In this document: one piece after another, positions 1-58,303 of the stretch | Position numbering within the stretch: the first letter of the stretch is position 1 | Layout of the letters: every line of letters begins with the position of its first letter | Assembly (NCBI GenBank): GCA_025964895.1 | Contig: JAOPXY010000024.1 | Coordinates: forward strand, 1 to 58,303 | Length of the DNA stretch: 58,303 nt | Origin: Aeromicrobium sp. | GTDB lineage: Bacteria; Actinomycetota; Actinomycetes; Propionibacteriales; Nocardioidaceae | Direction of reading: 5' to 3' | Notes under the pieces: model-generated | Seen by the model: the letters and a program-made list of their open reading frames with translations, nothing else | What the model was told of the DNA's origin: nothing | The model's database searches: none | Program-made: the position numbers and the translations under genes

Positions 1-131
1 TGCTGTCTCTGGGGGTCATCGCGGAGTACCTCGGCATGATCGCGGCGCGCTCGATGGGGCGGTCCGGCTTCCTGGTCACGCGAGATCCTGCGCTTGCGTT
101 CCCCGGATCCGTCGTCGACGAGACGGACTAG
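1..131 (+). CDS. Membrane glycosyltransferase (GT2 family), C-terminal end only
   Basis: Only the last 42 codons are present, read from base 3; the gene enters from the left edge. The peptide carries a hydrophobic run with the motif GVIAEYLGMIAARSMGR followed by a short polar tail. This layout is typical of the C-terminal membrane anchor of GtrB/DPM1-like polyprenyl-phosphate sugar transferases, which load a sugar onto a lipid carrier in the inner leaflet of the membrane. The catalytic domain is outside the window, so the family call rests on the tail and on the sugar-epimerase and glycosyltransferase genes directly downstream. The stop codon is one base before the next start, which indicates an operon. 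Confidence 0.6.
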   Translation, partial: LSLGVIAEYLGMIAARSMGRSGFLVTRDPALAFPGSVVDETD

Positions 132-132
132 G

Positions 133-1068
133 GTGCCGGCGCAGGTCAAGACCTGGGTCGTCGGCCGCGGCGGTCTGGTGGGCTCCGCCGTCGCTCGCCG
201 TCGCGAGCTGCGGCTGTTCGACGCGGCGCCTGTTCCGTGGGGCGGCGACCCCCTTTCGGTGCTCGGGCCCGAGCTCGAACGATTCGTGAGCTGGGTCGGA
301 GACGATGCGTGGAGCCTGGTGTGGGCCGCCGGCTCGGGTGTCATGTACACCGGCCAGGACGCCCTGGACGAGGAGCTGGCGACGTTCACGGCGTTCTGCC
401 GTCATGCCGGAGGCGTGCTTCCGTCCCCGGGCGGCGGCATCTACCTCGTGTCGTCGGCGGGCGGCGCGTACGCAGGGTCGGCCCACCCCCCGTTCGACGT
501 CCGCACCACCCCGGCGCCGCTCAACGCCTACGGGCGCACCAAGCTCGCCCAGGAGGACGTGCTCGTGCATACGTGCGCGGCGCGGGTGCCGGTCACGATC
601 GGACGACTTGCGAACGTCTACGGCCCGGGTCAGGACCTCACGAAGCTGCAGGGCCTCGTCACCCAGCTGAGCCTGAGCGCCCTGCTGGGACGCTCTGCCA
701 CCGTCTTCGCGCCGCTGTCGACGCTGCGCGACTACATCTACGTGGACGACGCGGCGGCGGTCATCGTCGACGACGTCGTCCGCATGACCGCATCGGCGCG
801 CGGTGCGGCCGAGTACCGGGTCGTGTGCTCAGGGCGATCGACGAGCATCGCGGAGCTCATCACGATGGTCGAGGACTGCACGGGGCGCTCGCTGCCCCTC
901 GTCCACCTGCTGCCCGGCGAGCCGTACATCCTCGACCTCAGGCTGGCAGCGGCCCCCGGTCAGCCGATCGACCGCTTGCTGACGACACCGCTCGAGACCG
1001 GCGTCAACTTCGTGTGGCAGGACCTCCTCGAGCGGCTGGCGGCCGGCGAGCTCGCCGATCTCGTCTGA
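133..1068 (+). CDS. NAD-dependent epimerase/dehydratase (nucleotide-sugar type)
   Basis: A 311-residue short-chain dehydrogenase-fold protein, probably acting on a nucleotide sugar for surface glycan synthesis. The N-terminus has a Rossmann glycine motif (VVGRGGLVGSAV), a VSSAGG strand follows, and the YGRTK segment supplies the catalytic Tyr-x-x-x-Lys pair. The later YIYVDD stretch is typical of extended SDR sugar epimerases. A TTG start at 94 is open but would overlap the upstream gene by 38 bases; the GTG at 133, one base after the upstream stop, is preferred. The substrate cannot be told from sequence. Confidence 0.8.
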   Translation: MPAQVKTWVVGRGGLVGSAVARRRELRLFDAAPVPWGGDPLSVLGPELERFVSWVGDDAWSLVWAAGSGVMYTGQDALDEELATFTAFCRHAGGVLPSPGGGIYLVSSAGGAYAGSAHPPFDVRTTPAPLNAYGRTKLAQEDVLVHTCAARVPVTIGRLANVYGPGQDLTKLQGLVTQLSLSALLGRSATVFAPLSTLRDYIYVDDAAAVIVDDVVRMTASARGAAEYRVVCSGRSTSIAELITMVEDCTGRSLPLVHLLPGEPYILDLRLAAAPGQPIDRLLTTPLETGVNFVWQDLLERLAAGELADLV

Positions 1069-1185
1069 CCGCGCGGGGTGCCGTGGCGACCGGGGTCACG
1101 GCGGGCTGATGGGGTTGAATGGCTGCACCGGCCGCCGCATCACGTCCACAGCCGCGCGGCCGACCGAGGACGGGAGCCCTGACAC

Positions 1186-3450
1186 ATGACGACGACCGTG
1201 GTCAGCACCAGGAGCACCGCCTCGCGGGTCGCCGCGACCGTGCGGTCCGTGGCCGGCTCGTGCCACGTGCTCGACCTCGACGGCAGCTACACGCCGGTGG
1301 GTCACGAGCGGGTGCTGTCCGCGCAGGACGTCGGTCTCGAACCCCGCGAGGTCAGCGCCAGGATGGTGCTGATGGGCGCCGGCCAGATCGAGCGGTGGGC
1401 CCACGCCGCGCTGCTGCGTCACGTGCTGGCGGACGAGCGTGCCGCGCTGGCCCTGCGACCGGGGGTGCTGCTGCTGGGCGACCCGGCCGACGTCCTCGGC
1501 CTGGCCGCCACGCACTCCGTCGTGGTCATGGCGCGCGGGGGAGCGGCGGACGACGGGTTGTGGCCCGGGCTCCCCGATCTCGAGGAGCGCGGCTCGTACA
1601 GCCCAGCCGTCATCGGTGTCGGCGGCGACGCGACGGACGTCCTCGACGCGTGGCAGCAGCTGGCGACGGACGCGGACGAGCGGTGGCTGGACGTGCTGGT
1701 GAGCCGGCATGGGCACCACGTCGTGCGGGACGACCTGGTGGTGTCGGCGTGGTCGGCCGCCGCCGACCTGACGACCGCGCTCGCCGTCGACCTGTCCGAC
1801 CTCGACGCCTCTGCCCCGTGGCTGCTCGACCCGCGCGCGACCGGCACGCCGAGGATCCGCCTGAGCGGCGATCCGCGCCTCGCGGGGCTCGTGACCGACC
1901 TGGTCGAGCAGGTCGGGTCACAGGACGCCGAACCGATCGTGAGCTCGGTGGGGCTCCCGGTCGAGCCGCACCTCACGGCACTGGTCAGGTCGGCGATCGC
2001 CGCGGGGCACCCGTTCGACGCTGTCCCAGATCTGTTCGACCCGGCATCCGCCGACGAGCTCCGGGTGTGGCTGACGGAGCCGGCGCCCGGAGCGCCGGTG
2101 GGTCGCTACCTCACCGAGGTGTACGGCGCCCGTCCGGAGCTGCAGGCCGCCTTCCCGAGCTGGCGCAGCGGGCACGAGAATGCGCTGGTCGCGTGGGCGG
2201 ACGGCGTCGGACGCCTCGAGGTGGCCACCGCCGCGGCGCCCGCTGCGGCCGCCGCCGCGACCCGCACCGAGGGCGTCAACGTGGTCGGATACCTGAGCGG
2301 TGAGCTGGGTGTCGGGGAATCCGCGCGGCTCATGCTCAGCGCGCTCGACGCCGCCGACGTGCCGCACGCGACCGTCGCCGTCACCCGCAACCTGCGCAGC
2401 AGGCAGTCCACGGCCTACCGCTCGTCGACGTCCGACTCGCTGTTCGACGTGACGCTGCTGTGCGTCAACGCGAAGGAGACGCAGGCCGTTTCCTCCTCGA
2501 TCCCGGCCGTCGTGAAGGGCTCGTACCGCATCGGCATGTGGTACTGGGAGACCCAGGAGTTCCCCCGGAACCAGCACAAGGGGTTCCGGCACGTCGACGA
2601 GGTCTGGGTGGCGACCGACTTCGTTCGGACCGCCGTCGAGCCGCACTCGTCCGTCCCGGTCCGCACGGTCATGCCGCCCCTCCCGCAGCCCGGCACCGGC
2701 ATCGACCAGGCGGCCGCCCGCGTCCGCCTAGGTCTGCCGGACCGGCCGATCCTGCTGTTCGCGTTCGACTACGCCAGCGTCGCGGAGCGCAAGAACCCGT
2801 GGGGGCTCGTCGACGCGTTCGAGGCGGCCTTCGAAGCGGGTGAGCGTCCGTTGCTGGTCATCAAGTCGATCAGCGGCGATCGCAGCCCGGCCGAGGCCGA
2901 GCGCCTTCGGTTGCGGGTTGCCGGCTCGCCGGACGTCCTGCTGATCGAGGACTACCTCAGCGCGGACGACCGCGATGCGCTGATGGCGGCGTGCGACTGC
3001 TACGTCTCGCTGCACCGGTCCGAGGGACTCGGCCTGACGATGGCGGAGGCGATGGCGATGGGCAAGCCGGTCATCGCGACGGCCTACGGCGGCAACGTGC
3101 AGTTCATGACCGAGGACAACAGCTACCTCGTGCCGTACTCGTTGACCGAGATCGCGCCGGGGAGCGGTCCCTACCCCGTGGGCGCGGTGTGGGCCGATCC
3201 GGATCTGTCCGCGGCGGCGGACGCGATGCGCTCGGTCTTCGACGACCTGCCGTTGGCTGCCGAGCGGGGCCGCCGGGCCGCGGACGACCTGCGGTCGCTG
3301 CACTCCCCGGAGGTGGCAGGCCGCGCGGTCGCGGAGCGTCTGGCGCAGATCCGTGCGGAGCGTCGTGGCCCGGCGCAGGGCGCGTCAGCCGCCCCGGCCG
3401 CAGCGGGCGGCGGCCTGCGCGGACTCGCGCGCCGGGTCGCCGGACGTTGA
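1186..3450 (+). CDS. Large two-part glycosyltransferase (GT4 C-terminal domain)
   Basis: A 754-residue protein. The last ~390 residues begin with GVNVVGYLSGELGVGESARL and carry the GT4 E-x7-E motif as E613 and E621 in SEGLGLTMAEAMAMGKPVIAT, the site that holds the donor sugar nucleotide in retaining GT-B transferases. The first ~360 residues are Ala/Asp/Val rich with no motif I recognise. An Ala-rich linker (about residues 345-360) joins the two parts, so the N-terminal half may be a separate domain for acceptor binding or polymer assembly. It follows a GT2 transferase and an epimerase, consistent with a cell-envelope glycan locus. The start ATG has a GGGAG ribosome site. Confidence 0.8.
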   Translation: MTTTVVSTRSTASRVAATVRSVAGSCHVLDLDGSYTPVGHERVLSAQDVGLEPREVSARMVLMGAGQIERWAHAALLRHVLADERAALALRPGVLLLGDPADVLGLAATHSVVVMARGGAADDGLWPGLPDLEERGSYSPAVIGVGGDATDVLDAWQQLATDADERWLDVLVSRHGHHVVRDDLVVSAWSAAADLTTALAVDLSDLDASAPWLLDPRATGTPRIRLSGDPRLAGLVTDLVEQVGSQDAEPIVSSVGLPVEPHLTALVRSAIAAGHPFDAVPDLFDPASADELRVWLTEPAPGAPVGRYLTEVYGARPELQAAFPSWRSGHENALVAWADGVGRLEVATAAAPAAAAAATRTEGVNVVGYLSGELGVGESARLMLSALDAADVPHATVAVTRNLRSRQSTAYRSSTSDSLFDVTLLCVNAKETQAVSSSIPAVVKGSYRIGMWYWETQEFPRNQHKGFRHVDEVWVATDFVRTAVEPHSSVPVRTVMPPLPQPGTGIDQAAARVRLGLPDRPILLFAFDYASVAERKNPWGLVDAFEAAFEAGERPLLVIKSISGDRSPAEAERLRLRVAGSPDVLLIEDYLSADDRDALMAACDCYVSLHRSEGLGLTMAEAMAMGKPVIATAYGGNVQFMTEDNSYLVPYSLTEIAPGSGPYPVGAVWADPDLSAAADAMRSVFDDLPLAAERGRRAADDLRSLHSPEVAGRAVAERLAQIRAERRGPAQGASAAPAAAGGGLRGLARRVAGR

Positions 3451-3476
3451 ATCACGCGGCGCGGTGACCAGCGCGA

Positions 3477-4361
3477 TCAGTCCACGCGGCCGAGCAGGCG
3501 CGTGAGCTCGTCGAGCACGACCTCGGGGTACTCGATCGGGATGAAGTGGGTGGCCGGCAGCTCGCGGTAGCGGGACCCCTTGACCCGCTGCGCGGCGGTC
3601 AGCATGTCGCGCGATCCCGTCAGCACGTCCCATCGCCCGGCGATGAACGTCACCGGGATGTCGAGGTCGCTGAGCGAGACGCGACTGTGCTCGGACACGC
3701 TGAGGGCGAGCCTGGCGTACCAGGCCGGGTGCGTCGTGAAGAACTCCTGCAGCATCGCGCGCAGCTCCGCGGTGTCGGCGGCGGGGAAGACGACGCGGCT
3801 GCGACGGACCAGGTCGACGGTCGCGTTCGTCCACGGCAGCCGTCGCGTGACGGGTGCCAGCGCATGGCCCGTGAGGGTGGCGGACCGTGCCAGGGCCACC
3901 ATCAGGGCACGGGCCATGACCGGCGGGACGTGCAGGGGTGCGAGCATCGTCGCGAACGTGTTGCCCGGCACGCCGGCGACGGCCAGGATCCCGGTGACCC
4001 GCTCGGGGTGGCGCGCGGCGAGCTCGAAGGCGATCGTCGCCCCGGTCGACCACCCCACCACGACGGTGGCCTCCAGCCCGGCGTCGTCCATCACGGCCAT
4101 GGCGTCCTCGATGAACGAGTCGAGATCGATGCGGCCGTCGACGGGCCGGTCCGAGCCGCCGGTGCCGCGGTGGTTCCACCCGATGACGCGCACCCCGCTG
4201 CCCGGCCGCAGCAGCGATGGCCAGGCGTACGGACTCGTGCCGAGACCGTTCGAGACCAGCACCGTCGGCCCGTCGGCGTCATTCGTCCATGCCCTCAGAC
4301 GCGTCCCGTCGGCGCTGGTGACCGGGTAGTAACGCACGAGCGACGCGGTGGGAGAGGTCAC
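3477..4361 (-). CDS. Alpha/beta-fold hydrolase
   Basis: A 294-residue serine hydrolase. The nucleophile elbow is GWSTG, an HRG oxyanion-region motif precedes it (NHRGTGGSD), and the C-terminal ATHFIP histidine closes the catalytic triad. An Asp before that, in the RWDVLTGS region, is the likely acid. This is the standard layout of esterase/epoxide-hydrolase-like enzymes; the substrate is unknown. The start is a GTG preceded at 6-8 bases by GACAAT (4369-4374 on the minus strand), which suggests a leaderless transcript. The gene converges on the glycosyltransferase with a 26-base gap. Confidence 0.8.
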   Translation of the reverse strand: MTSPTASLVRYYPVTSADGTRLRAWTNDADGPTVLVSNGLGTSPYAWPSLLRPGSGVRVIGWNHRGTGGSDRPVDGRIDLDSFIEDAMAVMDDAGLEATVVVGWSTGATIAFELAARHPERVTGILAVAGVPGNTFATMLAPLHVPPVMARALMVALARSATLTGHALAPVTRRLPWTNATVDLVRRSRVVFPAADTAELRAMLQEFFTTHPAWYARLALSVSEHSRVSLSDLDIPVTFIAGRWDVLTGSRDMLTAAQRVKGSRYRELPATHFIPIEYPEVVLDELTRLLGRVD

Positions 4362-4452
4362 CCGCCCGATTGTCCACGGGTTTCGCCGCGGCGTACAACG
4401 CGTGGAGGCAGGGCGCGTCGATCAGCCACGGGGGGCACGGCGATGGAGGGTC

Positions 4453-4540
4453 GGTGCGTCGCACACCTATCGGGGGGCCGGATAGGTGCGTGGCGCACCG
4501 GTGTCGCGAGAATCGTCGCCCGATGGGTGTCTCACGCACC
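4453..4540. repeat. Short palindromic repeat cluster (GGTGCGT...ACACC family)
   Basis: Bases 4453-4471 and 4480-4499 form an imperfect inverted repeat (16 of 19 positions pair) around a G-rich loop. Each arm is close to GGTGCGTCGCACACCTATC. A third copy in reverse orientation lies at 4522-4540 (15 of 19 positions). The rest of the 290-base gap between the divergent hydrolase and GAF-ANTAR genes shows no reading frame I trust. The same core recurs at 24.57 kb. Confidence 0.6.
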
Positions 4541-4651
4541 GCCGCCACCGGTTGCGGACTCCACGACCCACGCCCGGCGAGCCGGGTTTCACGAAGCGTC
4601 GCGATGGGTATCAAAAGGCAGTAGATCGCTTGTCGCCGACCGGAGTGAGGC

Positions 4652-5359
4652 ATGGGGCAGAACGAATCGTTGGCCGCGAGATTCGCCGGTGTGGTCGGCA
4701 GTTTGGACAGCGGAGGGTCCGTGCTCGACCGGTTCTGCGAGGCCGGTCAGCTCATGCTGGACGCCGACGGGGCTGCCATCACCGTGCACTACGACCGCGC
4801 GTCGCGGCACACCGTCAGCGCGACGTCGGCCCTCGCCGTCATGATCGAGGACGTGCAGGACGTGGCTGGCGAGGGACCGGGATTCGACGCGCTCCGGTCG
4901 GAGGAGGTCGTCTGCGGTGACTTCGGTCTCCTCGGCGGCACGCCGTGGCCGCTGCTGGAGAACTCCGTGGCCGAGCTGGGATTCACCGGCTCCATCCTGG
5001 CCGTGCCCATCCTGACGACCGATCGGCCGTTCGGCGTGCTGGTGGCGCACCGCCTCCTCACGTCCCTGACGTTCGACCAGGAGATCGCCCGATTCCTGAG
5101 CGTGTCGATGGGCGCGGCCCTGGCTGCGCACCTGACTCCCGAGGTGCTCGAGCAGGAGCTCACCGACGACTGGAGCGTGCGCGCGGTCGTCCACCAGGCC
5201 ACGGGCATGGTGACGTCGCAGCTGCGCATCCGGCCCGAGGACGCGCTCGTCATCCTCCGGGCACACGCCTACTCCGAGAGCTCGACGCTGGTCGACATCG
5301 CCGGACGGATCGTCGATCGCGAGCTGAACTTCAACGGCTACTTCCCGCGAGGAGGATGA
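4652..5359 (+). CDS. GAF-ANTAR domain protein (putative RNA-binding antiterminator)
   Basis: A 235-residue cytosolic regulator. Residues ~20-155 resemble a GAF sensor domain (DGAAITVHYDR..., GSILAVPILTTDRPFGVLV). The last ~65 residues form a three-helix ANTAR domain (VRAVVHQATGMVTSQLRIRPEDALVILRAHA). ANTAR domains bind two-hexaloop RNA elements and prevent transcription termination; the GAF domain presumably gates this by a ligand or redox signal. GAGTGAGG precedes the ATG. It is followed after 3 bases by a second GAF-ANTAR gene. No histidine kinase is nearby, so sensing is probably direct. Confidence 0.85.
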   Translation: MGQNESLAARFAGVVGSLDSGGSVLDRFCEAGQLMLDADGAAITVHYDRASRHTVSATSALAVMIEDVQDVAGEGPGFDALRSEEVVCGDFGLLGGTPWPLLENSVAELGFTGSILAVPILTTDRPFGVLVAHRLLTSLTFDQEIARFLSVSMGAALAAHLTPEVLEQELTDDWSVRAVVHQATGMVTSQLRIRPEDALVILRAHAYSESSTLVDIAGRIVDRELNFNGYFPRGG

Positions 5360-5362
5360 GTC

Positions 5363-6058
5363 ATGGACGGATCACGTGCGACAGAAGTCCTGGAAGGGAT
5401 CTCGGCGGCGAGCGGGCCGGATCACGACCTGGCGGATCTCTTGGCGAAGGTGACGGCGGCGTGCCGGGACGTTCTCGAGGTGGACGCGACGGGCATCATG
5501 GTGAACTCGCGCAGCGGGCGCCTGCAGCTGCTCGCGGCGTCGTCCCACGACGCGGCGGAGCTGGAGCTGCACCAGTCACAGATCGACGAGGGTCCGTGCG
5601 TTGGCGCAGCCCGGGACGACGCCTCGATCGCGGTGTGGGGAGAGGACGGCCTGCGCGGGAAGTGGCCCGAGTTCGGACCGGCCATGATCGACGCCGGCTT
5701 CTTGTCGGTGCACTCGGCGCCGCTGCGCTGGGATGCGTCCACCCTCGGTGCCATGGCGCTGTTCCGTCACGACCCGACGCCGTTCGACGAGGGCGAGGAC
5801 GAGCTGGCCAACGCGTTCGCCGAGCTCGTGGCGCGGCTCGTCGTGGGCGTGGACGCCGGCGACGACATCGACATCGAGCAGCTGACCGAGCGCGCGCTGA
5901 ACAGCAGGATCGTCGTGGAGCAGGCCAAGGGCGTGCTCATGCAGGCCGAAGGGGTGTCGTCGGGTGAGGCCTACCGCGTCCTCATGCGCCGCGCCGCGGA
6001 CGCGGGCAGCACGCTGACGGTCGCCGCGCGGGAGGTGCTCGACGGCGCGACCTCCTGA
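5363..6058 (+). CDS. GAF-ANTAR domain protein, second of a tandem pair
   Basis: A 231-residue protein with the same architecture as its upstream neighbour: GAF domain at residues ~10-150, then ANTAR (ALNSRIVVEQAKGVLMQAEGVSSGEAYRVLMRRAADAG). The VVEQAKGVLM helix is a better match to the ANTAR consensus than that of the first copy. GAGGAT before the ATG lies in the tail of the upstream gene, so the two are co-translated. The pair may respond to different ligands or form heterodimers. The RNA targets are not identifiable here. Confidence 0.87.
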   Translation: MDGSRATEVLEGISAASGPDHDLADLLAKVTAACRDVLEVDATGIMVNSRSGRLQLLAASSHDAAELELHQSQIDEGPCVGAARDDASIAVWGEDGLRGKWPEFGPAMIDAGFLSVHSAPLRWDASTLGAMALFRHDPTPFDEGEDELANAFAELVARLVVGVDAGDDIDIEQLTERALNSRIVVEQAKGVLMQAEGVSSGEAYRVLMRRAADAGSTLTVAAREVLDGATS

Positions 6059-6071
6059 CCGGACGCATCGG

Positions 6072-7433
6072 TCACGGCAGGTCCGCGAGCGTCTGCACGG
6101 CGTCGTCGCTCGTCGGGAGGGCTGACACGACGTCGACGACGCGGACGGTGTCGGCGTCGCCCACGAGCCGGCGCAACTTGGCGGTCACGTCGTCGGCGGA
6201 CAGGGGGAAGTGGTCGACGTCACCGACGGGATTGGGCAGGCACAGGCCCAGCGTCGTGCCGTCGCGCAGCTCGATCGTCACCTCGGCCGCGCGCTGCTGG
6301 GGGAGCAGGGCGTCGAGCATCGACGCGGCGCTCACCTCGACGCGGCCGCTGAGCTCCTGGGCGGCCGCGAACGCCGCGCCGGCCGGATCGAGCGCGGCGG
6401 CGTCGATCTCGCGGCTGACGATCGCCGCTGCGACCACGAAGGGCAACGAGAACATCGCGCCGAGCCGCGACGTGGGGTCGCGCCGGAACAGCGGTGACGC
6501 GAGGCTGTGGGTCCGCACGGTCACGTGGGCGATGTCGTCGGCACCGAACTCGTTCGACGCCTTGAGCGCCTGCACCGCGTCGATCGCGGCATGCGTGTAC
6601 GAGCACGACGCGTGCTGCTTGGTGTAGCCCTGCGTCGTGAGCCAGTCGTCCCCGAGCCCGTCGACCAGCAGCGCCGGCTCGAGGGAGCCGACCAGGTCGC
6701 CGAGGGAGTGCTGGGCGGCACCGATGTTGTCGACGAGGCCGGCCAGCGCGAGGCGCGCCGCGTCGAGGCCGGCCCGGTTGGCGCCGGCGATCCACAGGTT
6801 GCGGCTGAAGCTGCCACGCAGCACGACCTCCCACGGGGTCACGTGGACGAGGGCGGTGGACGCGTCGATCGCCGCGGCCGTCTGGGCGGTCGTCGCCCCG
6901 AGGAGGAGGGACGCGGCACAGGCCGCGCCCGTAGCCCCCCAGTGCCCATGGGTGTGCCAGCGGGGGTCGCGGGTCGTGGCACGGCCGAATCGCGCGGCCA
7001 CCTCGTACCCGACCGCGATCGCGTCGAGCAGCTCACGGCCGGAGACGGGACGGCCCGCGAGTCGCGCCGCGGCCACGGCGGCGAACACGACGTGCGCCGC
7101 GGGGTGGCCGGCCGCGTGCTTGTTGCCCTCGTCGAGCTCGAGGCAGCAGGCCGCGATCGCGTCGAGGTGCGCGACCGTCTCGGCCGAGCCGGTCAGCGCC
7201 GACCCCGTCGTGGCGTGGGGCCCGGCCACGGTGTGCCACGCGGCGGCGAGGGAGCGCAGCTCGGGTGTCCTGCTGCCGGCGAGGGTGACCCCGAGCAGGT
7301 CCGCGAGCATGACGCCGACCCGTTCCCGCACCGGTTCGGGCACCCCGTCGCGACGGCAGGCCGTCGCAAACGCGGCGAGGCGGTCGGTCGCTTCCCGTTG
7401 TTCCGCCAAACGAAACGCTAAATCGATGGTCAC
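6072..7433 (-). CDS. MmgE/PrpD family protein (first copy)
   Basis: A 453-residue member of the MmgE/PrpD family, which includes 2-methylcitrate dehydratase, cis-aconitate decarboxylase and iminodisuccinate epimerase. Family signatures visible include VMLADLLGVTLAGS near the N-terminus, CLELDEGNKHAAGHPAAHVV around residue 100, and the YTKQHASCSYTHAAIDAV segment. The start is uncertain. The GTG at 7433 gives a normal N-terminus, but an operator-like palindrome (7400-7416) then falls on codons 6-12; an in-frame TTG nine codons in is an alternative. The gene is divergent from the CoA-transferase operon and likely shares its control. The exact reaction is unknown. Confidence 0.85.
   Translation of the reverse strand: MTIDLAFRLAEQREATDRLAAFATACRRDGVPEPVRERVGVMLADLLGVTLAGSRTPELRSLAAAWHTVAGPHATTGSALTGSAETVAHLDAIAACCLELDEGNKHAAGHPAAHVVFAAVAAARLAGRPVSGRELLDAIAVGYEVAARFGRATTRDPRWHTHGHWGATGAACAASLLLGATTAQTAAAIDASTALVHVTPWEVVLRGSFSRNLWIAGANRAGLDAARLALAGLVDNIGAAQHSLGDLVGSLEPALLVDGLGDDWLTTQGYTKQHASCSYTHAAIDAVQALKASNEFGADDIAHVTVRTHSLASPLFRRDPTSRLGAMFSLPFVVAAAIVSREIDAAALDPAGAAFAAAQELSGRVEVSAASMLDALLPQQRAAEVTIELRDGTTLGLCLPNPVGDVDHFPLSADDVTAKLRRLVGDADTVRVVDVVSALPTSDDAVQTLADLP
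7400..7416. promoter_or_regulatory. Candidate IclR-type operator, site 1
   Basis: GTTCCGCCAAACGAAAC matches the GTTCCGCTnAGCGnAAC palindrome found upstream of the transporter operon. It lies at the very start of the leftward MmgE/PrpD gene, where binding could block transcription or initiation. The functional role is inferred from recurrence only. Confidence 0.4.
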
Positions 7434-7548
7434 GAGGGGGACGGTACGCGGGATCGCGCGACGTCGTCAACGACATTGAGCGGCGATCACCGGAATATCG
7501 AGGATCGCGGCACGACCGGGGGTTCCGCTCGGCGGGCAAGGCGATTAC

Positions 7549-7581
7549 AGTTGAGCGGAAACATGTTCCTCTGAGCGAAAC
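7549..7581. promoter_or_regulatory. Candidate IclR-type operator, site 2, before the CoA-transferase operon
   Basis: GTTCCTCTGAGCGAAAC at 7565-7581 differs at only 2 of 17 positions from the site at 14242-14258. A half site GAGCGGAAAC (7553-7562) sits immediately to its left, and a weaker copy GTTCCGCTCGGCGGGCA lies at 7522-7538. The site ends 10 bases before the GTG of the CoA-transferase gene, so binding there would be expected to repress or activate the promoter. Confidence 0.5.
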
Positions 7582-7591
7582 GGATTCATCT

Positions 7592-8791
7592 GTGGCCGAT
7601 CTGCCCATGCCATTGTCAGGCGTCCGCGTGCTCGACGTGTCCACGATCCTCGCGGGCCCGCTGTGCTGCCAGATCCTCGGTGACTTCGGCGCCGACGTGA
7701 TCAAGATCGAGCACCCTGTGCACGGGGACAACATGCGTGGCCACGGCGCCAGCAAGGACGGCGTCCCGCTGTGGTGGAAGGAGATCAGCCGCAACAAGCG
7801 CACCGTCGCCCTCGACCTCAAGGCTCCCGGCGGCGCCGAGGTGTTCCGTCGCCTGGCCGCCGAGGCCGACATCGTGGTCGAGAACTTCCGCCCCGGCACG
7901 CTCGAGCGCTGGGGCCTCGGTCCCGACGTCCTGTTCGCCGACAACCCCGGACTCGTCCTCGCCCGCCTAACCGGCTTCGGCCAGACGGGCCCCTACTCCT
8001 CCCGCGCCGGGTTCGGCACCCTCGCCGAGGCGATGAGCGGCTTCGCCGACGCCACGGGTGAAGCAGACGGCCCGCCGACCCTGCCCGCGTTCGGCCTGGC
8101 CGACAGCATCTGCGGCATCGCGGCCTCCTCGGCCGTCATGATGGCGCTGCGCCACCGCGACAGCACGGGCAAGGGACAGGTCGTCGACCTCAGCATCCTG
8201 GAGCCCATCATGACCGCGGTCGGCCCGGCGCCCACCTACTACCAGCAGCTCGGGGTGGTGGCGCAGCGTCACGGCAACCGGTCGACCAACAACGCACCCC
8301 GCAACACCTACCGCACCGCCGACGACGCCTGGGTCGCCGTGTCGACGAGCGCGCAGCGCATCGCCGAGCGCGTCCTGACGCTCGTGGGACACCCGGAGGT
8401 CATCGACGAGGACTGGTTCGCGACGGGCAGCGGGCGCGCCGAGCACGTCGAGCTGCTCGACGCGTACGTCGGCGACTGGATCGCCCAGCGCGACCGCTCC
8501 GAGGTCCTGCGGGTGTTCGAGGAGGCTGGTGCCGCGATCGCCCCCGTCTACGACGCCCGCGACATCACCCAGGACTCCCACATCAGGGAGACCCGGATGC
8601 TGCTCGAGGTCGACGACCCCGATGTCGGTCCGCTGCTTCAGCACAACGTCATGTGGCGTATGAGCGAGACGCCCGGCAGCATCCGCTTCACGGGCCGCGC
8701 GCTCGGACAGGACACGCACGAGGTGCTCGGCGAGTCGGGCTACACCCCCGACGAGATCGCCGAGCTGACGAGCGCGGGGGTCGTCCGATGA
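7592..8791 (+). CDS. CaiB/BaiF family (family III) CoA transferase
   Basis: A 399-residue enzyme that moves CoA from an acyl-CoA donor to a carboxylic acid through an enzyme-bound anhydride. The N-terminus reads PLSGVRVLDVSTILAGPLCCQILGDFGADVIKIE, a clear family signature. The catalytic Asp is probably D171 in LADSICG, matching the GDSNSG site of formyl-CoA transferase. Start is GTG 7592 or ATG 7607; neither has a strong ribosome site. The gene overlaps the cyclase gene by 4 bases. In this island it is the likely step that activates the imported acid as a CoA thioester; the substrate is unknown. Confidence 0.9.
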   Translation: MADLPMPLSGVRVLDVSTILAGPLCCQILGDFGADVIKIEHPVHGDNMRGHGASKDGVPLWWKEISRNKRTVALDLKAPGGAEVFRRLAAEADIVVENFRPGTLERWGLGPDVLFADNPGLVLARLTGFGQTGPYSSRAGFGTLAEAMSGFADATGEADGPPTLPAFGLADSICGIAASSAVMMALRHRDSTGKGQVVDLSILEPIMTAVGPAPTYYQQLGVVAQRHGNRSTNNAPRNTYRTADDAWVAVSTSAQRIAERVLTLVGHPEVIDEDWFATGSGRAEHVELLDAYVGDWIAQRDRSEVLRVFEEAGAAIAPVYDARDITQDSHIRETRMLLEVDDPDVGPLLQHNVMWRMSETPGSIRFTGRALGQDTHEVLGESGYTPDEIAELTSAGVVR

Positions 8792-9600
8792 GCGACGCCC
8801 TCCTCGACGCAGCCCTGGCCGGGCTCGACGTGATCGACCTGGGACGTCAGCTGCGCGTCGGCATGCCGCAGTCGCCCAACCACCCGCAGTTCTGGCATAC
8901 GCTGCCGCGCCGACACGGTGACATGACGCGCGCCGACGGGGGCAGTGCCGCGAACGACATGATCACGACCGGCACGCACGTCGGCACCCACATCGACGCC
9001 CTGGCGCACGTCTCGCACGAGGGCAAGATGTTCGGCGGAGTCGACGCGGCAGAGGCCGGCATCGGTGGCAAGTACGACGAGCTCGGCGTCCACACGATCG
9101 AGCCGATGATCCGTCGCGGCGTGCTGCTCGACATCCCGGGGCTCCTCGGCCTCGACCTCTGCGAGGGCGGCTACGAGATCACGGTCGCCGACCTCGAGGC
9201 CGCCGCCGAGCGCGAGGGCGTCGAGGTCCGGCAGGGCGACGTCGTCCTCATCCGCAGCGGCTGGGGGAGCCTGTTCTCCCAGGGCGCGCCCTACGTCGGC
9301 GGTCCCAGCGGCGTGCCCGGCATCGGTGAGGCCGGCGCCCAGTGGCTCGCCGAGCGCGGAGTCCACGCGGCCGGCGCTGACACGATCGCGTTCGAGCGGC
9401 TGGCGCCCGGCGGCGGCCACGCGCTGCTGCCGGCGCACCGCGTGCTGCTGGTCGAGCACGGCATCTACATCATCGAGGCACTCGATCTCGAGGAGCTCGC
9501 CGCCACGGGGCGTCACGAGTTCACCTTCGTGCTGATCCCGCTGAACATCTACGGCGCGACTGGCTCGCCGGTGCGTCCGCTGGCGGTGACGTCGGCATGA
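8788..9600 (+). CDS. Cyclase family (kynurenine-formamidase-like) metal hydrolase
   Basis: A 270-residue protein with the cyclase-family metal motif TGTHVGTHIDALAHV, in which the HxGTHxD histidines and Asp bind the divalent metal. Relatives include bacterial kynurenine formamidase, isatin hydrolase and polyketide cyclases, which mostly hydrolyse amide or lactam bonds. Its ATG overlaps the CoA-transferase stop (ATGA), which fixes the start; a longer in-frame reading from 8653 is rejected. The next gene also overlaps by 4 bases, so the three are translationally coupled. It may open a ring or remove an N-acyl group early in the pathway. Confidence 0.85.
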   Translation: MSDALLDAALAGLDVIDLGRQLRVGMPQSPNHPQFWHTLPRRHGDMTRADGGSAANDMITTGTHVGTHIDALAHVSHEGKMFGGVDAAEAGIGGKYDELGVHTIEPMIRRGVLLDIPGLLGLDLCEGGYEITVADLEAAAEREGVEVRQGDVVLIRSGWGSLFSQGAPYVGGPSGVPGIGEAGAQWLAERGVHAAGADTIAFERLAPGGGHALLPAHRVLLVEHGIYIIEALDLEELAATGRHEFTFVLIPLNIYGATGSPVRPLAVTSA

Positions 9601-11012
9601 GCGCACCCACGCTGGCCGAGCAGATCGCGGCCTTCGCGGACGGGACGTCGTACGACGACCTGCCCGCCGACGTCGTCAAGAGCGTCGGCATGCGCGTGCT
9701 CGACACCCTCGGCATCGCCGTCGCGGCCGCCGACCTCGACACCAGCCGGGCGGCCCGTTCCTGGGCGCGCGACCAGGCCCGCGGAGGTCCCGCGTCGGCG
9801 GTCGGCGTCGAGTCACCGCTGCCGGCGAACCTCGCGGCCTTCGTCAACGGGGTGCTGGCGCACTCCCTCGACTACGACGACACCCACCTGCCGTCGGTGC
9901 TGCATCCCAGTGCGACGGTCATCCCGTCGGCCCTCGCGGCGGCGCAGGCGCACGGCGCCGACGGACGCACGCTGGTCCGTGGCATCGCGATCGGCCTCGA
10001 GGTCTGCGTCCGGCTCGGCATGGCCGGCTACGACACCGAGAAGAAGAACTCGACGTTCTTCGAGAACGGCCAGCACGCGACGTCGATCTGCGGCGCGATG
10101 GGCGGCGCCGTCGCGGCGGCCGTCATCGGCGGGGCCTCGGCCCGGGCGATCACCGACACACTTGGCGTCGCGGCGTCCATGGCGTCGGGCATCATCGAGG
10201 CCAACCGCACGGGCGGAACCGTCAAGCGCATCCACTGCGGCTGGGCGGCGCACGCGGCGATCTCTGCCGCGAGCCTCGTCGAGTACGGCATCACGGGCCC
10301 GCCGACCGTGCTCGAAGGCCGCTTCGGCTTCTTCCAGTCGTGGCTGCACGGCACGTACGATCCGGCGCAGGTCAGCGACGGCCTGGGCACGACGTGGTCG
10401 GTCCCCGGCATCTTCGTCAAGCCGTACCCGGCCAACCACTTCACCCACGCGGCCGTCGACGCGGCGTCCGCGCTGCGGGTCGCCGGCATCACGCCGGACT
10501 CGATCCGTCGCCTCACGCTGGGCGTCCCCGCGCCGAATCTGCGCACGATCGGCGAGCCGATCGACGTCAAGCGGGCTCCCGAGACCGGCTACATGGCCCA
10601 GTTCAGCGGGCCGTACGCCGTCGCGGTGGGCCTGCTGGGCGGCGGCGGCCTGGGCGCCGGGCTGGAGGACTACACCGACGAGCTCGCGCACGAGCCGGCC
10701 CGCCGCGCCATCATGGCCGTGGTCGACGTCGTGGCGGACGACGAGTGCACCGAGATCTTCCCCCACCAGTTCCCCGCGGTCCTGACCGCCGAGCTGCACG
10801 ACGGACGCATGATCGTCGAGAAGGTGCTGACGACGCGCGGCGGCCCGCAGCGGCCGCTGTCGTTCGACGAGATCGCGGCGAAGTTCGCGACCAACGCGGG
10901 ACGTAACCTCGACGGGGCCGCCGTCTCCACCCTCGCCGCGATGTGCCGCGACCTCGCCGGCGCGCCCACGATGGACGCGCTCCTGGCGCCCTTGACCCGT
11001 ATCGACTCGTGA
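9597..11012 (+). CDS. MmgE/PrpD family protein (second copy)
   Basis: A 471-residue paralogue of the protein encoded at 6072-7433, with family motifs VLDTLGIAVAAADLDTS, AHSLDYDDTHLPSVLHPSA and FTHAAVDAASALRVAG. The DYDDTHLP stretch and the KPYPANHFTHAA segment correspond to active-site loops of methylcitrate dehydratase-type enzymes. Two MmgE/PrpD genes in one regulon suggest either a heteromeric enzyme or two successive steps, such as epimerisation followed by dehydration or decarboxylation. It overlaps the cyclase gene by 4 bases and is followed after 46 bases by the amidohydrolase. Confidence 0.87.
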   Translation: MSAPTLAEQIAAFADGTSYDDLPADVVKSVGMRVLDTLGIAVAAADLDTSRAARSWARDQARGGPASAVGVESPLPANLAAFVNGVLAHSLDYDDTHLPSVLHPSATVIPSALAAAQAHGADGRTLVRGIAIGLEVCVRLGMAGYDTEKKNSTFFENGQHATSICGAMGGAVAAAVIGGASARAITDTLGVAASMASGIIEANRTGGTVKRIHCGWAAHAAISAASLVEYGITGPPTVLEGRFGFFQSWLHGTYDPAQVSDGLGTTWSVPGIFVKPYPANHFTHAAVDAASALRVAGITPDSIRRLTLGVPAPNLRTIGEPIDVKRAPETGYMAQFSGPYAVAVGLLGGGGLGAGLEDYTDELAHEPARRAIMAVVDVVADDECTEIFPHQFPAVLTAELHDGRMIVEKVLTTRGGPQRPLSFDEIAAKFATNAGRNLDGAAVSTLAAMCRDLAGAPTMDALLAPLTRIDS

Positions 11013-11058
11013 CAACACCCCTCTGACCGAAGCCTGCCCCGAAAAGAAGGAATGACCC

Positions 11059-12522
11059 ATGTCTGAATTCGATCTGTTGATCACCAACGCCCAGGTCGTC
11101 CGCCCCGGCCACGACGCGCCGGAGCGCCTCGACGTCGCGGTCAAGGACGGACGCTTCGCCGCGTTCGAGGCCGACATCGACCCGGCGCGGGCCGGCGAGG
11201 TGCTCGATGCCGGCGGCAAGCACCTGTTCCCGGGTGCCGTCGACGTGCACCAGCACTGGGGCATCTACAACGAGCTGGGCGAGGACACCTCGACCGAGAG
11301 CCAGGCGTCGGCCCAGGGCGGCGTGACGTCGGGCATCACGTACATGCGCACGGGCGCCTACTACCTCAACCGATCGGGCCCGTACAAGGAGATCTTCCCC
11401 GACGTGCTCGCCGCAGCGGACGGCCGCGCGTACATCGACTACGGCTTCCACATCGCGCCGATCCTCGCCGAGCACATCGACGAGATCCCCTTCCTCATCG
11501 AGTCCGGCGTGCCGTCGTTCAAGGTCTTCATGTTCTACGGCAGCCACGGCCTGCACGGACGCTCGAGCGACCAGGGCTCGTTCCTGATGCTGCCCGAGGA
11601 CGAGTCGTACGACATCGCGCACTTCGAGTTCATCATGCGCGGACTGCAGAAGGCGCGAGAGGACGAGCGCTTCGCCGCCGACCGCGACCACATCTCCCTG
11701 TCGCTGCACTGCGAGACCGCCGAGATCATGCGGGCGTACACCAAGCTCGTCGAGGCCGACGGCACGCTGACGGGCCTCGAGGCGTACAGCGCGTCGCGGC
11801 CGCCGCACTCGGAGGGCCTGGCCATCACGATCGCGTCGTACCTCGCGCACGAGACCGAGCTGCCCAACATCAACCTGCTGCACCTGACGTCACGCAAGGC
11901 GATCGAGGCCGCGATGCTGATGCAGACGACGTTCCCGCACATCAACTTCCGCCGCGAGGTCACGGTCGGCCACCTGCTGGCCGACTTCCACACCGCGAAC
12001 CTGGGTGGCAAGGTCAACCCGCCACTGCGCTCGCGGGAGGACGTCGAGGCACTGTGGGATCACGTGCTGGCCGGCAACGTCTCCTGGGTCACGTCCGACC
12101 ACGCGTGCTGCAAGGACGAGACGAAGTTCGGCGAGCCGCGTGACGACGTGTTCGTCGCGAAGTCCGGCTTCGGCGGCACCGAGTACCTCCTGCCCGGCAT
12201 GATCTCCGAGGGACGCAAGCGTGGTCTGTCGTACAACGCCATCGCCGAGCTGACCGCCCGCAACCCCGCCGACCGCTTCGGCCTGGCGGGCAAGGGTGAC
12301 CTGCAGGTCGGCTTCGACGCCGACTTCAGCCTCGTCGACGACGACGTGCAGTACACCGTGCGCGCCGAGGACTCGGTGTCGACGCAGGAGTACACGCCGT
12401 TCGAGGGCTTCGAGCTGACCGCCAAGGTCACCGACACCTACCTGCGCGGCGAGGTCATCTGGGCCGACGGCGCGATCGTCGGCGAGCCGCGCGGCACGTT
12501 CCAGCGCCGCTCCGGCAGCTGA
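11059..12522 (+). CDS. Hydantoinase/dihydropyrimidinase-like amidohydrolase
   Basis: A 487-residue metal-dependent hydrolase of the cyclic-amidohydrolase family. Metal-site residues can be followed: H64 and H66 (DVHQHW), a probable carbamylated K155 (SFKVFMFY), H217 (LSLHCE), H275 (LHLTS) and D347 (TSDHACC). Length and motif order fit dihydropyrimidinase/hydantoinase, which open five- or six-membered cyclic amides. DVHQHW differs from the usual DPHTH, so the substrate is probably not classic hydantoin. An AGAAGGA ribosome site precedes the ATG. It ends the rightward operon at a strong hairpin. Confidence 0.85.
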   Translation: MSEFDLLITNAQVVRPGHDAPERLDVAVKDGRFAAFEADIDPARAGEVLDAGGKHLFPGAVDVHQHWGIYNELGEDTSTESQASAQGGVTSGITYMRTGAYYLNRSGPYKEIFPDVLAAADGRAYIDYGFHIAPILAEHIDEIPFLIESGVPSFKVFMFYGSHGLHGRSSDQGSFLMLPEDESYDIAHFEFIMRGLQKAREDERFAADRDHISLSLHCETAEIMRAYTKLVEADGTLTGLEAYSASRPPHSEGLAITIASYLAHETELPNINLLHLTSRKAIEAAMLMQTTFPHINFRREVTVGHLLADFHTANLGGKVNPPLRSREDVEALWDHVLAGNVSWVTSDHACCKDETKFGEPRDDVFVAKSGFGGTEYLLPGMISEGRKRGLSYNAIAELTARNPADRFGLAGKGDLQVGFDADFSLVDDDVQYTVRAEDSVSTQEYTPFEGFELTAKVTDTYLRGEVIWADGAIVGEPRGTFQRRSGS

Positions 12523-12546
12523 CGGAAGTCAGCAGCACCTGACGCC

Positions 12547-12577
12547 GGGCCGGCGCCGCGATCAGCGGCGCCGGCCC
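12547..12577. terminator. Bidirectional hairpin terminator
   Basis: A perfect 13-bp GC stem (12547-12559 with 12565-12577) and a 5-base loop GATCA sits between two converging genes. The loop contains the stop codon of the leftward lyase gene, so the stem covers its last codons. No T-run follows; GC-only hairpins of this kind are usual in actinobacteria. Confidence 0.7.
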
Positions 12578-13422
12578 AACGTCTCTCGTGCCTCGCGCAC
12601 GACGGCGGCGTCGATGAGCCGGCCGCGGGCGTCGAGCGTGATCCCGCCCCGCGAGCGGTCGAACCGGTCGAGCACCTCCTGTGCGGCCGTGAGACTCTCC
12701 GCGGACGGGCTGGCGACGGCGTGGATGACGTCGAGCTGCGCGGGGTGGATCGCGGTCCGCGACCGGAAGCCCAGGTCGAGCAGGTGCCGTGTGCTCTCCT
12801 CGAATGCCGTGAGATCGCGGAAGTCGGTCGACGTCGGCGCGACCGGCGCCGACAGGCCGGCGGCCGCGCAGTGCACGACGATCTGCATGCGCAGCCCGTC
12901 GATCGCGGCCACGGCGCGCGGCGACCGCGTCACGCGCAGGTCGCCGAGCAGGTCGACCTCGCCGACGCCCAGCGTCGTCAGGCGGGGGTGGGCGGTCACG
13001 ACGGCGAGATCGCGCAGAGCCTGCCCCGTCTCGACGAGCCCGATCACGTCGAGCCGTCCGTCGACACCCCGCTCGTCCTCGAGGGCGACGAGCAGCGGCG
13101 CGGCCGTGTCGAGGGCCTCGGGGGAGCACTTGGCCAGGAAGATTCCGGTGACCCCGGGACGGACCGCGGCGTCGAGGTCATCGGCAAGGAAGTCCGGTGA
13201 GACACGCACCCACAGCTCGGGGCCGGACGCCCGAGCGTGCCGTCCGTCCAGCCACGCGGCGAGTGCGGAGCGGGCGGCGGCCTTCTCGGGTACGGGCACG
13301 GCGTCCTCGAGGTCGATCACGAGGGCGTCGGCCGGTCCGGCCACTCCCTTCTCGAACAGGTCGGTGCGGTTGGCCGGGACGTACAGGAACGACCGGGGGA
13401 GCACCCGTGCCTCGGTCGTCAC
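12562..13422 (-). CDS. HpcH/HpaI-type CoA-ester lyase (citrate lyase beta-like)
   Basis: A 286-residue TIM-barrel lyase. Family motifs are RSFLYVPANRTDLFEKG at the N-terminus, VIDLEDAV (metal/CoA region), a catalytic-region GLVETG and a C-terminal RTAIHPAQ. Relatives (citrate lyase beta, malyl-CoA and citramalyl-CoA lyase) split a beta-hydroxyacyl-CoA into an acyl-CoA plus glyoxylate or pyruvate. The GTG start overlaps the stop of the IclR gene (GTGA), so the start is well set and the two are co-translated. In this island it is the likely carbon-carbon cleavage step after CoA activation. Confidence 0.87.
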   Translation of the reverse strand: MTTEARVLPRSFLYVPANRTDLFEKGVAGPADALVIDLEDAVPVPEKAAARSALAAWLDGRHARASGPELWVRVSPDFLADDLDAAVRPGVTGIFLAKCSPEALDTAAPLLVALEDERGVDGRLDVIGLVETGQALRDLAVVTAHPRLTTLGVGEVDLLGDLRVTRSPRAVAAIDGLRMQIVVHCAAAGLSAPVAPTSTDFRDLTAFEESTRHLLDLGFRSRTAIHPAQLDVIHAVASPSAESLTAAQEVLDRFDRSRGGITLDARGRLIDAAVVREARETLGRRR

Positions 13423-14216
13423 GCGCGGTCCGGCTGCAGCAGCTGCGTGATCGAGTGCGCCGCCGACAGCACTTGCGCGACGTGCTCCTGGTGCGACTCG
13501 TCGGCCGGCTGGGCGTAGCGGGCGGCGGGACCCGACGAGCTGATGGAGCCCAGCACGTTGCCGCTCGCATCGAAGAACGGCGCCGCGATCGAGGCCGCGC
13601 CGGTGTTGCGCTCGTTGAGCGAGGTCGCGTAGCCCTGGGTGCGGACCAGCTCGAGCCCGCGCTGGTACTCCTCGACGTCGACGGTCGGCCGCACGTCGAC
13701 GAGCTCGGCGACGACCTCGTCGATGAACGCCGGTGGGAGGAAGGCCAGGATGGACCGACTCGACGCACCCGAGTGGAGCGGGAACTGGGGGCCGATCTCG
13801 ATGACCATCTTGACCTCCTGGGGGCTCTCGTACTGGTCGAGATAGATGCGGCGGTTGCCGACGAGCACCGACAGGGTCGCCGTCTCCCGCGTCTGGTCTC
13901 GCAGACGGCGGAGCGCGGGCGCGGCGAGGCTGCGGACGTCGAGCTGGCTCCAGGCCTTCGTGCCAAGACCCACCGCGGTTGGTCCGAGCGCGTAGCGGGC
14001 GTCGCCGGGGATGACCTGGACGAGGGAGCGCGACGCGAGCGACTGCAGGATGCGGTGCACGACGGCCTTGCTCAGGGCAAGGTCCCGGGCGATCTGGGAG
14101 ACGCCCAAGGGGTGGTCGGACCGGGTGAAGGCCACCAGGACGTCGGCGACCCGATCGGCCGACTCCGTCCCGCTGGCGCTCTCCGGGGATGGTCGTGATG
14201 GCGGCGACGACGTCAT
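13419..14216 (-). CDS. IclR family transcriptional regulator of the catabolic island
   Basis: A 265-residue regulator with an N-terminal winged helix (RVADVLVAFTRSDHPLGVSQIARDLALSKAVVHRILQSL, abridged here) and a C-terminal ligand domain containing ISSSGP-like and SGASSRSILAF motifs. IclR dimers bind palindromes and release or activate on binding a small organic acid. An upstream GTG/ATG frame is open to 14288, but the ATG at 14216 has a GAGAGGA ribosome site and is preferred. The gene is co-translated with the HpcH/HpaI lyase and divergent from the importer operon, with three candidate operators in between. Autoregulation is likely. Confidence 0.9.
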   Translation of the reverse strand: MTSSPPSRPSPESASGTESADRVADVLVAFTRSDHPLGVSQIARDLALSKAVVHRILQSLASRSLVQVIPGDARYALGPTAVGLGTKAWSQLDVRSLAAPALRRLRDQTRETATLSVLVGNRRIYLDQYESPQEVKMVIEIGPQFPLHSGASSRSILAFLPPAFIDEVVAELVDVRPTVDVEEYQRGLELVRTQGYATSLNERNTGAASIAAPFFDASGNVLGSISSSGPAARYAQPADESHQEHVAQVLSAAHSITQLLQPDRA

Positions 14217-14241
14217 GGCGTTCCTCTCGACAGGGATCGGT

Positions 14242-14258
14242 GTTCCGCTTAGCGAAAC
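14242..14258. promoter_or_regulatory. Candidate IclR operator, site 3
   Basis: GTTCCGCTTAGCGAAAC is a nearly perfect 17-bp palindrome (only three of 17 positions differ from its reverse complement). It lies 25 bases upstream of the IclR start codon, consistent with autoregulation. Confidence 0.55.
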
Positions 14259-14350
14259 AGTAACATCTTTGTTTCGTGTGACGTACATCTAGCAATCACG
14301 GCTCGTACATGGAATAGTGGTCAAACGCCCCCCGACGAACTCGATATTAG

Positions 14351-14400
14351 AGTTCGCTCAGCGGAACATACGTCCTGAACAGCGTTCCTTTCAGTGGAAC
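14351..14400. promoter_or_regulatory. Candidate IclR operators, sites 4 and 5, before the importer operon
   Basis: Two further palindromes, AGTTCGCTCAGCGGAAC (14351-14367) and GTTCCTTTCAGTGGAAC (14384-14400), lie 33 bases apart start to start, about three helical turns. They are 42-91 bases upstream of the substrate-binding protein gene. The spacing would put two dimers on the same face of the DNA. Confidence 0.5.
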
Positions 14401-14441
14401 ACATCTCTGGTGCCCCCCGGCACGGAAGGCAGGTCCCTAGC

Positions 14442-15671
14442 ATGAAGAAGATCGCGAGCGTGATGACCGCACTGGTCGTCGCCGGAGGGCTGGCTGCTTG
14501 CAGCGGCAGCGACGGCGGAGGCTCCTCCGAGTCGGGCACCGTCACCATCGGCTCGATCCACCCGACGTCGGGCGCCCTCGCGGGCGTCGGCGGCCTGATG
14601 GACGACGGTGCCAAGCTGGCGGTCGACGACATCAACGCGGCCGGCGGCATCAAGGCGCTGGACGGCGCGAAGCTCAAGCTGTCGAGCGGTGACAGCCAGG
14701 GCAAGGCCGAGGTCGGCCAGAGCGAGGCGCAGCGGCTCATCGCCGACGGCGCCGTGGCACTCGTCGGCACCTACCAGAGCGACGTCACGCAGAACGTCGC
14801 CGCCGTCGCCGAGCGCGGACGCGTCCCGTTCGTCATCGACGTCGCGGTGGACGACAAGATCCTCCAGCAGGGCTACAAGTACGCCTTCCGCGTGCAGCCC
14901 GACGCGACGAGCATGGGCACGTCGGGTGCGCAGTCGCTGGCCAAGATCGGCCAGGACAGCGGCACCCCGATCACGTCCGTCGCCTATCTGCACATCGAGG
15001 GCGCCTTCGGCGACAGTGTGTTCAAGGCCTTCGAGGCCGAGGCCGCCGCCCAGGGCATCACGTCGGTCAAGGAGATCACCTACCCCGCGACGAACTTCTC
15101 CGATGCCACGACGCAGGTGCGCGAGGCGGCGGCCGCCAAGCCCGACGTCATCGTCGCCACCGGCTACTACCCCGACGGCGTGCTGATCGCGAAGGCCGTC
15201 TCGGAGCTCAAGCCCGACATCCAGGGCCTGTACGGCATCGCGAACGGCGCGTTCGACGACGGCTCGTTCCCGGCCGCGTCCGGCGAGTCGGGACAGAACG
15301 TCCTGAGCGCGAACTACCACTACGACGCGAACGACGAGCGCGTCGCCGACATCCGCACGCGCTTCGAGGCCAAGTACGGCAAGCCGATGGAGACCGCGTC
15401 GATCCTGTCGTACCAGGCCGTCGAGGTCGTCGCCGCCGGTCTTGAGAAGTCCGGCTCGGACGATCCTGAGAAGCTGCGTGAGGCCATCGCCGGCATCTCG
15501 ATCGACGACCCGCTGCTGGCGTTCGACGGCCCGATCACGTTCGACGAGCGCGGCCAGAATGAGAACGCGACGGTCATCGTCATGCAGGTCCAGGGCGACA
15601 ACGTCGAGCAGGTCTTCCCGCAGGAGTTCTCGACCAAGGACCTCGTCTTCCCGGCCACCGCGGCGCGATGA
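14442..15671 (+). CDS. HAAT-type ABC importer substrate-binding lipoprotein (LivK-like)
   Basis: A 409-residue type I periplasmic-binding-fold protein. MKKIASVMTALVVAGG is a signal peptide ending at the lipobox LAAC with Cys20 as the lipidated residue, so the protein is tethered to the outer face of the membrane. The mature part opens VTIGSIHPTSGALAGVG, as in branched-chain amino acid and organic-acid binding proteins. The longer in-frame reading from 14394 lacks this signal and is rejected. First gene of an eight-gene run with overlaps of 1-4 bases. The family also binds aromatic acids, amides and urea, so the ligand remains open. Confidence 0.9.
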   Translation: MKKIASVMTALVVAGGLAACSGSDGGGSSESGTVTIGSIHPTSGALAGVGGLMDDGAKLAVDDINAAGGIKALDGAKLKLSSGDSQGKAEVGQSEAQRLIADGAVALVGTYQSDVTQNVAAVAERGRVPFVIDVAVDDKILQQGYKYAFRVQPDATSMGTSGAQSLAKIGQDSGTPITSVAYLHIEGAFGDSVFKAFEAEAAAQGITSVKEITYPATNFSDATTQVREAAAAKPDVIVATGYYPDGVLIAKAVSELKPDIQGLYGIANGAFDDGSFPAASGESGQNVLSANYHYDANDERVADIRTRFEAKYGKPMETASILSYQAVEVVAAGLEKSGSDDPEKLREAIAGISIDDPLLAFDGPITFDERGQNENATVIVMQVQGDNVEQVFPQEFSTKDLVFPATAAR

Positions 15672-16657
15672 CGTCCACGACCACGCAGGGTGAAGGGCCG
15701 ACCCGGTTCGTCCGGGTCGGCCGGCACCCCACAACCGTCGTCTCGGTCACCGTCGTCCTCCTGCTCGCCGCGGTCTTCGCGGTGGGCGGGAAGGACAACG
15801 GCCTCGTCACGCAGTCGATCGTCACCGGTCTGCTGCTCGGCGGCGTGTACGCGCTCGTCTCGATCGGCCTGACGCTGATCTTCGGCGTGCTGGGCGTCGT
15901 CAACTTCGCCCAGGGCTCCATGCTGACGATGTCGATGTACGTCGTGTACGCCCTGGTGTCGGGCCCCGGCCTGCCGGTGTACCTGGCGACGCTGCTGGCG
16001 ATCCCGGTGATGTTCGCGTTCGGCATGTTCGTGCAGCACTTCCTGCTCAACCGGCTGACGTCGACCGGCAGCCACGAGGGACCGCTGCTGGTGACCCTCG
16101 GACTGCAGCTGCTCATCGCGAACGTGCTGCTGATGATCTTCAGCGGCCGGCCCAAGTCGGTCGGCACGCCGTTCGACGGATCCTTCGAGATGCTCGGCGC
16201 GATCGCGTCGTACTCGCGGGTCATCGCGTTCGCCGGCGCCGTGCTGGTCGGCATCGCCTTGACGCTGGTGCTGCGGCGCACGTCGCTGGGTCTGTCGATC
16301 CGCGCCGTCGCGGCCAACGCCCAGGGCGCCGCCCTGGTCGGCGTCAACGTGCGACGGGTCTACGCCCTCACGTTCGGCATCGGCGCGGCCAGCGTCGCGG
16401 TCGCCGGCGGCCTCATGACGCCATTTACGAGCCTCACGCCGTCCGTGGGGGAGCAGTTCACGATCCTCGCGTTCGTCATCGTCGTGCTCGGCGGCCTCGG
16501 CAGCGTGCTCGGCGCGACGATCGGCGGCCTGGTCATCGGGCTCGTCCAGACCGTCGGTGCCCTCTACCTCCCGGGCACGGGATCGCTGATCCTCGTGTTC
16601 GCGGTGTTCGTCATGGTGCTCTTCCTGCGCCCCCAAGGTCTGTACGGAGCCAAGTGA
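15668..16657 (+). CDS. ABC importer permease, LivH-like
   Basis: A 329-residue integral membrane permease of the branched-chain amino acid class. It has about eight hydrophobic segments. Typical motifs are LLGGVYALVSIGLTLIFGVLGVVNFAQG and the C-terminal LGGLGSVLGATIGGLVIG. It pairs with the LivM-like permease to form the channel. The first ~30 residues are polar and cytosolic. Start and stop overlap neighbours (ATGA with the binding protein). Confidence 0.92.
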   Translation: MTSTTTQGEGPTRFVRVGRHPTTVVSVTVVLLLAAVFAVGGKDNGLVTQSIVTGLLLGGVYALVSIGLTLIFGVLGVVNFAQGSMLTMSMYVVYALVSGPGLPVYLATLLAIPVMFAFGMFVQHFLLNRLTSTGSHEGPLLVTLGLQLLIANVLLMIFSGRPKSVGTPFDGSFEMLGAIASYSRVIAFAGAVLVGIALTLVLRRTSLGLSIRAVAANAQGAALVGVNVRRVYALTFGIGAASVAVAGGLMTPFTSLTPSVGEQFTILAFVIVVLGGLGSVLGATIGGLVIGLVQTVGALYLPGTGSLILVFAVFVMVLFLRPQGLYGAK

Positions 16658-17715
16658 TGACCGACACCACTGCCCGGCCCGCCGCGGCTCACGAGCTGCC
16701 GGCGGCCGACGACCCCCGCCTCAAGGACACGTGGGCGCGCCGTCAGCTGCTCGTGCTCGTCGCCGGCGTCGCGGTGCTCTCCACCCTTCCGCTGTTCCTC
16801 GGCGAGCAGGCGCAGAGCGTCGCGATCAGGACCCTGATCTTCGCGATCATGGCCGTCGGCTGGAACCTCATGAGCGGCTTCGGCGGCATGTTCAGCTTCG
16901 GCCACGCCGCGTTCTTTGGCATCGGCGCCTACACGGGCGCCTACCTGCTGGTCGACCACGGCATCTCGCCGTGGATCTCGATGGTCGTCGCCGCGGTGCT
17001 GTCGGCCGCGGTCGGTGTCGCGATCGCCTACCTGTGCCTGCGCTACAAGCTCGCCGGGTCGTACTTCGCCCTGGCGACGTTCGCGTTCGCGCAGATGTTC
17101 CTGCTGATCGTCCAGAACGTCGACGCCCTGCACAAGACCGAGGGCTTCAACGTCGAGATCCTGCCGAGCGACTCGTGGTCGATGCTGCAGTTCCAGCAGG
17201 GCGATCCGCTGTACTTCTGGATCCCGCTGGCGATCCTCGCCGCAGCTGTCCTCGTCTCGATCCTCTACGTCCGCTCGCGGGCCGGTCAGTACGCCCAGGC
17301 CGTGCGCGACGACGAGGTGGCGGCGTCGTCGCTGGGCATCAACACGATGCGCGCCCGTCTGATCGCCGTCGCGCTGAGCTGCGGTGTCACGGCGGTCGCC
17401 GGCGTCTACTACACGCAGTACTACTTCTTCGTGGGTCCCGAGCAGGCCTTCGGATCGGCCGTGTCGGTCGAGGCCATCGTGCCGGCCGTCATCGGAGGCA
17501 TCGGGACGATCTGGGGCCCCGTGATCGGCGCCATGGTCGTCGGTCCGCTGTCCGAGCTCGTCGCGACGGTGCTGCGCAACCCGCCCGGCTTCCTGTCGTT
17601 CCTGCAGGGCACGTCGGGCCTCGACGTCGCGGTGTACGCGACGCTGCTGATCGTCATCGTCATCGTGATGCCCAAGGGCATCTTCGGAACCATCAGGGAT
17701 CGGTGGCGCTCATGA
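16657..17715 (+). CDS. ABC importer permease, LivM-like
   Basis: A 352-residue second permease with family motifs AVGWNLMSGFGGMFSFGHAAFFGIGAY (partly quoted) and the C-terminal GGIGTIWGPVIGAMVVG. A ~30-residue polar N-terminus precedes the first membrane segment. The ATG overlaps the upstream stop as TGATG; a GTG three bases earlier (16654) is equally open. It forms the heterodimeric pore with the LivH-like protein. Confidence 0.92.
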   Translation: MTDTTARPAAAHELPAADDPRLKDTWARRQLLVLVAGVAVLSTLPLFLGEQAQSVAIRTLIFAIMAVGWNLMSGFGGMFSFGHAAFFGIGAYTGAYLLVDHGISPWISMVVAAVLSAAVGVAIAYLCLRYKLAGSYFALATFAFAQMFLLIVQNVDALHKTEGFNVEILPSDSWSMLQFQQGDPLYFWIPLAILAAAVLVSILYVRSRAGQYAQAVRDDEVAASSLGINTMRARLIAVALSCGVTAVAGVYYTQYYFFVGPEQAFGSAVSVEAIVPAVIGGIGTIWGPVIGAMVVGPLSELVATVLRNPPGFLSFLQGTSGLDVAVYATLLIVIVIVMPKGIFGTIRDRWRS

Positions 17716-18425
17716 GCCTTCTCCAGGTCGAAGGATTGACCAAGACATTCGCGGGACTCACGGCGGTCGACTCGGTGGACATCGCCGTCGCCGATCGGGT
17801 GTTCCTCGGCATCATCGGGCCCAACGGGGCCGGCAAGACCACCTTGTTCTCGCTCCTGGCCGGCAGCCAGCCGCCCACCGCGGGACGGGTCGTGTTCGAC
17901 GACGTCGACATCACCGGCTGGTCGGCGCAGAAGGTCGCGCGGGCCGGGCTGGTGCGCACGTTCCAGCTGATGCGTCCGTTCGAGTCGATGTCGGTGCTCG
18001 AGAACGTCACGATCGCCTCGCTGGCGCAGCGCTCCCGCAAGGACGCCCGCCGTCACGCGCTGGGCGTGCTCGAGCGCGTCCAGCTGGCGCAGTACGCGGG
18101 CACCAGCTCCGGCAGCCTGCCGACCGCGGGGCTCAAGCGGCTCGAGCTGGCCCGCGCGCTCGCGATGGAACCGCGCATGATCCTGCTCGACGAGGTGCTG
18201 GCCGGCCTCGTCCCCGCCGAGCGCGCACCCATGATCGAGCTCCTGCGCGAGCTGCACGGCGACGGGCTCACGGTGATGTTCGTCGAGCACATCATGGCCG
18301 CCGTGATGGCCCTGTCCGAACGGCTCGTCGTGATGCACGACGGGCGGGTGCTGACCCAGGGCGTCCCCGCCGAGGTCATCGCCGAACCCCAGGTCGTCGA
18401 GGCCTACCTCGGAGAGGACTACTGA
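17712..18425 (+). CDS. ABC importer ATPase, LivG-like
   Basis: A 237-residue nucleotide-binding subunit. Walker A is GPNGAGKTT, the Q-loop is VRTFQ, Walker B is MILLDEV and the switch His is in MFVEHIM. The signature region reads LPTAGLKRLELARAL instead of the usual LSxGQ; loss of the SGGQ-type core is odd, although GLKRLELARAL variants exist among LivG-type ATPases. It overlaps its neighbours by 4 and 1 bases. It would pair with the LivF-like subunit, whose signature is canonical. Confidence 0.9.
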   Translation: MSLLQVEGLTKTFAGLTAVDSVDIAVADRVFLGIIGPNGAGKTTLFSLLAGSQPPTAGRVVFDDVDITGWSAQKVARAGLVRTFQLMRPFESMSVLENVTIASLAQRSRKDARRHALGVLERVQLAQYAGTSSGSLPTAGLKRLELARALAMEPRMILLDEVLAGLVPAERAPMIELLRELHGDGLTVMFVEHIMAAVMALSERLVVMHDGRVLTQGVPAEVIAEPQVVEAYLGEDY

Positions 18426-19126
18426 TGCTCGAGCTGAAGAACCTGTGCGCCGGCTACCGCCGCCTCGAGATCCTGCACGACGTCAACCTGCGGGTCGGCG
18501 AGAAGGAGATCGTGTCGCTGATCGGTGCCAACGGCGCAGGCAAGACCACGACGCTGCGCGCCGTCGCCGGCATCATCAAGGCGACGGGCGGGGAGATCCT
18601 CCTGGCGGGCAGGCCCGTGCAGACCTACCGTCCCGACGAGATCGTGCGGGCCGGCATGCTGCACGTCGCGCAGGATCGCGCGCTGTTCGGCGACCTGGAC
18701 GTCATCGAGAACCTCGAGATGGGTGCGTACTCGCAGCCGCGGTCCAGCATCAAGGGCTCGCTGGACCAGGTCTTCGACCTGTTCCCGATCCTGGCCAGCC
18801 GCCGGTCGCAGAAGGCCAACACGATGTCGGGCGGCCAGCAGCAGATGCTGGCGATCGGCCGCGCCCTCATGGCGCGTCCGACGTGCCTCACGCTCGACGA
18901 GCCGTCGGTGGGCCTCGCGCCGAATCTCGCGGCCCAGGTGCTCGCGGCGATCCGGCAGATCCGCGACACCGGCGTGACCGTGCTAATCGTGGAGCAGAAC
19001 GCGTCGCAGGCCCTCGCGATCTCCGACCGCGCGTACGTCATCGAGAGCGGCGCGATCGTGCTGGAGGGATCTGGCACCGAGCTGGCAGACGACCCGCGCG
19101 TCCGCGCGGCGTACCTGGGCACCTGA
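18425..19126 (+). CDS. ABC importer ATPase, LivF-like
   Basis: A 233-residue nucleotide-binding subunit with Walker A GANGAGKTT, a full signature MSGGQQQMLAIGRAL and Walker B CLTLDEPSVGLAP. This is the standard LivF architecture (C-terminal EGSGTELADDPRVRAAYLG). It completes a five-gene HAAT importer. Its ATG overlaps the LivG stop by one base, and its own stop overlaps the next start by one base, so the following enzyme gene belongs to the same transcript. Confidence 0.92.
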   Translation: MLELKNLCAGYRRLEILHDVNLRVGEKEIVSLIGANGAGKTTTLRAVAGIIKATGGEILLAGRPVQTYRPDEIVRAGMLHVAQDRALFGDLDVIENLEMGAYSQPRSSIKGSLDQVFDLFPILASRRSQKANTMSGGQQQMLAIGRALMARPTCLTLDEPSVGLAPNLAAQVLAAIRQIRDTGVTVLIVEQNASQALAISDRAYVIESGAIVLEGSGTELADDPRVRAAYLGT

Positions 19127-19464
19127 TGGCCGAGTTCCTGGTCCACATCGAGATCGAGTGGCCGCCCGAGCGCTCCGAGCAGGAGCGTGAGGAGATCTTC
19201 GCCGCCGAGCTGGCACAGGGCCAGCGGCTCGCGGGCGCGGGACACCTGCGCCGGCTCTGGCGGATCCCGGGGCGGTGGGCGAACTGGAGCCTGTACGAGG
19301 TGCCCGACGCGACGGTGCTGCACGAGGCGCTGACGTCGTTGCCGCTGTACCCCTGGATGAGCATCGAGGTCCACGCCCTCGCCGAGCACCCCAACGACCC
19401 GCGGGCGCTTGACATCGAGGTTCCGGGCATTGAGCCGTCCGCGCCGCCCGAGGAGACACCATGA
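19126..19464 (+). CDS. Muconolactone delta-isomerase-like protein
   Basis: A 112-residue protein resembling muconolactone isomerase (CatC): MAEFLVHIEIEWPP start, EEIFAAELAQGQRLAGAGHLRRLWRIPGRWANWSLYEV core (partly quoted) and LPLYPWMSIEVHALAEHPNDP near the C-terminus. CatC is a ferredoxin-like decamer of about 96 residues that moves a double bond in a lactone. No other catechol-branch gene (catA, catB) is here. The protein therefore probably isomerises a different lactone or enol intermediate of the island pathway, or is a non-catalytic homologue. Translationally coupled on both sides. Confidence 0.75.
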   Translation: MAEFLVHIEIEWPPERSEQEREEIFAAELAQGQRLAGAGHLRRLWRIPGRWANWSLYEVPDATVLHEALTSLPLYPWMSIEVHALAEHPNDPRALDIEVPGIEPSAPPEETP

Positions 19465-20111
19465 GAATCTTGTCGTTCACGCCGATCGCGGTCGGCGAGC
19501 AGGAGCTCGCCCGCCGCCAGGCCCGTTACGCCGAGCACAGCCCCGCCGGCATCGAGGTCGAGCTCCGCGACATCGGCGCCGGGAGCGGCGACAGCGGTGC
19601 GCCCGCGGCGCTCGACACGCCTGAGGACGTCGCGGCGTCGGAGCGTGCCGTGCTGGCGGCGTTCGCGGCCGCCGACCCGACCGGCTTCGACGCCTTCCTG
19701 CCCGACTGCGTCCTCGATCCGGGCATCGACGACCAGGACGGCCTCGCCCGCCCGCTGTTGGGCATCGGCCGCCTGACCGCGACGTTCCTGGCGACCCAGG
19801 GCGCGCCGCTGCACGCCGTCGCGCGCAACATCGCGATCGCCGCGGAGCTGGACCGTCGCTTTGCGTCCTACGGCCTGGAGACGCCCGCGACCCGGGTGCT
19901 CGACCTCGGCTTCGACGTCATCGCCGACGACCGCGCGTGGAACGAGACCGTGGCGCGCAGCATCGCCGATCTCGACGACGGCTTCGTCTTCAACGCCTGC
20001 TCGGCCGTCGACGTCGCGCCCAGCACGGGCGGACCGGTCCTCGTCGACCCGACCGCGACGGCGCTGCGCCTGCTCGGCCTGAGGGCCTCGCTCGAGGGGA
20101 GCGCCGGGTGA
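19461..20111 (+). CDS. Asp/Glu/hydantoin racemase superfamily protein
   Basis: A 216-residue protein of the two-cysteine racemase superfamily, which includes hydantoin racemase, maleate cis-trans isomerase and arylmalonate decarboxylase. C83 (FLPDCVLDPG) and C180 (FNACSAVD) sit where the two catalytic Cys are expected, so a cofactor-free two-base proton transfer or cis-trans isomerisation is plausible. Its N-terminus MRILSFTPIAVGEQEL is typical. It overlaps both neighbours by 4 bases. With a hydantoinase-like enzyme in the same island, a hydantoin or carbamoyl-amide substrate is possible, but maleate-type chemistry cannot be excluded. Confidence 0.72.
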   Translation: MRILSFTPIAVGEQELARRQARYAEHSPAGIEVELRDIGAGSGDSGAPAALDTPEDVAASERAVLAAFAAADPTGFDAFLPDCVLDPGIDDQDGLARPLLGIGRLTATFLATQGAPLHAVARNIAIAAELDRRFASYGLETPATRVLDLGFDVIADDRAWNETVARSIADLDDGFVFNACSAVDVAPSTGGPVLVDPTATALRLLGLRASLEGSAG

Positions 20112-21478
20112 ACGCTGACGGCGGTCCCGATCTCGTCGTCGCCGGTGCCGGTGGCGGGCTCGCCGCGGCCCTGCGTGCCGCGGAGCTGGGGCTGGACGTC
20201 CTGGTCGTCGAGTCCAACGAGCACTTCGCGGTCGGCAACAACACCGCGATGTCGACCGCGATGATCCCGGGCGCTGGCAGCCGGTGGCAGCGCGAGGCCG
20301 CCGTCGAGGACTCGGCCGACACGTTCATCGCCGACATCATGGCCAAGACCCACGACGAGGCCGATGCCGCGCTCGCCGCGACCCTCGCCGGCGTGAGTGC
20401 CGAGCTGGTGGAGTGGCTCGGTGACGACGTCGGCATGCCCCTGTCGCTCGTCACAGACTTCGAGTACCCCGGCCACAGCCGGACGCGATGCCACACCGTG
20501 CCAGGACGGTCCGGCCGGGCGATGCTCGCCCACCTGGTGCGCGAGACCCGCCGCAACCCGCGCATCGACATCCTCGTGCCCGCCTCCCTCGACGACGTGC
20601 TGACCGACGACGCCGGCGTGCGCGCCGTCGTGGTCTCGACGCCGGGCGGTGGCACCGAGGAGATCCCCACGCGGGCGGTGCTGCTGGCCACCAACGGATT
20701 CGCGGCGAATCGCGAGCTCGTCGCCGCGCACGCACCCGAGATCGCCGATGCGGTCTACCACGGCAGCGAGGGATCGACGGGCGACGCGCTCGCGATCGGC
20801 ACCCGGCTGGGCGGTGCCACGGCTTACCTCGACGCGTACCAGGGGCACGCGGCGCTCGCGATGCCGGCCGCGACCCTGACCGGATGGGCGACCGTCATGC
20901 ACGGCGCCTTCCTGGTCGACCGGCACGGCCGCCGCTTCGGCGACGAGACGACCGGCTACTCCGAGTACGCCGCCGAGGTGCTGAAGCATGCGGGCGGCCA
21001 GGCCTGGATCATCCTCGACGCCCGCATCGACGAGGCGTGCTCGGTGTTCCAGGACTACCTCGACACGCGCGAGTCCGGTGCGGTCAAGTGGGCCGGCACG
21101 GCACGCGAGCTCGCCCAGGACGTCGGCATTGACCCCGAGGGTCTGGAGGACACGGTGCGTCGGACTCAGCTGTTCGCGCGCGGCGAGTTCGGCGACGAGC
21201 TCGGCCGGACGTTTTGGGAGCAGGAGCTGACCGGACGCCTCGCGGCCGTCGCCGTGCGCCCCGCGCTGTTCCACACCCAGGGTGGTCTCCGCGTCGACGA
21301 GCACGCGCGCGTCGTCGACGAGCACGCGCAGCCGATCACGGGCCTGTACGCGTCCGGCGGCGCGGCGATGGGCATCTCGGGCCACGGCGCGGGCGGCTAT
21401 CTCGCCGGCAACGGCCTCCTCCCCGCGCTCGGGCTCGCATACCTCGCGGCCAATCACGTGGCCTCGTCCGCCCGCTGA
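20108..21478 (+). CDS. FAD-dependent oxidoreductase (fumarate reductase/3-ketosteroid dehydrogenase-like)
   Basis: A 456-residue flavoprotein. The FAD-binding motif is LVVAGAGGGLAAALRAAELG at the N-terminus. Later motifs include the family LLATNGFAANREL and the C-terminal GLYASGGAAMGISGHGAGGYLAGNGLLPALGLAYLAA region (partly quoted), as in soluble fumarate-reductase and 3-ketosteroid dehydrogenase-type flavoproteins. These enzymes add or remove hydrogen across a carbon-carbon bond next to a carbonyl. GTG start overlaps the racemase stop by 4 bases. Last gene of the importer operon. Confidence 0.85.
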   Translation: MNADGGPDLVVAGAGGGLAAALRAAELGLDVLVVESNEHFAVGNNTAMSTAMIPGAGSRWQREAAVEDSADTFIADIMAKTHDEADAALAATLAGVSAELVEWLGDDVGMPLSLVTDFEYPGHSRTRCHTVPGRSGRAMLAHLVRETRRNPRIDILVPASLDDVLTDDAGVRAVVVSTPGGGTEEIPTRAVLLATNGFAANRELVAAHAPEIADAVYHGSEGSTGDALAIGTRLGGATAYLDAYQGHAALAMPAATLTGWATVMHGAFLVDRHGRRFGDETTGYSEYAAEVLKHAGGQAWIILDARIDEACSVFQDYLDTRESGAVKWAGTARELAQDVGIDPEGLEDTVRRTQLFARGEFGDELGRTFWEQELTGRLAAVAVRPALFHTQGGLRVDEHARVVDEHAQPITGLYASGGAAMGISGHGAGGYLAGNGLLPALGLAYLAANHVASSAR

Positions 21479-21606
21479 ACCTCGTTCACGAGCTCGCAGG
21501 TCTACCGCTCCGCCGCGATGTCTGCCGGATCGATCGTTGCCCCGTCGCCGACGGTCATGTCCGATAGCCGCCAGTGACTGTCGCTGGCGCGCGTCATGAT
21601 GGACTC

Positions 21607-23052
21607 ATGTTCACCGATCACGAGCGCTGCTACCGGGCCGTCCAGGCCCGCGATGCCCGCTTCGACGGTGTCTTCTATACCGCGGTCGCGACGACCGGCA
21701 TCTATTGCCGTCCGTCGTGCCCCGCGGTCACCCCGAAGTCGCAGAATGTCACGTTCCACGCGACGGCAGCCGCGGCGCAGGACGCCGGGTTCCGGGCCTG
21801 CCGGCGCTGCCGTCCCGACACGACCCCCGGTTCACCGGAGTGGAATGTCCGCGCCGATGCCGTGGGTCGCGCGATGCGACTCATCGGCGACGGGGTCGTC
21901 GAGCGCGAGGGCGTCGAGGGACTCGCGAGCCGGCTCGGCTACAGCCAGCGCCATCTGACGCGCATGCTGGGCCAGGAGCTCGGCGCGGGCCCGCTCGCGC
22001 TGGCGCGCAGCAATCGGGCTCACGCGGCCCGGGTGTTGATCGAGACGACCGACATGCCGATGTCCGACATCGCCTTCGCGGCTGGATTCTCCTCGATCCG
22101 CCAGTTCAACGACTCCGTCCGCCAGACGTATGCGCTCAGCCCGACGCAGATGCGCGGGCGGCGCCGCAGCACGCCGACCGGCCGGATCGTCGTGCGGCTC
22201 GCCGTCCGGCAGCCCTTCCACGCCGGTGCGATGCTGGACTTCCTTGCGGCACACGTGCTGCCGGGCGTCGAGATCGTTGACGGACGCGTGTACGCCCGCG
22301 TCCTGCGACTGCCGCACGGGCTCGGCGTCATGGCGCTGACCGTCCACGACGACCACGTGACGTGCGAGCTCGAGCTGGCCGATCTGCGCGACACCGCGAC
22401 CGCGATCGGGCGGGCTCGCCGCATGCTGGATCTCGACGCCGATCCCGTCGCGATCGACACGGTCCTGTCGGCCGATCCCGCGCTCGCGCCGCTCGTCGCG
22501 CAGGCGCCGGGCCTGCGGGTCCCTTCGCACGTCGACGGCTTCGAGGTGGCGGTACGCACGATCGTCGGCCAGCAGGTCTCGGTCGCGGGCGCCAACACGG
22601 TGCTCGGCCGGCACGTCCCCACCCGCGGCACGCCCGTCGACTTCGGGCTCGCGGCCGCGCACGGGCTGACGCACGCGTTCCCGGCGCCCGAGGCGTTCGC
22701 CGACGCCGATCCCGCCGAGATGGGCATGCCGCAGTCGCGGGCCCGGACGATCCTCGATCTCGCCCGCGCAGTCGCCGACGGCACGCTCGATCTCGATCCC
22801 GGCGTCGATCGCGACGCGACGCGCGAGCAGCTGCTCGCGATGCGCGGCATCGGGCCCTGGACGGCCGACTACGTCGTGATGCGCGCCCTGGCCCACCCGG
22901 ACATCCTGCTCACGACCGATCTCGTGCTGAGGCGCGAGCTCGAGCGCCGCGGCATCACGCTGGGCGACACCCAGCACTGGCGCCCCTGGCGCTCCTACGC
23001 CGGCATGCACCTGTGGCGTGCCACGTCCGCCTTCGAAAGGACACGTCCATGA
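21607..23052 (+). CDS. Ada-AlkA fusion: methyl-phosphotriester sensor and 3-methyladenine DNA glycosylase
   Basis: A 481-residue DNA alkylation-repair protein in three parts. Residues 1-80 are the Ada metal-binding domain with C34 and C38 (GIYCRPSC) plus a CRRC pair; C34 is the probable methyl acceptor. Residues ~85-190 are an AraC-type helix-turn-helix (LASRLGYSQRHLTRML, IAFAAGFSSIRQFNDSV). Residues ~195-481 are AlkA with the helix-hairpin-helix LLAMRGIGPWTADYVVMRAL. CATGAT lies 6 bases before the ATG, fitting a leaderless message. The stop overlaps the start of ogt (ATGA). Confidence 0.92.
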   Translation: MFTDHERCYRAVQARDARFDGVFYTAVATTGIYCRPSCPAVTPKSQNVTFHATAAAAQDAGFRACRRCRPDTTPGSPEWNVRADAVGRAMRLIGDGVVEREGVEGLASRLGYSQRHLTRMLGQELGAGPLALARSNRAHAARVLIETTDMPMSDIAFAAGFSSIRQFNDSVRQTYALSPTQMRGRRRSTPTGRIVVRLAVRQPFHAGAMLDFLAAHVLPGVEIVDGRVYARVLRLPHGLGVMALTVHDDHVTCELELADLRDTATAIGRARRMLDLDADPVAIDTVLSADPALAPLVAQAPGLRVPSHVDGFEVAVRTIVGQQVSVAGANTVLGRHVPTRGTPVDFGLAAAHGLTHAFPAPEAFADADPAEMGMPQSRARTILDLARAVADGTLDLDPGVDRDATREQLLAMRGIGPWTADYVVMRALAHPDILLTTDLVLRRELERRGITLGDTQHWRPWRSYAGMHLWRATSAFERTRP

Positions 23053-23513
23053 CGACTCGATGGATCGACTCGCCGATCGGCGGCCTCTGCATCCACGTCA
23101 GCGCGGGGCTCGTCACCGCGATTGCCTTCGGTGCCGATGCGCCGCGCGGCTCCCGCGCGTCCGATCCGCTGCTGGACCGGGCCGAGACCCAGCTGGGGGA
23201 GTACTTCACGGGGCAGCGCACTGAGTTCGACCTCCCGCTCGCGAGCGAGGGATCGGAGTTCCAGAAGAAGGTGTGGTCCGAGCTGCAGCGGATCCCGTAC
23301 GGCGAGACGGCGAGCTACGGCGACATCGCGCGCCGCCTCGGCTACGAGCCGGGCATCTCCCGCGCCGTCGGCGCGGCCAACGGTGCCAACCCGATCCCGA
23401 TCGTCGTGCCGTGCCACCGGGTCATCGGCGCCAACGGATCGCTGACCGGCTACGCCGGGGGACTCGAGCGCAAGCGGACGCTGCTGGAGCTCGAGCAGCC
23501 CGGACTGTTCTGA
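23049..23513 (+). CDS. ogt: Methylated-DNA--protein-cysteine methyltransferase
   Basis: A 154-residue suicide repair protein that takes methyl groups from O6-methylguanine. The active site is C122 in VVPCHRVIG. The winged-helix recognition part SYGDIARRLGYEPGISRAVGAANGANP is complete. Translational coupling to the Ada-AlkA gene means both are made together after methylation damage. Normal length for the Ogt class. Confidence 0.95.
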   Translation: MTTRWIDSPIGGLCIHVSAGLVTAIAFGADAPRGSRASDPLLDRAETQLGEYFTGQRTEFDLPLASEGSEFQKKVWSELQRIPYGETASYGDIARRLGYEPGISRAVGAANGANPIPIVVPCHRVIGANGSLTGYAGGLERKRTLLELEQPGLF

Positions 23514-23584
23514 CGCCCGCGGCCGCGTTCGCCCGCTGTTCACGGGCGTGCGGCATCCTGTCCCGCAACGAGACGGGAGATCCC

Positions 23585-24010
23585 ATGGCACCGAAGGACA
23601 AGAGGTCCGCGGACAACAGCACGATCGTCGAGGAGCTGACCTCGCAGGTCGCGGCGCTCCGTAAGCGGGTCAAGAAGGCTGAGGCCGAGGCTGATCTGTG
23701 GCGCAAGAAGGCCGCGAAGCAGAAGTCGCGCGTCGAGAAGATCAAGGACCGGGCCGAGAAGGCCATCGCCGAGGCCACGGCGCTCGCGACGAAGCGGGCC
23801 CGCGCCAAGGCCGAGAAGAAGATCCAGCAGGCGATCGCCGATCACGCGCGCGACGTCAGCCCCCCCGCCGAGCCGCTCGTCCTGAAGGAGGCGCCGGCGC
23901 GGCCCGAGTCGTCGTGGACCGTCGCGCAGCTGCGCATTGCCGCCCGCGAGCAGGGCGTTCCCGGGTACTCCCGCCTGCGCAAGGACCAGCTCCTCGCTGC
24001 CCTGCGCTGA
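23585..24010 (+). CDS. Coiled-coil protein with C-terminal Rho-N/SAP-like motif
   Basis: A 141-residue, strongly basic protein. Residues ~15-95 form a heptad-rich Lys/Ala/Glu coiled coil (QVAALRKRVKKAEAEAD...). The last ~30 residues, WTVAQLRIAAREQGVPGYSRLRKDQLL, resemble the Rho N-terminal/SAP-like fold that binds nucleic acid. A role in DNA or RNA binding is inferred. CGGGAGATCCC supplies a ribosome site before the ATG. A weak hairpin (23530-23548) separates it from ogt, so it is probably transcribed alone. Function not established. Confidence 0.75.
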   Translation: MAPKDKRSADNSTIVEELTSQVAALRKRVKKAEAEADLWRKKAAKQKSRVEKIKDRAEKAIAEATALATKRARAKAEKKIQQAIADHARDVSPPAEPLVLKEAPARPESSWTVAQLRIAAREQGVPGYSRLRKDQLLAALR

Positions 24011-24090
24011 GTCGGTGGCGGGTGCCGGGTCGTCCGGGGCCTGTGGACAGAGCCTTCGACGTACGGGGCGAACGGACGCAGGCTGTCGGC

Positions 24091-24531
24091 ATGACTCACG
24101 ACATCCCGCCCATCCTGCCGCCCGATCAGACCCCGCCGATCCGTTCGCTGGGCGATCTCGACGCTCATTGGCGATCCATCAAGGGTCCGTGGGGGTTCTC
24201 CGCACCGCAGGTGTGGTGCTCGGTGCTCGGCCCGGGGGGCGTGGTCACGCCCATCCTGATCAAGATCGAGGACTGCCCGGACGTCCCCGACCCCGGCGAC
24301 AGCCGCAACCTGCTCGACCGCATCACCGAGGTCGTCGACGAGTTCGCCGCCGGCGGCTCCGCTGCGTTCATGTTCGCCCGCCCCGGCGCCGACGACCGCC
24401 GCGCCTCCGACCGCGAGTGGGCGCGCGACCTCACCGAGGCGGGGCGCCGCGCGTCGATCGACGTGTGGCCGGTCTTCCTGGCCAACGACACGTGCGTCCG
24501 CATCGTTGCCCCCGATGACCTCGCGGCTTAG
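24091..24531 (+). CDS. Hypothetical protein
   Basis: A 146-residue soluble protein that I do not recognise as a named family. It opens with a Pro-rich segment, then has a predicted alpha/beta core (VWCSVLGPGGVVTPILIKIEDCPDVPDPGD, FMFARPGADDRRASDREWA, partly quoted). No signal peptide or membrane segment. Codon usage and third-position GC match the surroundings. Similar small proteins are common in actinobacteria. The start ATG lacks a strong ribosome site. Confidence 0.6.
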   Translation: MTHDIPPILPPDQTPPIRSLGDLDAHWRSIKGPWGFSAPQVWCSVLGPGGVVTPILIKIEDCPDVPDPGDSRNLLDRITEVVDEFAAGGSAAFMFARPGADDRRASDREWARDLTEAGRRASIDVWPVFLANDTCVRIVAPDDLAA

Positions 24532-24567
24532 CAGCTGCTGGATGGCGGTGTCAGCGGTGCCGCTGGC

Positions 24568-24676
24568 GGTGGACCAGACACCTGTTCCCGCGAGGTCCGG
24601 TGCGTCAGACACCTGTTCCTCCGGGTTCCGGTGAACCAGACACCTATGCGCGCGCCGAAAGGTGTGTGAGGCACCG
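24568..24676. repeat. Three tandem 31-bp repeats plus an inverted copy
   Basis: Units start at 24568, 24599 and 24630, exactly 31 bases apart. Each begins GGTGnnnCAGACACCT. The first two also share GTTCC at the end of the 21-base core. An inverted copy (AAAGGTGTGTGAGGCACC, 24659-24676) can pair with the third unit. The cluster lies between two convergent genes and belongs to the same sequence family as the cluster at 4453-4540. It may act as a terminator, but the exact period suggests unit duplication. Confidence 0.65.
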
Positions 24677-24703
24677 CGCGCGGCTCCCGGCCGGGGTGCC
24701 GGG

Positions 24704-25420
24704 TCAGGAGGTGCGGCGAAGGCTCTGGGAGAGGCGCTCGGCGGCGGCGACGACCGCGGGGGCGTGCATGCGTCCGGGCTGACGGGTGAGGCGCTCCAGC
24801 GGCCCCGACACCGACACCGCGGCGACCACCTTGCCGGAGGGGGAGCGGACGGGCGCCGACACCGAGCCGACGCCGTTCTCGCGCTCGCCGACGCTCTGGG
24901 CCCAGCCGCGGCGACGAACGGCCGACAGCTCCGCGGCGGAGAACGTCGCCTTGAGCAGGCCCTTGTTCATGCGCTCGGGGTCCTCCCACGACAGCAGCAC
25001 CTGGGCGGCGGAGCCGGCGGCCATGGTCAGCTGGCCACCGACGGGGATCGAGTCGCGCAGGCCGGTCGGCCGATCGGCGGCGGCGACGCACACGCGGAAG
25101 TCACCCTGGCGACGGAACAGCTGGGCCGACTCGCCGGTGATGTCGCGCAGACGGGCGAGGACGGGACCGGCGGCGGCCAGGAGGCGGTCCTCGCCGGCCG
25201 CGGCCGCGAGCTCGCCAAGACGGGGGCCGAGGATGAAGCGTCCCTGCATGTCGCGCGCGACGAGGCGGTGGTGCTCGAGCGCCACCGCGAGGCGGTGGGC
25301 CGTCGGGCGGGCCAGTCCGGTGCTGGCGACGAGGCCGGCGAGCGTGGCCGGGCCGGGCTCGAGGGCCGCGAGCACCATCGCCGCTTTGTCGAGAACGCCG
25401 ACTCCGCTAGAGTTGTCCAT
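24704..25420 (-). CDS. ndgR: IclR-type regulator of leucine biosynthesis (NdgR/LtbR-like)
   Basis: A 238-residue IclR-family regulator with N-terminal winged helix ([37 protein letters not shown], partly quoted) and ligand domain. It lies divergent to leuC, the conserved position of NdgR (Streptomyces) and LtbR (Corynebacterium), which control leuCD and amino-acid-dependent growth. The symbol rests on this synteny and family membership. The shared 78-base promoter region contains the palindrome GATACTGCCGTATC. It is unlike the island IclR at 13419 in sequence. Confidence 0.87.
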
Positions 25421-25425
25421 GTCTT

Positions 25426-25439
25426 GATACTGCCGTATC
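25426..25439. promoter_or_regulatory. Palindrome in the ndgR-leuC divergent promoter
   Basis: GATAC-TGCC-GTATC is a perfect 5-bp inverted repeat between the two start codons, 6 bases from the ndgR ATG. A -35-like TTGATA (25424-25429) for leuC overlaps it. A bound NdgR dimer could affect both promoters. Assignment is by position only. Confidence 0.4.
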
Positions 25440-25498
25440 GCATTGTGAGACGCAAGTGGCTGGGATTGCAGTCACGTGACATCGCCGAGGAGAGCACC

Positions 25499-26920
25499 AT
25501 GGGCAAGACCCTTGCCGAGAAGATCTGGGAAGAGCACGTCGTCCGCCGCCACGAGGGCGAGCCCGATCTTCTCTACATCGACCTCCACCTCATCCACGAG
25601 GTGACGAGCCCGCAGGCCTTCGACGGCCTCCGCCTCTCCGGCCGCACCGTGCGTCGTCCCGACCTGACGCTGGCGACCGAGGATCACAACATCCCGACGA
25701 CGGATCTCGACAAGCCGATCGCCGATCTCGTGTCGCGCACGCAGGTGGAGACGCTGCGCCGCAACTGCGAGGAGTTCGGCGTCCGCCTGCACCCCATGGG
25801 CGACATCGACCAGGGCATCGTCCACGTCGTCGGCCCGCAGCTCGGTCTGACCCAGCCCGGCATGACGATCGTGTGCGGCGACTCCCACACGTCCACCCAC
25901 GGCGCGTTCGGTTCGATCGCCTTCGGCATCGGCACGTCCGAGGTCGAGCACGTGCTCGCGACGCAGTCGCTGTCGCAGGCCAAGCCCAAGATGATGGCCG
26001 TCGAGGTCGTCGGCGAGCTGCCCGGCGGCTCCACCGCCAAGGACCTGATCCTGGCGCTCATCACGCAGGAGACCACGGGCGGCGGACAGGGCTACATCGT
26101 GGAGTACCGCGGCGAGGCCATCCGCAAGCTCTCGATGGAAGCGCGCATGACGATCTGCAACATGTCGATCGAGTGGGGCGCTAAGGCCGGCCTCATCGCG
26201 CCCGACCAGACGACGTACGACTACCTCCAGGGACGTCCGAGCGCGCCGACCGGTGCCGACTGGGACGCCGCCGTCGCGCACTGGGACAGCCTCGTCACCG
26301 ACGACGACGCCGTGTTCGACAAGGTCATCACGATCGACGCGTCCACGATCACCCCGTTCGTCACGTGGGGCACCAACCCGGGCCAGGGCGTCTTGCTCTC
26401 GGGCAACGTCCCCAACCCCGCCGACATCGAGGACGACAACGAGCGCATCGCCGCCGAGAACGCCCTGCGCTACCTGGGCCTCGAGGCCGGCACGCCGATG
26501 AAGGACATCAAGGTCGACACGGTGTTCATCGGCTCGTGCACCAACGGACGCATCGAGGACCTGCGCGTCGCCGCCTCGCTGATCGAGGGCCACCGGGTCG
26601 CGGACGACACGCGGATCCTGGTCGTGCCGGGCTCGGTGCGCGTCCGCCTGCAGGCCGAGGCCGAGGGCCTCGACCAGATCTTCAAGGACGCCGGCGCCGA
26701 GTGGCGCGGCGCGGGCTGCTCGATGTGCCTGGGCATGAACCCCGACCAGCTGGTCCCGGGCGAGCGCAGTGCGTCGACGTCCAACCGCAACTTCGAGGGA
26801 CGCCAGGGCAAGGGCGGACGCACGCACCTCGTGTCGCCCGACGTCGCGATCGCCACCGGCATCCTCGGACACCTGGCCGGCCCCGCCGACCTCGCCCAGC
26901 TCGAGACGGCAGGAGCCTGA
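25499..26920 (+). CDS. leuC: 3-isopropylmalate dehydratase large subunit
   Basis: A 473-residue aconitase-fold subunit that, with LeuD, converts 2-isopropylmalate to 3-isopropylmalate in leucine synthesis. The 4Fe-4S ligands are C347 (GSCTNGR), C407 and C410 (GCSMCLG). Other motifs: [14 protein letters not shown] and [10 protein letters not shown]. The ATG at 25499 has a GAGGAGAG ribosome site; the frame stays open far upstream into the ndgR antisense strand, which is ignored. A 92-base spacer separates it from leuD. Confidence 0.97.
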
Positions 26921-26923
26921 TTC

Positions 26924-27010
26924 ATGGCGTGCCGATTCTTTCGAGCCTGCTTCGAAGCGCGTGGCCGCGCGAGCACGACGAGTGCTGTCAGTCTGAGTGA
27001 AAGGCGATAA
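26924..27010 (+). CDS. Possible small ORF in the leuC-leuD spacer
   Basis: A 28-codon frame with an AGGAG ribosome site 8 bases upstream, ending 2 bases before the leuD ATG. The peptide is Arg-rich with two Cys ([15 protein letters not shown]...). It could be a leader or coupling peptide for leuD, or merely spacer. GCTTCGAAGC inside it is a 10-bp palindrome. There is no leucine-rich run, so classic attenuation is unlikely. Confidence 0.25.
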
Positions 27011-27012
27011 CC

Positions 27013-27612
27013 ATGGAGAAGTTTTCTACGCATAGTGGGGTCGGCGCGCCGCTGCGCCGCAGCAATGTCGACACCGACCAGATCATCCCGGCCGTGTGGC
27101 TCAAAAAGGTCACGCGCGACGGCTTCGAGGAGGGCCTGTTCTCGGCCTGGCGCAACGATCCCGACTTCGTCCTCAACCAGGACGCGTTCAAGGACGCCAC
27201 GGTTCTCGTCGCCGGACCCGACTTCGGCACGGGCTCGTCGCGCGAGCACGCCGTCTGGGCGCTGCAGAACTACGGCTTCAAGGCCGTCATCTCGCCGCGC
27301 TTCGGCGACATCTTCCGCGGCAACTCCGGCAAGGCCGGGCTGCTCGCGGCGGAGGTGGACGAGAAGGTCGTCCAGCGGCTGTGGGACTACCTGGACGACA
27401 ACCCGGGTGCGAGCATCACGCTCGACCTGGAGAGCCGCACCGTCAGGGCCGGCGCCGGCGTCGACGCGATCGAGGACTCGTTCACGATCGACGACTACAC
27501 GCGCTGGCGCCTGCTCGAGGGCCTCGACGACGTCGGCATCACCTTGAGCCACGAGGACGACATCGTCACCTACGAGGCGAGTCGCCCGTCGTTCAAGCCC
27601 GTGACCCTCTGA
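27013..27612 (+). CDS. leuD: 3-isopropylmalate dehydratase small subunit
   Basis: A 199-residue subunit carrying the swivelling domain. Family motifs: [34 protein letters not shown] and [25 protein letters not shown] (partly quoted). The GSSREHA loop contributes the substrate-binding Arg. Normal length. It forms the heterodimer with LeuC and is presumably co-transcribed with it. Confidence 0.97.
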
Positions 27613-27625
27613 CCGTCCCGTCCCG

Positions 27626-27811
27626 TCACCGCCAGATGGCGATGGATGTGACGATGTCGCCGGACGTCTCGACGAAGACGCGCTGCCCGACGCGCAGGTG
27701 GCGAATGTGCTCGGCGAGCGAGTCGGCGGGGTAGTCCATCGGCATGCCGTCATCGGTCAGCACGTGACCCGTCCGGGTCGTCTCGTCGAAGCTCGCGACG
27801 GTGGCTTGCAT
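27626..27811 (-). CDS. Small OB-fold-like (cold-shock-type) hypothetical protein
   Basis: A 61-residue protein, MQATVASFDETTRTGHVLTDDGMPMDYPADS..., ending in RVGQRVFVETSGDIVTSIAIWR. It resembles the short actinobacterial proteins that look like a divergent cold-shock domain, with alternating strands and a GxVxxDDG turn. No RNP motif is clear. TAGGCT lies 7 bases before the ATG, suggesting a leaderless message, back to back with the plsC promoter. Function unknown. Confidence 0.7.
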   Translation of the reverse strand: MQATVASFDETTRTGHVLTDDGMPMDYPADSLAEHIRHLRVGQRVFVETSGDIVTSIAIWR

Positions 27812-27868
27812 GGCGATCAGCCTAGCGGCCGGCGCCCCGGTGGCGCGTCCACGGTTTAGGCTCGCGTC

Positions 27869-28636
27869 ATGCATCGACGCCACTTCCCCCGGACCCTGCG
27901 CGTCATCGTGTTCATCATCAGGCCTCTGCTCATGGTGTTCACGAAGCGGGACTGGCGGGGGCAGGAGCATCTTCCCGAGGGCGGCTTCGTCCTGGCGCCG
28001 AACCACATCTCCCACGTCGATCCGTTCCTGATCTCGCACTTCATGGTCGACCAGGGCATCCCGCCGCGGTTCCTCGCGAAGGACACGCTGATGAGCCTGC
28101 CCGTCGGCGGATGGATCCTGCGGCACGCCGAGCAGATCCCGGTGTACCGCAGCACCGACGGCGCGGCCGAGTCGCTGCGCGCGGCGATCGCGGCGGTCGA
28201 GGCCGGCAGCGTCGTCGCGATCTACCCCGAGGGCACGATCACCCGCGACCCGGCCGCGTGGCCGATGACGGGCCGCACGGGCGCTGTCCGCGTCGCGCTC
28301 GCCACCGGCAAGCCGCTCGTCCCCGTCATGCAGTGGGGGCCGCAGGCGATCCTGTGGCCGTACGCCAAGCGGCCACGCATCCTGCCGCGCACGACGATCC
28401 ACGTCCGCGTCGGCGCCCCACTCGACCTCGGCGACTTCGAGGGCCGAGAGATCACCGAGGAGCTGCTCCGCGAGGCCACGACGCGCCTGATGGATGCGCT
28501 GACTGCGATGATGTCCGAGGTGCGGGGCGAGCTCCCCTCGACACCGCGCATCGATGTCCATACGTTGGGCAGACCCAGGAGCAACTACCGGCCCGGCATC
28601 GACGACCGGTCCGACCACAACCGACGGGATTCGTGA
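27869..28636 (+). CDS. plsC: 1-acyl-sn-glycerol-3-phosphate acyltransferase
   Basis: A 255-residue membrane-associated acyltransferase of phospholipid synthesis. The catalytic motif is NHISHVDPF (NHx4D type) and the acyl-acceptor site YPEGTIT follows. An N-terminal hydrophobic stretch (VIVFIIRPLLMVF) anchors it to the membrane. TAGGCT at 27857-27862 is 6 bases from the ATG, so translation is probably leaderless. gpsA starts directly after its stop, as in many actinobacteria, pairing phosphatidic acid synthesis with glycerol-3-phosphate supply. Confidence 0.92.
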   Translation: MHRRHFPRTLRVIVFIIRPLLMVFTKRDWRGQEHLPEGGFVLAPNHISHVDPFLISHFMVDQGIPPRFLAKDTLMSLPVGGWILRHAEQIPVYRSTDGAAESLRAAIAAVEAGSVVAIYPEGTITRDPAAWPMTGRTGAVRVALATGKPLVPVMQWGPQAILWPYAKRPRILPRTTIHVRVGAPLDLGDFEGREITEELLREATTRLMDALTAMMSEVRGELPSTPRIDVHTLGRPRSNYRPGIDDRSDHNRRDS

Positions 28637-29638
28637 ATGGCGCAGACAGCCGTGATGGGCGCAGGATCGTGGGGGACCGCGTTCGCGATGGTGCTGGCCG
28701 ACGCGGGCAACGACGTACGGCTGTGGGGACGTCGCCCCGAGCTCTGTGCCACGATCAACGACAAGCACGAGAACTCCGAGTACCTGCCGGGCATCGAGCT
28801 GCCGGACGCCGTCTCGGCCACGTCCGACCCCGCGGAGGCGCTCGCGGACGCCGAGGTCGTCGTGCTGGCCGTTCCATCGCAGCAGCTGCGCGCGAACCTC
28901 GAGGCGTGGAGCCGGCACATCCCGTCCGATGCGGTCCTGGTCAGCCTCATGAAGGGCATCGAGCTGGGCACGCACCAGCGCATGAGCGAGGTCATCGCGG
29001 AGATGACCGGCGCCGGCCCCGAGCGCATCGCGGTGGTGTCGGGCCCCAACCTCGCCCGGGAGATCGCGAACCGAGAGCCCGCCGCGAGCGTCGTGGCCTG
29101 CGCCGACCAGGGCGTCGCCGAGCGGCTGCAGAAGCTCATGCACTCGGCCGCCTTCCGCCCCTACTCCATGACCGACGTCATCGGCTGCGAGCTCGCCGGC
29201 ACCGCGAAGAACGTCATCGGACTCGCCGTGGGGGTGTGCGTCGGCCTGGGCTTCGGCGACAACACCAAGGCGTCCGTCATCACGCGCGGCCTCGCCGAGA
29301 CCGCACGGCTCGGGCAGGCGATCGGCGCCGATCCCGTGACGTTCATGGGGCTGGCCGGCATGGGCGACCTGGTGGCCACCTGCTCGTCGCCGCTGTCGCG
29401 CAACCGGACGTTCGGCGAGAAGCTCGGCGAGGGCATGTCCGTCGAGGAGGTCACCGCTCAGACGCGGCAGGTCGCCGAGGGCGTCAAGTCGTGCCAGTCG
29501 GTCAGCGAGCTGGCCAAGCTCAACGGCGTCGAGATGCCGATCGTCGAGCACGTCGCGGCGCTCGTGGCCGGTGAGCTGAGCCCCGACGAGCTGGTGCGCC
29601 GGCTCATTTCCCGGACGGCCAAGCCCGAGACCGTCTGA
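28637..29638 (+). CDS. gpsA: Glycerol-3-phosphate dehydrogenase [NAD(P)+]
   Basis: A 333-residue cytosolic enzyme that reduces dihydroxyacetone phosphate to glycerol-3-phosphate for phospholipids. The NAD-binding motif is VMGAGSWGTAF, and the catalytic Lys lies in the GTAKNVIGLAVG segment. GMGDLVATCSSPLSRNR is the family signature. The ATG abuts the plsC stop, so the two form one operon. Confidence 0.96.
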   Translation: MAQTAVMGAGSWGTAFAMVLADAGNDVRLWGRRPELCATINDKHENSEYLPGIELPDAVSATSDPAEALADAEVVVLAVPSQQLRANLEAWSRHIPSDAVLVSLMKGIELGTHQRMSEVIAEMTGAGPERIAVVSGPNLAREIANREPAASVVACADQGVAERLQKLMHSAAFRPYSMTDVIGCELAGTAKNVIGLAVGVCVGLGFGDNTKASVITRGLAETARLGQAIGADPVTFMGLAGMGDLVATCSSPLSRNRTFGEKLGEGMSVEEVTAQTRQVAEGVKSCQSVSELAKLNGVEMPIVEHVAALVAGELSPDELVRRLISRTAKPETV

Positions 29639-29762
29639 CGTCCGCCCGCGCGAGACACGTCGAGGTCCGCCGAGTGGTGCGTACCGGCTCCCGAGAGGTG
29701 CGTCGTGGACAGACACGCCGTCCCAAAATGTCCAGAGCGCACCGCTCGCGGAACCCGGTGGG

Positions 29763-30833
29763 TCAGGCGATCGCGGCGAGGACGTTCTGGATGTCGGTCC
29801 AGAGGTCCTCGACGTCCTCGATGCCCACCGAGAGGCGGACGAGGCCCTCCGGGACGGACTCGGGCTCGCCGGGGTGACGCCGGCGGCGCTCCCATGTCGA
29901 CTCGACGCCGCCGAGGCTCGTGGCGTACGTGATGATGTCGCTCTGCTCGGTCATCTTCTGCGCCGCGGTGGGGCCGCCCACGACCTCGAAGGCGATGATC
30001 GTGCCGAAGCCCGGGTAGCGGCTGTAGACGATGCGCCGCGACGCCGACAGGCGGCGGTGCAGCTCCTTGGCATTGGCCTCCGCGCGGTCGAGCCGCACGT
30101 GCAGCGTCCGCACGCCGCGCGCCGCGAGGAAGGTCTCCATCGCGCCGGGGATCGCGCCCAGGACGGAACGGCGCTTCTCCAGCGCCGCGTACGCCCGGTC
30201 GTCGTTGGCCACGATGGCCCCCAGGATCAGGTCGCTGTGCCCCGACAGCAGCTTGGACGCCGAGTGCACGACGAAGTCGGCCCCCAGGTCGAGCGGACGC
30301 TGGCGCAGCGGTGTCGCGAATGTGTTGTCGACCGCCACGGCGGCGCCTGCCTTGGTGGCGGCCGTCGCGATCGACTCGATGTCGGCGATCTCGAGCGCCG
30401 GATTGGTCGGCGACTCGATCCAGACCAGCGCGGCGCCCTCGCACGCGGCGATGACCTGCGGCGTGTTGTCGATGTCGACGAGCCGCAGCTCGACCTGGCC
30501 GCGCCGGTTGCGTTCGGTCAGCTGCGCGATCGTGCCGTAGTACGCGTGCCGCGGCGCGACGACGACCGAGCCCATCGGCACGAGGTCGAACAGGGCGGCC
30601 GACGCGGCGACCCCCGAGGAGAATGCCAGGGCGCGACCCCCCTCGAGGGCGCCCAGCACCGTCTCGAAGGAGTCCCAGGTCGGATTGCCCGCTCGTCCGT
30701 ACTCCGACGCCCCACCAGGCACGAGTGCGCTGGCGAGCGTGATGGGTGCGTTGAGCGGTCCCCCCGGAACGCGGTCCGGACGCCCCGCGCCGACCGCAAT
30801 GGTCGAGGGCGACAGTTCGTGTCCATGCATCAT
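29763..30833 (-). CDS. Cys/Met metabolism PLP enzyme (cystathionine gamma-synthase/lyase-like)
   Basis: A 356-residue PLP-dependent enzyme of the trans-sulfuration family. The PLP lysine is in VVHSASKLLSGHSD; the upstream ESPTNPALEIAD and DNTFATP motifs hold the cofactor. Whether it makes or breaks cystathionine cannot be told. It is somewhat shorter than the usual 380-400 residues at the N-terminus. The start is one of two adjacent ATGs (30833, 30830). Only 33 bases separate it from divergent ddl. The 124 bases downstream (29639-29762) hold no gene I trust. Confidence 0.85.
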   Translation of the reverse strand: MMHGHELSPSTIAVGAGRPDRVPGGPLNAPITLASALVPGGASEYGRAGNPTWDSFETVLGALEGGRALAFSSGVAASAALFDLVPMGSVVVAPRHAYYGTIAQLTERNRRGQVELRLVDIDNTPQVIAACEGAALVWIESPTNPALEIADIESIATAATKAGAAVAVDNTFATPLRQRPLDLGADFVVHSASKLLSGHSDLILGAIVANDDRAYAALEKRRSVLGAIPGAMETFLAARGVRTLHVRLDRAEANAKELHRRLSASRRIVYSRYPGFGTIIAFEVVGGPTAAQKMTEQSDIITYATSLGGVESTWERRRRHPGEPESVPEGLVRLSVGIEDVEDLWTDIQNVLAAIA

Positions 30834-30866
30834 CCCATTGTGCACTGAGCGATAAGGTGCTCGGCA
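30834..30866. promoter_or_regulatory. Compact divergent promoter (PLP enzyme / ddl)
   Basis: The 33-base gap carries TAAGGT (30853-30858) as the -10 box for ddl, 8 bases before its ATG, and CACAAT on the minus strand facing the PLP enzyme gene. Both transcripts would have little or no leader, and the -35 elements must lie inside the opposing coding regions. Confidence 0.45.
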
Positions 30867-31937
30867 ATGAGCCTCGTCACTGACCCCGCCCCCCGCAAGC
30901 CCCGCCTGGCCGTCATCTTCGGCGGCCGATCGAGCGAGCACGGCGTCTCCTGCCTGACCGCGCGGGAGGTTCTGGCGGCGATCGACACGGACCGCTACGA
31001 CGTCCGCCCGATCGGCATCACGCGGGCCGGCCAGTGGGTCGAGGAGTCCGCCGAGTGGCGCGAGCTCGAGCCGGGCACCCTGCCGTCGGTGCGCGACGAC
31101 CTGCCCCCGTTCGCCCTGGAGCGGCTGTCGGACGTCGATGCCGTGTTCCCGCTGCTGCACGGTCCCTGGGGCGAGGACGGGACGCTGCAGGGCCTCCTGG
31201 AGCTGGCGGACGTCCGCTACGTGGGCGCCGGTGTGCTGGCCAGCGCCGTCAGCATGGACAAGCCGTTCACCAAGACCGTCTTCTCCGCCGCAGGCCTCCC
31301 GCAGATCCCGTACGTCACGATCCGGCCGTGGGAGTGGAAGCAGGACCGCGAGCGGGTGGAGGCGCGGATCCGGGCGCTGGGCCTGCCCCTGTTCGTCAAG
31401 CCCGCCCGCGCGGGATCCAGCTCCGGTGTCGCGATGGTCGACACGTGGGACGAGCTCGACGCTGCGGTCGAGAAGGCCCGCGACTTCGATCCGAAGGTCA
31501 TCGTCGAGTCGGCCGCCCGCGGCAAGCGCGAGCTGGAGTGCGCCGTGATCCAGCAGCCCGACGGCAAGCCGGTCGCGAGCCTCGTCGGCGAGATCACGGT
31601 CGCGGACGAGTCGGGGCACGAGTTCTACGACTTCGAGGCCAAGTACCTCGACGGCACGAGCCTCAACGTCGTGCCGGCCGACATCCCAGTCACGCTCAGC
31701 GAGCGCATCCAGGCGTACGCGGTGCAGGCCTTCGAGGCGGTGGGCTGCGAGGGTCTCGCGCGCGTCGACTTCTTCCTGACCGACGACGGTCTGGTCATCA
31801 ACGAGATCAACACGATGCCGGGCTTCACGCCGTACTCGATGTTCCCAGTGCTGTGGGAGGCCAGCGGCGTCCCGTACGCCGAGCTGGTCGACCGGCTGAT
31901 CCAGCTCGCCCTGCAGCGCGACACCGGCCTGCGCTGA
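30867..31937 (+). CDS. ddl: D-alanine--D-alanine ligase
   Basis: A 356-residue ATP-grasp ligase for peptidoglycan precursors. Motifs: VIFGGRSSEHGVS at the N-terminus, FPLLHGPWGEDGTLQG, the ATP-binding FVKPARAGSSSGV and the metal-binding EINTMPGFT. Full length. Downstream, DUF3515, an Lrp domain and thiL follow in the order common in actinobacteria. A leaderless start is likely. Confidence 0.96.
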   Translation: MSLVTDPAPRKPRLAVIFGGRSSEHGVSCLTAREVLAAIDTDRYDVRPIGITRAGQWVEESAEWRELEPGTLPSVRDDLPPFALERLSDVDAVFPLLHGPWGEDGTLQGLLELADVRYVGAGVLASAVSMDKPFTKTVFSAAGLPQIPYVTIRPWEWKQDRERVEARIRALGLPLFVKPARAGSSSGVAMVDTWDELDAAVEKARDFDPKVIVESAARGKRELECAVIQQPDGKPVASLVGEITVADESGHEFYDFEAKYLDGTSLNVVPADIPVTLSERIQAYAVQAFEAVGCEGLARVDFFLTDDGLVINEINTMPGFTPYSMFPVLWEASGVPYAELVDRLIQLALQRDTGLR

Positions 31938-31952
31938 CGTTCCTGCACTCAC

Positions 31953-32393
31953 CTATTGACAGGGGGTCACCGACGGGTCGTGCTTCGTCACGGCGTCGGC
32001 GAGATCCGCGAGCGCGTCGGCGGCGGGGTCGTACTCGTCCGGCACCTCGACGCTGACGTAGAACTTGCGACCGATCGACGTGAACAGGAAGCCGTCGGCC
32101 GTCGTCTCCGACACCCAGTCGACACCGTCGACGAAGTTGCACGGGGGATCGGTGTCGAGCACGGTGGGACGTTCGACGCCGCACCGCAGGACGATCGGCG
32201 GCGCGCCCCATGCAGCGGCGTTGCCGCCGTCGACGAGGATCGAGTCCTCGCCGGCGACCTCACGCGGGGCGTCGGCGAACAGCGCCTTGCAGTCGACGTC
32301 GGTGCCCGGCTCGGTCGGGTACGTGTCGACACCGAGACCCGGGCTGCACCCCGCAGCCAGGAGCAGCGTGGCGGCGAGGGCGAGCTTCTTCAT
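31953..32393 (-). CDS. DUF3515 family lipoprotein
   Basis: A 146-residue exported protein. MKKLALAATLLLAAGC is a lipoprotein signal with the lipidated Cys at residue 16. The mature part has three more Cys (DVDC, LRC, PPC) and a C-terminal Cys. DUF3515 proteins occur next to ddl and thiL in many actinobacteria; their function is unknown. It starts 3 bases after the stop of the Lrp-domain gene, so the two share a transcript. Confidence 0.85.
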   Translation of the reverse strand: MKKLALAATLLLAAGCSPGLGVDTYPTEPGTDVDCKALFADAPREVAGEDSILVDGGNAAAWGAPPIVLRCGVERPTVLDTDPPCNFVDGVDWVSETTADGFLFTSIGRKFYVSVEVPDEYDPAADALADLADAVTKHDPSVTPCQ

Positions 32394-32396
32394 GCC

Positions 32397-32633
32397 TCAG
32401 ATGCGGACGATGGGGCAGGTCAGCGTGCGGGTGATGCCGGGGACGCCCTGGATCTTCGACAGCACGAGTGCGCCGAGCTCGTCCATGCTGGCGCCTTCGG
32501 CGCGCACGATGACGTCGTAGGGACCGGTGACGTCCTCGGCGAGCGTGACGCCGTCGATGGCATCGATCGCCAGGGCGACGTCGGCAGCCTTGCCGACCTC
32601 GGTCTGGACGAGGATGTAAGCCTGCACGGCCAT
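32397..32633 (-). CDS. Stand-alone Lrp/AsnC ligand-binding (RAM) domain protein
   Basis: A 78-residue protein made only of the RAM effector domain (MAVQAYILVQTEVGKAADVA..., DVTGPYDVIVRAEG). No helix-turn-helix is present, so it cannot bind DNA itself. Such small Lrp proteins form octamer-like rings and bind amino acids. It is first in a two-gene operon with the DUF3515 lipoprotein. GGAGC before the ATG serves as ribosome site. Confidence 0.88.
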   Translation of the reverse strand: MAVQAYILVQTEVGKAADVALAIDAIDGVTLAEDVTGPYDVIVRAEGASMDELGALVLSKIQGVPGITRTLTCPIVRI

Positions 32634-32719
32634 CGGGTGCTCCTTTGAATCTGACGGGACTGTGCCACGCTACCGGATGTCTGGCCCGTCCTGGGCTCCG
32701 CCTGCGGGAAGATGGACTC

Positions 32720-33676
32720 ATGACTGTCAACGCCTCGGACCAGCCCACGATCGGCGACATCGGAGAGTTCGGCCTGATCGACCGGCTGACCGACCACATC
32801 GGCGACAACCGGCACGTCCTGCTGGGCCCCGGCGACGACGCCGCGCACGTCTCGACCAACGACGGCAGCTTCGTCGTGTCGACCGATCTGCTCGTCGAGG
32901 GACGTCATTTCCGGCGCGACTGGTCGACGGCGCACGACGTGGGGCGCAAGGCGGCGGCGAGCAATCTGTCGGACATCAACGCGATGGGCGGGGTCGCCAC
33001 GGCCCTGACGGTGGGCTTCGGTGCACCCGCGGACCTGCCGGTCGCGTGGGCGCTGGAGATGGTCCAGGGCTTCGAGGCCGAGTGCGCGCTCGTCGGTGCG
33101 CACATCGTCGGGGGCGACGTCACGGCGTCGGACTCGATCGTCATCGCCGTGACCGCGATGGGCGATGCCCCCCGTCCCGTGCGCCGGTCCGGCGCGCTTC
33201 CGGGCGACGTCGTCGCGTACGCGGGCGACCTGGGCCTGGCGGCCGCGGGCTTCGCGACGCTCAGCCGCGGCTTCCGGTCGCCCAAGGCGGCCGTAGAGGC
33301 CCATCGCGTGCCGCACCCGCCCTACGCCGCCGGCCCGCAGGCGGCGCGCGCCGGTGCCACGTCGATGACGGACGTGAGCGACGGCCTGATCGCCGACCTG
33401 GCCCACATCGCGGACGCCAGCGGCGTCGCGATCGACCTGGACTCGTCGGCGTTCGCGATTCCGGAGGCGGTCTCGACCGTCGCCGAGGCGCTCGGCCGGC
33501 AGGCGCTCGACTTCGTGCTGAACGGTGGCGACTCCTACGCGCTCGTGGCGACCTTCAGCTCCGAGACGGCCCTCCCGGACGGCTGGTCGCCCATCGGCAC
33601 CGTCGCGGACGGAACCGGCGTCACGGTCGACGGCGAGACGTACGACGGCCCGGCCGGCCACCAGCACTTCAGGTGA
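32720..33676 (+). CDS. thiL: Thiamine-monophosphate kinase
   Basis: A 318-residue kinase that makes thiamine diphosphate. Signature residues: GPGDDAAHV near the N-terminus, SNLSDINAMGG, IVGGDVT and SMTDVSDGLIADL, which bind ATP-Mg and thiamine phosphate. GAAGAT lies 6 bases before the ATG, again leaderless in form. The 3' end overlaps the convergent GNAT gene by 8 bases. Confidence 0.94.
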   Translation: MTVNASDQPTIGDIGEFGLIDRLTDHIGDNRHVLLGPGDDAAHVSTNDGSFVVSTDLLVEGRHFRRDWSTAHDVGRKAAASNLSDINAMGGVATALTVGFGAPADLPVAWALEMVQGFEAECALVGAHIVGGDVTASDSIVIAVTAMGDAPRPVRRSGALPGDVVAYAGDLGLAAAGFATLSRGFRSPKAAVEAHRVPHPPYAAGPQAARAGATSMTDVSDGLIADLAHIADASGVAIDLDSSAFAIPEAVSTVAEALGRQALDFVLNGGDSYALVATFSSETALPDGWSPIGTVADGTGVTVDGETYDGPAGHQHFR

Positions 33677-34184
33677 TCCAGTAGCGCTTGCGGGGCGGCT
33701 CGTCGGGATCGGTGTGCGGCACGATGCCCTCGAGAACGCCGCCGCCCGCCTCGATGACGCGCGCCGACGCGAGGTTGTCGTCGTCACACGTCACGAGGAC
33801 GCGCCGCACACCGCGCGCCCGCAGGATCTCGACGGACTGGCGCAGGATCTCGGTCGCGTGGCCCTGGCGGCGGTGGGCGGGACGGACGGCATAGCCGATG
33901 TGACCGCCCAGCGTCCGGAGGAAGTCGTCGAGCTCCCAGCGGATCGACGCCCGTCCGACGATCTCGCCGTCGACCTCCGCGACGAGCTCGGCGTGGGCGA
34001 CGAAGTCCTGCGGCAGGTCGATCCCGTCCTCCCAGCCGTGCACCAGCGCGACGTACTGCGGCCACGGCAGATCGCCCCGGTACCGGTACGACCAGTGACC
34101 GCCCTCGGCGGTGAACTCGGCGACCGCCGCGGTGACGTCGGCCTCGTCCGCGAGCGACATGCGGCGCAGGACGAGCCGGCTCAC
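33669..34184 (-). CDS. GNAT family N-acetyltransferase
   Basis: A 171-residue acetyltransferase. The acetyl-CoA loop is VRPAHRRQGHATEIL and the later VTCDDDNLASARVIEAGGG is the usual C-terminal signature (NxASxRvxEk type). Substrate unknown. The GTG at 34184 overlaps the amidase stop (GTGA), which supports it over the internal ATG at 34160; it also restores the first strand of the fold. Confidence 0.87.
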   Translation of the reverse strand: MSRLVLRRMSLADEADVTAAVAEFTAEGGHWSYRYRGDLPWPQYVALVHGWEDGIDLPQDFVAHAELVAEVDGEIVGRASIRWELDDFLRTLGGHIGYAVRPAHRRQGHATEILRQSVEILRARGVRRVLVTCDDDNLASARVIEAGGGVLEGIVPHTDPDEPPRKRYWIT

Positions 34185-35599
34185 GCCTGGATGCGCGCGA
34201 ACGGCTGGGCCGCCTCGAGCTCGTAGGCCAGCTCCAGCAGCGTCTGCTCGTCGCCGTGCAGGGCCGAGAAGTGCACGCCGATCGGCAGTCCGACGGACGT
34301 CCGGCCGAGCGGCAGCGAGATCGCGGGCCCGCCGGCGGCGTTGTTGATGGGCGTGAACGCGACGTACTGCACGAGGCGCTCGAACATGAGCGGGAACTCG
34401 ACGGCGGGCGACAGGAATCCGAGCTCGGGCGTCGTGTGGCCCAGAGTCGGCGACAAGATCAGGTCGACGTCGTCGAACGTCGCGCGGTAGCGCAGCTCTG
34501 ACGCCTTGAGCCCACGTATCGCCATGGGCGTCCGCCACGCCTGCCGGACGAAGCGGCGCGCGAGGCCGCGGGTCAGTCCGTCGGTCTGGGTCTTGTCGAA
34601 GTTCGGGCCCATGACGCGACGGCCGAAGTGCTGCGTCGAGAACGCGAGCAGCCCCCAGTAGTGCTTGAAGTCCTCCATGAAGCGCCGGTCGACCGGCAGG
34701 TCGATCTCGCGTACGTCGTGACCGAGGGACGTGAGCAGGTCGGCCGTCGCGAGCACGGCCCCCCGGGTCTCGTCGTCGGTGGGGGAGCCGGTGAGGGAGT
34801 CGGTGATGAGGCCGATACGAAGGCGACGGTCGGACGGGCCCTCCACGAGCCCGAGCGGAGGCAGGCCCGGACCGGGGCGATAGGCCTGTGTCGCGGCCAT
34901 GAAGTGTGCGGTGTCGCGCACCGTCCGGGTGACTGCCCCGTTGGAGATGACGTCGACCGGCAAGGTGGCGGCCTCGGCGGCGGCGGCGACGCGACCGCGG
35001 GTCGGCTTGAGGCCCACGAGCCCGCAGGCGGCCGCGGGGATGCGGATCGAGCCGCCGCCGTCGTTGGCGTGCGCGATCGGCACGACACCCGAGGCGACGA
35101 GGGCCGCCGATCCGCCCGACGAGGCGCCCGCGGAGTAGCCCGTGTTCCAGGGGTTGCGGGTCGGCGGCAGGGTCTGGTACTCGGTCGTCGCGTTGAATCC
35201 GAACTCGGGCATCGTCGACTTGCCGAGCACCGTGAAGCCCGCCGACAGGTACTGCCGGGTGAACTCGTGGTGCGCGGGAGCCGGGCCCGACCTGACGGCG
35301 AGGGAGCCCTGGTCCGACGGCAGCCCCTCGACGTCGGTGTTGTCCTTCACGAACGTCGGGACGCCGGCGAACACCCCCGAGAGCGGACGATCGGCGGCGG
35401 CCAGCGCGCGCTCGAAGTCCGGGTGCTGGATCGCGTTCAGCACGGGATTGACGGCCTCGGCGCGGGCGATCGCGGCCTCTGCCGCCTCGCGGGCGCTGAT
35501 CGTGCCGGCGGCAATGGCAGCGGCGACCCCGACTGTGTCGAGGTCGCCGAGCGCATCGTCGCCGAAGGCGTGGACGCGGGTAGTCATCTCTTTGCTCAC
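34181..35599 (-). CDS. Amidase (amidase-signature family)
   Basis: A 472-residue hydrolase with the Ser-Ser-Lys triad: Lys in PTFVKDNTDVEG, the two Ser in AGASSGGSAALVASGVVPIAHANDGGGSIRIPA (partly quoted). Members hydrolyse a wide range of amides; the substrate here is not identifiable, and GatA is unlikely because no gatB/gatC partner is present. TAGAGT is 6 bases from the GTG start, fitting a leaderless message. It is coupled to a GNAT gene. Confidence 0.88.
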   Translation of the reverse strand: MSKEMTTRVHAFGDDALGDLDTVGVAAAIAAGTISAREAAEAAIARAEAVNPVLNAIQHPDFERALAAADRPLSGVFAGVPTFVKDNTDVEGLPSDQGSLAVRSGPAPAHHEFTRQYLSAGFTVLGKSTMPEFGFNATTEYQTLPPTRNPWNTGYSAGASSGGSAALVASGVVPIAHANDGGGSIRIPAAACGLVGLKPTRGRVAAAAEAATLPVDVISNGAVTRTVRDTAHFMAATQAYRPGPGLPPLGLVEGPSDRRLRIGLITDSLTGSPTDDETRGAVLATADLLTSLGHDVREIDLPVDRRFMEDFKHYWGLLAFSTQHFGRRVMGPNFDKTQTDGLTRGLARRFVRQAWRTPMAIRGLKASELRYRATFDDVDLILSPTLGHTTPELGFLSPAVEFPLMFERLVQYVAFTPINNAAGGPAISLPLGRTSVGLPIGVHFSALHGDEQTLLELAYELEAAQPFARIQA

Positions 35600-35620
35600 G
35601 AGGTGACTCTAGGGTCAGTT

Positions 35621-35642
35621 ACCGGTCCGTGAACAGACCGGT
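35621..35642. terminator. Hairpin downstream of rpmB
   Basis: ACCGGTC (35621-35627) and GACCGGT (35636-35642) form a perfect 7-bp stem with an 8-base loop, 16 bases past the rpmB stop on the minus strand. There is no T-run. It probably ends rpmB transcription before the amidase promoter. Confidence 0.5.
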
Positions 35643-35658
35643 GACCGACCAGCTGGTG

Positions 35659-35844
35659 CTAGCGCGAGACCTTGCCGGCCTTGAGGCACGAGGTGCACAC
35701 GTTGACGCGCTGCGGGGTGCCGTTGATGACGGCGCGCACGCGCTGGATGTTCGGATCGAAACGACGCTTCGTGCGTCGGTGCGAGTGGGAGACGTTGTGG
35801 CCGAAACCAGGTCCCTTGGCACACACATCACAGACCGCAGCCAT
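35659..35844 (-). CDS. rpmB: 50S ribosomal protein L28
   Basis: A 61-residue ribosomal protein with two CxxC pairs (CDVC, CTSC), the zinc-binding form of L28. [19 protein letters not shown] is the rRNA-binding core. The ATG at 35844 has a CAGGAG site; the longer reading upstream is spurious. Divergent from the DhaL-domain gene, a conserved actinobacterial order (rpmB / DAK2 / recG / rsmD / coaD). The presence of a zinc form makes Zur-controlled zinc-free paralogues elsewhere in the genome likely. Confidence 0.96.
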
Positions 35845-36017
35845 GGCGAACTCCTGAAACTTGAGACTTCTCGAACTCTGCTGAGTTCTGGGACGGGGGT
35901 GCCACGCGGACGTGACGTCCACTCGACAACCGCTCAAGAATAGCCGACGACCCGGCGTCGACGCGAATCAGCCTGATGGTGGCCCGCTCGGAGCGTCCCG
36001 GACGATAGCCTCGCCCC

Positions 36018-37604
36018 ATGGGCCTCACCCTCAACGCCGCGGCCTTCCGGGCGTGGACTCAGCTGTGCGCGGCGGCCCTGTCGTCGGCGAGGGCCGAGAT
36101 CGACGCCCTCAACGTCTTCCCCGTGCCGGACGGTGACACCGGCACGAACGCGTACCTGACCTTCGTCTCCGGCTCGGACGCCGTCGAGACCCTCGGCGAC
36201 GACGTCCGCCTGGACCGGCTCGTCCGTACCTACGTCGACGGGCTGCTGACGGGCGCGAAGGGCAACACCGGCGTGATCTTGTCGCAGCTCGTGCGCGCAT
36301 GCTTCCGCGACCTGCTGCTCGAGGACGAGGTGAGCGCCGACGACGTGGCCCGGTCGTTCGTCGCGGCGTCCGACGCGGCATGGGCCGCGGTCGGCACTCC
36401 CGTCGAGGGCACGATCCTGTCGGTGGCCAAGGCCGCGGCAGCCGGCGCGACGGAGGCGGCAGCGGCGGGGGTCGACGGACGCACCGTGTTCGCCCGGGCC
36501 GCGACCGCGGCGCGAGAGGCGCTGGCGCGCACCCCCGAGCAGATGGAGATGCTGGCCCGCGCCGGGGTCGTCGACGCGGGCGGACGCGCGCTGGTCGTCG
36601 TTCTCGACGCGACCGAGCAGGCGCTCACGGGCCGCGTGCCCGCGCAGGTGGTGGCGCAGATCCCGCGGCCCACGCAGGTACCCGGCGACGACCTCAGCGC
36701 CGACGGTCCCTCCTACGAGGTCATGTACCTGCTGGAGGCAGACGACGACCGCATCCCCGAGCTGCGGGCCGCTCTCATGCCGCTGGGCGACTCGCTCGTC
36801 GTGGTGGGCGGCGACCGACTGTGGAACATCCACGTGCACGTCGACGACGTGGGCGCGGCGATCGAGGTCGGCATCTCGGTGGGGCGGCCTTACCGGATCG
36901 CGGTGACCCACTTCGCCGACCAGGTCGCGCGCGAGCCGCAGCGGGGGCGCGTCGTGATCGCCGCGACGACCGGTGCGGGCCTGACGCGGCTGTGCCAGGA
37001 GGCCGGCGCGCAGACGCTCGACTTCACGCGCGAGCGCCCGCTCACCGCGGCGGAGATGAGCGCCTCGCTGCGCGACGCCGAGGCCGCCGAGATCATCGTG
37101 CTGCCCAACAACAACCGGTACATCCGCCAGTTCGAAGCCGCCGCGCAGGCCGCGCGGCACGACGGAGTCCGCGTCGCGGTCATCCCGACCCATGCGCAGG
37201 TGCAGGGCCTCGCGGCTCTCGCGGTGCACGACCCGGGACTCGGCTTCGACGAGGTCGTCGTCGCCATGTCGAGCGCCGCGGCCCACACGCAGCACGGTGC
37301 CGTGACCCTGGCGACGGAGCCCGGCATGACGATGGCCGGCCCCGTCGGCCCCGGCGACGTGCTCGGCGTCGTGTCGGGCGACTTCGCCGTCATCGGCGAC
37401 GACGTCCTTGCGGTCGCGCGCCAGGTCATCGATCGCATCCTGTCACCCGCGGGTGAGATGGTGACTGTCGTGCTGGGAGAGGGAGCGGACCGCCGCTACG
37501 AGGACGCGATCGGCGACTACCTGCGCACGACCCGCCCCGACGTCGACCTCGTGGTCTACGACGGCGGGCAGGAGAACTACCCGCTGTTCATCGCGGTGGA
37601 GTGA
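36018..37604 (+). CDS. DAK2/DhaL-domain protein (FakA-like kinase)
   Basis: A 528-residue protein. Residues ~1-200 are a DhaL nucleotide-binding domain with the Asp-rich VFPVPDGDTGTNAYLT loop that holds Mg-ATP, then a middle domain, and a C-terminal DegV-like/FakA region (residues ~290-528). In Firmicutes FakA phosphorylates fatty acids bound to FakB. In actinobacteria the homologue sits upstream of recG, and its substrate is not settled. TAGCCT 6 bases before the ATG implies a leaderless start. Its stop overlaps the recG start. Confidence 0.87.
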   Translation: MGLTLNAAAFRAWTQLCAAALSSARAEIDALNVFPVPDGDTGTNAYLTFVSGSDAVETLGDDVRLDRLVRTYVDGLLTGAKGNTGVILSQLVRACFRDLLLEDEVSADDVARSFVAASDAAWAAVGTPVEGTILSVAKAAAAGATEAAAAGVDGRTVFARAATAAREALARTPEQMEMLARAGVVDAGGRALVVVLDATEQALTGRVPAQVVAQIPRPTQVPGDDLSADGPSYEVMYLLEADDDRIPELRAALMPLGDSLVVVGGDRLWNIHVHVDDVGAAIEVGISVGRPYRIAVTHFADQVAREPQRGRVVIAATTGAGLTRLCQEAGAQTLDFTRERPLTAAEMSASLRDAEAAEIIVLPNNNRYIRQFEAAAQAARHDGVRVAVIPTHAQVQGLAALAVHDPGLGFDEVVVAMSSAAAHTQHGAVTLATEPGMTMAGPVGPGDVLGVVSGDFAVIGDDVLAVARQVIDRILSPAGEMVTVVLGEGADRRYEDAIGDYLRTTRPDVDLVVYDGGQENYPLFIAVE

Positions 37605-39754
37605 TGACCGATCTCACGACCAAGCTCGTCAACATCCTGGGCGACAAGACGACCAAGCCCCTGACGGCCGCGTTCGGCATGGTGGTGGTCGGAGACCTGC
37701 TGCGCCACTACCCCCGGCGCTACGCCGAGCTGGGCCGGCTGACGGACCTGTCGAAGCTCGAGGTCGGCCAGCACGTCACGATCATGGCGCGCGTCGCATC
37801 GGTCAAGAACTACTCGTTCGGGCCAGGGGGCAAGCGCATCCGCAGCGAGGCCGTCGTGACCGATGGCACGGGCCACCTGACGCTGACGTTCTTCCAGCAG
37901 GCGTGGCGGTTGAAGGCGATGACGCACGGATCGCTGGGTCTCGCGGCCGGGGTCGTCAGCGAGTTCAACGGCCGGCTGCAGCTGACGCACCCCGACTGGG
38001 AGCCGATCAAGGAGTCAGACGACCCCACCGAGTCCTCACGGCTCAGCCGCGGCATCATCCCGCTCTACCGCGCCACGGCCAAGATGCCCTCGTGGCGGAT
38101 CGCGCAGTGCGTCGAGCTGTGCCTCGACGCCATCGGCCCCGTCGGCGACCCGCTGCCGCAGGAGGTGCGCGACGCCCGCGGGTTCTTCGACATGGCCGGC
38201 TCGTTCGAGGCGATCCACCGTCCCCGCACGGCCAAGGACTGGCAGGCCGGTCGCGACCGGTTCCGCTTCGAGGAGGCGTTCGTCGTGCAGACGGTCTTCG
38301 CGCAGCGCCGCAACGCCCTCGAGAACGAGCGGGCCGTCGCGCGTCCGGTGACGGACGGCGGCCTGCGCGAGCGGTTCGAGCAGCAGCTGCCGTTCACCCT
38401 CACCGACGGGCAGCGCACCGTGGCGGGGGAGATCGTGGACGATCTGGCCCGCACCCACCCGATGCACCGGCTCTTGCAGGGAGAGGTCGGCTCGGGCAAG
38501 ACGATCGTCGCGCTGATCGCGATGCTGCAGGTCGTCGACGCGGGCGCCCAGGCGGCGCTGCTCGCGCCCACCGAGGTGCTCGCCTCGCAGCACTTCCGCG
38601 CCGTCACCGCGATGCTCGGCGATCTCGCCCAGGGCGGCATGCTGGGCGGCAGCGACGGGGCGACCCGGGTGCGCCTGCTCACCGGCTCGATGGGCGCCAA
38701 GGCCCGCAACGCATCGCTGCTCGACGCGGCGTCAGGGGAGGCCGGCATCGTGATCGGCACGCACGCCCTGATCCAGGACCACGTGCAGTTCGCCGAGCTG
38801 GGCCTGCTGGTCGTCGACGAGCAGCACCGCTTCGGCGTCGAGCAGCGAGCCGCGCTGGTCGACCGCGCCGACGTCAGGCCGCACGTGCTGGTCATGACCG
38901 CGACGCCGATCCCCCGCACGATCGCCATGACGGTCTTCGGCGACCTCGAGGTGTCGACGCTGCGCGAGCTGCCGGCGGGACGCCAGCCGATCCAGACCAC
39001 CGTCGTGCCGGCCGCCGAGAAACCGGCCTGGCTCGAGCGCGGCTGGGAGCGCGTGCGCGAAGAGGTCGGCAAGGGCCGGCAGGCGTACGTCGTGGTGTCG
39101 CGCATCGGCGACGAACCCTCCGAGAGCACGGCGTCCGATAACAGCACGCAGTCCCTCGTCGAGCTGCACGAGGAGCTCGCCGGCGGAGCGCTGCACGGCC
39201 TGCGCCTCGGCACGCTGCACGGCCGCATGGGTGCCGACGAGAAGGACGCCGCGATGAGCGCGTTCGCCGCGGGATCGATCGACGTGCTCGTCGCGACGAC
39301 GGTCGTCGAGGTCGGGGTCGACGTGCCCAATGCGACCGTCATGGTCGTGATGGACGCCGATCGCTTCGGCGTCTCACAGCTGCATCAGCTGCGCGGTCGC
39401 GTCGGACGTGGCTCGGAGGCGGGGCTCTGCCTGCTCGTCACGGGCACCGATGGCGACTCTCCCGCCCGCGAGCGCCTCGATGCCGTCGCGTCGACGACCG
39501 ACGGCTTCGAGCTGTCCCGTCTCGACGCCGAGCTGCGACGCGAGGGCGACGTGCTCGGTGCGGCGCAGTCGGGCGTGCGGTCGAGCCTGCGGCTGCTGTC
39601 GGTCGTCAAGGACGGCGCGGTCATCGACGACGCCCGGGCGGCCGCCGACGAGGTGGTGCTCGCCGATCCGTCCCTCGCGGGACACCCTGCCCTCGCCGCG
39701 GCCGTGCACGAGCTCGAGCACTCCGAGCAGGCCGACTATCTCGAGCGAACCTGA
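37604..39754 (+). CDS. recG: ATP-dependent DNA helicase RecG
   Basis: A 716-residue helicase that remodels stalled forks and Holliday junctions. The N-terminal wedge/OB region is residues ~50-190. Walker A is GEVGSGKTIVA, the DExH box is VVDEQHRFGVEQRAAL, and helicase motifs TATPIPRT and the C-terminal QLHQLRGRVGRG are intact. The ATG overlaps the upstream stop as TGATG; a GTG three bases earlier is also open. Full length for the family. Confidence 0.96.
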   Translation: MTDLTTKLVNILGDKTTKPLTAAFGMVVVGDLLRHYPRRYAELGRLTDLSKLEVGQHVTIMARVASVKNYSFGPGGKRIRSEAVVTDGTGHLTLTFFQQAWRLKAMTHGSLGLAAGVVSEFNGRLQLTHPDWEPIKESDDPTESSRLSRGIIPLYRATAKMPSWRIAQCVELCLDAIGPVGDPLPQEVRDARGFFDMAGSFEAIHRPRTAKDWQAGRDRFRFEEAFVVQTVFAQRRNALENERAVARPVTDGGLRERFEQQLPFTLTDGQRTVAGEIVDDLARTHPMHRLLQGEVGSGKTIVALIAMLQVVDAGAQAALLAPTEVLASQHFRAVTAMLGDLAQGGMLGGSDGATRVRLLTGSMGAKARNASLLDAASGEAGIVIGTHALIQDHVQFAELGLLVVDEQHRFGVEQRAALVDRADVRPHVLVMTATPIPRTIAMTVFGDLEVSTLRELPAGRQPIQTTVVPAAEKPAWLERGWERVREEVGKGRQAYVVVSRIGDEPSESTASDNSTQSLVELHEELAGGALHGLRLGTLHGRMGADEKDAAMSAFAAGSIDVLVATTVVEVGVDVPNATVMVVMDADRFGVSQLHQLRGRVGRGSEAGLCLLVTGTDGDSPARERLDAVASTTDGFELSRLDAELRREGDVLGAAQSGVRSSLRLLSVVKDGAVIDDARAAADEVVLADPSLAGHPALAAAVHELEHSEQADYLERT

Positions 39755-39779
39755 TGAGGTCGACGAACGGAGCGCGAAC

Positions 39780-40346
39780 ATGACGCGGATCATCGCCGGC
39801 GGGTACGGCGGGCGGCGCATCCAGACGCCGAAGGGCGATGGCACCCGGCCCACAAGCGACCGGGTGCGCGAGGCGCTGTTCTCGTCGCTGGAGTCCGAGC
39901 TCGGTGGCTGGGACGGACTCGTCGTGCTCGACCTCTTCGCCGGATCGGGGGCGCTGGGCCTCGAGGCGCTGTCGCGCGGCGCGGAGCGGGCGACGTTCGT
40001 CGAGACCGCCAACCAGGCCGCGACCGTCATCAAGCGGAATGTGGACGATCTCGGGGCGGCGGGCACCGTGGTGCGCACGAAGGCCGAGCGATTCGTCGCC
40101 GACGGTGACGCCGATCTGTTCGACCTCGTGTTCGTCGACCCGCCGTACGCGATGTCGACCCAGCAGGTCGCGGCGCTCGTCGAGGCGGTCGCGGAGTCGT
40201 TCGCGGCCGACGGTGCGCTGTTCGTCGTCGAGCGGGCGACGCGCGACCCCTTCGTGTGGCCCGAGGGCGTCGAGGGCCTGCGTGACAAGAAGTACGGCGA
40301 GACGCGTCTGTGGTACGGACGTGCTGCGGTACGGTCGCTGACATGA
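39780..40346 (+). CDS. rsmD: 16S rRNA (guanine-966-N2)-methyltransferase
   Basis: A 188-residue SAM-dependent methyltransferase. The N-terminus [33 protein letters not shown] (partly quoted) is the RsmD signature; the SAM site is [19 protein letters not shown] and the catalytic motif is FVDPPYAM. It overlaps coaD by 4 bases (ATGA), the usual pairing across bacteria. Confidence 0.95.
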
Positions 40347-40816
40347 CGAAGGTCGTGTGCCCCGGTTCGTTCGATCCGGTGACCAATGGTCACCTCGACA
40401 TCATCGAGCGGTCGGCGCGACTGTTCGACGAGGTTGTCGTCGCGGTGCTGGTCAACCAGAACAAGCAGGGTCTGTTCACGATCGACGAGCGGCTCGCTCT
40501 GCTCGCCGAGGCGACCAAGCACCTGCCGAACGTCACGACGGCGTCGTTCGCCGGGCTGCTGGTCGACTTCTGCACCAGCAACGGGGTCGACGCGATCGTC
40601 AAGGGCCTGCGGGCCGTGACCGACTTCGACTACGAGCTGCAGATGGCTCAGATGAACGGCAGCCTGACCGAGGTCGACACGGTCTTCATCCCGACCTCGC
40701 CGGAGTACTCGTTCCTCGCGTCGAGCCTGGTCAAGGAGGTCGCCAAGCACGGCGGCGACGTGTCGGCCCTCATCCCGGAGTTCGTGAACGCCGAGCTTAA
40801 GGCGAAATTCGTCTGA
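40343..40816 (+). CDS. coaD: Phosphopantetheine adenylyltransferase
   Basis: A 157-residue enzyme of coenzyme A synthesis that joins ATP and 4'-phosphopantetheine. Nucleotidyltransferase motif: [16 protein letters not shown] (HxGH-like GH); C-terminal [15 protein letters not shown]. The start overlaps the rsmD stop. Full length. Confidence 0.97.
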
Positions 40817-40869
40817 CGGCGAGATCAGCCTGACCGTCACCTCGGCCGCCGCTCATCCGTCATAGAGGT

Positions 40870-41742
40870 ATGGACCACACAGGGATGGACGGTGCGGCGG
40901 CATTCGAGGCGGAACGGCCGCGACTGATCAGTCTGGCCGCGCGGGTGCTCGGCGACCCGGCCGAGGCCGAGGACGTCGTGCAGCAGGCATGGTTACGGAT
41001 GCACGCCACCGAGACGAACATCGACAGCCTCCCAGCCTGGCTCACGACCGTGACCGGCCGGTTGTGCCTCGACCGTCTCCGGGTCCGCGTCCCGGTGCCG
41101 GCCGAGGAGGTCGAGGTGCTCGAGACCGCGCCCGGCCCGGCTGATGAGGTGGCACTGGCCGACTCCGTGGGGGTCGCCCTCCACGTCGTACTCGAGCGCT
41201 TGACGCCGCAGGAGCGCGTTGCGTTCGTGCTGCACGACAGCTTCGGCTTGGAGTTCACCACGGTCGCCGCGGTGCTCGGCACGACGCCGGCGGCCGCCCG
41301 CAAGCTGGCGTCGCGTGCTCGCGCCAAGGTCAGGCAGCCGTCGCCGGAGGATCGCCTGGCCGACTGGGAGGTCGTCGACAGCTTCATGGCCGCCGCCCGC
41401 GGGGGCGATCTCGAACGGCTCATCCAGCTCCTCGCCCCCGACGCGGATGTCACGGCCGACGCCGCCGCCATCGTGGCGGGCACGCCGGAGCGGATCGAGG
41501 GCCGGCAGGCGCTGGCCGAGTTCTTCAACGGGAGTGCCCATGCGGCGCTGGCCGTGTCGTACGGCGATCGTCCCGGCTACGCGTGGTTCAACCGTGGCGT
41601 GGCGAAGGTGCTGTTCGACTTCGACGTCGCCGACGGTCTCGTCCGGTCCATCACGTTCCGCGCCGCTCCCGAGGCGCTCGGTCGCATCACCCGACGAACA
41701 GCCATCGACAGATCCATCACCGACGCAAAGGACGAATCATGA
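40870..41742 (+). CDS. ECF sigma factor with SnoaL-like C-terminal domain (SigJ/ECF41-type)
   Basis: A 290-residue sigma factor. Region 2 spans residues ~10-80 (ARVLGDPAEAEDVVQQAWLRM), region 4 is ~110-165 (LERLTPQERVAFVLHDSFGLEFTTVAAVLGTTPAAARKLASRA, partly quoted), and residues ~180-290 form a SnoaL-like domain (VVDSFMAAARGGDLERLIQLLAPDADVTAD). In ECF41-type factors this extra domain replaces a separate anti-sigma factor. Start may be the ATG at 40870 or 40885. Coupled by ATGA to a small downstream gene, the probable co-expressed partner. Confidence 0.85.
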   Translation: MDHTGMDGAAAFEAERPRLISLAARVLGDPAEAEDVVQQAWLRMHATETNIDSLPAWLTTVTGRLCLDRLRVRVPVPAEEVEVLETAPGPADEVALADSVGVALHVVLERLTPQERVAFVLHDSFGLEFTTVAAVLGTTPAAARKLASRARAKVRQPSPEDRLADWEVVDSFMAAARGGDLERLIQLLAPDADVTADAAAIVAGTPERIEGRQALAEFFNGSAHAALAVSYGDRPGYAWFNRGVAKVLFDFDVADGLVRSITFRAAPEALGRITRRTAIDRSITDAKDES

Positions 41743-41975
41743 AGACCATGACCTGCAAGCAGCTGGGGGGTCCGTGCGACCTCGGGCACCGGGGCGAGAC
41801 CGCCGACGACGTCATCAAGGCCCAGGACGTGCACCTAAAGGAGGCCGAGAAGGCGGGCGACGCCACGCACCGGGAGGCGCGCGACGCGATGAAGAGCCGT
41901 TGGCGCCACCCCAAGAAGTCGCTCGGCTGGTACAACGACGTCAAGAAGGCCTTCGCCGACCTGCCGACGGGCTGA
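41739..41975 (+). CDS. Small DUF1059-like protein
   Basis: A 78-residue protein beginning MKTMTCKQLGGPCDLGHRGETADDVI, resembling the DUF1059 family in its Cys-containing N-terminus, then a long charged helix (HLKEAEKAGDATHREARDAMKSRW). No function is known. It is co-translated with the ECF sigma factor, so it may be a target, effector or modulator of it. Downstream gene dinB converges on it. Confidence 0.6.
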   Translation: MKTMTCKQLGGPCDLGHRGETADDVIKAQDVHLKEAEKAGDATHREARDAMKSRWRHPKKSLGWYNDVKKAFADLPTG

Positions 41976-42005
41976 CCCGTCGCTCGCCCGGGGCGGGACG
42001 GGTGG

Positions 42006-43190
42006 TCAGTCCGGGAGGAGCGGGACGGCCGGGTGGTCCTGGCCGCTGAGCTGGACGGCCCGGCGCAGCGCCTTCGACCCGTACTTGTCGCGGACGGCGT
42101 CGATGACGGAGTCGATCTGGCTGCCGCTCGTGACGTCGAGCGGCAGCGCGAGCTGCTCCGGCTCGTCGTCGAGCGAACCGACCGAGACACCGATCAGCGT
42201 GATGCCCAACTCGCGGATCGTGCCGGCCCTCGTCGCGAGCAGCGAGCGGGCCGTCTCCAGCACCGTCTGGTTGTGAGCCGTGGGTCGCGACAGCGTGTGC
42301 GACGACGTGGAGCGGGTGAAGTCGCCGAACCGCAGCCGGATCGTCACGGTGCTGCCGGTGCGTCCCGCCGCTCGCATGCGTCCGGTGACCCGATCGACGA
42401 GCGTCAGGACGGCGAGGTCGAGATCGGCGGGGGAGTGATCGCCCCGGCCGATCGCGTGCTGGGCGCCCATCGAGCCGCGGCGCTTGCCGGTCTGGACGGG
42501 CCGCGGGTCGCGGTTGTGGGCCAGCGCGTGCAGGTGGCGTCCGGCGCCCTGGCCGAGCAGCTGGACGAGCTCGCTCTCGAACATCTCCGCGACGTCGCCG
42601 ACCGTGTGCAGGCGGGCCTCGCGCAGCTTCGCGGACGTGACCTTGCCGACACCCCACAGCCGTTCGACCGGCAGGGCGTGCAGGAACTCCAGCTCCGCCT
42701 CGACCGGGACGACCAGCATGCCCTCGGGCTTGGAGACCGCCGACGCGACCTTCGCGAGGTGCTTGGTGCGCGCGACGCCCACCGAGATCGGCAGCCCGAC
42801 CCGCTCGCGCACGTCGGCCCGCAGCTGGGTCGCGATGGTCGACGGGAGCCCGCGGATGCGCCGCAGCCCGCCCACCTCGAGGAACGCCTCGTCGATCGAG
42901 ATGCCCTCGACCAGCGGCGTCGTGTCGTGGAACACCTCGAACACCGCTCGACTGGCCGCGGTGTAGGCGCCGAACCGGGCGGGGACCACGACGGCCTCGG
43001 GACACATCTGCAGGGCCTGCCGGCCACCCATCGCGGTGCGCACCCCCCGCGCCTTGGCCTCGTAGCTCGCCGCCAGCACGACCCCGCCGCCCACGATGAC
43101 GGGACGTCCGCGCAACGAGGGGTCGTCGCGCTGCTCGACCGACGCGTAGAAGGCATCGAGGTCGGCGTGCAGCACGGTTCCTTCCGTCAT
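42006..43190 (-). CDS. dinB: DNA polymerase IV (Y-family)
   Basis: A 394-residue error-prone polymerase. The palm starts LHADLDAFYASVEQRDDPSLRGRPVIVGGG (partly quoted), and the second catalytic acidic pair is in GISIDEAFLEVGG. The steric-gate region and the little-finger C-terminus are present. It ends with QLALPLDV-like and VQLSGQDHPAVPLLPD segments, where a QLxLP sliding-clamp motif (EQLALPL) is visible. The ATG at 43190 is used because the frame upstream has no family similarity. Confidence 0.93.
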   Translation of the reverse strand: MTEGTVLHADLDAFYASVEQRDDPSLRGRPVIVGGGVVLAASYEAKARGVRTAMGGRQALQMCPEAVVVPARFGAYTAASRAVFEVFHDTTPLVEGISIDEAFLEVGGLRRIRGLPSTIATQLRADVRERVGLPISVGVARTKHLAKVASAVSKPEGMLVVPVEAELEFLHALPVERLWGVGKVTSAKLREARLHTVGDVAEMFESELVQLLGQGAGRHLHALAHNRDPRPVQTGKRRGSMGAQHAIGRGDHSPADLDLAVLTLVDRVTGRMRAAGRTGSTVTIRLRFGDFTRSTSSHTLSRPTAHNQTVLETARSLLATRAGTIRELGITLIGVSVGSLDDEPEQLALPLDVTSGSQIDSVIDAVRDKYGSKALRRAVQLSGQDHPAVPLLPD

Positions 43191-43247
43191 ACCGACACTG
43201 TGCCACCCGGCACCGACACCGATTGGCCTCGGCACCGCCTCGCGGGT

Positions 43248-43253
43248 TACGAT
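43248..43253 (+). promoter_or_regulatory. -10 box for the DUF177-rpmF-rnc-mutM block
   Basis: TACGAT, in GGTTACGATTTC, is a good actinobacterial -10 element about 50 bases before the GTG of the DUF177 gene. A short T-rich leader follows. Confidence 0.45.
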
Positions 43254-43305
43254 TTCCTTCGGCCTGCTTGCAGGTTCTTCTTTTGTCGTGCTCTTGGATG
43301 GATGA

Positions 43306-43896
43306 GTGAACGTGCTGTCCGGACCGCTGGTCTTCGATACCCACGAGATGGGTCGCAAACCCGGCGCCGAACGCACCTTCACGAAGACGATCAAGGCACC
43401 GGCAGAGATGGGCTACGACGTCTACGCCGTGCCCGAGGGCTCCACGATCGAGCTCGAGCTCCGGCTCGAGGCGATCATGGAGGGGATCCTGGCAACAGGG
43501 ACCTTCTCGGCACGGGCCGTGGGCGAGTGCGTGCGATGCCTGGAGCCGATCGACGAAGCCGTCACCGTCGGATTCCAGGAGCTGTACCTCTACGACGCAC
43601 CCTCCAACCAGGAGGAGACGGACGAAGAGGATCATGTCCTCGAGGACGAGCTGCTCGACCTCGAGCCCGTCCTGCGGGACGCGGTGGTGCTCGCACTGCC
43701 GCAGAACCCGTTGTGTGGTCCGGACTGTCCGGGACTGTGCCCCGAGTGTGGGGCGCGCCTCGCGGATGATCCAGAGCACACACACGGTGAGGCGATCGAC
43801 CCTCGGTGGTCGGCGCTGAGCCAGCTGGCGGAGCAACCGGTCCCGCCAGCCGACCAGTCAGAGTCGGACATCTCGTCCGACGACAGCAAGGAGTAG
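43306..43896 (+). CDS. DUF177 (YceD) family protein
   Basis: A 196-residue protein next to rpmF, its conserved location in most bacteria. Motifs: ELRLEAIMEGILATGTFSARAVGECVRCLEPID and the Cys-rich NPLCGPDCPGLCPECGARL, which looks like a zinc site (four Cys in Cx3Cx3Cx2C order). An acidic insert (EETDEEDHVLEDE) separates the two. YceD is implicated in 23S rRNA accumulation and ribosome assembly. GTG start is the only one fitting the family N-terminus. The C-terminal ~25 residues are low-complexity acidic. Confidence 0.88.
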   Translation: MNVLSGPLVFDTHEMGRKPGAERTFTKTIKAPAEMGYDVYAVPEGSTIELELRLEAIMEGILATGTFSARAVGECVRCLEPIDEAVTVGFQELYLYDAPSNQEETDEEDHVLEDELLDLEPVLRDAVVLALPQNPLCGPDCPGLCPECGARLADDPEHTHGEAIDPRWSALSQLAEQPVPPADQSESDISSDDSKE

Positions 43897-43899
43897 ATC

Positions 43900-44085
43900 G
43901 TGGCCGTTCCGAAGAGGAAGATGTCGCGCAGCAACACGCGTCACCGTCGTTCGCAGTGGAAGACCACCGCAACGGCGATCGTCGACTGCGCCAACCCTGC
44001 CTGTGACTCCAAGGTGCAGCCGCACCACGCGTGCACCAAGTGCGGACAGTACGGAGCTCGCGGCGAGCGTCGCCAGGTCCTCTGA
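43900..44085 (+). CDS. rpmF: 50S ribosomal protein L32
   Basis: A 61-residue ribosomal protein: [21 protein letters not shown] followed by a Cys4 zinc ribbon (CANPAC, CTKC). GTG start with AAGGAG ribosome site. Co-transcribed with DUF177 and followed by rnc with little or no spacing. Confidence 0.96.
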
Positions 44086-44789
44086 TCTCTCCCGCACCAG
44101 GCGCTGAGGCGCTGCGGGAGGTCCTCGGAGTCGAGGACCTCGACCCGCAGCTGCTTCAGCATGCCCTGACGCACCGCTCGTTCGCCTACGAGAACGGCGG
44201 GGTGCCGAACAACGAGCGCCTCGAGTTCCTGGGCGACTCCGTGCTGGGGCTCGTCGTCACCGACACGCTGTTCACCGGGCATCCCAATCTCCCCGAGGGG
44301 CAGCTGGCGAAGCTGCGGGCCGCCGTGGTGAGCGCCAAGGCGCTCGCCGAGGTCGCGCGCACGCTCGGCATCGGCGACCACGTGCGCCTCGGACGCGGTG
44401 AGGAGTCGACCGGCGGTCGCGACAAGGCCTCGATCCTGTCCGACACCGTCGAGGCGATCCTCGGCGCGATCTACGTGCAGTTCGGCATCGAACGCGCCGC
44501 TGCCGTCATCCACCGCGTCTTCGACCCTGTCATCGCGGTCGCCGCCGAGCTCGGCGCGGGGCTGGACTGGAAGACGTCCCTGCAGGAGATCTCCGCCAAC
44601 AACGGGCTGGGCGTCCCGCACTACGTGCTCGTGGGCACGGGACCCGACCACGACAAGAGCTTCACCGCCGAGGTCGTCGTCGGCGAGCGAACCTTCGAGG
44701 GCGGCCAGGGCCGGTCCAAGAAGGAGGCCGAGCAGATGGTCGCCGAGATCGCCTGGCGGGCCATCAGCACCGGCCCCGAGTCCTCCTAG
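44031..44789 (+). CDS. rnc: Ribonuclease III
   Basis: A double-strand RNA endonuclease for rRNA and mRNA processing. The catalytic motif is [28 protein letters not shown] supplies the second acidic cluster. The C-terminal dsRNA-binding domain runs from DWKTSLQE to the end. The start is unclear: no ATG, GTG or TTG lies between 44043 and the catalytic domain. GTG 44031 or 44040 (inside rpmF) gives 252 or 249 residues; a CTG at 44082 overlapping the rpmF stop gives 235. The start given here is the outermost. Confidence 0.9.
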
Positions 44790-44812
44790 AATCGGCTGCT
44801 GAGAAACCCGCC

Positions 44813-45682
44813 GTGCCGGAGCTGCCGGAGGTCGAGGTCGTCCGCCTCGGCATCGCCGACCACGTCGTCGGCCACACGATCACCCGCGTCGTCGTCCACG
44901 ACGTCCGGTCGCTGCGCCGCCACCTCGCGGGCCCGGCCGACTTCGTCCACCGCGTCGAGGGGCGCACCGTCGTCGGTGCCGCCCGCCGCGGCAAGTACCT
45001 GTGGATGCAGGTCGGGGACTGGACGGAGGGGGAGGCGAGCGACGCCGTTCTGTGCCACCTGGGCATGAGCGGCCAGTTCCTCGTGTCCGAGGCCGACGCC
45101 CCGCCGCCGCGCCACCTGCGCGTCGCGCTGACCCTCGACGACGGCAGAGAGCTGCGGTTCGCCGACCAGCGCATCTTCGGCGGGATGTCGTTCAGCGAGG
45201 ATGGCGCCGAGCTGCCGCCCGAGATCGCGCACATCGCGCGCGACCCGCTCGACCCGTTGTTCGACCCCGCGGAGTTCGCGACCCGCATCCGCAAGCGGCA
45301 GACCGGTGTCAAGCGCGCGATCCTCGACCAGACGCTGATCTCCGGGGTCGGCAACATCTACGCCGACGAGGCCCTGTGGCGCGTCCCGCTGCACTACGCG
45401 CGCAACACCCGCCACCTGCGCGCCCGCGAGATCGAGTCCCTCCTCGGCCACGTCGGCGACGTCATGCGTGAGGCGCTGGCACAGGGCGGCACGTCGTTCG
45501 ACGCGCTCTACGTCAACGTCAACGGCAACAGCGGCTACTTCGACCGCTCGCTGCAGGCGTACGGTCAGGAGGGACGGCCGTGCGAGCGCTGCGGCACCCC
45601 GATCCGTCGCGACGCCTTCATGAACCGTTCCTCGTTCTGGTGCCCGCACTGCCAGCCGCGACCCCGCAACGGCAAGTTCTGA
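44813..45682 (+). CDS. mutM: Formamidopyrimidine-DNA glycosylase
   Basis: A 289-residue base-excision enzyme for oxidised purines. After the initiator it begins PELPEVE, with the N-terminal Pro nucleophile and adjacent Glu. The C-terminal zinc finger is CERCGTP...WCPHC, and the helix-two-turn-helix segment [18 protein letters not shown] is intact. GTG start. TAGAAT (44787-44792) overlaps the rnc stop codon and may be an extra promoter. It is followed by a palindromic repeat block. Confidence 0.95.
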
Positions 45683-45701
45683 TACCCCCGCTCGCCCCGG
45701 C

Positions 45702-45821
45702 GCGGTGAGTTCTCCACCGTTTGAGAGGGACGCGGTGAGTTCTCCACCGTTTGAGGACAGATGAGGCCTCAGACGGTGGAGGATCCACCGCGCCCACCTG
45801 AGACGGTGGAGGATTCACCGC
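45702..45821. repeat. Four 24-bp palindromic repeats arranged as two direct plus two inverted copies
   Basis: Copies A (45702-45725) and B (45732-45755) are identical and 30 bases apart; copies C (45768-45791) and D (45798-45821) are reversed, also 30 bases apart, and match A at about 20 of 24 positions. Each contains a near-palindrome, CGGTGAGTTCTCCACCG. The block is symmetrical about 45756-45767, so a long hairpin can form. It lies between mutM and dgt. The remaining ~50 bases before dgt hold only its promoter. Confidence 0.75.
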
Positions 45822-45871
45822 CCCCGGCGGTCGGGCGGGTCCCGTCCGACCCAGCCGGTAACCTTCGGCCC

Positions 45872-47092
45872 GTGACTTCATACGGCGACGAGGCGTGGGA
45901 GCGATTCGTCGACGAGCCGCCCAAACGCGCCGGACGGACGCCGTTCGAGCGCGATCGTGCCCGCGTCGTCCACTCCGCTGCGCTGCGCCGGCTCTCGGCC
46001 AAGACGCAGGTCATGGGCGCCGGCTTCGACGACTTCGTCCGCAATCGCCTGACCCACTCCCTCGAGGTCGCCCAAGTCGCCCGCGAGCTGGGCAAGTCGC
46101 TGGGGTGCGATCCCGACATCGTCGACTCCGCGGCCCTCGCCCACGACCTCGGGCACCCTCCGTTCGGGCACAACGGCGAGGTGGCGCTCGACGAGGCGGC
46201 GCAGGCATGTGGCGGCTTCGAGGGCAACGCCCAGACCCTGCGCATACTGAGCCGGCTGGAGTCCAAGGCCTTCGCGCCGGACGGCCGCAGCGTCGGTCTG
46301 AACCTCACTCGCGCGACGCTGTCGGCGTGCGTCAAGTACCCCTGGGCGCGCGGCGACGCCCCCACCGGCAAGTTCGGCGTGTACGCCGACGACCTCCCGG
46401 TCTTCGACTGGCTGCGGCACGAGGCCCCCGGACGCCGGCGGCCCATCGAGGCGCAGGTCATGGACCTGGCCGACGACATCGCGTACTCGGTGCACGACGT
46501 CGAGGACGGTGTGGTGGGCGGCTGGTTCGGGCTGCGCACCGGTGAGCTCGACACCGCCTCGATCCAAGCCGTCGCGCGCGACTGGTACGACGAGACGGCG
46601 ACCGACGACCGCCTCGACGCCGCCGTGGCCCGCCTTCAGGAGCTCGTCGAGTGGCCCACGACGTCGTTCGACGGACGTCGCGCCGAGCGCGCCGTGCTCA
46701 AAAGCCTGACCAGCGCGCTGATCGGCCGCTTCGCGAACGCCGCGGAGCGCGCCACGATCGAGGTGTGGGGCGGGGGACCGCTGACCCGGTTCGGCGCCGA
46801 TCTCGAGGTGCCCCTCGACACGCGCGACGAGATCACGGTGCTCAAGTCGATCGCGGCGCACTACGTCATGCGGGCCGACGACCGAGCGCAGCAGCTGAAC
46901 CGCCAGCGCGAGCTGCTCACGGCCCTCGTCGACCACCTCGACCGGTCGGACGGACGTGAGCTGGAGCCGGAGTTCGCAGAGGACTTCGAGGCGGCCGCCG
47001 ACGACGCCGCGCGACGCCGTGTCGTGATCGACCAGGTGGCCAGCCTGACCGACGTCTCGGCCCGTGCATGGGGCCTCCGGCTGCTCGGCTGA
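45872..47092 (+). CDS. dgt: Deoxyguanosinetriphosphate triphosphohydrolase-like protein
   Basis: A 406-residue HD-domain dNTPase. The metal site is visible as His in NRLTHSLEV and the HD pair in ALAHDLGHPPFGHNGE. It clears dGTP and other dNTPs. TAACCT lies 7 bases before the GTG at 45872, giving a leaderless start; the frame upstream runs into the repeat block and is ignored. It is followed 19 bases later by dnaG, a common actinobacterial pairing. Confidence 0.93.
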   Translation: MTSYGDEAWERFVDEPPKRAGRTPFERDRARVVHSAALRRLSAKTQVMGAGFDDFVRNRLTHSLEVAQVARELGKSLGCDPDIVDSAALAHDLGHPPFGHNGEVALDEAAQACGGFEGNAQTLRILSRLESKAFAPDGRSVGLNLTRATLSACVKYPWARGDAPTGKFGVYADDLPVFDWLRHEAPGRRRPIEAQVMDLADDIAYSVHDVEDGVVGGWFGLRTGELDTASIQAVARDWYDETATDDRLDAAVARLQELVEWPTTSFDGRRAERAVLKSLTSALIGRFANAAERATIEVWGGGPLTRFGADLEVPLDTRDEITVLKSIAAHYVMRADDRAQQLNRQRELLTALVDHLDRSDGRELEPEFAEDFEAAADDAARRRVVIDQVASLTDVSARAWGLRLLG

Positions 47093-47111
47093 GCGGACTA
47101 CCATTCACCTC

Positions 47112-49028
47112 ATGGCCGGGCGCATCAAGGACGAGGACATCCAGCTCGTCCGCGAACGCACCCGCATCGATGAGGTCATCGAGCAGTACGTCACGCTCAA
47201 GAACGCCGGCGGCGGCTCCCGCAAGGGCCTGTGCCCGTTCCACGACGAGAAGTCGCCCTCGTTCAACGTCCGCCCCTCGGTCGGCTCGTACCACTGCTTC
47301 GGCTGCGGCGTCGGCGGCGACGTTTTCAAGTTCGTCATGGAGATCGAGGGCCTGACGTTCGTCGAGACCGTCGAGCGGCTCGCCGCGAAGGGCGGCATCA
47401 CGCTGCGCTACGAGGACGGCGGCACGCCCGGGCCGCGCCGCGACCCCAATCAGCGCCCGCGCCTGCTCGCGGCGCATCGCGAGGCCGGCGAGTTCTACGC
47501 CGCGACCCTGCAGTCGTCGCCGGACGCGCAGGCCGGCCGTCAGTTCGTCAAGGACCGCGGCTTCGACCAGGTGGCGGCCGAGAAGTTCGGCATGGGCTTC
47601 GCACCCCGCGGCGGAGAGCAGCTCGTCGCCCACCTCAAGGGCAAGGGGTACACCGACGACGAGCTCGTGGTCGGCGGCCTTGCGTCGCGCGGCAACCGTG
47701 GCCTGTACGACCGGTTCCGCGGCCGCCTTCTGTGGCCGATCCGGGAGATGACCGGCGAGGTCATCGGCTTCGGCGCCCGCCGCATGTTCGACGACGACCG
47801 CGTCGAGGCCAAGTACCTCAACACCTCCGAGACGCCGATCTACAAGAAGAGCCAGGTGCTCTACGGGCTCGACCTCGCCCGGCGCTCGATCTCGTCGTCG
47901 GGGCAGGCGGTCGTCGTCGAGGGCTACACCGACGTCATGGCGTGCCACGAGGCCGGCGTGACGACCGCCGTCGCGACGTGCGGCACCGCGTTCGGCGAGG
48001 ACCACGCCCGCGTCATGCGCCGGCTCATGCTCGACGACCAGGCGTTCCACGGCGAGGTCATCTTCACGTTCGACGGCGACGAGGCCGGCCAGCGCGCAGC
48101 GATCAAGACGTTCAACGGCGACCAGCAGTTCGTCGCGCAGACCTACGTCGCGGTCGAGCCGCGCGGCATGGACCCGTGCGACCTGCGGCTCGCCGACGGT
48201 GACGCCGCGGTGCGCGAGCTCGTCGCGTCGCGCATCCCGCTGTACCGCTTCGTGCTCGACAACATGCTCGGCAAGTACGACCTGGACCGCGGCGACCAGC
48301 GGGTCGACGCGGTCCGCGAGGCGGTGGGCCTGGCGTCCGCGATCCGCGACCGCTCAAAGATCGACGCCCTGCTGCGCGAGATCGCCGGCCGGGTCGGCAC
48401 CGACGTCGACCAGGTGCGGTCCGAGCACCGGCGACGCGAGGCCATCGCGGCGAAGACGACGAAGACGACGACGAACGGCGCCCCCGCCGGCCAGCCGGGG
48501 CAGCAGCAGCCGCCCGTCGAGGCGCCGCTGCCGTCGCCCGCGGTGAACTTCGGGCTGCCGCAGTTCGCCGACGAGCGGGAGGCGCTGAAGGCGATCGTGC
48601 AGCACCCGCACCTCGCGTCGAAGCACGCCGACGACCTCGACGACAACGACTTCACGCACCCCATCTCCAAGGTGCTCTGGAAGCACATCGAGGCGATGCC
48701 GTGGCCCACCGGTCCCGACAGCAACTGGCTGCCGCAGCTCTCGGACACCGTCACCGACGACGACGCCAGGCGCATCCTGTCGATCGCGGCGGTCGAGCCG
48801 TTGCGCGCCCGCGAGGGCAACACGGGGGCCGTCGTCATGGCGGTCATCATCCGGCTGCAGCTGCTGACCCTGGGCCGCCGGGTCGCCGAGATCAAGTCCA
48901 AGCTCCAGCGCACCAACCCGATCGAGCAGGCCGACATCTACAACCGGATGTTCGGCGAGCTCATCGCGCTCGAGCAGCAGCTCCGCGACCTCCGTGACCG
49001 CTCGCTCGCGGGCGACGTCCCCAGCTGA
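47112..49028 (+). CDS. dnaG: DNA primase
   Basis: A 638-residue primase. The zinc-binding domain has C41, H44, C62 and C65 (CPFH...CFGC). The TOPRIM core contains VVEGYTDVMA and the acidic FTFDGDEAGQ motif. A Gly/Pro/Gln-rich linker (~residues 455-480) precedes the C-terminal helicase-binding domain. TACCAT is 7 bases from the ATG, so the message may be leaderless. Full length. Confidence 0.96.
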   Translation: MAGRIKDEDIQLVRERTRIDEVIEQYVTLKNAGGGSRKGLCPFHDEKSPSFNVRPSVGSYHCFGCGVGGDVFKFVMEIEGLTFVETVERLAAKGGITLRYEDGGTPGPRRDPNQRPRLLAAHREAGEFYAATLQSSPDAQAGRQFVKDRGFDQVAAEKFGMGFAPRGGEQLVAHLKGKGYTDDELVVGGLASRGNRGLYDRFRGRLLWPIREMTGEVIGFGARRMFDDDRVEAKYLNTSETPIYKKSQVLYGLDLARRSISSSGQAVVVEGYTDVMACHEAGVTTAVATCGTAFGEDHARVMRRLMLDDQAFHGEVIFTFDGDEAGQRAAIKTFNGDQQFVAQTYVAVEPRGMDPCDLRLADGDAAVRELVASRIPLYRFVLDNMLGKYDLDRGDQRVDAVREAVGLASAIRDRSKIDALLREIAGRVGTDVDQVRSEHRRREAIAAKTTKTTTNGAPAGQPGQQQPPVEAPLPSPAVNFGLPQFADEREALKAIVQHPHLASKHADDLDDNDFTHPISKVLWKHIEAMPWPTGPDSNWLPQLSDTVTDDDARRILSIAAVEPLRAREGNTGAVVMAVIIRLQLLTLGRRVAEIKSKLQRTNPIEQADIYNRMFGELIALEQQLRDLRDRSLAGDVPS

Positions 49029-49103
49029 CGGACGCCTTGCCCGTCGTCCACAGGCGCACGGACGACTGCTGCGCGCAGGGCCCGCGCCGCCGACGCTTGT
49101 TCG

Positions 49104-49700
49104 GTGGATCCCTTCGTCCGAGCCCTGCTCGCCCTGCCCGTCCTCGACCCAGCCGAGGAGCGCTGGCTCGCCCGACGCATGCGCACGGGGGACCGGGCGG
49201 CCAGGGACACCCTGATCACGTCCGGGCTGCGGGCGGTCGCCCTCCGGGCCCTGATGCTCGGCTTGCGGGGCGAGGATCTGCGCGACGCGGTGCAGTCGGG
49301 GACCGTCGGGCTCATCCGCGCCGTCGACCGGTTCGACCCCGACCAGGGAGCGCGACTCGCGACCTACGCCTGGCGGTGGATCGGGGCCGAGATGAGCCGG
49401 CCGGCCCGCACCGAGACGTCGCTCGACGACGCGGGGGAGCCCCGTGTCGAGGAGTGTCCAACCCTTGACCACGACCTGCTCGCGGGCCTGTCCGACATCG
49501 GCGGCGAGGTGCTCCGCCGACGCTTCGGACTGGGGTCCGAGCACGCGGTTCCCCTGCCGCGCCGGGTGGTCGGGGAGCAGCTCGGACTGACCGTCTCGCA
49601 GGTCCGGACGATCGAGGGCAAGGCGATGCGACAACTGCGTGAGGGACTTGCTAAAGTTGTCGACCGTGCTCCTCTTCAGGGAGGGGCCGATCCCCCATAG
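49104..49700 (+). CDS. Sigma-70-like protein with stop codon inside tRNA-Asn
   Basis: A 198-residue protein resembling a truncated group 3/4 sigma factor. The region 2 core is DLRDAVQSGTVGLIRAVDRFDPDQGARLATYAWRWIGAEM (partly quoted) and the region 4 helix-turn-helix is PRRVVGEQLGLTVSQVRTIEGKAMRQLREGL. Region 3 is very short. No region 1.1. The final codons and TAG stop (49691-49700) are also the first 10 bases of a tRNA gene, so the two features overlap. A GTG start; the promoter and ribosome site are weak. Whether it is an active sigma factor is not known. Confidence 0.75.
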   Translation: MDPFVRALLALPVLDPAEERWLARRMRTGDRAARDTLITSGLRAVALRALMLGLRGEDLRDAVQSGTVGLIRAVDRFDPDQGARLATYAWRWIGAEMSRPARTETSLDDAGEPRVEECPTLDHDLLAGLSDIGGEVLRRRFGLGSEHAVPLPRRVVGEQLGLTVSQVRTIEGKAMRQLREGLAKVVDRAPLQGGADPP

Positions 49701-49763
49701 CTCAATTGGCAGAGCATTCGACTGTTAATCGGAGGGTTCTTGGTTCGAGTCCAAGTGGGGGAG
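49691..49763 (+). tRNA. tRNA-Asn (anticodon GTT)
   Basis: Full cloverleaf: acceptor TCCCCCA pairs with TGGGGGA, D-stem GCTC/GAGC, anticodon stem TTCGA/TCGGA with loop CTGTTAA (GTT), T-stem CTTGG/CCAAG with loop TTCGAGT, discriminator G. CCA is not encoded. The first 10 bases are shared with the upstream sigma-like gene. Confidence 0.95.
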
Positions 49764-49770
49764 CAGTACC

Positions 49771-49799
49771 GAAACGGCGCCGGATCTCGGCGCCGTTTC
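49771..49799 (+). terminator. Terminator after tRNA-Asn
   Basis: A perfect 11-bp stem, GAAACGGCGCC (49771-49781) with GGCGCCGTTTC (49789-49799), with a 7-base loop, starts 7 bases after the tRNA. Confidence 0.8.
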
Positions 49800-49867
49800 G
49801 TCGTTGCGGCGGCGCAGCGTACGGTGAGGTGACGTCCAGCCGGCCGTCATGTTCATCGGGGCAAGCT

Positions 49868-50560
49868 GTGCCAGAGTCACCGGACCAAGCGTTTGCGCGA
49901 CTCGCGATCGAGCTGAGCGAGGCGGTCACCGTCGCGCAGAGCGCCCAGCAGATCGTCGACTTCGCAATGAAGACCGTCGGCAGCCAGTTCGCGGGGATCA
50001 CGATGCTCCGCGGACGAGGGGCGTTCGAGACCGTGGGTCCGTCGGCGCCGTCCGTCGTCGCTGCGGACAACCTGCAGTACCAGCTCAACGAAGGCCCGTC
50101 CGTCGACGCGGCCACGACCTCGCGACTGGTCCTGTCGCCCGATCTGGCCGATGACCGGCGGTGGCCGCGGTGGGGTCCGGCCGCCGTCGAGCTGGGCTTT
50201 CGCAGCATCCTGTCGGCCGAGCTGCACGCTGGCGGGCGCCGCATCGGCTCGATCAATCTGTATGGATCGGTCGAGCGCCAGTTCAGCCGCGACGACGTCG
50301 ACATCGCCGAGCTCTTCGCCAAGCACGCCGCCGCCGGACTCGCAGCCGTCAGCCTGCGCGAGGGGCTGCAGAACGCGCTCGACAGCCGGACGATCGTGGG
50401 CCAGGCGCAGGGGGTGCTCATGGAGCGGTTCAGCGTCGACGCCGACCGGGCCTTCTCGATCCTGAGGCGCTATTCGCAGGACGGCAACCGCAAGCTGGTC
50501 GAGGTCGCGCGCGATCTCGTCGAGTCCACTCAGCTTCCCGACGCGGCGCCCGTCGCCTGA
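49868..50560 (+). CDS. GAF-ANTAR domain protein (third in the window)
   Basis: A 230-residue protein with GAF at residues ~10-155 (GSQFAGITMLRGRGAFETV, GFRSILSAELHAGGRRIGSINLYG) and ANTAR at ~165-225 (ALDSRTIVGQAQGVLMERFSVDADRAFSILRR). The GTG at 49868, after the tRNA and its terminator, is preferred; a longer frame runs back through the tRNA and is not real. Compared with the pair at 4652-6058 it shares the fold but not close sequence. Single gene. Confidence 0.87.
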   Translation: MPESPDQAFARLAIELSEAVTVAQSAQQIVDFAMKTVGSQFAGITMLRGRGAFETVGPSAPSVVAADNLQYQLNEGPSVDAATTSRLVLSPDLADDRRWPRWGPAAVELGFRSILSAELHAGGRRIGSINLYGSVERQFSRDDVDIAELFAKHAAAGLAAVSLREGLQNALDSRTIVGQAQGVLMERFSVDADRAFSILRRYSQDGNRKLVEVARDLVESTQLPDAAPVA

Positions 50561-50625
50561 CGGGGTGCCCGGTCAGCCGCGGACGGCCGCCATCTCGCGC
50601 GCGTGCTGCGCCGGCCGATGTCCCG

Positions 50626-51366
50626 CTAGTCGCCCCACGACAGCGAGAAGACCTCGAACGGCGCCGCGTGGGTGACGCCGAGCCGCGAGCCGGTCGGCCG
50701 GGACATGCCCTCGAGCATCTCGGCGGGATCGAAGTTCTCCCAGCCCAGGCCCTCGATGTACGCGCGGTGGGCCTTCAGCGACTCGACGCCGCGGCCGAAG
50801 GTCGCGGTGGTGTCGACGCCATGGCGGGACGTCGGCGACCCCGCAGCCCACACCTGCCGGACGCCACCCCACGGTTCGACGCCGCCGACCAGCTGCTCGG
50901 GGAAGATCCAGCGGTTGCCCGCGTCGCCGGCGGCCTCCAGACTGGCCCGGCCGACGGCCATGTGATCGGGCTGGTTCGGCGCCGATCCGCCCCACGTCTC
51001 GCGAAAGTTGTTCGTGATGACGATCTCGGGACGGTGCCGGCGGATGACCTCGGCGATCGCCCGCCGCAGCGGCACCCCGTACTCGATGACGCCGTCGGCG
51101 AGCCCGAGGAAGTCGACGACGTGCACGCCGACGATCTCCGCCGACGCGATCTGCTCGGCCTCCCGCACCGTCCGGCACTCGTCGGGCGCGAGACCGTCGA
51201 TGCCCGCCTCGCCGCTGGTGACCATGCAGTACGTGACGTCCTTGCCCTGGCCCGTCCAGCGGGCGACGGCTGCCGCGGCGCCGAACTCCACGTCGTCGGG
51301 ATGCGCGACGACGACGAGCGCTCGCTCCCACGACTCGTCGACGGGCTCGAGGGGTGCAGGGTCCAT
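50626..51366 (-). CDS. PIG-L/LmbE family deacetylase
   Basis: A 246-residue zinc-dependent hydrolase. The metal motif AHPDDVEFG is followed by the later NQPDHMAVG His. Family members deacetylate GlcNAc-containing molecules (MshB in mycothiol synthesis, Mca, teicoplanin-type enzymes). It could be a mycothiol-conjugate enzyme, but neither mshB nor mca identity is certain. TAGCCT is 6 bases before the ATG, giving a leaderless start, directly next to a tRNA on the other strand. Confidence 0.85.
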   Translation of the reverse strand: MDPAPLEPVDESWERALVVVAHPDDVEFGAAAAVARWTGQGKDVTYCMVTSGEAGIDGLAPDECRTVREAEQIASAEIVGVHVVDFLGLADGVIEYGVPLRRAIAEVIRRHRPEIVITNNFRETWGGSAPNQPDHMAVGRASLEAAGDAGNRWIFPEQLVGGVEPWGGVRQVWAAGSPTSRHGVDTTATFGRGVESLKAHRAYIEGLGWENFDPAEMLEGMSRPTGSRLGVTHAAPFEVFSLSWGD

Positions 51367-51392
51367 GCCGTTAGGCTAGGCCCGCACTCCAC

Positions 51393-51466
51393 GGGGCGGT
51401 AGCTCAGCTGGTTAGAGCACGGGACTCATAATCCCTTGGTCGCGGGTTCGAGCCCCGCCCGCCCTA
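51393..51466 (+). tRNA. tRNA with CAT anticodon (Met elongator, or Ile2)
   Basis: Cloverleaf: acceptor GGGGCGG/CCGCCCT (G-U at the end), D-stem GCTC/GAGC, anticodon stem CGGGA/TCCCT with one mismatch at the outer pair and loop CTCATAA (CAT), T-stem GCGGG/CCCGC, loop TTCGAGC, discriminator A. Initiator tRNA is unlikely because the stem pattern differs. Elongator Met and lysidine-modified Ile2 cannot be told apart by eye. Confidence 0.9.
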
Positions 51467-51511
51467 CTCGTCCGACCTACGCGACACCGTATCCACCTCT
51501 ACGCTGGAGGC

Positions 51512-51940
51512 ATGCGCGACGCGGTGATCTTCGACATGGACGGCACTCTGTGCGACACCTCAGGCATCGTGCACCTGATCGAGGGCGACGAGAAGGACTT
51601 CCTCGCCTTCCACGCCGCCTCGGCCGCGTGCCCCGCGCGCGAGGACGTCGCTGTGGCCGCGCGAGAGCAGGCGGAGCAAGGCAGGGCCGTGCTCGTGGTG
51701 ACGTCGCGCGAGTTCATCTGGCGCGACCTAACGCTCGACTGGCTCGTGGCACAGGACGTCCCGTACGACGCGCTGTACATGCGCATCGTGGGCGACTTCC
51801 GCAAGGACGTCGTGGTCAAGACCGAGATCCTGCAGCAGATCTCCGACGACGGCTTCCGCGTGCTCGAGGCGTGGGAGGACGCGCCAGACGTCGTCGAGCT
51901 GTGGCGGGACAACGACGTCGAGGTCCACGTCGTCGCCTGA
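51512..51940 (+). CDS. HAD-superfamily phosphatase (polynucleotide-kinase 3'-phosphatase-like)
   Basis: A 142-residue single-domain HAD protein. The nucleophile motif is FDMDGTLCD (D8, D10), motif II is VLVVTSREFIWRDLT, and the acidic motif near the end is EDAPDVVELW. It resembles the phosphatase half of T4-type polynucleotide kinase/phosphatases, which are common in actinobacteria and their phages. TACGCT is 6 bases before the ATG. It lies just behind a tRNA gene. Confidence 0.75.
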   Translation: MRDAVIFDMDGTLCDTSGIVHLIEGDEKDFLAFHAASAACPAREDVAVAAREQAEQGRAVLVVTSREFIWRDLTLDWLVAQDVPYDALYMRIVGDFRKDVVVKTEILQQISDDGFRVLEAWEDAPDVVELWRDNDVEVHVVA

Positions 51941-51949
51941 CGACGTCGG

Positions 51950-52255
51950 CTAGAGCCCGAACAGCTCCCGGCGATCCACCGGGACCAGCTCGAGGAACTC
52001 GGGATGGTCGCGGATGACCTTCGGCACGAAGGGGCAGTAGGGCAGCACCGTGCCGCCGCGTGACGCGATCTCGGTCAGGGCGCCCGTGACGAGCTGCCCG
52101 CCGATGCCGCGACCCTCGAACTGGGAGTACACGCGGGTGTGGGGGAGCGCGTACTCGTCGCCGTCCCTGCGGTAGTCGACGTAGCCCGCGAGCTCGCCGT
52201 CCACCGTGATCTCGAAGCGCGAATCGGCTGCATTGTCCTGAACCGAGGTCGTCAT
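51950..52255 (-). CDS. Small GNAT-fold N-acetyltransferase (YjdJ-type)
   Basis: A 101-residue protein with the minimal GNAT fold: strands FEITVDGELAGYVDYRRDGDEY, acetyl-CoA loop YSQFEGRGIGGQLV, and GGTVLPYCPFVPKVIRDHPE, a conserved Cys-Pro segment of this subfamily. Substrates are unknown. GGAAGGAG precedes the ATG. Confidence 0.85.
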   Translation of the reverse strand: MTTSVQDNAADSRFEITVDGELAGYVDYRRDGDEYALPHTRVYSQFEGRGIGGQLVTGALTEIASRGGTVLPYCPFVPKVIRDHPEFLELVPVDRRELFGL

Positions 52256-52358
52256 CTGACACTCCTTCCGGTGAGATGTTGTCCGTGGGCCCTGCCGTAC
52301 GTCACAATGGTCCCAGGTGCTCCTAAGACGCTGGGGAAGGCGACACTAGGGAGGCACC

Positions 52359-52889
52359 ATGACTCAACCAAACAGAACGATGTCTTCGCCGACAACCCCG
52401 ACACGGGGAGTGCTCTTCGTGCACTCTTCCGTGTCTGCGCTGTGCCCGCACGTCGAGTGGGCGGTGGCAGGCGTGCTCGGCGGCACTCCCGACGTGAGCT
52501 GGGTTCCCCAGTCCGCCGAGCCCGGCACCTACCGGGCCGAGCTGTCGTGGCAGGCGCCCGCGGGCACCGCCGCGTCCCTGGCATCGGCGCTCCGCGGCTG
52601 GGAGCAGCTGCGCTTCGAGGTGACTGAGGAGCCGACCGCCACATCGGAAGGCGCCCGGTTCTCGTACACGCCGAGCCTGGGCATCTTTCACGCCATGACC
52701 GGCCTGCACGGCGACGTGCTGATCCCCGAGGACCGCATCAAGGCGTTCCGGGTCAAGGCGCACCTCGGCGAGGTCGACATCGAGACGGCGCTGGACGGCC
52801 TGCTGGGCGTCGCCTGGGATGCGGAGCTGGAGCCCTTCCGGCACGCCGGCGACGGCGCCCCCGTGCGGTGGTTGCACCAGGTGATCTGA
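52359..52889 (+). CDS. DUF3145 family protein
   Basis: A 176-residue actinobacteria-specific protein with the family segments TRGVLFVHSSVSALCPHVEWAVAGVLG and SLGIFHAMTGLHGDVLIPEDRIKAF (partly quoted). Elsewhere it is often beside fatty-acid synthesis genes (fabD-fabH-acpP-fabF). Here it is near an acyl-carrier-like gene and aceE, which fits that theme. GGGAGG before the ATG supports the start. Function unknown. Confidence 0.82.
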   Translation: MTQPNRTMSSPTTPTRGVLFVHSSVSALCPHVEWAVAGVLGGTPDVSWVPQSAEPGTYRAELSWQAPAGTAASLASALRGWEQLRFEVTEEPTATSEGARFSYTPSLGIFHAMTGLHGDVLIPEDRIKAFRVKAHLGEVDIETALDGLLGVAWDAELEPFRHAGDGAPVRWLHQVI

Positions 52890-52912
52890 CCGGACGGTCG
52901 CGCGTCGGCGGT

Positions 52913-53425
52913 CTACCCGATGTTGACCTTGACCGTGGGGCTCGACTCGCCGGTGGCGGTGTTGGTGACCCGGAACTCACGCTCGCCCGTGCGCGACGTG
53001 TAGAGCTCGGTGCGGTAGATGCCGCCGTCGCGGACCTGCGTCTGGATCGGGAAGTCGTCCCACGGCCCGCCGCCGTCGCGCACCTCGACCTGCAGGACCT
53101 GACCGTCGGGGCTCGTCGGGAAGGCACCGCTGAGCAGGAACCGCTCGCCCGGCTGCACCCGCTCCTTGGACGTGTTGATCGTCGGCTCGAGCTGGTCGGC
53201 TGGCGTCGTGGCGGCCGGAGCCGGCTCGTCCTCCGTCTCGGCGACGGGGGCGGGCGTCGTGGGCGCCACGATGGGTGGCAGGTCGACCTTGCTGATGCCC
53301 GTCGCGCTGACGAGTGCCGCGCCGCCAAGACCCAGCACGCCGCCGATGACCAGGCCGAGGAACACGAACGTGGCACCGAAGCTGCGGGCCCGCCGGCGCT
53401 TCGGGGCGGGAGGCTCGTTGTTCAC
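52913..53425 (-). CDS. Single-pass membrane protein, partner of the ACP-like gene
   Basis: A 170-residue protein: short basic N-terminus (KRRRARS), one membrane helix (TFVFLGLVIGGVLGLGGAALVS), a Pro/Ala/Thr/Glu-rich linker of ~35 residues, then an extracellular ~95-residue domain with a beta-sandwich look (GERFLLSGAFPTSPDGQVLQVEVRDG...). I do not recognise the family. Its GTG start overlaps the stop of the ACP-like gene. Confidence 0.65.
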   Translation of the reverse strand: MNNEPPAPKRRRARSFGATFVFLGLVIGGVLGLGGAALVSATGISKVDLPPIVAPTTPAPVAETEDEPAPAATTPADQLEPTINTSKERVQPGERFLLSGAFPTSPDGQVLQVEVRDGGGPWDDFPIQTQVRDGGIYRTELYTSRTGEREFRVTNTATGESSPTVKVNIG

Positions 53426-53715
53426 TGGTGTGACCTTGTCTTGACGGAGCGGGCGGGGGAGGTGGGTGCTGCAGGGCCATCATGCCTGACCACCGCGTCG
53501 AGGGCGTCCTGCACCGTGCGCAGCGAGTCGATCGTGCCGTCCGAGAGACGGATGCCGAACCGCCGGCCCAGCTCCTCGCCCACCTCGACGACCGTGAGGG
53601 AGTCGGTGCCGAGCTGCTTCAGGACGGCCGATGGCACGACCGCCTCGGGCGGGCAGCCGACGACGCGGACCAGGATGTCCGTCAGCTGCTCGTGGACCGA
53701 TGACGTGGGTGGCAC
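53422..53715 (-). CDS. Acyl carrier protein-like
   Basis: A 97-residue protein with the phosphopantetheine site LGTDSLTVVEVGEELGRRFG, where S39 is the attachment Ser in the DSL motif. It is not the housekeeping ACP by sequence and context: no fab genes, and a membrane-anchored protein follows in the same operon. The DUF3145 gene (52359) is convergent. TAGACT is 6 bases before the GTG, in leaderless form. Possible role in a peptide, lipid or polyketide tailoring step, unknown. Confidence 0.75.
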   Translation of the reverse strand: MPPTSSVHEQLTDILVRVVGCPPEAVVPSAVLKQLGTDSLTVVEVGEELGRRFGIRLSDGTIDSLRTVQDALDAVVRHDGPAAPTSPARSVKTRSHQ

Positions 53716-53807
53716 CCGCTGAGTCTACCGAGGCGGTGCCCCGCATCACGTCACCCGCGCCACCGGTTCACCGCACCGATCCGCCCGCTCAGCCCTAGAC
53801 TGGATCG

Positions 53808-54752
53808 ATGCAGAGCGTCGAGGACGTCCAGTACGTCGTCGTGCACGGCTACCGGCGGGCATTCCGCATCTCCGGCTCCGGGCCGGCGCTCCTCCTGCTG
53901 CACGGGCTGGCCTGCGACTCCTCGACCTGGCTCGACGTTGTGCCGGCGCTCTCGGAGCACTACACCGTCATCGCGCCCGACCTGCTGGGCCACGGCGAGT
54001 CCGACAAGCCCGACGCCGACTACTCGCTCGGCGGCTACGCCAACGGGATGCGCGACCTGCTGACGTTGCTCGGCATCGACAAGGTGACCGTCGTCGGCCA
54101 CAGCTTCGGCGGCGGCGTCGCGATGCAGTTCGCGTACCAGTTCCCCGACCGCACCGAGCGCGTCGTGCTCGTGTCGACCGGGGGACTCGGCAAGGAGGTC
54201 ACGCCGCTCATCCGCTTCCTGACCATCCCCGGCAGCGGCCTGGCCGTGGGCCTCGCGACGGCCCGCCCGTGGCGTCCGCTCGTCAGCGGTGGCCTGCGCT
54301 CGCTCTCACGGCTGCCGATCAGCGCGACGCGCGACCTCGACGAGGTCGCCCGCATCTACGAGGCCCTCGCCGATCGTGCCCAGCGCACCGCGGTGCAACG
54401 GGTCACGAGCCACGTGCTCAACTGGCGGGGCCAGTTCGTGACGATGACCGATCGCAGCTACCTCGCGCGGCTCATGCCGGTGCTGGTCATCTGGGGCCGC
54501 GACGACATGGTGATCCCGTCGTCGCACGCCGATCTCGCGCCGACGCAGGTGTCGGACGTCCACGTGCTCGAGGACTCCGGCCACTTCCCGCACAAGGACC
54601 ATCCCGAGGAGTTCGTCCGCCTCGTCGTGGCGTTCATCGAGGCGAACGAGCCCGCGCACTACCACCGCGGACGGTGGCGGGCGCTGCTGCGCCGCGGCGA
54701 CCAGTTCGAGCTGGAGAGCGTCGAACCCGTCACCGAGCCCGCGATCAGCTGA
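53808..54752 (+). CDS. Alpha/beta-fold hydrolase
   Basis: A 314-residue hydrolase. The nucleophile elbow is VVGHSFGGGVAMQFA, the acid is in VIWGRDDMVIP, and the His is in EDSGHFPHKDHPE. DLLGHGESDKP is the usual oxyanion-region motif. TAGACT lies 6 bases before the ATG, in leaderless form. Substrate unknown. The 3' end overlaps the convergent PAP2 gene by 8 bases. Confidence 0.87.
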   Translation: MQSVEDVQYVVVHGYRRAFRISGSGPALLLLHGLACDSSTWLDVVPALSEHYTVIAPDLLGHGESDKPDADYSLGGYANGMRDLLTLLGIDKVTVVGHSFGGGVAMQFAYQFPDRTERVVLVSTGGLGKEVTPLIRFLTIPGSGLAVGLATARPWRPLVSGGLRSLSRLPISATRDLDEVARIYEALADRAQRTAVQRVTSHVLNWRGQFVTMTDRSYLARLMPVLVIWGRDDMVIPSSHADLAPTQVSDVHVLEDSGHFPHKDHPEEFVRLVVAFIEANEPAHYHRGRWRALLRRGDQFELESVEPVTEPAIS

Positions 54753-55830
54753 CGACGGCGGTCTTGCCGTCGATGCGGTCCACCGGGTCGTCCTCGCCAG
54801 CCTGCGCGGCGGCCATGCGTCGACGCTTCTGGCGTCTCGTGTTGCCTGTGACGAAGGCGCCGATCGCGACCGCGAGCCAACCGATCAGGAGGCCGCCGAT
54901 GTCGTCGGCGATGTAGTGCCAGCCGAGGTACAGGGTCGCCAGGACCGTGAAGCCCAGGTAGATCCAGGCGGTGTACCGGACGGCGCGGGCGATGCCGGCG
55001 AAGTGCAGGAAGAGCGCGAGCGTGAACACCACCGAGACGTGCAACGACGCGAATCCGGCGATGCCGAAGATCTTGTCGCCCTGCGGGTCCTCCTTGAACC
55101 CGAAGGCACCGCGGAAGAGCGACTGCTGCAGCTGGCTCGCGCCGTTCTCGGGCAGGTCCGCGAACCTCTGGGGTTCGTAGAACGCCGGTCCGAGGGTCGG
55201 CAGGCTGTAGTAGCTGACGACACCCAGCACCCAGTTGAGGCTGACCGCCGTGGCGTACCAGGCACCGACGGTGAAGTCGCGGTGCAGCACCAGCACGGCG
55301 CCCACCGTGATCGGCACGACCGGCAGGTAGAGGACATACAGCACGGCCAGCACCTGGGCCGCGACCGTGGTGCCCAGCACGTGGTGGAGCACCTCGGCGG
55401 GGTTGTTGCCGAAGAACAGGACGTGGTCGAGCTCGAGCAGGGCGCGGTCGTGCAGGGTGTCGCCGCCGAGCAGGGGCAGATAGCTCTTCAGGTTCCGGTA
55501 GCTGACGTAGCAGACGTAGAACGAGATCATGCCGGTCGCGATGTGTATGACGCGGTGCAGGGTCCACTCGTCACGCACGATCGCCCGCACTCCGGGACCG
55601 ATCCGCCGGAAGCCGTAGCGGTAGATCGCCTGCGGGATGATCGCGACGGCGAAGATCAGCAGCGCGATCATCGGCAGCCGGATGTACGCCGGTCCGAGGA
55701 ATCCTTCCGGATCCTTCAGACCGACGTTCAGGTCCTGTGAGAAGTAGATCGCCGTCGCCCCGACCGCCAACGAGAGGCAGAACGCGAACGAGTAGGGCCA
55801 GCGGAGGAACGCGCGTGGCCAGCTGAGCAT
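54745..55830 (-). CDS. PAP2/inositol-phosphorylceramide-synthase-like membrane protein
   Basis: A 361-residue protein with about six to seven membrane segments. Phosphatase motifs C2 and C3 appear as FASLHVSVVFTLALF and LYLGWHYIADDIGG, with the catalytic His residues and Asp. The C-terminus is a polar tail. In actinobacteria this family transfers inositol phosphate or other headgroups between lipids, or hydrolyses lipid phosphates. TAGGAT is 7 bases before the ATG at 55830, the preferred start; ATG 55839 and GTG 55854 are open alternatives. Confidence 0.8.
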   Translation of the reverse strand: MLSWPRAFLRWPYSFAFCLSLAVGATAIYFSQDLNVGLKDPEGFLGPAYIRLPMIALLIFAVAIIPQAIYRYGFRRIGPGVRAIVRDEWTLHRVIHIATGMISFYVCYVSYRNLKSYLPLLGGDTLHDRALLELDHVLFFGNNPAEVLHHVLGTTVAAQVLAVLYVLYLPVVPITVGAVLVLHRDFTVGAWYATAVSLNWVLGVVSYYSLPTLGPAFYEPQRFADLPENGASQLQQSLFRGAFGFKEDPQGDKIFGIAGFASLHVSVVFTLALFLHFAGIARAVRYTAWIYLGFTVLATLYLGWHYIADDIGGLLIGWLAVAIGAFVTGNTRRQKRRRMAAAQAGEDDPVDRIDGKTAVVS

Positions 55831-55878
55831 GGTGGCCATCCTAAACGCCCCCACTCGCCCCGAGACCCGTGGGCAGGA

Positions 55879-58303
55879 TCAAGCGTCGCCGCCCTCCTGC
55901 TTGACGCCTGCGACGGCGGTCGGGTCGTCGATGCGGAACCGGTTGAACGCCTCGCGAACTGTGTCCGGTGAGACCGATCCGCGCTGCGCGAGGGTCTGCA
56001 GCACCGACACGACGATCGACTCCGCGTCGATCTGGAACTTGCGACGAGCCGCCGCGCGGGTGTCGGCGAAGCCGAACCCGTCGGCACCGAGCGACTGCCA
56101 CGCTCCGGGCACCCAGCGGGCGATCTGGTCGGGCACGGCGCGCATGTAGTCGCTGACGGCCACCGTCACGGCGTTGGAGTCCATGAGCTTCTGCGTGATG
56201 TAGGGCACTCGGCTGTACTCGCCGGGGTTGTTGAGGTTCCACTGCTCGGCCGCGACGGCGTCGCGCGCCAGCTCGTTCCACGACGTGACCGACCAGACGT
56301 CGGTCGCGACGCCGTAGTCGGCGGCCAGGATCTCCTGGGCCTTCAGCGCCCACGGCACGGCCACGCCGGACGCCATGATGCGCGCCGGCTCGCCCTCGTT
56401 CGTCGCCTTGCGGTAGACGTAGGCGCCCTTGAGCAGGCCCTCGACGTCGACGTTCTCCGGCTCGGCCGGCTGGTTGAACGCCTCGTTGTAGACCGTCAGG
56501 TAGAAGATGATGTCCTCACCGTGCGGGTGCTCGTCGGTCGTCCCGTACATGCGCTCGAGACCGAGCTTCATGATGTGGCTGATCTCGAAGCTGAACGCCG
56601 GGTCGTAGTGCACGACGGCGGGGTTGGTCTGCGCGATGAGCGGCGAGTGGCCGTCGGCGTGCTGCAGGCCCTCGCCGGTCAGCGTCGTCCGTCCCGCGGT
56701 CGCCCCGATCAGGAAGCCGCGAGCCAGCTGGTCGGCCATGGCCCAGATCGAGTCGGCGGTCCGCTGGAAGCCGAACATCGAGTAGAACAGGTAGACGGGG
56801 ATCATCGGCTCGCCGTGCGTCGAGTAGGCGCTGCCGGCCGCGATCGCCGACGCCATGGCGCCGGCCTCGCTGATGCCCTCGTGGAGCAGCTGGCCCTGCG
56901 CGGACTCCTTGTACGCCAGCAGCAGCTTGCGGTCGACCGACTCGTACGTCTGGCCGGCCGGGTTGTAGATCTTGGCCGACGGGAACATCGAGTCCATGCC
57001 GAACGTGCGGTACTCATCGGGCGCGATCGGGACGATGCGCCGGCCGATCTCCGGGTCCTTCATGAGGTCACGGAGCAGCCGGACGAAGGCCATCGTCGTG
57101 GCGATCTGCTGCTTGCCCGATCCCTTCTTGAGCTCCTCGTAGACCTTCGGGTCGGGCAGCTTGATGGTCGTCGGGTTGACGACGCGCTTGGGTAGCGAAC
57201 CACCGAGCGCCTCCCGACGGGCCTTCATGTACTGGATCTCCTCGCTGTCCGGGCCCGGGTGGTAGAACGGGGCGATGTCGCTGCCCTCGATCTGCTCGTC
57301 CGAGACGGGGATGTTGAGGCGGTCGCGGAAGCCCTTGAGGTCGTCCTTGGTGAGCTTCTTCATCTGGTGGGTCGCGTTGCGTCCCGCGAACGACTCCAGC
57401 AGCCAGCCCTTGACGGTGTGGGCGAGGATGACGGTCGGCTGCCCGGTGTGCTTCTGCGCGGCCTCGAACGCGGCGTAGACCTTGCGGTAGTCGTGGCCGC
57501 CGCGGGGGAGGCGCTCGATGTCCTCGTCGGACAGGTGCTCGACCATCTTGGTCAGGCGCGGGTCGGGTCCGAAGAAGTTTTCCCGGTTGTACGCGCCGGT
57601 CTCGACCGAGAGGGTCTGGAACTCGCCGTCGGGCGTCCGGTTCATCTGGTTGACGAGCGCGCCGTCGGTGTCGCGGGCGAGCAGGTCGTCCCACTCGCGT
57701 CCCCACACGACCTTGATGACGTTCCAGCCGGCTCCGCGGAACGTGGACTCCAGCTCCTGGATGATCTTGCCGTTGCCGCGCACTGGTCCGTCGAGCTGCT
57801 GCAGGTTGCAGTTGACGACGAACGTGAGGTTGTCGAGTTCCTCGCGCGCCGCGATGCCGATCGCGCCGAGCGACTCGACCTCGCCCATCTCGCCATCACC
57901 GAGGAACGTCCAGACGTGCTGCTGGCTGGTGTCCTTGATGCCGCGGTTGTGCAGGTACCGGTTGAACCGGGCCTGGTAGATCGAGTTGATCGCGCCGAGG
58001 CCCATCGAGACGGTCGGGAACTCCCAGTAGTCCTGCATGAGGCGGGGGTGCGGGTACGACGACAGTCCGTTCCCTGCGCCGTGCGAGTGCTCCTGGCGGA
58101 ATCGGTCGAGCTGCGTCTCGCTCAGACCGCCTTCGAGGAACGACCGGGCGTAGATGCCGGGGGCCGCGTGGCCCTGGAAGTAGATCTGGTCACCGCCGCC
58201 GGGGTGGTTCTTGCCGCGGAAGAAGTGGTTGAAGCCGACCTCGTAGAGGCTCGCGGCGGACTGGTACGAGGCGATGTGGCCACCGACGCCGAGTCCGGGC
58301 CGG
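55879..58303 (-). CDS. aceE: Pyruvate dehydrogenase E1 component, homodimeric type (5' end outside window)
   Basis: At least 807 C-terminal codons of the large thiamine-dependent E1 subunit that decarboxylates pyruvate and passes the acetyl group to the dihydrolipoamide transferase. The gene continues past the right edge; the first ~100 residues are missing. Motifs: [24 protein letters not shown], the thiamine-diphosphate motif [10 protein letters not shown]...NCN, and the C-terminal transketolase-like swivel. It reads leftward and ends 48 bases before the PAP2 start region. Typical actinobacterial single-chain E1. Confidence 0.95.

Follow-up and report, generated by a model that had tools for sequence, protein, structure and literature searches.

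Among described systems, the cluster PA0878-PA0883 (ich, mcd, mmgE, ict, ccl) for itaconate/methylsuccinate degradation likewise brings together a family III CoA transferase, a CitE-type lyase and an MmgE/PrpD protein, the latter working on the free acid and not on the CoA ester. An allantoin-racemase fold and an allantoinase-like binuclear cyclic amidase are found in one cluster in allantoin/hydantoin utilization. The degradation of cyclic imides by HxnM/HxnN in Aspergillus nidulans follows the logic proposed below, with the imide opened, the half-amide hydrolysed and the acid catabolised; HxnM is related to a P. putida imidase and to PuuE/PgdA-type proteins, and no CoA transferase or lyase is seen in the sections consulted (PMC9304392). 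Imidase is counted among the cyclic amidohydrolases in published abstracts. Lastly, TcuA and other fumarate-reductase-like flavoproteins for succinate-type acids belong to the same family as the flavoprotein described here. Most of the MmgE/PrpD homologues identified in a 2025 survey are described there as uncharacterised (PMC12290011).

The catabolic island consists of 15 adjacent genes (gene calling and Pfam) at positions 6072-21478 of the window, i.e., the whole stretch of 58,303 nt analysed (Table 1). They encode two MmgE/PrpD proteins, a CoA transferase, a PF04199 hydrolase, an amidohydrolase, a CitE-type lyase, an IclR regulator, a five-gene HAAT importer, a muconolactone-isomerase-like protein, a racemase and a flavoprotein. 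A previous sequence-only reading had named all of these components except the regulator, and each one named was recovered, the racemase via its fold. That reading saw two divergent operons; the divergence holds, although the layout is one of two divergent pairs, MmgE1 / CoAT-Cyc-MmgE2-Amido and HpcH-IclR / importer-MIase-racemase-FAD. It was also right that no enoyl-CoA hydratase is present, neither such a domain nor a MaoC domain being detected by Pfam in the fifteen genes. Compared with the itaconate cluster, the island lacks the MaoC hydratase, as well as the acyl-CoA dehydrogenase (no such Pfam domain in the fifteen genes), and adds a second MmgE/PrpD protein, two hydrolases of C-N bonds, racemase, MIase and flavoprotein, together with an HAAT importer and an IclR operator. 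In contrast to allantoin utilization, no allantoate or carbamoyl hydrolase domain was found in it, and it carries a CoA transferase and a lyase instead.

Table 1. Genes and operator-like sites of the island, with positions in the window
Feature	Position	Strand	Evidence or remark
MmgE1, MmgE/PrpD family	6072..7433	-	Pfam N/C domains 87.7/89.8 bits; start codon uncertain
Operator-like site	7400..7416	.	3 mismatches; overlaps first codons called for MmgE1
Operator before CoAT	7565..7581	.	2 mismatches
CoAT, family III (CaiB/BaiF) CoA transferase	7592..8791	+	CoA_transf_3 392.8 bits (Pfam)
Cyc, PF04199 metal-dependent C-N hydrolase	8788..9600	+	Cyclase 105.1 bits (Pfam)
MmgE2, MmgE/PrpD family	9597..11012	+	Pfam N/C 189.8/104 bits
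Amido, hydantoinase/allantoinase-like cyclic amidase	11059..12522	+	Pfam 37.3/33.4; NCBIfam best allantoinase
HpcH, CitE-type CoA-ester lyase	12562..13425	-	HpcH_HpaI PF03328 84.2 bits
IclR-family regulator	13419..14216	-	Pfam IclR_C 118.4, HTH_IclR 44.4 bits
Operator before IclR	14242..14258	.	1 mismatch
Operator-like site between IclR and SBP	14351..14367	.	3 mismatches
Operator-like site before SBP	14384..14400	.	3 mismatches
SBP, HAAT substrate-binding protein	14442..15671	+	Peripla_BP_6 182.2 bits
HAAT permease B	15668..16657	+	BPD_transp_2 119.8 bits
HAAT permease C	16657..17715	+	BPD_transp_2 147.6 bits
HAAT ATPase, LivG-like	17712..18425	+	ABC_tran 74.5 bits; best NCBIfam LivG
HAAT ATPase, LivF-like	18425..19126	+	ABC_tran 97.6 bits; best NCBIfam LivF
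MIase, muconolactone-delta-isomerase-like	19126..19464	+	PF02426 98.1 bits
AGrac, two-cysteine allantoin/hydantoin-racemase-like	19461..20111	+	Asp_Glu_race 27.1 bits; fold
FAD, fumarate-reductase/tricarballylate-dehydrogenase-like flavoprotein	20108..21478	+	FAD_binding_2 170.6 bits

With this island the soil actinobacterium seems to take up a small ring compound, probably nitrogen-containing, open the ring and degrade it via coenzyme A. Gene content, co-conservation and a common operator (see below) can be read from the sequence itself. For the substrate, our tentative preference, held at somewhat less than an even chance, is that the island forms one IclR-controlled catabolic regulon for a candidate chiral cyclic imide or ureide derived from a substituted 1,4-dicarboxylic acid of the succinate type. 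Three clues narrow the chemistry in this direction: MmgE2 keeps the reported dicarboxylate residues, AGrac is allantoin-racemase-like, and Amido retains the metal site of a cyclic amidase. In the route that we infer, the HAAT importer would take up the imide or ureide, AGrac would racemise the carbon adjoining a ring carbonyl, Amido would hydrolyse the ring C-N bond and Cyc would remove the remaining amide. The flavoprotein would then dehydrogenate the freed substituted succinate to a fumarate or maleate, MIase or MmgE1 may adjust the double bond or a stereocentre, MmgE2 would hydrate the fumarate/maleate-type acid, CoAT would load CoA, and HpcH would cleave the 3-hydroxyacyl-CoA to an acyl-CoA plus pyruvate or a different 2-oxo acid. 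The sequence of the middle steps is guesswork. An island so far undescribed can now be treated as a defined regulon, with recurrent gene content, a predicted operator and narrowed chemistry. This brings functions within reach for several orphan groups (two clades of MmgE/PrpD proteins, a hydrolase of PF04199, a highly conserved dihydroorotase-like protein and a short allantoin-racemase-like protein).

Both MmgE/PrpD proteins exceed the Pfam cut-offs for the N- and the C-terminal domain. The 1,4-dicarboxylate site of PA0881 is reported to comprise His88, Glu91, His102, His152, Lys202 and Lys266 (PMC12290011). All six positions of this site are kept in MmgE2 (H89, D92, H103, H160, K210, K275) in 84/84 rows, out of 91 collected, seven being left out as short or below 45% identity; they were mapped by motif spacing and alignments to other chains, PA0881 itself lying outside the alignment. 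Asp92 replaces the Glu of PA0881, as it does in iminodisuccinate epimerase (D88). Where the aligned cis-aconitate decarboxylase chain has Arg, His and Tyr, MmgE2 has Pro, Asn and Thr; we take these to be residues 273, 277 and 318 in human numbering, specific for that decarboxylase beyond the common site. MmgE2 is predicted to act on a substituted 1,4-dicarboxylate, as a hydratase/dehydratase or as an isomerase. MmgE1 keeps four of the six residues of the dicarboxylate site (E99, H110, H160, K272) in 29/29 sequences (of 37 collected), the missing His being Cys (18) or Val (11) and the missing Lys being Arg (29), a point against the imide regulon. Its AF2 fold is nearest to iminodisuccinate epimerase (TM 0.85), and the amino-substituted dicarboxylate of the earlier reading is thus a possible substrate.

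A more specific version of the imide reading, in which the substrates are substituted succinimides or maleimides from tetrapyrroles (haem, bilins, chlorophyll), e.g., hematinic acid, is a long shot that draws on a chemical fit. Opened hematinic acid, HOOC-CH2CH2-C(COOH)=C(CH3)-COOH, is a homologue of 2-methyl-cis-aconitate (the product of PrpD) differing by one carbon, and PrpD-type hydration by MmgE2, CoA loading and citramalyl-CoA-type cleavage would yield pyruvate and glutaryl-CoA. If true, this might be, to our knowledge, the first bacterial route for pyrrole-derived imide fragments.

For Amido the best NCBIfam model is allantoinase (231.4 bits vs 631 needed); it was rejected as AllB (TIGR03178, 226.1 vs 357.85 needed), a true AllB being encoded elsewhere in the genome (539 bits, over cut-off). 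H64, H66, K155, H217, H275 and D347, presumably the binuclear metal ligands including the carboxylated Lys, are present in 91/91 homologues, with a mean column identity of 78% among 14 chosen sequences. Cyc carries the motif HxGTHxDAxxH (72/76 homologues over 200 aa) and has isatin hydrolase and kynurenine formamidase among its PDB relatives. PF04199 and hydantoinase-fold enzymes also work on non-imides, which weakens the imide reading. AGrac falls below the Pfam cut-off of 31, and its assignment as a racemase was confirmed by fold: the AF2 model (pLDDT 94.6) matches allantoin racemase with Z 21.2 (rmsd 2.6, 205 aligned) and hydantoin racemase with Z 18.2. Cys83 and Cys180, which we assume to be catalytic, occur in 36/36 sequences. 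The only complete imide pathway met in the literature consulted, that of HxnM, uses an unrelated imidase (PMC9304392), which counts against the imide reading.

These matches of AGrac and Amido, together with the fold of MmgE1, would also suit a hydantoin with an acidic side chain at C5 (e.g., hydantoin-5-acetate). Racemisation and ring opening would give an N-carbamoyl-aspartate-like acid that MmgE1 epimerises in the manner of iminodisuccinate epimerase, the CoA steps taking the nitrogen-free remainder. Possible carbamoylase types accompany some relatives, namely an M20 peptidase family gene in six Micromonospora/Blastococcus loci, a nitrilase family gene adjoining Amido in L111 and an isochorismatase family gene in L091. 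However, M20, nitrilase and isochorismatase domains are all absent from the fifteen genes (Pfam), and a CoA transferase and lyase would be superfluous for aspartate-like products, so that we regard this route as rather unlikely. Somewhat less probable again is the degradation of N-heteroaromatic (pyridine or pyrimidine type) ring-cleavage products, close to the wording of the sequence-only reading, linear enamides then being the substrates of the amide hydrolases. Some relatives do add arylmalonate-decarboxylase/EutA-type genes, alpha/beta hydrolases, SDRs and NMT1/THI5-type binding proteins, but oxygenase and heteroaromatic hydroxylase domains went undetected by Pfam in all fifteen genes, and a saturated chiral ring better explains the pair of racemase and cyclic amidase.

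The remaining enzymes also stay under the thresholds of the characterised families tested. All seven NCBIfam models listed for CoAT are under cut-off; HpcH is best matched by RipC_Ccl (121.7 bits vs 375 needed), with 3qll and malyl-CoA lyases as PDB relatives; the flavoprotein reaches 203.9 vs 285.45 for flavocytochrome c and 125.8 vs 369 for TcuA; MIase reaches 79.1 vs 130.6. The PDB relatives of SBP are Leu/Ile/Val-binding proteins. The CoA transferase and CitE-type lyase anticipated by the earlier reading could still represent a variant form of the itaconate/methylsuccinate cluster (ict-ich-ccl-mcd-mmgE), extended by accessory hydrolases, as the shared enzyme families suggest. On the Rhodococcus gordoniae plasmid pDND3A an island relative adjoins a cluster that includes RipB/RipC-like genes as well as one for an acyl-CoA dehydrogenase, and a dehydrogenase 69-70% identical to the latter is located close to the core in L030, L046, L048 and L050. 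Yet Ich (MaoC) and Mcd domains are missing from the island, the lyase is far under its cut-off, and the 95% complete draft genome has no RipB or RipC match over cut-off, the best RipB_Ich match (76.5 vs 340 needed) being on another contig; we consider this variant improbable. The known pathways tested do not fit: neither the itaconate nor the allantoin cut-offs are reached, Ich and Mcd are absent and the true allantoinase is encoded elsewhere. In line with the earlier reading, the listings of open-access literature that were searched revealed no described pathway with this exact set.

Comparison of gene sets across genomes, suggested in that reading, revealed joint conservation of the two halves in many genomes. 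The grounds on which that reading would have fallen, homologues belonging to an already characterised pathway or halves that are not conserved together, therefore do not apply for the families tested. Large parts of the set, or the whole of it, occur in many actinobacteria from several families, and all 15 genes are present again, reordered, in two genomes from a single family that lies outside the class (L102; L101+L115). The 57 Amido loci over 20 kb contain CoAT (57), MmgE2 (50), HpcH (43), Cyc (42), IclR (39), FAD (30), AGrac (26), MmgE1 (20) and SBP (19). In one 296-genome phylum sample AGrac occurred in four other genomes, all among the 12 others with Amido. Importers differ among relatives (HAAT, MFS, NMT1/THI5-binding-protein type, Opp or sugar type), and the substrate may therefore vary. 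MIase was found in only 6/80 loci, no Cyc gene appeared within 10 kb in L077 or L083, and L110 and L112 have Amido with no CoAT nearby.

The palindrome GTTCCGCTNAGCGGAAC is present at both divergent promoters of the island and, with its centre base free, matches the IclR group 1 consensus GKTYCRYW3-4RYGRAMC (PMC8222616); it is predicted to be a group-1 type IclR operator. Using a consensus built from the window's own promoters, five matches were obtained in the window vs 0.37 expected, every one at the two divergent promoters. Among related loci, 67 of 79 sites (≤2 mismatches) are positioned upstream of genes of the island, in 42/80 loci. The operator accompanies 39/44 loci with SBP, AGrac, FAD or MmgE1, and 3/36 with none of the four, the core-only loci mostly being devoid of it (33/36); this, the variable importer, the rarity of MIase and the loci in which Cyc or CoAT is missing speak against the imide regulon. 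Two unrelated pathways, neighbours by chance, are very improbable: 15 of the 57 loci hold CoAT-Cyc-MmgE2-Amido-HpcH with or without IclR and lack importer, AGrac, FAD and MmgE1 (two patterns), L077 has importer, MmgE1, AGrac, FAD, Amido and CoAT but no Cyc, MmgE2 or HpcH, and core-only loci mostly miss the operator, but Amido and CoAT are common to both sub-modules, the full set has been reassembled repeatedly and the operator is shared by both halves. Rearranged recurrence outside the class and an operator common to both halves indicate more than a chance neighbourhood, and the island is apparently one co-conserved and co-controlled unit. The start of IclR at 14216 was chosen because the operator sits just upstream.

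The fifteen genes, which we defined by codon-position GC and ORF calling followed by Pfam and NCBIfam, form a real and conserved island with a shared operator. Besides an IclR regulator and a HAAT importer with its substrate-binding protein (SBP), they encode two MmgE/PrpD proteins (MmgE1 and MmgE2), a family III CoA transferase (CoAT), a PF04199 hydrolase (Cyc), a hydantoinase/allantoinase-like amidohydrolase (Amido), a CitE-type lyase (HpcH), muconolactone-isomerase-like (MIase) and allantoin-racemase-like (AGrac) proteins and a fumarate-reductase-like flavoprotein (FAD). The island is not a new kind of system; it is a tractable orphan pathway. The window is one entire contig (C9) of a 3.44-Mb genome in 218 contigs, and an assembly artefact is rejected because named isolates carry the island too, among them Aeromicrobium sp. 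Root472D3, the source of the best named relative of Amido (93%).

Features of the island, its flanks and related loci
Feature	Sequence	Position	Strand
Tandem GAF-ANTAR genes adjoining the island	window	4652-6058	
MmgE1	window	6072-7433	minus
CoAT, Cyc, MmgE2, Amido	window	7592-12522	plus
HpcH, IclR	window	12562-14216	minus
SBP, two permeases, two ATPases, MIase, AGrac, FAD	window	14442-21478	plus
Fused Ada/AraC/AlkA protein (DNA repair; outside the island, next gene after FAD)	window	21574-23052	
Neighborhood of an island relative, with an itaconate/methylsuccinate-like cluster	L090 (Rhodococcus gordoniae plasmid pDND3A)	15454-26972	
Class I fumarase-like alpha and beta subunits	L106	1101-2561	
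Nitrilase-family gene	L111	10855-11829	

Gene sets were compared in the loci (L010-L089) around the best 80 of 385 confirmed Amido relatives, a sample in which more distant clusters are not represented and Amido is present in 80/80 by construction. Of these loci, 57 exceed 20 kb, the other 23/80 being too short for the count; among them CoAT was found in 57, MmgE2 in 50, HpcH in 43, Cyc in 42, IclR in 39, FAD in 30, AGrac in 26, MmgE1 in 20, SBP in 19, and MIase in 3, by tblastn thresholds of our own setting; genes past the 10-kb flank are missed, such as the Cyc found at 18.1 kb in L103, a locus of the Rhodococcus-type arrangement. Gene order is kept in the near relatives (L010, L019, L024, L025, L027, and L031), and Rhodococcus, Nocardia, Cryobacterium, Arthrobacter, and Micrococcus retain most of the content in different orders. 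ORF calling in the relatives was mechanical and placed some calls on the wrong strand. All fifteen genes recur, newly ordered, in two genomes outside the class (L102; L101 with L115), both of one family, and the stretch read from a third (L100) is without MIase, MmgE2, and HpcH. A sampling of the phylum (296 genomes, our own included) gave 5 genomes with AGrac and 13 with Amido at the limits used, every AGrac carrier also carrying Amido, a coincidence of about two in a million were the genes independent and kinship ignored. The island is thus one conserved unit. Four genes of L026 (Arthrobacter sp. Hiyo4), namely MmgE1, AGrac, FAD, and MmgE2, are broken into two frames apiece, and the calls for Amido, CoAT, and Cyc are intact; the split genes represent either pathway decay or sequencing indels.

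Within the genus the island is patchy, since MmgE2 was found (E ≤1e-60) in only 3/36 other genomes. The three genes directly ahead of position 6072, the GAF-ANTAR pair and an alpha/beta hydrolase, gave no match in the 80 loci at the limits used, nor did the AlkA gene, so these genes do not accompany the island in those loci. The AlkA gene is the same downstream neighbor in the window and in another genus genome (G011), with different left flanks. Five further genomes of the genus were examined (four that gave no MmgE2 in the genus search, plus G353, from outside that search); none of the window's left-flank genes turned up near AlkA in them, and therefore no empty insertion site was established. 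Among 41 genus genomes, own included, the second GAF-ANTAR gene has a relative (E ≤1e-20) in 12 and the Ada/AraC/AlkA fusion appears in 38.

Comparison of both divergent promoters yielded a common near-palindrome of IclR type, GTTCCGCTNAGCGGAAC. With up to three mismatches it occurs five times in the window, always at these two promoters, with one copy overlapping the initial codons of MmgE1 as called; the expectation is 0.37 sites, and five are reached in 0/100 shuffles. Since the pattern was derived from the window's own promoters, tests elsewhere weigh more. In the whole genome there are just two sites with up to two mismatches, both inside the island; three mismatches add three further island sites and 15 elsewhere, the reversed control pattern giving 10. 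Across the 80 relatives, the zones upstream of island genes account for 67/79 sites with up to two mismatches, spread over 42 loci, compared to means of 0.05 inside and 0.6 outside such zones for 20 permuted palindromes in the same relatives. The consensus fits the published IclR group-1 motif, GKTYCRYW3-4RYGRAMC (PMC8222616), save for a free center base. The operator is present in 39/44 loci having SBP, AGrac, FAD, or MmgE1 and in 3/36 loci without them. These core-only clusters, of the CoAT-Cyc-MmgE2-Amido(-HpcH) type, mostly lack it (33/36) and are therefore probably under other control; they may constitute a second regulon or pathway. The sequence-only reading had made its case depend on the two halves being conserved and co-regulated; the full set does recur, and the operator common to both promoters points to joint control.

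That reading also knew no described pathway with this exact gene set, and among the open-licence PubMed Central papers searched we likewise found no description of it. The published cluster nearest in logic (PMC9875883, PMC12290011) degrades itaconate/methylsuccinate, its MmgE/PrpD protein being a (S)-(R)-methylsuccinate isomerase that takes the free acid; such isomerases are described as nearly confined to Pseudomonadota (PMC12290011). A plain itaconate cluster is rejected: the hydratase and acyl-CoA dehydrogenase of that cluster are absent from domain scans of the fifteen genes, in line with the earlier remark that no enoyl-CoA hydratase is present, and HpcH reaches 121.7 of the 375 bits required for RipC_Ccl. 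The remaining tie lies in R. gordoniae, where an island relative adjoins a RipB/RipC-like cluster; the acyl-CoA dehydrogenase near the core in L030, L046, L048, and L050 has 69-70% identity to the one of that cluster. An ordinary allantoin operon is rejected as well, Amido scoring 231.4 of 631 and 226.1 of 357.85 against allantoinase models and the genome having a separate AllB (539 bits). CoAT (formyl-CoA transferase, 236.5 of 442; succinate-glutarate, 230.8 of 750; mesaconate, 204.7 of 700) and FAD (flavocytochrome c, 203.9 of 285.45) are also under the cut-offs of the characterized families tested.

On the R. gordoniae plasmid, the island relative lies next to an amidase, two hydantoinase/oxoprolinase genes (HyuA/HyuB), and the RipB/RipC-like cluster (148.5 of the 340 bits required for RipB and 175.8 of the 375 for RipC), which also has MmgE/PrpD, CoA transferase, and acyl-CoA dehydrogenase and looks like an actinobacterial itaconate/methylsuccinate cluster. 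A search for its strain, DND3, in open-licence PubMed Central gave nothing useful.

Clues to the chemistry come from residues and folds. What the characterized MmgE/PrpD substrates have in common is a 1,4-dicarboxylate, which six residues of the protein bind (PMC12290011). All six are retained by MmgE2 in 84/84 rows, so it should act on a free 1,4-dicarboxylate; MmgE1 keeps four in 29/29, the other two having changed from His to Cys or Val and from Lys to Arg, and may accept an altered dicarboxylate such as a half-amide (these counts include overlapping stretches of one genome, L102/L114 and L101/L115). Cis-aconitate decarboxylase was dropped as the first guess for MmgE2 because the residues differ in the alignment, and is a less likely reading. 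Four alignments were built from selected sequences: 27 out of 38, 23 out of 37, 24 out of 91, and 14 out of 97 (window included). The predicted fold of MmgE1 resembles iminodisuccinate epimerase first (TM 0.85), then cis-aconitate decarboxylase and methylcitrate dehydratase. AGrac had no close PDB relative by sequence; its modeled fold best matches allantoin racemase (Z scores of 21.2 and 20.5), followed by hydantoin racemase (18.2), a fungal family member (16.7), and maleate isomerase (14.7). The cyclic-amidase metal site of Amido is intact in 91/91 rows, and its mean column identity of 78% over 14 chosen sequences suggests a single strict substrate. The PF04199 metal motif occurs in 72/76 Cyc homologues, HpcH is closest to Ccl and malyl-CoA lyases, and relatives of SBP gave no substrate hint.

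Taken together, these clues would fit a chiral ring that has an acidic carbon beside a carbonyl, opens at C-N, and has a 1,4-dicarboxylate as its acid form. Either an acidic hydantoin or an imide of the substituted succinimide type answers to this description, and such a substrate would give each island enzyme a step. Content, conservation, operator, and residues are read directly from the sequences, and from family chemistry we infer the enzyme-by-enzyme steps: AGrac would racemize the chiral ring carbon next to the carbonyl, the ring would be opened at C-N, an amide hydrolase step would follow, the freed acid would pass through succinate-type dehydrogenase, isomerase, and hydratase steps, and CoA transferase and then lyase would act last.

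Importers vary in the relatives (MFS, NMT1/THI5-type binding proteins, Opp, or sugar type), and L041 and L052 contain arylmalonate-decarboxylase-type proteins; such relatives may serve related substrates. L041, L052, L067, and L084 are core variants with one arylmalonate-decarboxylase/EutA-like protein each (tested directly in the first two and assigned by clustering in the others), and some of them also have an alpha/beta hydrolase or an importer of Opp or NMT1 type. The fumarase-like pair of L106, beside a CoA transferase and near an Amido-FAD-CoAT-HpcH-Cyc-MmgE2 cluster, is possibly a mesaconase-type hydratase. In L111 Amido and CoAT are separated by the nitrilase-family gene, and genes for an NMT1/THI5-type binding protein and an aldehyde dehydrogenase are close by. 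A thiolase is present in some Nocardioides loci.
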